Source: a virus
Virus record (IMG/VR): IMGVR_UViG_3300020152_000001
Span: 108,766 to 132,731 of that record
Direction: 5' to 3' (one strand)
DNA: 23,966 bases
Shown here: positions 1-23,966 of the stretch, piece after piece
How positions within the stretch are numbered: position 1 is the first letter of the stretch
Layout of the letters: each line of letters starts with the position of its first letter
Notes under the pieces: generated by a model
What the model saw: only the letters and a program-made list of their open reading frames with translations
Database searches by the model: none
Told to the model about the DNA's origin: nothing
Translations under genes and position numbers: made by a program

Positions 1-212
1 ACCGGGAGTTCAATCGTCATTTCCGGCGGGTCTTGCGTTCCGCCGCCGCTGAAGCTGCTGCGCTTCATCGGAATGGCTTCGTACAGCGCGTCATCTTTCT
101 GGATGTCGCGGTCATGCGTCGTGTAGTAATAATTCCGCACGACGCCTTCGAACCGATAGAGTTCGATCGGTTCGCCGTCGTGGGCCGAGACTTCTACGTC
201 CTGGTAGCTCAT
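1..212 (-). CDS. Baseplate hub-like protein, DUF2163/BR0599 type (N-terminal part)
   Basis: This gene starts at the ATG at 212-210 and runs off the left edge; 70 residues are visible. The start overlaps the stop of the preceding gene as ATGA (212-209), a typical coupled junction. Visible residues include EPIELYRFEG near residues 14-22, then YYYTTHDRDIQ, ALYEAIPMKRSS and a short hydrophobic-polar strand at the edge. The pattern 'PIELYRF...YT..DRD......Y.AIPMKRSS' is what I recall for the N-terminus of DUF2163/phage BR0599 proteins, which sit at the tail tip after the distal tail protein. Position after the tape measure and distal tail genes agrees. The C-terminal part, and therefore the full domain content, cannot be seen. 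Confidence 0.7.
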   Translation of the reverse strand, partial: MSYQDVEVSAHDGEPIELYRFEGVVRNYYYTTHDRDIQKDDALYEAIPMKRSSFSGGGTQDPPEMTIELP

Positions 213-1888
213 CCGATTTCTTCTTCAACGGTCGTCACCGAGATCGTGACCTCGGAGTCGAGCATGAAATGCTTGAAATTCACGCGATCGGACGCGAGCC
301 GCGCCACGCGCATGAACGAGATTGAGGAGATGACGTTGGCTCCGGCGTCTACCGGCAGCGCGGTTTCCAAGTGAAGGGTCAGGCTTCCGTCCGTCTCTCG
401 TTCTACCTCCGTCACCGTCAGGTAGATGATGCCGGCTTGCGTAACGCACCGCAGGTGGCGGTGAGCCAGAGAGTCGAAGTAGAAGGCGTAGTAGTCATCG
501 CCGACTTCTTCGTCCGTTCGGACTCGAAGGATTTCGCTACCGGAGTCCGGCTGCGAAACCAGAAAGAGGTCTTCCCGGAACGACGGCAGAAAGAACGGCT
601 CCCGCATACCAACGACGGCATCTAGGAAGACTTTGAAGTCCTGCCGTTGTTGGTAGGTCTCCAGCCAGAACGTGCGTTCGCCGGCAAGACGGGCGATCTC
701 TTCGGCGGAGTAGACGCGAAACTTCGCGCCGTAGTCGAACACTTCCTGGTTCCGGCCAAACACGTCGGAGACCATGTCGTTGTTCAGAGGCACCAGCTCC
801 AAGACAGGCTGGTCCTTGTACGTGTGAAGGACGCCGCCTCGGCCGCCGAACGGCTCCAGCGTCACCACCTTCCCTTCCCACGAAATCAAACCGGCGTTCA
901 CCGGCTGCTGGCCGACGCGGGCTCCGTCCATCCGCATGACTCGGATCACGGGATACACCGACGAGTTCTTCGGGAATTCAGCGCCGATGGGGTTGTCGAT
1001 CGTAATCGACGTGTCGTCGCTGGAGACCACGCGAGCGAGTGCGGTGTTGCCGGTGCTGTCTTCGACGAGAACGAACTCGTCGTCCTTGAAGTCCGCAAGC
1101 GCGCCGTCGACCTGAAGGACGGTGTCGCTGGTCCCGGTGGCGGTGTTCAGGTTCGCGGGCTCATGCCACAGAGGAATTGCGGCCTCTGAGCCTAGGCCCA
1201 AGAACAAGTCGGCACGCCGGCTGCGGATTTTGGTCTCGGAATCTAGGAAGAATTGAAGGTCGAATGTCTGCCTCGGCGCCGAGATCACGGAGATGCGCTG
1301 CTCAGTGCCATCCCACGACCGCAAGACATCGGTCTTGTAGTCGACGGCGTGCTCTACTGGCATCTCCGGCCGATCGAGGATGACGGCGATGCGGCGAGTC
1401 TCGAAGCGGAAAATGCCGCCACCGAGAATGAACTCGTAATCGAAAGCCGCCGAGATCGTGACCGGCGCGTCGTCGGTGATATAGATGTCGAAGGGGCGGA
1501 CTTCGAGAGCGCCGAAATTTGCACCGGCGTCGGCGATGTTCTCCACCCCATCGGCACCGGAGTCGGCGCGGTTGAGGATTTGGTTCTCTTCGAAGAACGC
1601 ATTCCAGATGAAGAACTGCACCGGACGGAAGGCGATCGGGTTCCGAACAGTTAGGACTTCGGGGATGAAGTAGATGCGGTAGTAGTAGTCACCGAGGAAA
1701 TGTCGGTGCAGAAGGCCGAAACCGCCGTTCTCCGGCGTGAGTTCGACCATCGTGTGCGTGGTCTCAACGCCTACAGAGAAGCCGTCGTCTTGACCCGCAG
1801 CTCTCCATTCTTCGCTGGCGACTACGGGGCCCTCGAAGTTTCGTTCACCCACGACGGTCGTCGGGAAGAGAAGGCCTAGGTCAGCCAT
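209..1888 (-). CDS. Distal tail / baseplate structural protein, 559 aa
   Basis: The ATG at 1888 opens an uninterrupted 559-aa frame that ends in TGA overlapping the next ATG. Six bases separate it from the upstream stop, and no good Shine-Dalgarno is seen, so coupling is likely. The protein is rich in beta-type, aromatic sequence with no signal peptide or membrane segment. About residues 188-212 read as a 'VLRSWDGTEQR...PRQTFDL' segment, and a similar 'YQQRQDFKVFLDAVVGMREPFFLPSF' segment lies in the C-terminal half. In phages with a DUF2163 hub, a protein with this paired 'W.DG.EQR / PR / F.LP' look lies immediately upstream. A tail-tip role is inferred from this context and from its place after the tape measure. 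The exact family was not identified. Confidence 0.75.
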   Translation of the reverse strand: MADLGLLFPTTVVGERNFEGPVVASEEWRAAGQDDGFSVGVETTHTMVELTPENGGFGLLHRHFLGDYYYRIYFIPEVLTVRNPIAFRPVQFFIWNAFFEENQILNRADSGADGVENIADAGANFGALEVRPFDIYITDDAPVTISAAFDYEFILGGGIFRFETRRIAVILDRPEMPVEHAVDYKTDVLRSWDGTEQRISVISAPRQTFDLQFFLDSETKIRSRRADLFLGLGSEAAIPLWHEPANLNTATGTSDTVLQVDGALADFKDDEFVLVEDSTGNTALARVVSSDDTSITIDNPIGAEFPKNSSVYPVIRVMRMDGARVGQQPVNAGLISWEGKVVTLEPFGGRGGVLHTYKDQPVLELVPLNNDMVSDVFGRNQEVFDYGAKFRVYSAEEIARLAGERTFWLETYQQRQDFKVFLDAVVGMREPFFLPSFREDLFLVSQPDSGSEILRVRTDEEVGDDYYAFYFDSLAHRHLRCVTQAGIIYLTVTEVERETDGSLTLHLETALPVDAGANVISSISFMRVARLASDRVNFKHFMLDSEVTISVTTVEEEIG

Positions 1889-1894
1889 CTGAAG

Positions 1895-2947
1895 TTAGGT
1901 GTCGAGTTTCTTGATGGCGAAGCCGTAGCGGCCCGAAGTGTTGATGATGGTCGGTGACGGCGGGACCGCATACTCGCCGTTGGGGTCGTTGCGCCGCATC
2001 GGGAAGCAAATCCACGTGTCGGCGCCGAACTCGATCTCTTCTCCGGCCGATCGGCCTTTCATCGAGATCAAGCGGATGTCCGGGAGCACGCCCAGCATCG
2101 AGTAGACACTGCTGGAGTCTCCCCACTGACCAATGACCGGCATCGCCATCATGGGGCTGACGCCGTTGAGTGGGTTGGGTCCAAGCGGAAACAGCGTCGA
2201 CATGCCACCGGAGCGAGCGCCCACGGTGAAAGGGCCCGAGTCCTGATCGTTGGCGCGGAAGTAGAGCGGCAGAATCGTGTCGTCTCGGATTTTGGCGCCG
2301 GTGAGCGCACCGTCGACGCGGACGTGTTGGGTCCGGCGGGAGTTTGCGTTCCAGTACGAGAACGGCATGAAATGCTGCTCTTCGTCCCAGTTGACGAAAT
2401 GATCGATGTACGGCGAGCGCCCGTACCAGAGATAGCGCGTGCCCGTGGCGAACGCGCCGCCCGGTGAATAGCTCTGACCTAGTTTGTCGAGATTGCCGAA
2501 GAACAGGTGCGTGAAGTAGCCCCGGTTGCCGTTCTTCAGCGTTTCGATGACGACGTAGATGTATTTCGGGCCGGTGTCCGGAGCGAAGAAATGCACGGAC
2601 TGGAACGGACCCGTGAGGTCGTTCGTGCGGATGTAGCGCTCAGACGACGACGCCGCGACGAGCGAGTCTGGTTGCTGCCACCACTTCAACGTGCCGGTCG
2701 CCGGGACGCCGTTATACCCTGTCGACAGGTGATATTGGAGTTCGGTGTCGATGCGCTCGACGCCGTTGTCATCGTCGACAGTGATGATGTTGCGTCGGAG
2801 ATTGATGTGGCAGGCGTCGTTGCTGAGTTGGAGGAAATTCGGCCACTCGTCGACTTGCAGAGTCCAGCCCTGCGCCACGGCGAACGTGACGATCGCGTCC
2901 TTCAACGCGTCAACAGTATTCAAGGAGACGTTGAGTTCGTAAGCCAC
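1895..2947 (-). CDS. Distal tail structural protein, 350 aa
   Basis: The longest frame runs up to 3025, but its first 26 codons overlap the upstream gene and look like out-of-frame noise. I choose the GTG at 2947, one base after the preceding stop, with GAGG six bases upstream. The mature start reads MAYELNVSLNTVDALKDAI. The N-terminal 30 residues resemble those of the preceding protein: both have a helix with '..LKD.I....A..GWT' followed by a strand. The rest is aromatic and beta-rich without recognisable catalytic motifs. Its place between tape measure and hub genes suggests a tail-tip or adsorption role. Homologues annotated only as virion structural proteins are what I would expect. Confidence 0.75.
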   Translation of the reverse strand: MAYELNVSLNTVDALKDAIVTFAVAQGWTLQVDEWPNFLQLSNDACHINLRRNIITVDDDNGVERIDTELQYHLSTGYNGVPATGTLKWWQQPDSLVAASSSERYIRTNDLTGPFQSVHFFAPDTGPKYIYVVIETLKNGNRGYFTHLFFGNLDKLGQSYSPGGAFATGTRYLWYGRSPYIDHFVNWDEEQHFMPFSYWNANSRRTQHVRVDGALTGAKIRDDTILPLYFRANDQDSGPFTVGARSGGMSTLFPLGPNPLNGVSPMMAMPVIGQWGDSSSVYSMLGVLPDIRLISMKGRSAGEEIEFGADTWICFPMRRNDPNGEYAVPPSPTIINTSGRYGFAIKKLDT

Positions 2948-2948
2948 C

Positions 2949-3860
2949 TTAGGCCTCGCGGATATAGAAGAAGTCCGAGATGCCAGCGCGATTAAGCGTC
3001 TGATAAATCGTGTAGGTGTCAGCACCCACGGTCACGGTGTCGTGGGTGTTGAGAATGGCGTTGTGTCCGAAGAACACGTCTTCAAGGACGCCGAGCACGC
3101 CGGCATTGGGGCCGTCGCCGAAAATGTGGATTGGCCACATTGGATAGAAGTTGTCGTCCTGCGGGACTTCCAGCGGGCGAATGTCGACGTTGAAGAACGA
3201 GTTCGTGATGCCGTTGTATTGAGGCCAGAGATAGTAGGCGCCGTCGTCGAAGTGGGCTTGCGGGGAGTTGCCGGTGCCGTGATTCCAAACCCGCTGCCAG
3301 TCGCCTGACGGCGTCCGAACGTGGGCTGAGTCTTCGCCAGGGCCGCCGATGCCGCGATCTTGCGTCGCCACCGTCGTGTAGCGCTTAATCGACGAGGACG
3401 GAGCGGCCACGAGAAGCGGGTACGGGTATTCCAACGGCGTCGCGAAGGGGTTGAAGAAACCCATGTACGCCGACATCACGAAGGTCGAGATGCGGGCGAT
3501 GACGACGATGCGTCGATTGGAAATGTAGAACGTGTAGTCGATGCTGGCGTTGTCCAGGTTCAAGATAACCTGGGGGCTGACGCCGGGTTGGTTTTCGAAG
3601 TCGAGGCCGCTGGAGTAGTTGATCGCCGCGCGGATGCGCCAGCCATAGAACAGCGTCGTCGTGTCGCCGAAGGTCTTGATTTGCACGAAGACGCCGTCGT
3701 CATCGCTGACGCCGGGGCCTTGGAGAAAGACTACATCTTCGACCTCAGGGTCGGCATCGGAATCGTAGTCGATGACGGTCCAGCCCTCATCAGCGGCTGC
3801 GTCGATGAGGTCGGCCAGGAGGTCTTTGAAGTTGGTGGCGGTGCCGGTGTAGACGGCCAT
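2949..3860 (-). CDS. Distal tail structural protein, 303 aa, first gene after promoter P5
   Basis: The ATG at 3860 starts a 303-aa protein beginning MAVYTGTATNFKDLLADLI. The N-terminus is a helix plus 'DEGWTVIDYD' strand, like the next gene's 'AQGWTLQVDEW', so the two look like paralogues sharing an N-terminal module. The remainder is beta-rich with many aromatic residues (for example YYLWPQYNG near residue 217). No membrane segment or signal peptide is seen. The promoter -10 lies only about 17 bases before the ATG and there is no AGGAGG-like site, so the mRNA may be almost leaderless. Its position directly after the tape measure gene suggests a distal tail or adsorption-apparatus protein; the function is otherwise unknown. 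Confidence 0.75.
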   Translation of the reverse strand: MAVYTGTATNFKDLLADLIDAAADEGWTVIDYDSDADPEVEDVVFLQGPGVSDDDGVFVQIKTFGDTTTLFYGWRIRAAINYSSGLDFENQPGVSPQVILNLDNASIDYTFYISNRRIVVIARISTFVMSAYMGFFNPFATPLEYPYPLLVAAPSSSIKRYTTVATQDRGIGGPGEDSAHVRTPSGDWQRVWNHGTGNSPQAHFDDGAYYLWPQYNGITNSFFNVDIRPLEVPQDDNFYPMWPIHIFGDGPNAGVLGVLEDVFFGHNAILNTHDTVTVGADTYTIYQTLNRAGISDFFYIREA

Positions 3861-3876
3861 GGTGGGTATCCGGTAA

Positions 3877-3905
3877 GGGTTAGCCTAGCTGACGCCTGAT
3901 GTCAA
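3877..3905 (-). promoter_or_regulatory. Promoter P5 (distal tail operon)
   Basis: On the minus strand TTGACA (3905-3900) is followed after 17 bases by TAACCC (3882-3877). The -35 is perfect and the -10 is weak by the sigma-70 rule, but GCTAACCC partly fits the alphaproteobacterial GCTANAWC. A start near 3870 would leave a leader of about 10 bases before the ATG at 3860. The gap 3861-3918 contains nothing else. Confidence 0.55.
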
Positions 3906-3916
3906 CCAAAATTACG
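3878..3916 (-). promoter_or_regulatory. Operator pair over P5
   Basis: Two 17-bp sites fit CGTNAG-N5-CTNACG. One is at 3916-3900 (CGTAATTTTGGTTGACA, whose right half is the -35 hexamer). The other is at 3894-3878 (CGTCAGCTAGGCTAACC, covering the -10). Their centres are 22 bp apart, the same spacing as at P1 and at the lower pair of P2. Confidence 0.5.
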
Positions 3917-3918
3917 CA

Positions 3919-6900
3919 TTAACGCGAAAGCAGGTTGCGGATGCGGTCGCCGTTCTTGCCGATGACGTTCATGATCAGCTTCTCACCTTGGACGCTGCTC
4001 AGGGCCGCCAGGGTGTCGTTCGGGTCGATCTGGTTGACGACGCGGACGTTGACCTCCGGCGGAGCGGACTCGCCCCCGCCCGAGATCACACGGCCGCCGG
4101 CATTGTTCACCTGCTGAAGTAGGCCCATGTTCGCCGCCGCCGACTGAGCGTTGACGACGAATTCGCCCTGGCTCAGAGCACGCGGCACCGAGTCCGAGGT
4201 CCCGGTACCCGGGCCCGTGACGATGCCGCCATCGGCCATGCCGCCGCCGGCCATCGCCAGCATTTGGGCCATACCCACGGTGGTGGCGATGCCCGTCATC
4301 GCGGGCGCAGAGTTCGCGCCGAACGACGCCAAGCTGACCATCGCCGCCGCCGGAGCCCACGCCGACGCCGTCGTCGCGCCGGCTGCCGCGCTGGCGGCCG
4401 TGGCGCTGGCTTGAGCCGCCTGCCCGATCATCTGGTTGATGAGCATTTGGATGCCCATCTGGATCAGGCCCGAGATCAGGCTCGTCAGGGCCTGATTGAC
4501 GACATTGTAGAGGGCCGATTGCAGGTCTTCCGCGTAGACGATGGCACGGGCAAGAGAGTCGCCGAGACCTTGCGACAGGCTCTGAGCGGCCTCGGTCATG
4601 AGGTTGCCGAGAGTCGCTTGGGCGTTGCGCGCGCCTTCGGTCATGCGGGTCAGGCCCGCGAGGAATTGATCGATGTAGGTGCCGTTGCCGGCGGCAACTT
4701 GCCACTCCAGCGTCGCGGCCGTCATCTCCGCGAGATAATTGTTGTATTGCAGCGCCGTGATCGCGCCTTCGTCACGCAGGCGCTGGAGCGCTGAGATGCG
4801 TTGCTCGAAGCCTTCGTCGCTCGCGCCAACAAGGGCGTCCGCCGCAGAGCGGCCGGCGCGGCCTTGCATGACTCCGGCGTCGGCTGGAGTGAAGCCTTCG
4901 ACCGTGGCCATCGCCTGGGCGATGTTGCGAAGCTGTTGCTCGTATTCGTAGAGTGCCTGCGTCGTCGTCGAGATGACGCCAAGGCGTTCCGCGTAGGCCA
5001 TGTTGGTCTCGCGGATGGCGGCGTCGATGCGCCCTTCTTGGTCGAGTTCGGTGCCGCGAGCGTTGTTCAGCTCTTGAAGGCGATTGCGATAGTCAACAAG
5101 CGCTTGCTCGCGCTCGCTGTAGAGGCCGAGTTCTTCATTCGCACGTTGGAGTGCGCGCTGGTTCAGGCGTTGTGCTTCCTCTTCGGAGATCAGTCCGGCT
5201 TCGAGCGCAGCGGCATAGCGCTCACGGGTGAGCGTTAGATCGTAGATTGCCTTCTGCGTTGGGTTCAGAAGGTTGAGTTCGTCGCGGAGGTTGTCGCGAA
5301 CGCGGGCAAACACTTGATCCCGCGTTAGGCCGGCGGCGGCGATTTCACGTTGAGCTTCGGCAAGTTTCTCCGTGGCCTCACGCAGGGCCTCGGTGACCTC
5401 GACGGCCGGGAACATCGACGCCAGCCACTTGCGGCGTTGTTCGGACTCGCGCTGCATGCGGCGAGCGGCGGAGTTATTGCCGTCCGGATTTGCTCCAAGC
5501 GGATCGATGGAGTTGGGGTCGATCGGAGCCGTGACGAAGCCGGAGTCTTGCTGTTCCTGACCGCGCGCCGCTTCCGCAGCACGGCGGGCATCGCGGGCGA
5601 CTTCAGCACGAGCCGAAGATTGGCGCAGGAATTCTTGGAAGCCACTAGCTTCCGAGAGATCGCGAAGCACGCCGCCGAGCGCGTCGCCCGCTTGGGCGAA
5701 GCGGTCGGTGTTCATCGTCCGGGCGATGCGATCAGCGATGCGCTGGCCTGAGGCCATGCGCTCTTCCAGCGAGGTCGTGAAGGCGTCGCCAGCCATCGAC
5801 CCTGCCCGTTCCCAATCACCGCGAGCAGCGGCGCCCACGGCTCCGGCCATGTTGGAGAAGAAGCCGCCGATCGAGCGGCCGGCTTCATCGAACGACGCCA
5901 TGACAACGTCCACGGCCGCAACCGTGGCGTTGATGAGGAAGTTCATCACCGACTTGAAGCCGTTCCACACGAGGCTCAGGAACGACGAAATGCGGTCCCA
6001 GCCTTGAGCGAATACGCGGCCGAGGGTTTGACCGAACTTGCCAAGGTTCTCGCCGAGTTCGCCCATGACGCCAGTGAAGATGTCGCCAAAGGTCAGGCCT
6101 TTGTTGGCGAAGTCATCGAAGATGCCGGCGGCGCGGGCGCCTTCGACAGCAATGCCCGCGAGCGTGGCGATGGTGCCGAGGCCGGGGATGAGGCGCAGGA
6201 AGCCGACAAGGCGCGGCAGCATCGTCGTCGCCAATGGACCGATGCCGCGAACGGCGTTGAGGGCCGCCGGGCCAATGCGGGCCAGTCCCGTGGCCACGGC
6301 CGGACCAGCACTGGCAACGAGACGCGGCAGACTCGCGAGGCCGGCGAAGGCGCGGGTGAAGAGCTGCGGGAACGACAGCAGGACGTTGCTGATCGTCGAC
6401 GCCATGTTGACGATGCCACGGCCGGCCGTAGCGGCGCCAGAGACGACGCCGCGAGCGCTGGCGATTGCGAAGGCGTTGGCCTGGGTTGCGGCGAAGCTGA
6501 ACTGCAGACCAGCGTTACGCGCCGCGCCTGCTACGCCCAGTAGCGACTGAGCGATCGACATTGCCAGCAGCGTCTTGAACGCGGCGATGACCAAGTCAGC
6601 ATTGTCGACCGCCCAGACTGCCGCGTCGCCGATCATGCGGAACGCGTTGCCGAGGCTTTGGCCCAGGCGCGTGGCGAACTCTTGGAATTCTGCCGACTGC
6701 ATCGCCTGGGCGACGCGGCCGAAGGCGTCGGCGAGGCCGGCGTCGGCGCCTGATTGGCCGACTTGCACCAAGAACTGCGTGAACGCGTTCTTGAAGATCG
6801 TCATCTGCGCCGTGGACTTCTGCAAGGCCATGGAGACGCGGTCTTCGTAGAGACGCGCCATCTCTTCGGTCAGCAGCAAGGCCGCGTCGGCGCGAACGTC

Positions 6901-8208
6901 GCCACGCTCCAAGGCGGCGTCGAGGTTGAAGTTCTCGTCACCTGTGCGGCGGCGAATAGCCTGCTGCATCAAGTTGAAGGCGCCGGGAATCTGTTCCAAC
7001 TGACGGCGAAGTTCTTCGGCGGACACACGGCCCTTCGAGAACATCTGCTGCAACGCCATGAAGGTGTTGCGCTGCTGCATGGTGTCGAGGTTGAGCACCC
7101 GCATCGCGCCCGACCACACTTCGAACACGCGTCGGGCCTCATCGGCACTACGGCCGCTGAGCATCATCGCTGAAGCCAGCTTCGGGAATTCTCGCTGGGC
7201 GACGAGCACGTCGACGCCCATGCGGTTCGATGCTTCGCCAACGAAGTCTAGCATGCGCTGGACTTCATCGCCGTCGTCGATGAACGCGCCCATCGACGCT
7301 TGGAAGCCGATGACCGATGCGTTCGCTTCCATCATCGAACGCGTGAAGTTGCCAACCGTCAGCGAGACGAGAATGCTGCGGAAGAGCGTCCCCGCCTGAT
7401 AGCTGGCGTTGAACTGATTTTCGAGACCGCGCAGCGCACCAGTGGCGCGGAAGGCCCCGGACTGAATGTTGCCGAAGGCCCCATTAAAATTGGGGAAGCG
7501 GACGCTGCGAAGGTTCGCCGCCGCACGCGACATCGCGTTGAGAACGGCGATGATTTGCGGAGCCTGCGCCGGCGGCTGCATTTGCTGCAAGCCCGCTGCG
7601 AACGCTTGGAGATTTCGAACGGCCGCTGCGCTGGGGCCCTTCATACCCGCGAGCATTGCCGAGATTCCGCCGATGCTCTGCGTCGCGCCGGTGCGGCCGA
7701 AAGACGACAGCACCATGAAGAGATCGGCGATGCGGCGAGCGACGGCGGGGTTTGGCGCCTTCAAGTTCGCCAGGGCCGCGCTCATGCTCGTGAGGTTTTT
7801 GACCTGCGTGGCATTGGGTCCACGGAAGCCGTTCACGGCCGCCGCGAGCGCTTGCAGGTTCTGGCCGGCGCCGAAACGTGTCAGCCCCGACAGGATCATG
7901 AAGAGATCGGCGGTGCGGCGCACGGCGCCGGCGTTGGGTCCGCGAAAACCCGAGAGCGTGGCCGACAGACGCTCCCAATTACGAACGTTCGACGGATTGA
8001 TGCGAACGTTGGCGATGTCCGCCATCTCGCGGGCGACACGAGCAAAGCCACCGCGACCAGCGATGGCTTGCACGCGCTTCAGAGATTGTTCGCTGGAACG
8101 ATCGAGGCGAGACAGCGCACGCTCGACACGGGCGATAGCCGCATCGAATTCCGCAGCGCCTTGTTTGGCCTGCGTACTGTCTATGCCAAGGCGGAGTTTA
8201 TCGTCCAT
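3919..8208 (-). CDS. Tail tape measure protein, 1429 aa
   Basis: This is the longest gene in the window and directly follows the tail assembly chaperone pair, the invariant place for a tape measure. Residues 71-210 hold about seven helical repeats of roughly 20 residues; several begin with G-x-PN/PS followed by V/A-R-x-x-A/L. Around residues 330-410 lies a region with 'VAQREFPKLA' and 'SAEELRRQLEQIPGAFNL' typical of the tape-measure N-terminal domain. Ala/Gly-rich hydrophobic segments occupy about residues 545-745. A charged helical, probably coiled-coil part follows at about 920-1120. The C-terminus has the usual 'GGIVTGPGTGTSDSVP..LSQGEFVVNA' motif near 1330-1360. At about 1.5 angstrom per residue the length predicts a tail near 0.2 micrometre. 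The ATG at 8208 has only a weak AGG upstream. Confidence 0.95.
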   Translation of the reverse strand: MDDKLRLGIDSTQAKQGAAEFDAAIARVERALSRLDRSSEQSLKRVQAIAGRGGFARVAREMADIANVRINPSNVRNWERLSATLSGFRGPNAGAVRRTADLFMILSGLTRFGAGQNLQALAAAVNGFRGPNATQVKNLTSMSAALANLKAPNPAVARRIADLFMVLSSFGRTGATQSIGGISAMLAGMKGPSAAAVRNLQAFAAGLQQMQPPAQAPQIIAVLNAMSRAAANLRSVRFPNFNGAFGNIQSGAFRATGALRGLENQFNASYQAGTLFRSILVSLTVGNFTRSMMEANASVIGFQASMGAFIDDGDEVQRMLDFVGEASNRMGVDVLVAQREFPKLASAMMLSGRSADEARRVFEVWSGAMRVLNLDTMQQRNTFMALQQMFSKGRVSAEELRRQLEQIPGAFNLMQQAIRRRTGDENFNLDAALERGDVRADAALLLTEEMARLYEDRVSMALQKSTAQMTIFKNAFTQFLVQVGQSGADAGLADAFGRVAQAMQSAEFQEFATRLGQSLGNAFRMIGDAAVWAVDNADLVIAAFKTLLAMSIAQSLLGVAGAARNAGLQFSFAATQANAFAIASARGVVSGAATAGRGIVNMASTISNVLLSFPQLFTRAFAGLASLPRLVASAGPAVATGLARIGPAALNAVRGIGPLATTMLPRLVGFLRLIPGLGTIATLAGIAVEGARAAGIFDDFANKGLTFGDIFTGVMGELGENLGKFGQTLGRVFAQGWDRISSFLSLVWNGFKSVMNFLINATVAAVDVVMASFDEAGRSIGGFFSNMAGAVGAAARGDWERAGSMAGDAFTTSLEERMASGQRIADRIARTMNTDRFAQAGDALGGVLRDLSEASGFQEFLRQSSARAEVARDARRAAEAARGQEQQDSGFVTAPIDPNSIDPLGANPDGNNSAARRMQRESEQRRKWLASMFPAVEVTEALREATEKLAEAQREIAAAGLTRDQVFARVRDNLRDELNLLNPTQKAIYDLTLTRERYAAALEAGLISEEEAQRLNQRALQRANEELGLYSEREQALVDYRNRLQELNNARGTELDQEGRIDAAIRETNMAYAERLGVISTTTQALYEYEQQLRNIAQAMATVEGFTPADAGVMQGRAGRSAADALVGASDEGFEQRISALQRLRDEGAITALQYNNYLAEMTAATLEWQVAAGNGTYIDQFLAGLTRMTEGARNAQATLGNLMTEAAQSLSQGLGDSLARAIVYAEDLQSALYNVVNQALTSLISGLIQMGIQMLINQMIGQAAQASATAASAAAGATTASAWAPAAAMVSLASFGANSAPAMTGIATTVGMAQMLAMAGGGMADGGIVTGPGTGTSDSVPRALSQGEFVVNAQSAAANMGLLQQVNNAGGRVISGGGESAPPEVNVRVVNQIDPNDTLAALSSVQGEKLIMNVIGKNGDRIRNLLSR

Positions 8209-8216
8209 CGGCGGAC

Positions 8217-8627
8217 CTACGCCCGCCGACGACCTCCTCTAGGCGTCGTAGTCGCGGGCTTGTTTTTGGCTTTCGCCTCCAACTTCCGCTGCTCGATCTT
8301 CTGCTTTTCGTAGAAGTCCTTGAGCCACCAGTTGTCGAGAACCGGGATCACGCGGAGGAGGAAATCGATGTCGTCGTCGGCCTTGATGCCGCGAAGGCGG
8401 CAATAGGCTTCGATCTCTGTCGCTTGAATTGGGAGGGGACCGCTGCCGCTGTTGCTGCGCGTGCGGTGGCAGAACTCAAATGCCTGCCAAGCCCAGACGA
8501 GATCGGGATACACTGTGGGCATGTCGTCGAGGGTCTTCGACTCGATGCCCTTCTCTTCCCGAAGCTTCTGAAGCCAGCCACTATGCTGGGCTGCTGGCTT
8601 CAGAGTCCACTTCAGGAAGTCGATTAG
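8217..8627 (-). CDS. Tail assembly chaperone, frameshift-only C-terminal extension (gpGT-like)
   Basis: This frame is open from the slippery site to the TAG at 8217 and adds 136 residues. It is in the -1 frame relative to the upstream chaperone gene. After slippage it reads LIDFLKWTLKPAAQ... and continues without a break into the MPTVYPDLVWAWQAFEFC segment. An ATG at 8522 could give a separate 101-aa protein, but it has no clear ribosome site and would omit 35 conserved-looking residues, so I treat the frame as the T-domain of a gpG-gpGT pair. The C-terminus is very basic (KAKNKPATTTPRGGRRRA). In lambda-like tails the T extension contacts the tube protein while the G part coats the tape measure. 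The fusion would be about 273 aa. Confidence 0.8.
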   Translation of the reverse strand, partial: LIDFLKWTLKPAAQHSGWLQKLREEKGIESKTLDDMPTVYPDLVWAWQAFEFCHRTRSNSGSGPLPIQATEIEAYCRLRGIKADDDIDFLLRVIPVLDNWWLKDFYEKQKIEQRKLEAKAKNKPATTTPRGGRRRA

Positions 8628-9037
8628 TTTTTTTCGCCGTCCTCATCGAGGGACTGGCGATACGCGTCACGCTCGAAGGAGATCGCAAGAATCTCATCGC
8701 GGAATTCCGCGTAGTCTTTGTTCTTGATGATCGCGAGCTTCGCTTCGACGGTGTTGGGGACCGGCGGGTCGCCTTCTTCGTCGCCGGGAATTTCCCAATC
8801 GGCGATGATGGCTTGCGCCATCAATTTCGCCATCAGGTCTTCGGCGATATGGTCGGGGAGCGGGCCGCGCCGAACGGTGTCGGCGAAGGGCTTGTGCAGC
8901 TTGCGTTGGGTTTCTTGGACGATGCGCGACTTGAAGCGGCGAACTTTGACGCGAATGCCTTCACCGAAGTCGGCCCATACGCCTTCTTCTTCTTTCGCTT
9001 CGTCAGTGCCGAAGCGAGCCTTCAGTTTCTTTGACAC
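8624..9037 (-). CDS. Tail assembly chaperone, gpG-like, 137 aa
   Basis: Translation starts at GTG (9037-9035), with GGAG at 9046-9043 five bases upstream. The 137-aa product is charged and helical (SKKLKARFGTDEAKEEEGVW..., VKVRRFKSRIVQETQRKLHKPF) and ends in DEDGEKN just before the stop. Size, charge and place between the tail tube gene and the tape measure match lambda gpG-type chaperones. The last codons GAA AAA AAC form a canonical -1 slippery heptamer directly before the TAA, which supports the assignment. It is the first gene after promoter P3, with a structured leader of about 115 bases. Confidence 0.85.
   Translation of the reverse strand: MSKKLKARFGTDEAKEEEGVWADFGEGIRVKVRRFKSRIVQETQRKLHKPFADTVRRGPLPDHIAEDLMAKLMAQAIIADWEIPGDEEGDPPVPNTVEAKLAIIKNKDYAEFRDEILAISFERDAYRQSLDEDGEKN
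8627..8633 (-). other. Programmed -1 ribosomal frameshift site
   Basis: The heptamer A AAA AAC (8633-8627) is phased as X XXY YYZ in the zero frame (GAA AAA AAC TAA). It is directly followed by the stop codon of the gpG-like gene. A one-base backward slip continues with CTA ATC GAC in the frame of the downstream chaperone extension, which stays open to 8217. Confidence 0.8.
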
Positions 9038-9152
9038 GAGGACTCCAAGGGGAGGAATTGCAGGGACCGGCCCGGACCAGTCCCTTGATCGCAGCAGGAG
9101 GCAGGCGTCTCCGTGGGGACGGAGGGATTAAACCCACGGCCGGGGACGCCAC
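9038..9152 (-). promoter_or_regulatory. Structured leader of the chaperone transcript
   Basis: Between P3 and the GTG at 9037 there are two perfect or near-perfect hairpins. One is at 9124-9109 (6-bp stem, CCCC loop). The other is at 9085-9062 (9-bp stem with one G-U pair, 6-base loop). Neither is followed by a T-tract, so I do not call them terminators. The second lies about 16 bases upstream of the GGAG ribosome site. There is no gene in this stretch. Confidence 0.45.
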
Positions 9153-9220
9153 GTTAGTGACACTAACGCCTCCCCGGACCTCTGTCAAGTCGAAATTAAC
9201 AGCCGTCAGTACGGCTTACT
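9152..9220 (-). promoter_or_regulatory. Operator array at P3, including a perfect palindrome
   Basis: CGTTAGTGTCACTAACG at 9168-9152 has perfect 8-bp arms around one central base and is the best dyad in the family. A second good site is at 9204-9220, read on the plus strand as CGTCAGTACGGCTTACT. A middle half-site is TTGACA at 9183-9188. Centres at 9160, 9191 and 9212 give spacings of 31 and 21 bp. The 6-bp inverted repeat AGCCGT/ACGGCT at 9201-9216 overlaps the upper site. Confidence 0.55.
9160..9188 (-). promoter_or_regulatory. Promoter P3 (tail chaperone / tape measure operon)
   Basis: Minus-strand TTGACA (9188-9183), a 17-base spacer, then TAGTGT (9165-9160). The -10 lies wholly inside a perfect 8-bp inverted repeat (9168-9152), so a dimeric protein bound there would block the promoter. 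Confidence 0.6.
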
Positions 9221-9223
9221 TCC

Positions 9224-11029
9224 TTAGACAGGGGTAGTTGGGGAGAAGCGATCGATCTGGATCATGCAGGCCGTGGCCTGATCGCGGAACGCCGTGAACT
9301 CCATGGTTTCCATGATGTCCTGGTCGATACCGCCCGGGGCCACGGGGTCCGAGGTGATCTTGATCGCGGGCAGTGAGTAGTAATACGTGTTGCCGTCGAG
9401 GTCGGTGAACGACCAGCCAATCGACACGGTGTCATGGTCGATGAAGGCCTCGTACATCTCGAAGTTCTCGAAGTACGCCGTCAGTGTGCCCGTCAGCTGG
9501 AAGCGGCCGGTGCCGATGCCACGCGGGAATTTCGAGCCCACCGCCATTTGGTTGCGGAGGCTGGCGTCGCCTTCGAGGGCGATCGATTGCAGAGCCGTCG
9601 CGAGGCTGACGCCGTTCTTGGTCAGCGAACCGACGTTCGTGGTCGCGTTCATGACCTCGGTGGCCGGAGCCTGGAGGTTCACGTAGCTGCCGCCCACGAG
9701 GAACGGATCATCAGTCGGAGACCGGCGGGTCTCGCGGCCTTGGAACGAAAACGAGCCCGTGACGATCGCGCCCGAGGACACGTCCATTTTCCAGGCGCCG
9801 ACGCGGAGGCCGTCTTGGATCAGGTGCTTGTCGACATCGTTGAACGAGGTCGCGATCGAGGTCGATTGCGCCAGGATGGCGGCCACGTCCCCGGGGTTCC
9901 GGAGCATCGAGCCCTTCACCGTCACCGGGGCACCGGCAGTGGCGTCGGCGGCGATGTTCTCAGCGACAACGATCGCGTCGTTGCCGGCCGAGACAACCGT
10001 GAAGAAGCCGCGAGCGGTCGGAGATGCACCCGTGAAATCGGTGATCGTCGTGTTGCCATCGGCGTCGGCCACTTCCGTGATCGAGCCGTTGACATCGTTC
10101 ATATTGACCAGGGTCACCGTGTCCGTGGCGACGCTGACCTTGAGGTTCAGATTGCCAGCGACAACGTCGGCGAGGATGGCCGCAGCCAGAGCCGCAGCAG
10201 ACGCGTCAGCATCTGCGCCGGGCGTCAGTTCGCCAGGGTCGCCGCCAAACGTATAGGTGATCGGGTCGTTGACGCCGTCGTCGATTTCAATCGAAACCGT
10301 GGTCGCGACTTCGTCGAACTGGATGGAGCCCGTCGCGTAGCCCAGGCCGTTGACGAAAATCTTCTGGCCGGACCTCAGCTGGCCGGTGGCGATGGCCGAC
10401 GTGAAGACGCCCACACCCGCCAGGGTGTTCGTCGCGGCGACAGCAGAGATGCCGGTGTTGTTGAGGACGAAGACATCGTTGGCGTCGAACAGGCGAGCCG
10501 CAGCCGCACCGGCTTCGGCGACGGGCGTGCCGGCGACGCCGGTCACGTCAATATCGGTGTTGCCACCAGTGAAGTTGACAGCGGCGACTTCGGCGTAGGT
10601 GTTGTTGTTCGGGTTCGCGAAGCCTTCGGTCTTGATGCGGCGGCCAACCGTGAAATAGTCGCTGTAGTCGGCGCCGGAGATGCGAAGGGTGTTCGCGTCG
10701 ACCCAGCTCAGGGTCGCGCCCTTCCACTGGTCGAAGCCCATCGGCCGCGTCCACGTGCCCAGCACGAATTGCTGGATGAAGTCGTCTTGGCTGCCGGCCG
10801 AGAACTCGAAGTTCACGTCGCCGCCGGACATCGCCGACACTTCGACGACCGAGGAGACCATGCGGTCGGCGCGGAGTTCGTCAGACGTGACTGTTTCCTT
10901 CGAAGCCGCGAGGCTCGAAGAGGTCAGACGCAGTTCGCGAACAACGCCGGAGGCCGGGGTCTGACCCCAAGCGGACGGGCTCTCGACGATGTAACGCAGA
11001 CTGACGCGGTTTGAGTCGGCAAAGCTCAC
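9224..11029 (-). CDS. Major tail (tube) protein, 601 aa, with inserted domain
   Basis: The GTG start at 11029 has a perfect AGGAGG (11040-11035) five bases upstream, the strongest ribosome site in the window, as expected for an abundant virion protein. Residues 1-185 (RELRLTSSSL..., 'SDYFTVGRRIKTEGFANPNNNTYAEV') and 400-595 ('SGSFSFQGRE', 'GTGRFQLTGTLTAYFENFEMYEAF', 'DIMETMEFTAFRD') look like the two halves of a siphophage tail tube protein. Residues about 190-375 appear inserted. They contain 'SIEIDDGVNDPITYTFGG' and 'SAAALAAAILADV', a pattern seen in exposed phage decorating domains. The usual tube protein is much shorter than 601 aa. It lies between the terminator and chaperone genes and has its own promoter P4. 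Confidence 0.88.
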   Translation of the reverse strand: MSFADSNRVSLRYIVESPSAWGQTPASGVVRELRLTSSSLAASKETVTSDELRADRMVSSVVEVSAMSGGDVNFEFSAGSQDDFIQQFVLGTWTRPMGFDQWKGATLSWVDANTLRISGADYSDYFTVGRRIKTEGFANPNNNTYAEVAAVNFTGGNTDIDVTGVAGTPVAEAGAAAARLFDANDVFVLNNTGISAVAATNTLAGVGVFTSAIATGQLRSGQKIFVNGLGYATGSIQFDEVATTVSIEIDDGVNDPITYTFGGDPGELTPGADADASAAALAAAILADVVAGNLNLKVSVATDTVTLVNMNDVNGSITEVADADGNTTITDFTGASPTARGFFTVVSAGNDAIVVAENIAADATAGAPVTVKGSMLRNPGDVAAILAQSTSIATSFNDVDKHLIQDGLRVGAWKMDVSSGAIVTGSFSFQGRETRRSPTDDPFLVGGSYVNLQAPATEVMNATTNVGSLTKNGVSLATALQSIALEGDASLRNQMAVGSKFPRGIGTGRFQLTGTLTAYFENFEMYEAFIDHDTVSIGWSFTDLDGNTYYYSLPAIKITSDPVAPGGIDQDIMETMEFTAFRDQATACMIQIDRFSPTTPV

Positions 11030-11089
11030 TGGGGCCTCCTAGAAGACATCAGGCAAAGGGGCTCGGAGGCCCAAGATGTGGGAATATGG

Positions 11090-11136
11090 CGTTAGCCAAA
11101 ATATCGTAAACGTCGCTGGTGTCAATATGGCTAACG
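11090..11136 (-). promoter_or_regulatory. Operator pair flanking P4
   Basis: CGTTAGCC at 11136-11129 and its exact reverse complement GGCTAACG at 11097-11090 bracket the promoter. The upper 17-bp site is CGTTAGCCATATTGACA (11136-11120), containing the -35. The lower site at 11106-11090 keeps only a perfect right half (CTAACG). Centre spacing is 30 bp. A direct repeat of AATATGGC on the plus strand (11083-11090 and 11124-11131) accompanies them. Confidence 0.5.
11098..11125 (-). promoter_or_regulatory. Promoter P4 (tail tube gene)
   Basis: Minus-strand TTGACA (11125-11120), a 16-base spacer, then TATTTT (11103-11098). The leader to the GTG at 11029 is about 60 bases. It carries a weak GGGC/GCCC hairpin (11074-11060), too short to call a terminator. 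Confidence 0.6.
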
Positions 11137-11153
11137 GCTCGCGTCAGACCAGA

Positions 11154-11582
11154 TTACCCCTCTGGGGCGTGCCGTTCGTCCCGGAAGTAAGGGACCTTGA
11201 CCCCTACCCCAGCGAAGCCTCGGCGATCGGCGGCCGGCGGATAACTGGCGGCCCGGAGCGTCAGCCGGGCTCCGTCTTCGAGCTGGTGGTCTCGTTCCTG
11301 GAAATGCCGGCCGATGCCGTTTGCGACGGTATTCGCCAAGGCGCTGCCTGTGTTCTCGGGCTGATAGACCGTGATTTCCAGGTCGCCCTCCAGGCGCACC
11401 ACGAAGTTAGGTCCGAGGTTGGCGCGGACGGCTCCCGCCTCCTTGATCCTGATGGCGACGAAAGGCCCGTCCGGTTGTTCGAACGGAGCGTTCGTATAGG
11501 CGACGGGGATCGAGGGGTGGTTCGCCGTCATGAAGTCGCGGAGCCGCGTCTCCAGCAACTTGCGTTGGGTTTCAAGAGACAT
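11154..11582 (-). CDS. Tail terminator-like protein, stand-alone copy, 142 aa
   Basis: The 142-aa protein begins MSLETQRKLLETRLRDFM and contains 'NAPFEQPDGPFVAI', 'RANLG..FVVR', 'VYQPENTGS' and 'YPPAADRRGFAG'. These match the DUF4128/phage tail terminator-like family. It aligns over its full length with the first ~135 residues of the gene at 16271-17005, with shared blocks MSL.TQR, NAPF.QPDGPF, RANLG, VYQPEN.GS and RGFA. Tail terminators cap the tube and join it to the head-neck, and are usually encoded just before the tube gene, as here. Start ATG at 11582, with AAGG upstream; it follows the fibre gene by 11 bases. It is likely to be the true terminator because it lacks the extra domain of its paralogue. 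Confidence 0.82.
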   Translation of the reverse strand: MSLETQRKLLETRLRDFMTANHPSIPVAYTNAPFEQPDGPFVAIRIKEAGAVRANLGPNFVVRLEGDLEITVYQPENTGSALANTVANGIGRHFQERDHQLEDGARLTLRAASYPPAADRRGFAGVGVKVPYFRDERHAPEG

Positions 11583-11593
11583 GTCAGTTTGCC

Positions 11594-13567
11594 TTACAGT
11601 TGAGCATACTCGTATTCGATCAGGTAGTTGACCGCGAGCTGATCGCCGGCAGCCCAGCCGTTGGCCCCGGTGAAGTTCAACCAGAAGCCCGTGTCGCCTT
11701 CGGTGATGGTGACGGTGCCGCTATCGGTATTCCGAGTCCGGTTGCGGACGTTGCTGTTGTTGGCGTTCGGATTGTAGACCGTGACTTGTCCAGTGACCCA
11801 CCCGCGAAGTGCGAGCGGGACTTTGTACGGGATGAAGTGGTTCTGTTGCGCCGTGTTCGCGGCGACAGAAGTCATTCCGTGATGCCCTGCTGAGCTGTTG
11901 TTCGCAGGTGTCGTGAACGGTCCAAACGATTTCTGGCAGTACGGAAGACACTGAGCCAGCGACTCTTCATATCGAGCAGGATGCCACATCGCGGGATCAT
12001 ACGAGTCACCGCGCGTGAGAACTTGCTTCGAGATGTCCAGAGTTTCGTCTTGCGCCATCGTGCCTTCGATCCAGACGATTGTAGCCGTCTGATTGACGTT
12101 GGCTGGAGTCACGCCAGACACCTGAAAAGTATTCCAGACGTTTTGCGTGAGCGGAATGGCGCCGGAAACCGCAACGACTTCCCACTGAGCAGCGGTCTTG
12201 AAGAAGTTGCCTTGTGTGAAGGTGGTGCTCGTCCAGTCGAGTACGGGGTCGGAGCCAACACCGTCCCAGACGTTGGTGCCAGTTGATTTGTACGCGAGGA
12301 TGGCACAGCGAAGACTCTGTCCCGCTGCTGAAGGTCGAGCCCGGCCGCCATACACAATCTCTTGGCCGTCACCAATCCAGTTGATGCCGCGCCGATCGAT
12401 CTGAGTTTGCATTTGGCACATGCCAATGCGCTGCGGTGTCCCGCTTGCTTGAATCAGTCGAAAGCAGCAAGCAGCGCCGTCGCCGTCATGCAGGAGCTGT
12501 TCGATCCGCGAGGTCGCTGACTGCGTGAGAATCTTCCAGCGATCGACTGTCATGCGATTGTCGGCACGGTTGGTGCCGCTGTTCATCTGACCATTGCGAC
12601 GTTGGTCGATTAAGCCATCCCAGTTATCGAGATAGTTCGGCGCCGCCCCGCCCCCGCCGCCTGTAGCGGCGTCGGCCCAGCCCACATCTCCGTCGCCGTC
12701 GCTGTTCTTCACAAGAACTTGGCCGGTCGTGCCGCCAACGGGAACGCCTTCGCCGCCGGCAGCGAGAAGCTCCCAATACACGGCGTTCGGTGGTTCTTGA
12801 TTAGAGTGCGTCTGTACGCAGATGTACGAGTCGCCTTGGTGTTCGACGGCATCATCAACTGCATACGCCGTGGCGTCGCTCCATTCACCTTTCCAGTTGA
12901 GGCCCTTGTCACCTTGCGGGCCCTCGTCCCCTTGTGGGCCTTGCTCACCCTGAAGGCCTTGTTCGCCTTGTTCGCCTTGGATGCCTTGCGGACCTTCGGC
13001 GCCGGTATCGCCTTTCGACACCATGAGTTGCCAATCGTCCGGCTGAGACACCGGAACCTGATTGGTGTTCGTCGTCAGCGAAATGTAGGCACTGCCGTTG
13101 TAGTAGACGGTGTCGTTAGGCTCGTACTCGGTGGCGTTGTTCCAGGTACCGCGCCACGTGATGCCTTCTCCTTGCGGACCAGTCGGACCTTGGTCGCCCT
13201 GCGGGCCGGGGATGCCGCCGGGCACCCAACCGCCGTCAGGAGCCCAGAACAAGGTCTTGCCGGGCGTGAGAATGCACTTGTAGAGCTGATAGTCGTCGGC
13301 ATCATCGCGGAAGTAGACTGTAACTTCTATGTCCGCAGTGTCTGCGTTGTAGATGTTGATCGACTTCGTCTGACGCTGAAGCGTACCAGACGCAGGAGGA
13401 GCGATGATCTCCGTGAGTGTGCTTCCATTCAGGAAACCAAACTGCACGCCCGGCACGAAGATACCGTCGCCGATGTCGACGTAGTCACACTGAAAGCGCG
13501 GCTGATGAACTGCCGGCGCTTCAGCGATAGCGGCGTAAATCGCACGAGTGGTCGTAGTCAGGATCAT
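11594..13567 (-). CDS. Collagen-like tail fibre / receptor-binding protein, 657 aa
   Basis: The upstream-extended frame overlaps the previous gene, so I take the ATG at 13567, two bases after the previous TAA. The product starts MILTTTTRAIYAAIAEAPAV. Domains: residues 1-118 form a beta N-terminal domain ending 'LFWAPDGGWVPGG'. Gly-X-Y collagen-like stretches lie at 120-135 and 186-222. Two carbohydrate-binding-module-like units (W.G.W...T.Y...D.V...G..Y......P....W.L) lie at 137-185 and 223-270. After a Gly-rich linker (303-308), residues 310-657 form a large C-terminal domain beginning 'NWDGLIDQRRNGQMNSG...DRW', a pattern common in fibre tips. No Shine-Dalgarno is obvious, so coupling to the upstream gene is likely. 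A role in host binding is inferred. Confidence 0.8.
   Translation of the reverse strand: MILTTTTRAIYAAIAEAPAVHQPRFQCDYVDIGDGIFVPGVQFGFLNGSTLTEIIAPPASGTLQRQTKSINIYNADTADIEVTVYFRDDADDYQLYKCILTPGKTLFWAPDGGWVPGGIPGPQGDQGPTGPQGEGITWRGTWNNATEYEPNDTVYYNGSAYISLTTNTNQVPVSQPDDWQLMVSKGDTGAEGPQGIQGEQGEQGLQGEQGPQGDEGPQGDKGLNWKGEWSDATAYAVDDAVEHQGDSYICVQTHSNQEPPNAVYWELLAAGGEGVPVGGTTGQVLVKNSDGDGDVGWADAATGGGGGAAPNYLDNWDGLIDQRRNGQMNSGTNRADNRMTVDRWKILTQSATSRIEQLLHDGDGAACCFRLIQASGTPQRIGMCQMQTQIDRRGINWIGDGQEIVYGGRARPSAAGQSLRCAILAYKSTGTNVWDGVGSDPVLDWTSTTFTQGNFFKTAAQWEVVAVSGAIPLTQNVWNTFQVSGVTPANVNQTATIVWIEGTMAQDETLDISKQVLTRGDSYDPAMWHPARYEESLAQCLPYCQKSFGPFTTPANNSSAGHHGMTSVAANTAQQNHFIPYKVPLALRGWVTGQVTVYNPNANNSNVRNRTRNTDSGTVTITEGDTGFWLNFTGANGWAAGDQLAVNYLIEYEYAQL
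12902..13216 (-). repeat. Collagen-like segments in the 657-aa fibre gene
   Basis: Gly-X-Y tripeptides (GPQGDQGPT, then [19 protein letters not shown]) occur in two blocks either side of a binding-module-like unit. Repeated GCCTTG/GCCCTG-type plus-strand units show the same periodicity in the DNA. Confidence 0.75.
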
Positions 13568-13569
13568 GA

Positions 13570-15372
13570 TTAGATGCCGAGTGAGATGCGGGCCATGACG
13601 CCGGCCCAATCCGTTTCTCCGCCGCCACCGCCGCCGGCTTCCGGTTGCGGTACGAAGATTTCCCAGAAGGACGGAGAGACCGCTGGGTTCTGATTGGTGC
13701 TGTTGGCGATGGCGATGAACGTGTCGCCGGTGAAGCTCACGAGATCATCGACGACGTAAGCGACACCGGAATCCCACACGCCGCGCCAGTTTGCGCCCTT
13801 CGGGCCTTGCGGGCCGACCTCGCCTTGTGGGCCCTGTGGTCCGACTTCACCTTGCGAGCCTTGCGGACCTGTGGGGCCGATGCTGCCTTGAGGTCCTTGT
13901 TCGCCTTGCGGACCTTGCTCGCCTTGCAGGCCTTGCTCGCCACGCTGAGCGACAAGCTCCCACTCGGGAGCGCTGCCTGGAGTCTGCGCCGCAGTTACGG
14001 CTTCAGTTGCAAACCACGAACTCCCATTGCGTTCGACGATGTCGTATTGATCGTAGTCTTGTGGGGACCAGGGACCGCGCCACGCGCCGACGCCGGGAGG
14101 ACCTTGCGGGCCTTCATCGCCTTGCTCGCCTTGGATACCTTGCGGGCCGGGATCACCTTGCAGACCTTGAAGGCCTTGCGGGCCTTGTTCGCCTTGCTCG
14201 CCTGCGGCGCCATCCTGACCTTTCGCGGCGACAAGCATCCATACGTCGCCGGCTACAGGTTCCACACCTGAGTTGGCGACGATCGCCACAAACGACTCAC
14301 CTTGATACGAGACGACTTGGCCCTGCGTGTAGAGAGTGCCGCTGTTCCACTCACCAACTGGAGTGAAGCCGACACCTGGAGGGCCTTGCTCGCCGTCGTC
14401 GCCGGTGAATCCTTGCAGACCTTGCGGACCCTGCGGACCTTGCTCGCCATCGACGCCGCGCTGTGCAAACAAATCCCAGTCGCTGGGATTCGAAGGTGGC
14501 GTGTCGCCAACTGTCGTCCGCAGCGCGATATACGAGCTGCCTTGATATTGGACACCATCGCCTTCGACGTAGATGGTGCCACCCTGCCAGAGACCTCGCC
14601 ACACGATGCCGGCGCCAGGAGGACCGTCATCGCCTTGGGGGCCCTGCTCGCCCTGCGGACCCTGGATGCCTTGTGGGCCTTGGAGACCTTGCGGTCCTTG
14701 CGGTCCTTGCGCGCCGGCTTCGCCCGTGTCGCCCTTCTCTCCAGGAGGTCCCTGATCTCCGGTGTCGCCTTTATCGCCTTTGATGGCGACGAGTTTCCAG
14801 AACGGTGAGTCCGGGACTTCCGGACTCTCGCCGACGTTTTGGAAGTTGCAGAAATACGAACTGCCGTTCAGTTGAACGACATCAGTCTCAACGTATTCGA
14901 TCTCAGGGTCCCACGGTCCCTGAAACACCATGCCAGGGTCGCCGGCAGGGCCTTGACCGCCGCGAGACGCCAACAACGACCAAAACGCGCCGCTGATTTC
15001 GGGCACATCTCCGGTCGTCTCTTGCAGTGCGATGTAGGCGCTGCCGTTATTGTGAACGGCATCGTCCTTCACATACGAAGTCGCGCCCGACCACGCGCCG
15101 CGCCAGTTGATGCCGCCGCCGTGCGAAGACTGCTCAAGCGGAAGCCAGTTGATGGGATCGAGCTGACGCAGCTGGTACGGCGTCATGTCTTCTTGCACGA
15201 AGACAATCATGCCTAGGCTGAGACGCAGAGCTGGAATGTTGTCTCGCGCTGCAATCGTCGCGACTTCGCGCCAACCGCCTTTGCCGTAGAGGGCATCGTG
15301 CGTTGCGTAAGAGTCCTCGTCGGTGAACGGGACGACCTTCGCGGCGACGTTGGTTCCTGAGAGCGCCGCCAT
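13570..15372 (-). CDS. Collagen-like fibre with six binding-module-like units, 600 aa
   Basis: I choose the ATG at 15372, which overlaps the previous stop as TAATG. The start then aligns residue for residue with the neighbouring fibre ([12 protein letters not shown] versus [12 protein letters not shown]). Residues 1-82 are a shared N-terminal domain (GTNVAA..PF...[18 protein letters not shown]...GMIV.V.ED). Six units of about 48 residues resembling CBM5/12 modules follow at 88-137, 148-198, 257-305, 336-385, 430-476 and 528-573. They are separated by Gly-X-Y collagen-like stretches, the longest at 199-255 and 477-527. The C-terminus is only a Gly-rich linker plus [16 protein letters not shown], with no obvious tip domain, unlike the next gene. 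No Shine-Dalgarno is visible; translation is probably coupled. Confidence 0.82.
13792..14778 (-). repeat. Interrupted collagen-like repeat region of the 600-aa fibre
   Basis: Residues 199-527 hold four Gly-X-Y blocks (30-57 residues each) rich in GPQG, GEQG and GLQG triplets, alternating with binding-module-like units. In phage fibres such blocks are known to form triple helices that extend the fibre. Confidence 0.8.
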
Positions 15373-16268
15373 TACGCCCACACCACGCTGATGGCGGCGC
15401 CTGTTTGGATGTTGTTGAAGCGGATGACATTGTAGTCTTCGGTGTGACCGCTTGCGTTAGTTAGACTTACGACGGAGACCGTGAAATCAGAGAACGCGAG
15501 GCCGCCAACGGTGACGGAGCTAGGGACGCCGAACGATGCCGGATACGCGTAGTACGGATACCGCCCGCCGCTGGCGTTGTAGGTGATCGCCTTGCCAAAC
15601 GACGTGGCAAACTCGCTGCCGCCGAGCGCAAGAATTTGCGCGTTGTTCAGTGTCGTCAGAGCCGACACGCCCCAATAGCGGCGACGGCGGAAGGCGATGC
15701 TCGTACTCGCTTGCCGAGTTTGCTCGCCGTCAGACATCGTCAGCGTCCAGGTGCGATCGGCGGTGAAGGGCCCGGCTACGGTTTCGCTGCGATCACCGAC
15801 GACGAGATCACCGACACCTTGATTGATCGACTGGCTGACTTCGTCCTTGTTGTACGACCACGAGAGCGTGACATCGGCGACGGAGCTGCCAATCTCCATG
15901 GTGCCGCGATTGTTCGTGAAGCTCGTGATCTGCGGCGGCGTGTAGAACAAGGAATCCAGAGCTTCCTTCACGTTCGTGAAGCCGGCGTTGTTGTAAGCAA
16001 CGTCCTCTGCGTAGGAAGCTCCGCCACCGCCGCCTTCGAACACTTCCCAGGCGTCGACGCCGACTAGCTGATACGCGGTAGAGTCTTCCCGGACGTAGAC
16101 GATCATTCCCGTGGAGCGACGAAGCTCCGGGATGGCATCGCGATCGGCGATGGTGTCGACTTCGCGCCACCCTCCCTTTCCGTATTCGGCGCTGTGCGTT
16201 GGGAATTCGTCAGCGGAGTCGAAAGGAGCGAGCGGTGCGGCGACGTTGGTGCCAGGTATTGCAACCAA
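15372..16268 (-). CDS. Tail fibre-type protein, 298 aa
   Basis: An open frame extends to 16748, but that part overlaps another gene and is Arg/Ser-rich noise. I choose the TTG at 16268, two bases after the upstream stop, because its product [16 protein letters not shown] aligns exactly with the N-terminus of the next fibre. A GTG at 16280 is the alternative. Residues 1-77 are the shared N-terminal domain. Residues 78-84 are a Gly linker. About 85-110 are a short helix ([13 protein letters not shown]). About 112-195 are a beta domain ([14 protein letters not shown]...[15 protein letters not shown]). Residues 198-298 are a C-terminal domain (RYWGVS...[29 protein letters not shown]...[18 protein letters not shown]). 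That last domain is also fused to the terminator-like protein upstream. No ribosome site is seen. Confidence 0.75.
15455..15471 (+). promoter_or_regulatory. Intragenic match to the operator dyad (tentative)
   Basis: CGTTAGTTAGACTTACG fits CGTNAG-N5-CTNACG without mismatch but lies inside the 298-aa fibre gene, encoding its 'SLTNAS' segment. It could be a real stray operator or chance imposed by coding. Confidence 0.2.
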
Positions 16269-16270
16269 GG

Positions 16271-17005
16271 TTACGCCCACATGACGGAGATTGCGGCCCC
16301 GTGCTGAATGAAGTTGAAGCGCAGAACGTTGTAGTCCTCGCCGTTGATGTTCACGCTTGAAACCGTGAAAGCAGAGAACGCCAAAGAGCCGATCATGACC
16401 GAGGCCGGCACTCCGAACGACGCCGGAATTGCGAAGTACGGATAGCGCCCGCCCGTGCAGTTGTAGATCACGGTCTTCACGAAGCTCGACGCCATCTCTT
16501 CGCCGCCGAGAGCCAGCACGCCATCGGCATCGAGAGACGGAGAAACGGACACGCCCCAGTAAATGGGCTTCAGGCCCGGCAACACGCTGTCGCTCATCTC
16601 GTCGCGATAGTAGTTGCAGCGCATCATCGTCCGAGCGAACCCGCGAGCCACAGGCGCTGGCGGATACGCGAAGGCGCGGAACGTAAGCTTCGCCGTGTCT
16701 GCGAGCTGAAACTTCTGCTCCTGAAACAGCGGCGCGATGCCATCGCACAGCTGAGTCATCAAAACGCTGCCGCTGTTCTCCGGCTGATAGACATCGATTT
16801 GCAGGACGCCGGGATGGCGCACCACGTATCGGGCCCCAAGGTTGGCGCGGAAGCCGTCACCATCCATGAGGTACACGGCGATGAAAGGACCATCCGGCTG
16901 GGAGAACGGCGCATTGAAGAACGCGATCGGCACCAGCGGATAATTTTCCGCCATGAAGTTCTGGACCCTCGCTTCGACGAAGGCGCGTTGGGTCTGGAGC
17001 GACAT
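16271..17005 (-). CDS. Tail terminator-like protein fused to a fibre-type C-terminal domain, 244 aa
   Basis: The start ATG at 17005 overlaps the upstream stop as TAATG. Residues 1-135 (MSLQTQRAFVEARVQNFM, NAPFSQPDGPF, RANLGARYVVR, VYQPENSGS, YPPAPVARGFA) match the DUF4128/tail terminator-like family and the stand-alone copy at 11154-11582. Residues about 148-244 (YWGVSVSPSLDADGVLALGG, GGRYPYFAIPASFGVPASVMIG, YNVLRFNFIQHGAAISVMWA) match the C-terminal domain of the next gene (its residues 198-298). Terminators are normally about 130-150 aa, so this is an unusual fusion. Either it makes a modified neck protein bearing an exposed domain, or it is the remnant of a recombination between a terminator gene and a fibre gene. 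The frame is intact and the upstream coupling is preserved. Confidence 0.78.
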   Translation of the reverse strand: MSLQTQRAFVEARVQNFMAENYPLVPIAFFNAPFSQPDGPFIAVYLMDGDGFRANLGARYVVRHPGVLQIDVYQPENSGSVLMTQLCDGIAPLFQEQKFQLADTAKLTFRAFAYPPAPVARGFARTMMRCNYYRDEMSDSVLPGLKPIYWGVSVSPSLDADGVLALGGEEMASSFVKTVIYNCTGGRYPYFAIPASFGVPASVMIGSLAFSAFTVSSVNINGEDYNVLRFNFIQHGAAISVMWA

Positions 17006-17490
17006 TAGATCGCTCCAGCCTGCATGCGTGCTTCCAATTCCGAGAGCGCGACGCCGATCATACCCATGGGGCTACGCTGACGCAGCGGCGACTCCGGCAG
17101 CTGCCCAGCTTCGAGGCCGGCCCACTGTTCGGAGTTGTTCGACAGGTAGACGACGCGGCCGAAAGTCTTCGACCAATCTATCTCATGAAAGCTGGCGTTC
17201 GCCATGCCTTCGTTGGCGCGGCGGCGAGGTTCGGCTCCGAGCGGCAAGTCATTCGTTCGGCCCGGGCTCGCAGGAGAGTTGATGGGCTCGATGGTGCCGA
17301 CAAACGGAGTGTCCAGCGACCATTGATAGTTGGCGACGGCTTCACCCGTATGCACGGGCGTGCGAGCAAGCGCGCGTTCGTGAATGAAGAAGGCGATGCG
17401 CTCGATGCGATCTGTCATCTCCTTCTTCTTTTCCGGAAGAAAGGACTGCAGATGCTTGGAGAATGCGGCGCGGTTCTGGATGACGCTCAT
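17005..17490 (-). CDS. HK97 gp10-like neck / tail completion protein, 161 aa
   Basis: The ATG at 17490 has AAGGAGG seven bases upstream, overlapping the previous gene's stop. The N-terminal half is a helix (FLPEKKKEMTDRIERIAFFIHERALARTPVHTGEAVANYQWSL). The 'ARTPVHTGEA..NY.WS' motif is typical of HK97 gp10-type proteins, which act at the head-tail joint. The second half ends with 'SWVYLSNN'-like content (VVYLSNNSEQWAGLEAGQLP) and a C-terminal helix. Order connector, closure, gp10-like, terminator is the usual siphophage one. Confidence 0.85.
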   Translation of the reverse strand: MSVIQNRAAFSKHLQSFLPEKKKEMTDRIERIAFFIHERALARTPVHTGEAVANYQWSLDTPFVGTIEPINSPASPGRTNDLPLGAEPRRRANEGMANASFHEIDWSKTFGRVVYLSNNSEQWAGLEAGQLPESPLRQRSPMGMIGVALSELEARMQAGAI

Positions 17491-17502
17491 TGCCGCGCCT
17501 CC

Positions 17503-17877
17503 TTAGACTTCGCGGACGTGCAGCATGTGCAGGCTCTCGCCGGGGACGCCGAGAATGCGTTGCACGTTGTAGGTTTTCTCTGCACCGTTGACGGTGGCGA
17601 TGATGCGGTCGTTCTCGTTGGGATTGACGGGCAAATCCTTCGCGGGGATCAGCACCTTCATGTCCGTGGTCACGATGACTTCGCCGTCGAGTTCGTTCAG
17701 GCCAAAGCGAGCGAGCACGCCTTTGACTTCGTGCTCTGCCGTGGTCTCGGTGATGGCTCCGGTTTCGGGATTGTACGCAGGCGCGGTCACCGACACGTAA
17801 GTGATCGTCGGAGCCAAGTCGTCGAGCGTTACGAAGGCATTCGAGACGAGATCGCGGATGAGATCGCGGAACGCCAT
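17503..17877 (-). CDS. Head-closure / head-tail joining protein, 124 aa
   Basis: The ATG at 17877 follows the upstream stop by one base. The protein starts MAFRDLIRDLVSNAFVTLDD. It has a small beta domain with 'EHEVKGVLARFGLNELDGEVIVTTDMKVLIPAKDL', then 'ENDRIIATVNGAEKTYNVQRI...PGESLHMLHVREV'. This 'G....F...E.DG..V..TD.K.LIPA.DL' pattern is what I recall for phage head-closure (stopper) proteins. The place between the connector and gp10-like genes agrees. Its stop TAA is adjacent to the next gene's Shine-Dalgarno. Confidence 0.8.
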   Translation of the reverse strand: MAFRDLIRDLVSNAFVTLDDLAPTITYVSVTAPAYNPETGAITETTAEHEVKGVLARFGLNELDGEVIVTTDMKVLIPAKDLPVNPNENDRIIATVNGAEKTYNVQRILGVPGESLHMLHVREV

Positions 17878-17878
17878 G

Positions 17879-18388
17879 TTACGTCCGCTTGATTGGCTTG
17901 AACCCGTTGCCGCCAGCGATGACGCCTAGGCCACGAAGCAGCGCACCGATCGTCGAGGGGATCACCGGAGCCCGGTAGTATTCGTCGAATTCCAAACGCA
18001 CGACATCAGCTTGCAGAACCTTGAGCCCTTCCTTGCCGGTCTCTTGTGTCCGATCGCGAACCATGAGGAAGCGCGCGAGTTCGCAGACGGCGTTTTTCAG
18101 CGCCGTTGGGATTTCGTTGACGCCGATCGGTGTGCCGTCGACATCCTTGACGTTCGTTCGCGGCCACCGCAGCGGCGAGTCTTCGTCGGTTTTTACGCCG
18201 TACCAAGTCGCCTGGGCGTCGATCTCTCGCGTCGCCCAGATGAGAAGGTTCTCTTTGTTCTCAACCGTCAGCGCCGACCATTGGGCGAAGACGTGGATGT
18301 TTGCCGAGAGATACGCGTCGGCGTAGTCGACATCGACATAGGAATTGGCGCCGTCGACGACGGTGCCGTCTTCCACGACCAAGGCCAT
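17879..18388 (-). CDS. Head-tail connector, DnaT-like (adaptor) protein, 169 aa
   Basis: I choose the ATG at 18388, with GGAGG about six bases upstream; the longer frame to 18517 would run through the promoter and terminator. Product: MALVVEDGTVVDGANSYVDVDYADAYLS, then 'WSALTVENKENLLIWATREIDA', 'SPLRWPRTNVKDVDGTPI' and 'IPTALKNAVCELARFL'. This is the classic DnaT-like/adaptor family layout (VV.DG....ANSYV....A..YL, L..AT..ID, WPR, IP..L..A..ELA). Members attach to the portal ring as the first head-tail adaptor. It is the first gene of the neck operon after P2, behind a possible attenuator. Confidence 0.85.
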   Translation of the reverse strand: MALVVEDGTVVDGANSYVDVDYADAYLSANIHVFAQWSALTVENKENLLIWATREIDAQATWYGVKTDEDSPLRWPRTNVKDVDGTPIGVNEIPTALKNAVCELARFLMVRDRTQETGKEGLKVLQADVVRLEFDEYYRAPVIPSTIGALLRGLGVIAGGNGFKPIKRT

Positions 18389-18410
18389 GGGCGCCCTCCG
18401 CGCTAAGGGG

Positions 18411-18440
18411 TGAAGAAAAGGGCGGGGCCGGAGCCCCGCC
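18411..18440 (-). terminator. Intrinsic terminator in the neck-operon leader
   Basis: On the minus strand, a perfect 8-bp stem GGCGGGGC/GCCCCGCC with a TCCG tetraloop (18440-18421) is followed by CTTTTCTT. It lies downstream of promoter P2 and only about 13 bases before the connector gene's ribosome site, so it would act on that gene's own transcript. Confidence 0.65.
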
Positions 18441-18466
18441 GGATGCCGGCGCAACCAAGTGCCGGC
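18437..18466 (-). promoter_or_regulatory. Competing leader hairpins (attenuator-like)
   Basis: Upstream of the terminator the transcript has GCCGGC (18466-18461), a second GCCGGC (18450-18445) and CCGGCG (18442-18437). The first pair can form a stem. Alternatively CGCCGG/CCGGCG (18451-18437, CAT loop) forms a 6-bp stem that takes four bases of the terminator's 5' arm. That is the 1:2 / 2:3 / 3:4 logic of an attenuator. No start codon for a leader peptide is seen. Confidence 0.4.
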
Positions 18467-18488
18467 GAGCGGCCGTAGCCGAAGCTGA

Positions 18489-18517
18489 AAGTTAACCACA
18501 CTGACGGCAAAAGTCAA
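18489..18517 (-). promoter_or_regulatory. Promoter P2 (neck operon)
   Basis: Minus-strand TTGACT (18517-18512), a 17-base spacer, then TAACTT (18494-18489). A second TTGACA at 18547-18542 has no matching -10 and is probably only an operator half-site. The leader to the ATG at 18388 is about 95 bases. The whole gap 18389-18552 is regulatory sequence. Confidence 0.6.
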
Positions 18518-18558
18518 TCTGGCTTACGGCCCCGGGCGACTTGTCAAGCCCATTAACG
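18490..18558 (-). promoter_or_regulatory. Triple operator array at P2
   Basis: Three copies of the dyad lie in one orientation: 18558-18542 (CGTTAATGGGCTTGACA), 18528-18512 (CGTAAGCCAGATTGACT) and 18506-18490 (CGTCAGTGTGGTTAACT). All three are preceded by GC. Centres are 30 and 22 bp apart. The lower two overlap the -35 and the -10. The uppermost overlaps the PhoH stop codon. Confidence 0.6.
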
Positions 18559-19263
18559 GCTCTGCTCGAAGGCCGCGACCCACTCTCGGGCGATGGCCGA
18601 CCTCACCACGTCTTCGGGGCCAAACTCGATGACCTCGGCCTCTATCCCGCATTCGTCGACCATTTCGAGAATGCGGGATAAACCGCTGTCGTGGATGTCC
18701 ACCTGCGTTGGGTCGCCACAAACTACGACCTGAGAGTCCTCCCCTATCCGGGTCAGAAACATCTTCAGGTCACCTAGCGTGCAATTCTGCGCCTCGTCGA
18801 GGAGCACACAGGCGTTGGGTATCGAACGGCCTCGCATGTGTTCGAAGCTTAGGAATTCGATCTTGCCGTCCTGCCGGAGCTTCTCGATCGTGGCTCCGCT
18901 GGCCTCGGCCGCGAAACCGTCGAGGATGGGAATGAGCCAAGGCTGGAGCTTTGCTTGGAGGTTGCCGGGGAGGAAGCCTTGGCGATGACGATCGGCGGAC
19001 ACTGTCGGCCGGCAGACGACGACCTTGTCGAAGTCTCCGGCAATGACGCCGCGAAGGGCGAGGCGGGCCGCGATGTAAGTTTTGCCGGAGCCGGCGGCTC
19101 CGATGCCCATCACCTGATCAAACTCGCTCAGGGCGGCGATATAGCGCGTCTGGGCGGGGGTTCGGGCCTTCAGCGGGGGAAACGTCCGCTGTTGTTTTTC
19201 GGCCCTCATACGGCGACGCTCGCGCCGCTTCTCGGCCTTTGATTGGTGGGTAGTTGGCTCCAT
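18553..19263 (-). CDS. phoH: PhoH-like ATPase, 236 aa
   Basis: I choose the ATG at 19263, with GGGAGG five bases upstream; the longer frame would include the terminator just before it. The protein has a basic N-terminus (KAEKRRERRRMRAEKQQRT), then 'TPAQTRYIAAL'. Walker A is GAAGSGKT (55-62). 'CRPTVSADRHRQGFLPG' (84-100) is the typical PhoH segment. Walker B is VLLDEAQN (153-160), and GDPTQ lies at 183-187. All key P-loop residues are present, so it should bind and hydrolyse ATP. PhoH-like proteins are common phage accessory genes, with possible RNA-helicase or stress roles. Their function in phages is unproven. The place inside the virion-gene cluster, between a terminator and the neck promoter, is unusual. 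Confidence 0.92.
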   Translation of the reverse strand: MEPTTHQSKAEKRRERRRMRAEKQQRTFPPLKARTPAQTRYIAALSEFDQVMGIGAAGSGKTYIAARLALRGVIAGDFDKVVVCRPTVSADRHRQGFLPGNLQAKLQPWLIPILDGFAAEASGATIEKLRQDGKIEFLSFEHMRGRSIPNACVLLDEAQNCTLGDLKMFLTRIGEDSQVVVCGDPTQVDIHDSGLSRILEMVDECGIEAEVIEFGPEDVVRSAIAREWVAAFEQSR

Positions 19264-19280
19264 CGGGACCTCCCAGGCAC

Positions 19281-19312
19281 AAAAAAGGCGGTCGGGCCAT
19301 CGGCCCGCCGCC
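19281..19312 (-). terminator. Strong intrinsic terminator upstream of phoH
   Basis: On the minus strand GGCGG-CGGGCC, loop GAT, GGCCCG-A-CCGCC forms an 11-bp stem with one bulged A (19312-19287). It is followed by TTTTTTG. It ends 17 bases before the phoH ATG. It would stop transcription coming from P1 after the small membrane-protein gene. Confidence 0.8.
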
Positions 19313-19351
19313 AGGGTGAGTTCGCAGGTAGGAGAAGATCGCGGCTTAGCT

Positions 19352-19651
19352 TCATCCCGTTGGCGGAGCACCGCCGAACGCAGCTTGGAGGCCGAGCCAA
19401 AGGAGGGTGCCGAGGGCGGTGACGCCGGACGCAATCACGGCGCCGACCAGGGCGATGCGGGAGGCACGAGAGCCCGTGCGAAGATCGCGGAGATAGGCTT
19501 GGTCCTTTTGGACTTCGAGGGGCTTGCTGATGTCAAAGCCCAAAGTCGTCAAGGCGCGCGGCAGCGCTACTTCCACGGCTTGTTCCGCCGCACGTTGAAG
19601 TGCGGCGTCGAGATCGCCACGGGAGATGACGACGAGTTCCTGATCTTCCAT
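19352..19651 (-). CDS. Small phage membrane protein, 99 aa
   Basis: The ATG at 19651 has AGGG overlapping the previous stop. The N-terminal part is an amphipathic acidic helix (ISRGDLDAALQRAAEQAVEVALPRALTTLGFD). Next comes 'VQKDQAYLRDLRTGSRASR', and then one hydrophobic segment at about residues 65-90 (IALVGAVIASGVTALGTLLWLGLQAAF), followed by a short Gly/Pro tail. The '...LGFD...P...QKD..YLR.LR......TM' layout is common among small phage proteins of unknown function. A single-span holin or an exclusion-type membrane protein is possible, but the sequence does not decide. It is the last gene before a strong terminator. Confidence 0.75.
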   Translation of the reverse strand: MEDQELVVISRGDLDAALQRAAEQAVEVALPRALTTLGFDISKPLEVQKDQAYLRDLRTGSRASRIALVGAVIASGVTALGTLLWLGLQAAFGGAPPTG

Positions 19652-19661
19652 GACACCAGCC

Positions 19662-19895
19662 CTATTCTTGTTCTTGTTGTTGGGCTTGCCGCTCGCGGGC
19701 GGCGGTTACATAGGGAATTCCGAGAACGGTCTCGGGAGATTTCGATGGGTGTTCGAAGGTCCACCCGCGTTTGACGATGAGGTCGTCCAGGCGGTCGGGA
19801 GTGACTTCGAACATCTGCCCGTCTGGGTCATAAACTGTCACGAGCACGGCCGCCTCCGAAAGGCGTGAGACCCTGGCAGCGGCTGGACGACCCAT
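19662..19895 (-). CDS. Small hypothetical protein, 77 aa
   Basis: The ATG at 19895 opens a 77-aa frame, first in the P1 transcript. It is followed after 10 bases by the membrane-protein gene. No strong ribosome site is seen (GTAGATTAGA before the ATG). The product (MGRPAAARVSRLSEAAVLVTVYDPDGQMFEVTPDRLDDLIVKRGW...) has one beta hairpin and a helix, 'TPDRLDDLIVKRGW', that looks like a small structural or binding domain, and a Gln/Glu-rich C-terminus. I do not recognise the family. Confidence 0.65.
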   Translation of the reverse strand: MGRPAAARVSRLSEAAVLVTVYDPDGQMFEVTPDRLDDLIVKRGWTFEHPSKSPETVLGIPYVTAARERQAQQQEQE

Positions 19896-19944
19896 TCTAA
19901 TCTACAGGTGTGTGATCGCGTCCGCTTGTTGTCCCACGGCGGCT

Positions 19945-19973
19945 ATGTAAGCAGAACTGACGGCCGATGTCAA
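19945..19973 (-). promoter_or_regulatory. Promoter P1 (small-gene cassette)
   Basis: Minus-strand TTGACA (19973-19968), a 17-base spacer, then TTACAT (19950-19945). GCTTACAT also fits the alphaproteobacterial -10 partly. The leader to the ATG at 19895 is about 40 bases. The gap 19896-20017 holds no gene. Confidence 0.65.
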
Positions 19974-19984
19974 GCAGACTGACG
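19946..19984 (-). promoter_or_regulatory. Operator pair over P1
   Basis: CGTCAGTCTGCTTGACA (19984-19968) and CGTCAGTTCTGCTTACA (19962-19946) are near-identical 17-bp dyad sites with centres 22 bp apart. The first contains the -35 and the second the -10. A further CTGACA half-site lies at 19996-19991. Confidence 0.6.
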
Positions 19985-20017
19985 GACCCCTGTCAGCCGG
20001 CGGCGGTCAACCCCCTG

Positions 20018-20434
20018 CTACCACTTGAAGAAATTCTTCACCGCCGCGAGGATGCCGGTATCGCCGTCTGCGGTCCCGTCGCCGTCGAGATCGTCGGTAC
20101 GGGCGGCTTGAATGCGATCGAGCAGTTGGTTGTAACGTGACGCGATCTCGTCGCGTTCGCCAACCGCTTGCCGAGCGAGGTCTTGCGCTTCCGCGAGCTG
20201 GGACCGAACGGTCGTGAGTGTGGTGTTCAGCGCATCGAACTTCTTCAAGACCTCCATGTTGATCTCTTGCGAGATCACTGAGAGATCGAATCCCTCAGCT
20301 AGGGCTTGCTTGACGTTAAGTGTGCGCTGCCGCAGCGGGTCCTCAACCTGCGCCACCGTGATCTGATACGCCGGAGCTTCGGCGTCGTTTGGGGAACGGC
20401 CGCGATATAGAAACTCGTAGAGAAACTCAGCCAT
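20018..20434 (-). CDS. Small coiled-coil protein with Asp-rich calcium-type loop, 138 aa
   Basis: I choose the ATG at 20434, which overlaps the fibre gene's stop as TAATG; the longer frame would overlap the fibre gene by 60 bases. The product starts MAEFLYEFLYRGRSPNDAEAP. Residues about 55-115 are a charged helix likely to form a coiled coil (ISQEINMEVLKKFDALNTTLTTVRSQLAEAQDLARQAVGERDEIAS). Near residue 117 DDLDGDGTADGD has the DxDGDGxxDGD spacing of EF-hand/dockerin-type calcium loops. The end is the hydrophobic helix ILAAVKNFFKW. Coupling to the fibre suggests a fibre-associated or assembly protein, but I recognise no family. Confidence 0.75.
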   Translation of the reverse strand: MAEFLYEFLYRGRSPNDAEAPAYQITVAQVEDPLRQRTLNVKQALAEGFDLSVISQEINMEVLKKFDALNTTLTTVRSQLAEAQDLARQAVGERDEIASRYNQLLDRIQAARTDDLDGDGTADGDTGILAAVKNFFKW

Positions 20435-23400
20435 TAGAGAACCCTGTAAGAAAATTGGAAGGAGATGAATTGCGCTGACGTGTTGGCGGAACACATGACC
20501 ATTTCCGCACGATCGTTGGTGGTCTCGCCGTAAACACGAACACCCGGAGACACAGAACCAGTGGCCGAAGCCGTGGCACCTGAACCCAAGAGATCAGTGT
20601 ACGCCGCCAAGTTGGACGCGATCGGTAGCGAGACGCCCCATTCGGTAAGAGCACCCGTTCCCGTCGTAGGATCGATTTGCACGGTGCCACTCACATGTAC
20701 GCGCGAGCCGCGACGTTCATAGAAGCAGACATCGGCAACCGAAGACGCGACGTTTCCAACGCCGGTGATCGTCGGCGTGTACGTGCCTTCGATGTTCGCG
20801 GTAGTGGCATCGAGGACCCAGTTCGTGCCGTCGTAGACGAACTCCGCGCTGCCGGTTGACCCCGAAGGAAAAACCAACAAGTCAGTGCCATTGTGATTGT
20901 CGACGGTCAAAGAGAACGCGCCGCCGCCGGTACGGACAACGCGAACACGCATGCCGAAATGCGCTTGACCCGTGTTGGCAAGGGTGATGACTCGGTTAGC
21001 AGTGAGCGTGCCAACCATTTCGATGACGTTGCCGTAAACGAGCGCCGACCACGAAAGATCGGCATCTCCCATTTGAGTGATGCCTTGGTCTCCCCAGCGA
21101 CGCCACTTTCCTGAAGCCGCATCAGATACGAGCTGGCCGTGTCCCGTGGCGTTGCTGGAGCCCATGCCGCCGAGATCGCTGACGGTGATGATTTCCCCGC
21201 CGGCTCCAGCTGTCGGTAGGGTCGCTATCGTGTAGATGCGTGGACGCAGAGGCACGCCGGCTGCGACGTGAGTCGGTGCGATTTGCAGATGCGTCGTCGT
21301 AGCGGAGTCGCACGAAATCGACAGGACGCGGGTATTATCTGCCATCATGCGGACACGTTCCGCATTACTGGCGTTCATGAAGAAGACGTAGGCGGGGTTC
21401 GTGCCAGAACCCCAAGCCGCGAAGGCGCCGTAGCCGCTGCCACCCCTAGAGTTGATGATCGAAGCACCGGCGGTATTTGTGGCATCGATGACGTTTTGCG
21501 ACGTGGTGCTAATTGTGATCGCACCTGACAGAAACGCAGCGAAGCCGCTGTCATCGGCAAGACGTGCATGCACAGCTGCGCCACTGGCTTTAATAGCGGG
21601 CGACGCGCTGGTGATCCCGCCGAGAGCCAGGAACGGGCCCACCATCCAGCTTCGAGTTGCAAGGTCGATACGCCAAGCCGTGCTTTCGAATGCATCAGCG
21701 GACGTGTGAACGAAGCCAGACAGAACGTCAGCGGTGGCGCCCACTAGGAATTTGCGGTTTGCGCCGCTGCCCCAACGGAGATACGTGTTCTCCGCCATGT
21801 TAAGCGCGGTGCTGCCGGAATTCGTGAACGTGTGCAGGCCCGTGAACGCGTTGCCGGTCAGAACGGCGACGCGGGCATTGTTCTCGTAGAGCTGACCGAA
21901 GTTGAGGGTATTGTTACCCTTATCTCCGCCGGTGGCGCTGGGATGATACACACCACCGCCGACGTTCAACCGCCGGCCTGAAGAGCCAGCGACATACGTG
22001 TCCATACCCCATGCGGAGTCTTCGCTCCCGTCAGTTGGGTCTATGATGTAGCCAGATAGCACACCGTACTGGACGGCGTTGCCTCCGCTGTCTCGACCCC
22101 AAACCGCGAGGCCGCCGAGTTGGTCGCTGGCGGCTGGAGACGCGCTGTTGTGGAATACCTGAAAGAACGGGCCCACGTTGCTGTCGTTCGATCGGATCAA
22201 CGACATCGGATACGTGGTGTCGGCGGTGATCGTTTGCGCGCCCGTGATCGTGTTCGCGCCTAGTGTGGCTACACGGACGTTGGCTTCGTAGATTTGTCCG
22301 AAGTTGATGGTGTTGTCGCCTTTGTCTCCGCCGGTGACAGTCGGGTGATAGAGCCCGGCGTCAATGCGAAGGCGAACGCTGGCGCTGCCGGCCACCATGG
22401 TCTCGAAGGCCCAGCGAGCATCTTCACTGCCATCGGTTGGATCGATGAGAGTCGCGAACAGCCGCAAGTAGCTGGTGAGATTGCCGCCGCTATCGTTGCC
22501 CTGCACTGCGAGAGCAAACAGGGAGTCTGAAGCAGCTGGCGACGCACTCAGATGCTGGGTGACCAGTTGCGGCCCGTTTGTTCCGTCGTCGCTGCGGCGA
22601 AGTATCAGCGGCGTTAGGCCCGCGCTGATGACTTGCTGCGCGGTGAAGACGTTCGCATCGTCCAGGCCGGCGATGCCCGCGTTTGATCGAAACAATGCCA
22701 ACGTCGACTGAGCCAGCGCCGTCTGCAGGCCCGAGATGATGTTGAGCTTTGCCGGCGTGATGATGTTGTCGGCAAATGCGCCAAGCGCCAGTTGCCCGAA
22801 ACCCAGAGACGTACCGCTGCGGCGCAGAACGTATCCATCGGTGCCCGCAGTGATAGCGTGTGGTGCCGCCGTAGCATTGCTGTTGTTGCCGATGACGGAC
22901 AGAGCGGCGACGTGGGCCATCTGAGCAAAGTCGACGGCGTCGTCAGCGATCATCGCCTGAGTGATCTGGCGGAAAGCCACGGTGCTGCCGTCGTAGGAAA
23001 CGGCGCCGACAGTGCTGGCGGCGATGAGTTCTGGATTTCCGCCAGTGGAACTGCGGCCGAGAACACCACGAGAGCCCAGGACTGCTAGCATCGAAAGCTC
23101 GACGGAGCTGGCCTTGATGCCGAGCGAAACGGTGCCGGCTCCATCGTTGTAAGTGGCGTCAATGGTGTCGCTATCGACAATCATCGAGCCTACGGCATCC
23201 TGGACGCCTTCGAGGAAGTCCGTGATTTGCGAAGTCGTGTGAGTGTGAACCGCAGGCGCGGCACCGACATCCTCATAGTCGAGTTCGACGACTCCGATCT
23301 GGCCGTTCACAGTGGAAACGGCGTCGGTGGTGTCCGACTTTTCCCAGACACTGTCGGAGTTGAGGATTGCATAGTCGCCGACTTCGAAGTCGATGGTGCC

Positions 23401-23874
23401 GCTGCCTAGGTCCTGAAACCCGGCAACGCTCACGCGATAAACATCGCCCGGAGTCCCCACTCCATCGGTGAGAGCTGGTGAGTTGGCGTCCGCGTCCCAG
23501 ACGCCGCGATAGCGGAAGGCCCCTACCGTCAGCTGGGACGCGGGGATACGGCCGTTGCCGTCAAGGGTAGCGACGCCGTTGTTGGCGCCCAACAATGCAA
23601 GCGGAATCGCTCCCTGGTCCTCTGCGGACGGGAGTTGAGCAAGCGGCACCAATCCATCATCGTCGAGTTCAGCGACGCCGTTGGCTGTACCTTTTTGCGA
23701 TGTCGGGATTGCGCCAATGGCCGTGGCCGTCAGCAGAGTCAGCACGAAGTCGTAGACGCGTTGCAGCGTCATTCGCTTCGACAGGCCAGCAGACGTATCA
23801 ACGACCGCGACGATGTCGTCGGCGGCCGGCGTCTCTGCTAGTTCAGGGAGCTGGGTGAATTTCTTAGTCGCCAC
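20434..23874 (-). CDS. Large tail fibre-like structural protein, 1146 aa
   Basis: GTG at 23874 overlaps the end of the preceding gene by 11 bases, a pattern of tight coupling. The N-terminus (KKFTQLPELAETPAADDIVAVVDTS) and 'KGTANGVAELDDDGLVPLAQLP' and 'NNGVATLDGNGRIPASQL' (61-115) are the familiar phage fibre motifs. 'VHTHTTSQITDF' (209-220) is another fibre signature. Two ~128-residue repeats lie at 421-548 and 556-683. Residues about 880-1040 include 'WRRWGDQGITQMGDADLSWSAL' and a decoration-type beta domain. The C-terminus (1045-1146, 'GTYTPTITGVGNVASS...FYERRGSRVHVSGTV') resembles fibre/tailspike tip domains. No peptidase motif is evident. It lies away from the tail-tip genes, so it could also be a head-side or neck fibre. 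Confidence 0.82.
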   Translation of the reverse strand: MATKKFTQLPELAETPAADDIVAVVDTSAGLSKRMTLQRVYDFVLTLLTATAIGAIPTSQKGTANGVAELDDDGLVPLAQLPSAEDQGAIPLALLGANNGVATLDGNGRIPASQLTVGAFRYRGVWDADANSPALTDGVGTPGDVYRVSVAGFQDLGSGTIDFEVGDYAILNSDSVWEKSDTTDAVSTVNGQIGVVELDYEDVGAAPAVHTHTTSQITDFLEGVQDAVGSMIVDSDTIDATYNDGAGTVSLGIKASSVELSMLAVLGSRGVLGRSSTGGNPELIAASTVGAVSYDGSTVAFRQITQAMIADDAVDFAQMAHVAALSVIGNNSNATAAPHAITAGTDGYVLRRSGTSLGFGQLALGAFADNIITPAKLNIISGLQTALAQSTLALFRSNAGIAGLDDANVFTAQQVISAGLTPLILRRSDDGTNGPQLVTQHLSASPAASDSLFALAVQGNDSGGNLTSYLRLFATLIDPTDGSEDARWAFETMVAGSASVRLRIDAGLYHPTVTGGDKGDNTINFGQIYEANVRVATLGANTITGAQTITADTTYPMSLIRSNDSNVGPFFQVFHNSASPAASDQLGGLAVWGRDSGGNAVQYGVLSGYIIDPTDGSEDSAWGMDTYVAGSSGRRLNVGGGVYHPSATGGDKGNNTLNFGQLYENNARVAVLTGNAFTGLHTFTNSGSTALNMAENTYLRWGSGANRKFLVGATADVLSGFVHTSADAFESTAWRIDLATRSWMVGPFLALGGITSASPAIKASGAAVHARLADDSGFAAFLSGAITISTTSQNVIDATNTAGASIINSRGGSGYGAFAAWGSGTNPAYVFFMNASNAERVRMMADNTRVLSISCDSATTTHLQIAPTHVAAGVPLRPRIYTIATLPTAGAGGEIITVSDLGGMGSSNATGHGQLVSDAASGKWRRWGDQGITQMGDADLSWSALVYGNVIEMVGTLTANRVITLANTGQAHFGMRVRVVRTGGGAFSLTVDNHNGTDLLVFPSGSTGSAEFVYDGTNWVLDATTANIEGTYTPTITGVGNVASSVADVCFYERRGSRVHVSGTVQIDPTTGTGALTEWGVSLPIASNLAAYTDLLGSGATASATGSVSPGVRVYGETTNDRAEMVMCSANTSAQFISFQFSYRVL
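21826..22614 (-). repeat. Tandem ~128-residue repeat within the large fibre
   Basis: Two copies encode residues 421-548 and 556-683. Both carry 'SASPAASD.L', 'GNDSGGN/GRDSGGN', 'IDPTDGSED..W', 'VAGS', 'YHP..TGGDKG.NT.NFGQ.YE.N.RVA.L' in the same order. The protein is clearly duplicated, while the DNA has diverged, so the duplication is old. Confidence 0.8.
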
Positions 23875-23966
23875 TGTCGACCTGCTCCGCGATTAGTTGA
23901 TCACCAGACTCCGTGATCAGCGGTTCGTCGGACTCGGTGACGAGGGCGAGGAGGCCTACGAAAAAC
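23864..23966 (-). CDS. C-terminal end of an unidentified upstream gene
   Basis: The right edge cuts this gene. The last 33 residues read FFVGLLALVTESDEPLITES... and end ...QVDSGD before TAA at 23866-23864. Its stop lies 11 bases inside the fibre gene start. The 'LITESGDQLIAEQ' type tail is common in small phage structural or linker proteins, but too little is visible to assign a function. Confidence 0.6.
   Translation of the reverse strand, partial: FFVGLLALVTESDEPLITESGDQLIAEQVDSGD

Follow-up and report, generated by a model that had tools for sequence, protein, structure and literature searches.

Dispersed symmetric dyads as candidate operators of a CI-type repressor in a large siphophage of the phiCbK group

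In cluster A mycobacteriophages such as L5 and TipsytheTRex, stoperators are asymmetric, 13 bp long and recognised by a monomeric repressor that has two DNA-binding domains (PMC9283540). Phage P1 carries 22 asymmetric 17-bp operators for its repressor C1 (PMC8546580), and MrpR of SPbeta, for which about ten promoters are named as bound, has a tyrosine-recombinase fold (PMC10516654). The protein C.Csp231I recognises CTAAG-N5-CTTAG (PMC4321490). In 2025 the Dolichocephalovirinae, the subfamily of phiCbK, were reported to persist as episomal pseudolysogens, and the authors, who asked for work on the mechanism, also suggested that such phages may make no immunity repressor (PMC12195562). Among other relatives of the phage studied here, the respective papers note an integrase and a repressor in DSS3phi8 (PMC4961962) and, for Lacusarx, no recognised switch and a negative lysogeny test (PMC5648845). 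In the mostly open-access literature covered, the searched passages of the papers on phiCbK (PMC3556154), DSS3phi8 (PMC4961962) and Lacusarx (PMC5648845) report no operator network.

Here we analysed a window of 23,966 bases that spans positions 108766 to 132731 of a virus record 132,731 bases long, and thus the end of a 132.7-kb phage genome. The record is classed as linear and carries an identical repeat of 127 bp at 1-127 and 132605-132731 (window 23840-23966); because this repeat is common to both record ends, the genome is probably complete and circularisable. On the basis of its gene content (tape measure, tail chaperones, PhoH, DNA polymerase, RNR, rIIA/B and primase) and its best matches, the phage is placed with the large siphophages of the phiCbK / Lacusarx / Mwe-JY26 / DSS3phi8 group. 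Peptide deformylase and an HslV-family peptidase are also phage-encoded (record 75538-76047 and 7970-8497), and two genes of the window, 11154-11582 and 16271-17005, both match the tail terminator family phrog_179, the latter overlapping the next downstream gene. Gene calls were made with a simple script, so the positions of some gaps may be wrong, and promoters are sequence matches throughout.

Dyads in promoter gaps of the window and the genome

The initial annotation of the window had described copies of a palindromic dyad on every promoter of the structural region. All copies named there lie at their given positions, and the one at 9152-9168 is a perfect dyad (Table 1). The five gaps named as large enough for a promoter do carry copies, but gaps 8514-8623 (among the tail-chaperone genes) and 19264-19351, which come in addition to these five, are without a site, and strong copies at 11582-11598, 15455-15471 and 10990-11006 had been missed. 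Searched as a loose pattern with three mismatches, the dyad occurs 118 times against 117.9 in shuffles, which is chance level, and therefore the consensus as first written proves nothing alone. De novo motif discovery in gene-free DNA returned nGTMAGYnWnRCTKACn, a symmetric dyad of 17 bp. Genome-wide, 72 sites score at least 12 bits with this motif, 54 of them in gaps and 18 in genes, and permuted-column matrices yield about 0.6 sites in gaps. The matrix scan of the whole genome, from which a preference for promoter regions had been anticipated, thus places the sites predominantly in promoter gaps (4.26 per kb versus 0.15 per kb in genes). To avoid circularity, a held-out matrix was trained solely on the 108.8 kb outside the window; at a threshold of at least 12 bits it detects 8 sites in the 1,035 gap bases of the window versus 2 in its 22,915 coding bases. 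When the window gaps are joined, the same matrix finds 7 sites, compared with a mean of 0.02 and a maximum of 1 in 300 dinucleotide shuffles. Direct control of late operons had been the original reading. The structural promoters do carry sites, but the network extends beyond late genes: sites of at least 12 bits span the structural, early, replication and nucleotide-metabolism modules, and the suspected presence of sites at early promoters extends to replication genes.

Table 1. Candidate operators of the window and genes of the lysogeny module (window positions unless marked as record).
Feature	Position	Strand	Support
Operator, right half is the -35 TTGACA, promoter of gene 3860-2949	3900..3916	-	13.9 bits, held-out matrix
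Operator over the -10, promoter of gene 3860-2949, 22 bp downstream of the 3900..3916 site	3878..3894	-	14.4 bits, held-out matrix
Operator of gap 9038-9223 at the tail chaperone genes, upstream of the promoter there	9204..9220	-	11.3 bits, held-out matrix
Perfect dyad covering the -10, with a - strand TTGACA 17 bp upstream of it	9152..9168	-	pattern and held-out matrix
Intragenic operator shortly after the start of the major tail protein gene	10990..11006	-	14.2 bits, held-out matrix
Partial upstream operator, array in gap 11030-11153	11142..11158	-	9.9 bits, held-out matrix
Operator with the -35 TTGACA in its right half, array in gap 11030-11153	11120..11136	-	held-out matrix
Weak operator at the -10/start region, array in gap 11030-11153	11090..11106	-	10.6 bits
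Possible roadblock: lone operator directly next to the start codon of gene 11582-11154 (tail terminator)	11582..11598	-	17.7 bits, held-out matrix
Operator within gene 16748-15372; the tail-fibre gene starts about 90 bp further on	15455..15471	-	17.7 bits, held-out matrix
Partial site CGTTAATGGGCTTGACA, the third at the Ad1 gene and upstream of its promoter	18542..18558	-	pattern search
Operator with the -35 TTGACT in its right half, Ad1 gene promoter	18512..18528	-	held-out matrix
Operator over the -10, 22 bp downstream of the 18512..18528 site	18490..18506	-	held-out matrix
Operator with the -35 TTGACA in its right half	19968..19984	-	held-out matrix
Operator over the -10 (TTACAT), 22 bp downstream of the 19968..19984 site	19946..19962	-	held-out matrix
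Xis/AlpA-like HTH_17 protein gene, after the P0001 gene	record 98592-98837	-	
tRNA-Arg, between the Xis/AlpA-like gene and the integrase			
Tyrosine integrase	record 99121-100281	+	
Cro-like 85-aa HTH protein	record 100391-100648	+	strong HTH_3

Placement was counted for 75 sites, each taken in the direction of the gene that follows it. In 9 of them TTGAC starts at +3 relative to the dyad centre, so that the right half of the site serves as the -35; in 11 it starts at -18/-19, and these sites cover the -10. In the opposite direction TTGAC is almost absent around the sites. Both placements read earlier from the structural promoters, a site supplying the -35 and a site lying over the -10, occur across the genome. 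Among the centre spacings proposed for the window, 22 bp was reproduced, but spacings of 19-20 bp are also dominant between neighbouring sites genome-wide. Nearly all recognisable promoters of the phage have sites. A site lies within 32 bp of all 19 intergenic TTGAC[A/T] hexamers that face a gene (24% expected), an association that is partly built in because nine sites themselves contain TTGAC. A further class consists of lone sites without TTGACA: 14 of the 75 sites lie at most 15 nt from a start codon, and as YGTAAG-N5-CTGACA lone sites are oriented with transcription in 18 cases versus 6 against (p=0.023). These lone sites are the candidates for stoperators.

The CI-type protein P0001 and its relatives

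The candidate regulator, P0001, is a protein of 252 aa encoded outside the window, after the RNR gene (record 97831-98589, + strand). Its N-terminus is a Cro/C1 HTH (HTH_31, 4e-9), and over its full length it matches the phage repressor family phrog_4 (E=2.9e-17). The HTH profile of the P0001 family has its best match in P22 C2 (4e-11) and also matched C.Csp231I. The C-terminus is weakly S24-like, at 17.1 bits below the Pfam cut-off of 23.3, and the Mwe-JY26 homologue scores above this cut-off. SOS-type self-cleavage of P0001 seems unlikely, since in both proteins, as judged by eye, the catalytic Ser and Lys of S24 are replaced by Asn. With an integrase, an att-like tRNA and a repressor homologue, a temperate gene set is present (Table 1). 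A search for sites beside an HTH repressor gene had been proposed; only weak sites and no operator cluster are found upstream of the P0001 gene, and the gaps of the repressor/integrase module contain no site of at least 12 bits (4.1 expected, p=0.017). Ahead of the Cro-like gene (record ~100281-100350) lie two palindromes of another kind, GCGTCATATATGACGC and GGGTCATATATGACC, possibly the gene's own operator. A genome scan via the primase family detected no integrated prophage of this phage and gave only two distant, partial matches.

A homologue of P0001 was detected in all 13 named relatives tested, the weakest being that of L02 (E=0.006), and it adjoins RNR/dUTPase genes in Mwe-JY26, Lacusarx (gp032), DSS3phi8 and phiCbK (gp309). 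Independent motif discovery in the relatives yielded gap-enriched dyads; counting this one, ten phages show clear dyads, nine of 17 bp and one of 19 bp. The dyad is GTCAG-N5-CTGAC in Mwe-JY26, TGTCA-N7-TGACA in DSS3phi8, MD18, RpAliso and RcXuper, YGTCRWGAWTCWYGACR in phiCbK (41 gap sites versus 0.4 for permuted matrices), the 19-bp TGTCMAGAAWTTCTKGACA in Cp1R7A-A1, and of the GGTTAG-N5-CTAACC type in Lacusarx and the IMG/VR record G015. Several dyads were found in both Lacusarx and RcXuper, and from these the one in this frame was taken, which in RcXuper ranked second. The four DSS3phi8-type phages have the recognition helix SRAAVGQWE and one motif in common, as do G015 and Lacusarx with the helix SRATIVQYE. 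The co-variation of motif and regulator that had been anticipated is borne out by the correlation of HTH distance with motif distance (Mantel r=0.76, p=0.0002), which is r=0.65 (exact p=0.010) when the DSS3phi8 group is collapsed and partly reflects phylogeny. Moreover, the relatives keep dyad and spacing, with TTGAC at +3 or +4 in all phages with clear dyads, so that loss of the dyad with retention of -35 and -10, named beforehand as evidence against operators, was not seen. The region upstream of the repressor gene itself has weak to moderate sites in most relatives, the exception being Cp1R7A-A1 with 18.9 bits.

Other genomes gave mixed outcomes. In RXM, GTnAG-N5-CTnAC occurs 7 times in gaps and never in genes, and its de novo motif is mixed. 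XM05, L02 and the fragment G001 contain the homologue, but no clear dyad of this frame. The A/T-rich palindromes of XM05 and L02 differ from the GTnAG-N5-CTnAC dyad and are similar to that of G017 (IMG/VR 3300000271_000010), in which, without a detectable CI homologue, TTAACCGTWACGGTTAA is gap-enriched (45 gap sites versus 0.4 permuted). The gaps of RcXuper (W09) hold a second palindrome, WTSRGCTTSAAGCYSAW, in 49 gap copies, perhaps terminators. In the closest IMG/VR fragments, G006, G011 and G012 (47% primase and 72% RNR identity), which are too short for the comparison, no motif and no CI gene were seen.

Proposed direct silencing and its alternatives

We consider it highly probable that P0001, the CI-type repressor encoded by the phage itself, recognises the dyads as its operators; as a dimer it would silence early, replication and late promoters directly. 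Binding, repression, roadblock and lysogeny by P0001 are predictions from sequence. A P0001 dimer would bind each 17-bp site (half-site YGTMAG) through its N-terminal Cro/C1 HTH, and neighbouring dimers about two turns apart would occupy both the -35 and the -10 element of promoters read by the host sigma factor. In the dormant phage each early, replication and late unit would then be shut separately, with no need for a late activator to be off. If the late genes use host-sigma promoters, as TTGACA suggests, keeping them off would require direct silencing. Lone sites beside the start codons of co-directional genes may act as stoperator-like roadblocks, although whether they block elongation is in our estimate an evenly balanced question. 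The repressor/integrase module, being without strong sites, would escape silencing.

The initial annotation had left the choice between a repressor and a late activator. A dimer recruiting RNA polymerase to middle or late promoters would agree with those sites that lie upstream of the -35, and CI-type proteins are able to activate as well as repress. However, a common position of the sites is on the -35 or -10 itself and thus in the promoter core, where an activator fits less well, lone sites abut start codons, and early and replication modules also carry sites; the repressor is therefore favoured, and we regard activation as very improbable. The position of lone sites next to start codons, and the potential of the dyad to fold as a 6-bp stem with a 5-nt loop, could also point to an RNA hairpin, acting as a terminator or translational operator. 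Dyad positions 4 and 14 are mostly non-pairing (A/G, the commonest pair, in 23 and C/T in 11 of 75 sites) and show no RNA-type pairing covariation, so the element appears to act as DNA, and no T tract follows the lone sites examined. The hairpin was rejected on the missing covariation, and we give this reading next to no probability.

Another phage protein could bind the dyads and time the change from early to late lytic expression rather than dormancy. The Cro-like 85-aa protein (record 100391-100648) has a strong HTH_3, and phiCbK encodes a separate early XRE factor, TgrL/Gp216, which represses host genes (PMC10688885). However, different palindromes of its own stand before the Cro-like gene, TgrL is described as having no C-terminal domain (PMC10688885) and is apparently another gene than that of the RNR-linked repressor, with gene numbering differing between records, and the dyad motifs follow the HTH of the CI homologue, which makes this reading unlikely. 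Use of a host regulator site, for CtrA or another global factor, would have a precedent in the promoters of phiCbK and Cp1R7A-A1 that are regulated through CtrA sites (PMC9437464). The CtrA site itself, TTAA-N7-TTAA, is unlike GTnAG-N5-CTnAC and is ruled out by sequence as the identity of the dyad. A host factor in general we judge highly improbable, as one motif is common to four phages that have different hosts and nearly the same CI recognition helix, and G017 and G013, which lack a detectable CI homologue and are fragments or of unknown completeness, contain no GTnAG-N5-CTnAC.

Implications and comparison with known systems

Direct silencing by P0001 may have a counterpart across the superfamily. 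We see about an equal chance for and against a general scheme in which one orthologous, non-cleavable CI-type repressor would act on dozens of promoters through some 30-130 lineage-specific symmetric operators, with lone sites as roadblocks, and would in "virulent" phages including phiCbK permit episomal pseudolysogeny and set immunity groups. The relatives, among them the textbook virulent phage phiCbK, carry equivalent sets of candidate operators, each matched to the repressor of its own phage. The network could supply the mechanism for episomal pseudolysogeny in the Dolichocephalovirinae, and, with a named phiCbK gene (D865_gp309 / phiCbK_211) and a defined site, the pseudolysogeny question becomes directly testable. 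Such operator networks thus offer a testable mechanism for the dormancy of these phages in cells. Furthermore, operator and HTH drifting together provide a natural series for studying immunity specificity.

The stoperator network of cluster A mycobacteriophages had been named as the nearest parallel, and this comparison holds for the layout, but not for site symmetry or repressor family. As in cluster A, more than 20 sites are dispersed in promoters and short gaps near start codons; unlike there, the sites are 17-bp symmetric dyads and the protein is of the CI type. Stoperators are oriented with transcription, for which the lone sites here show a weak tendency (18 versus 6, p=0.023). The phage would resemble P1 as a large temperate phage with dispersed operators and one master repressor, C1 in P1, whereas the P1 sites are asymmetric. 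SPbeta, also a large phage, has in SPBRE a repeated 15-bp element that is bound by a master repressor at dispersed intergenic promoters, but our candidate is a Cro/C1 HTH protein and not of the MrpR type. The recognition sequence of C.Csp231I is nearly GTAAG-N5-CTTAC with the same spacing, and its HTH is a weak sequence match; C.Csp231I, however, is a restriction-modification controller with two sites only. The CI-type repressors of lambda and P22 have the Cro/C1 HTH and tandem dyads of about 17 bp over -35 and -10 in common with our system, in which the C-terminus of P0001 is weakly similar to their S24 domain and which differs in extending to dozens of promoters rather than OL/OR and in the apparent replacement of the S24 catalytic Ser and Lys. 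Dispersed networks are thus known in L5, P1 and SPbeta, each with its own type of repressor. What appears to be new is a CI-type repressor with symmetric dyads as such a network, also in phiCbK, where a plain CI-type dimer appears to run a dispersed network at larger scale and superfamily-wide.
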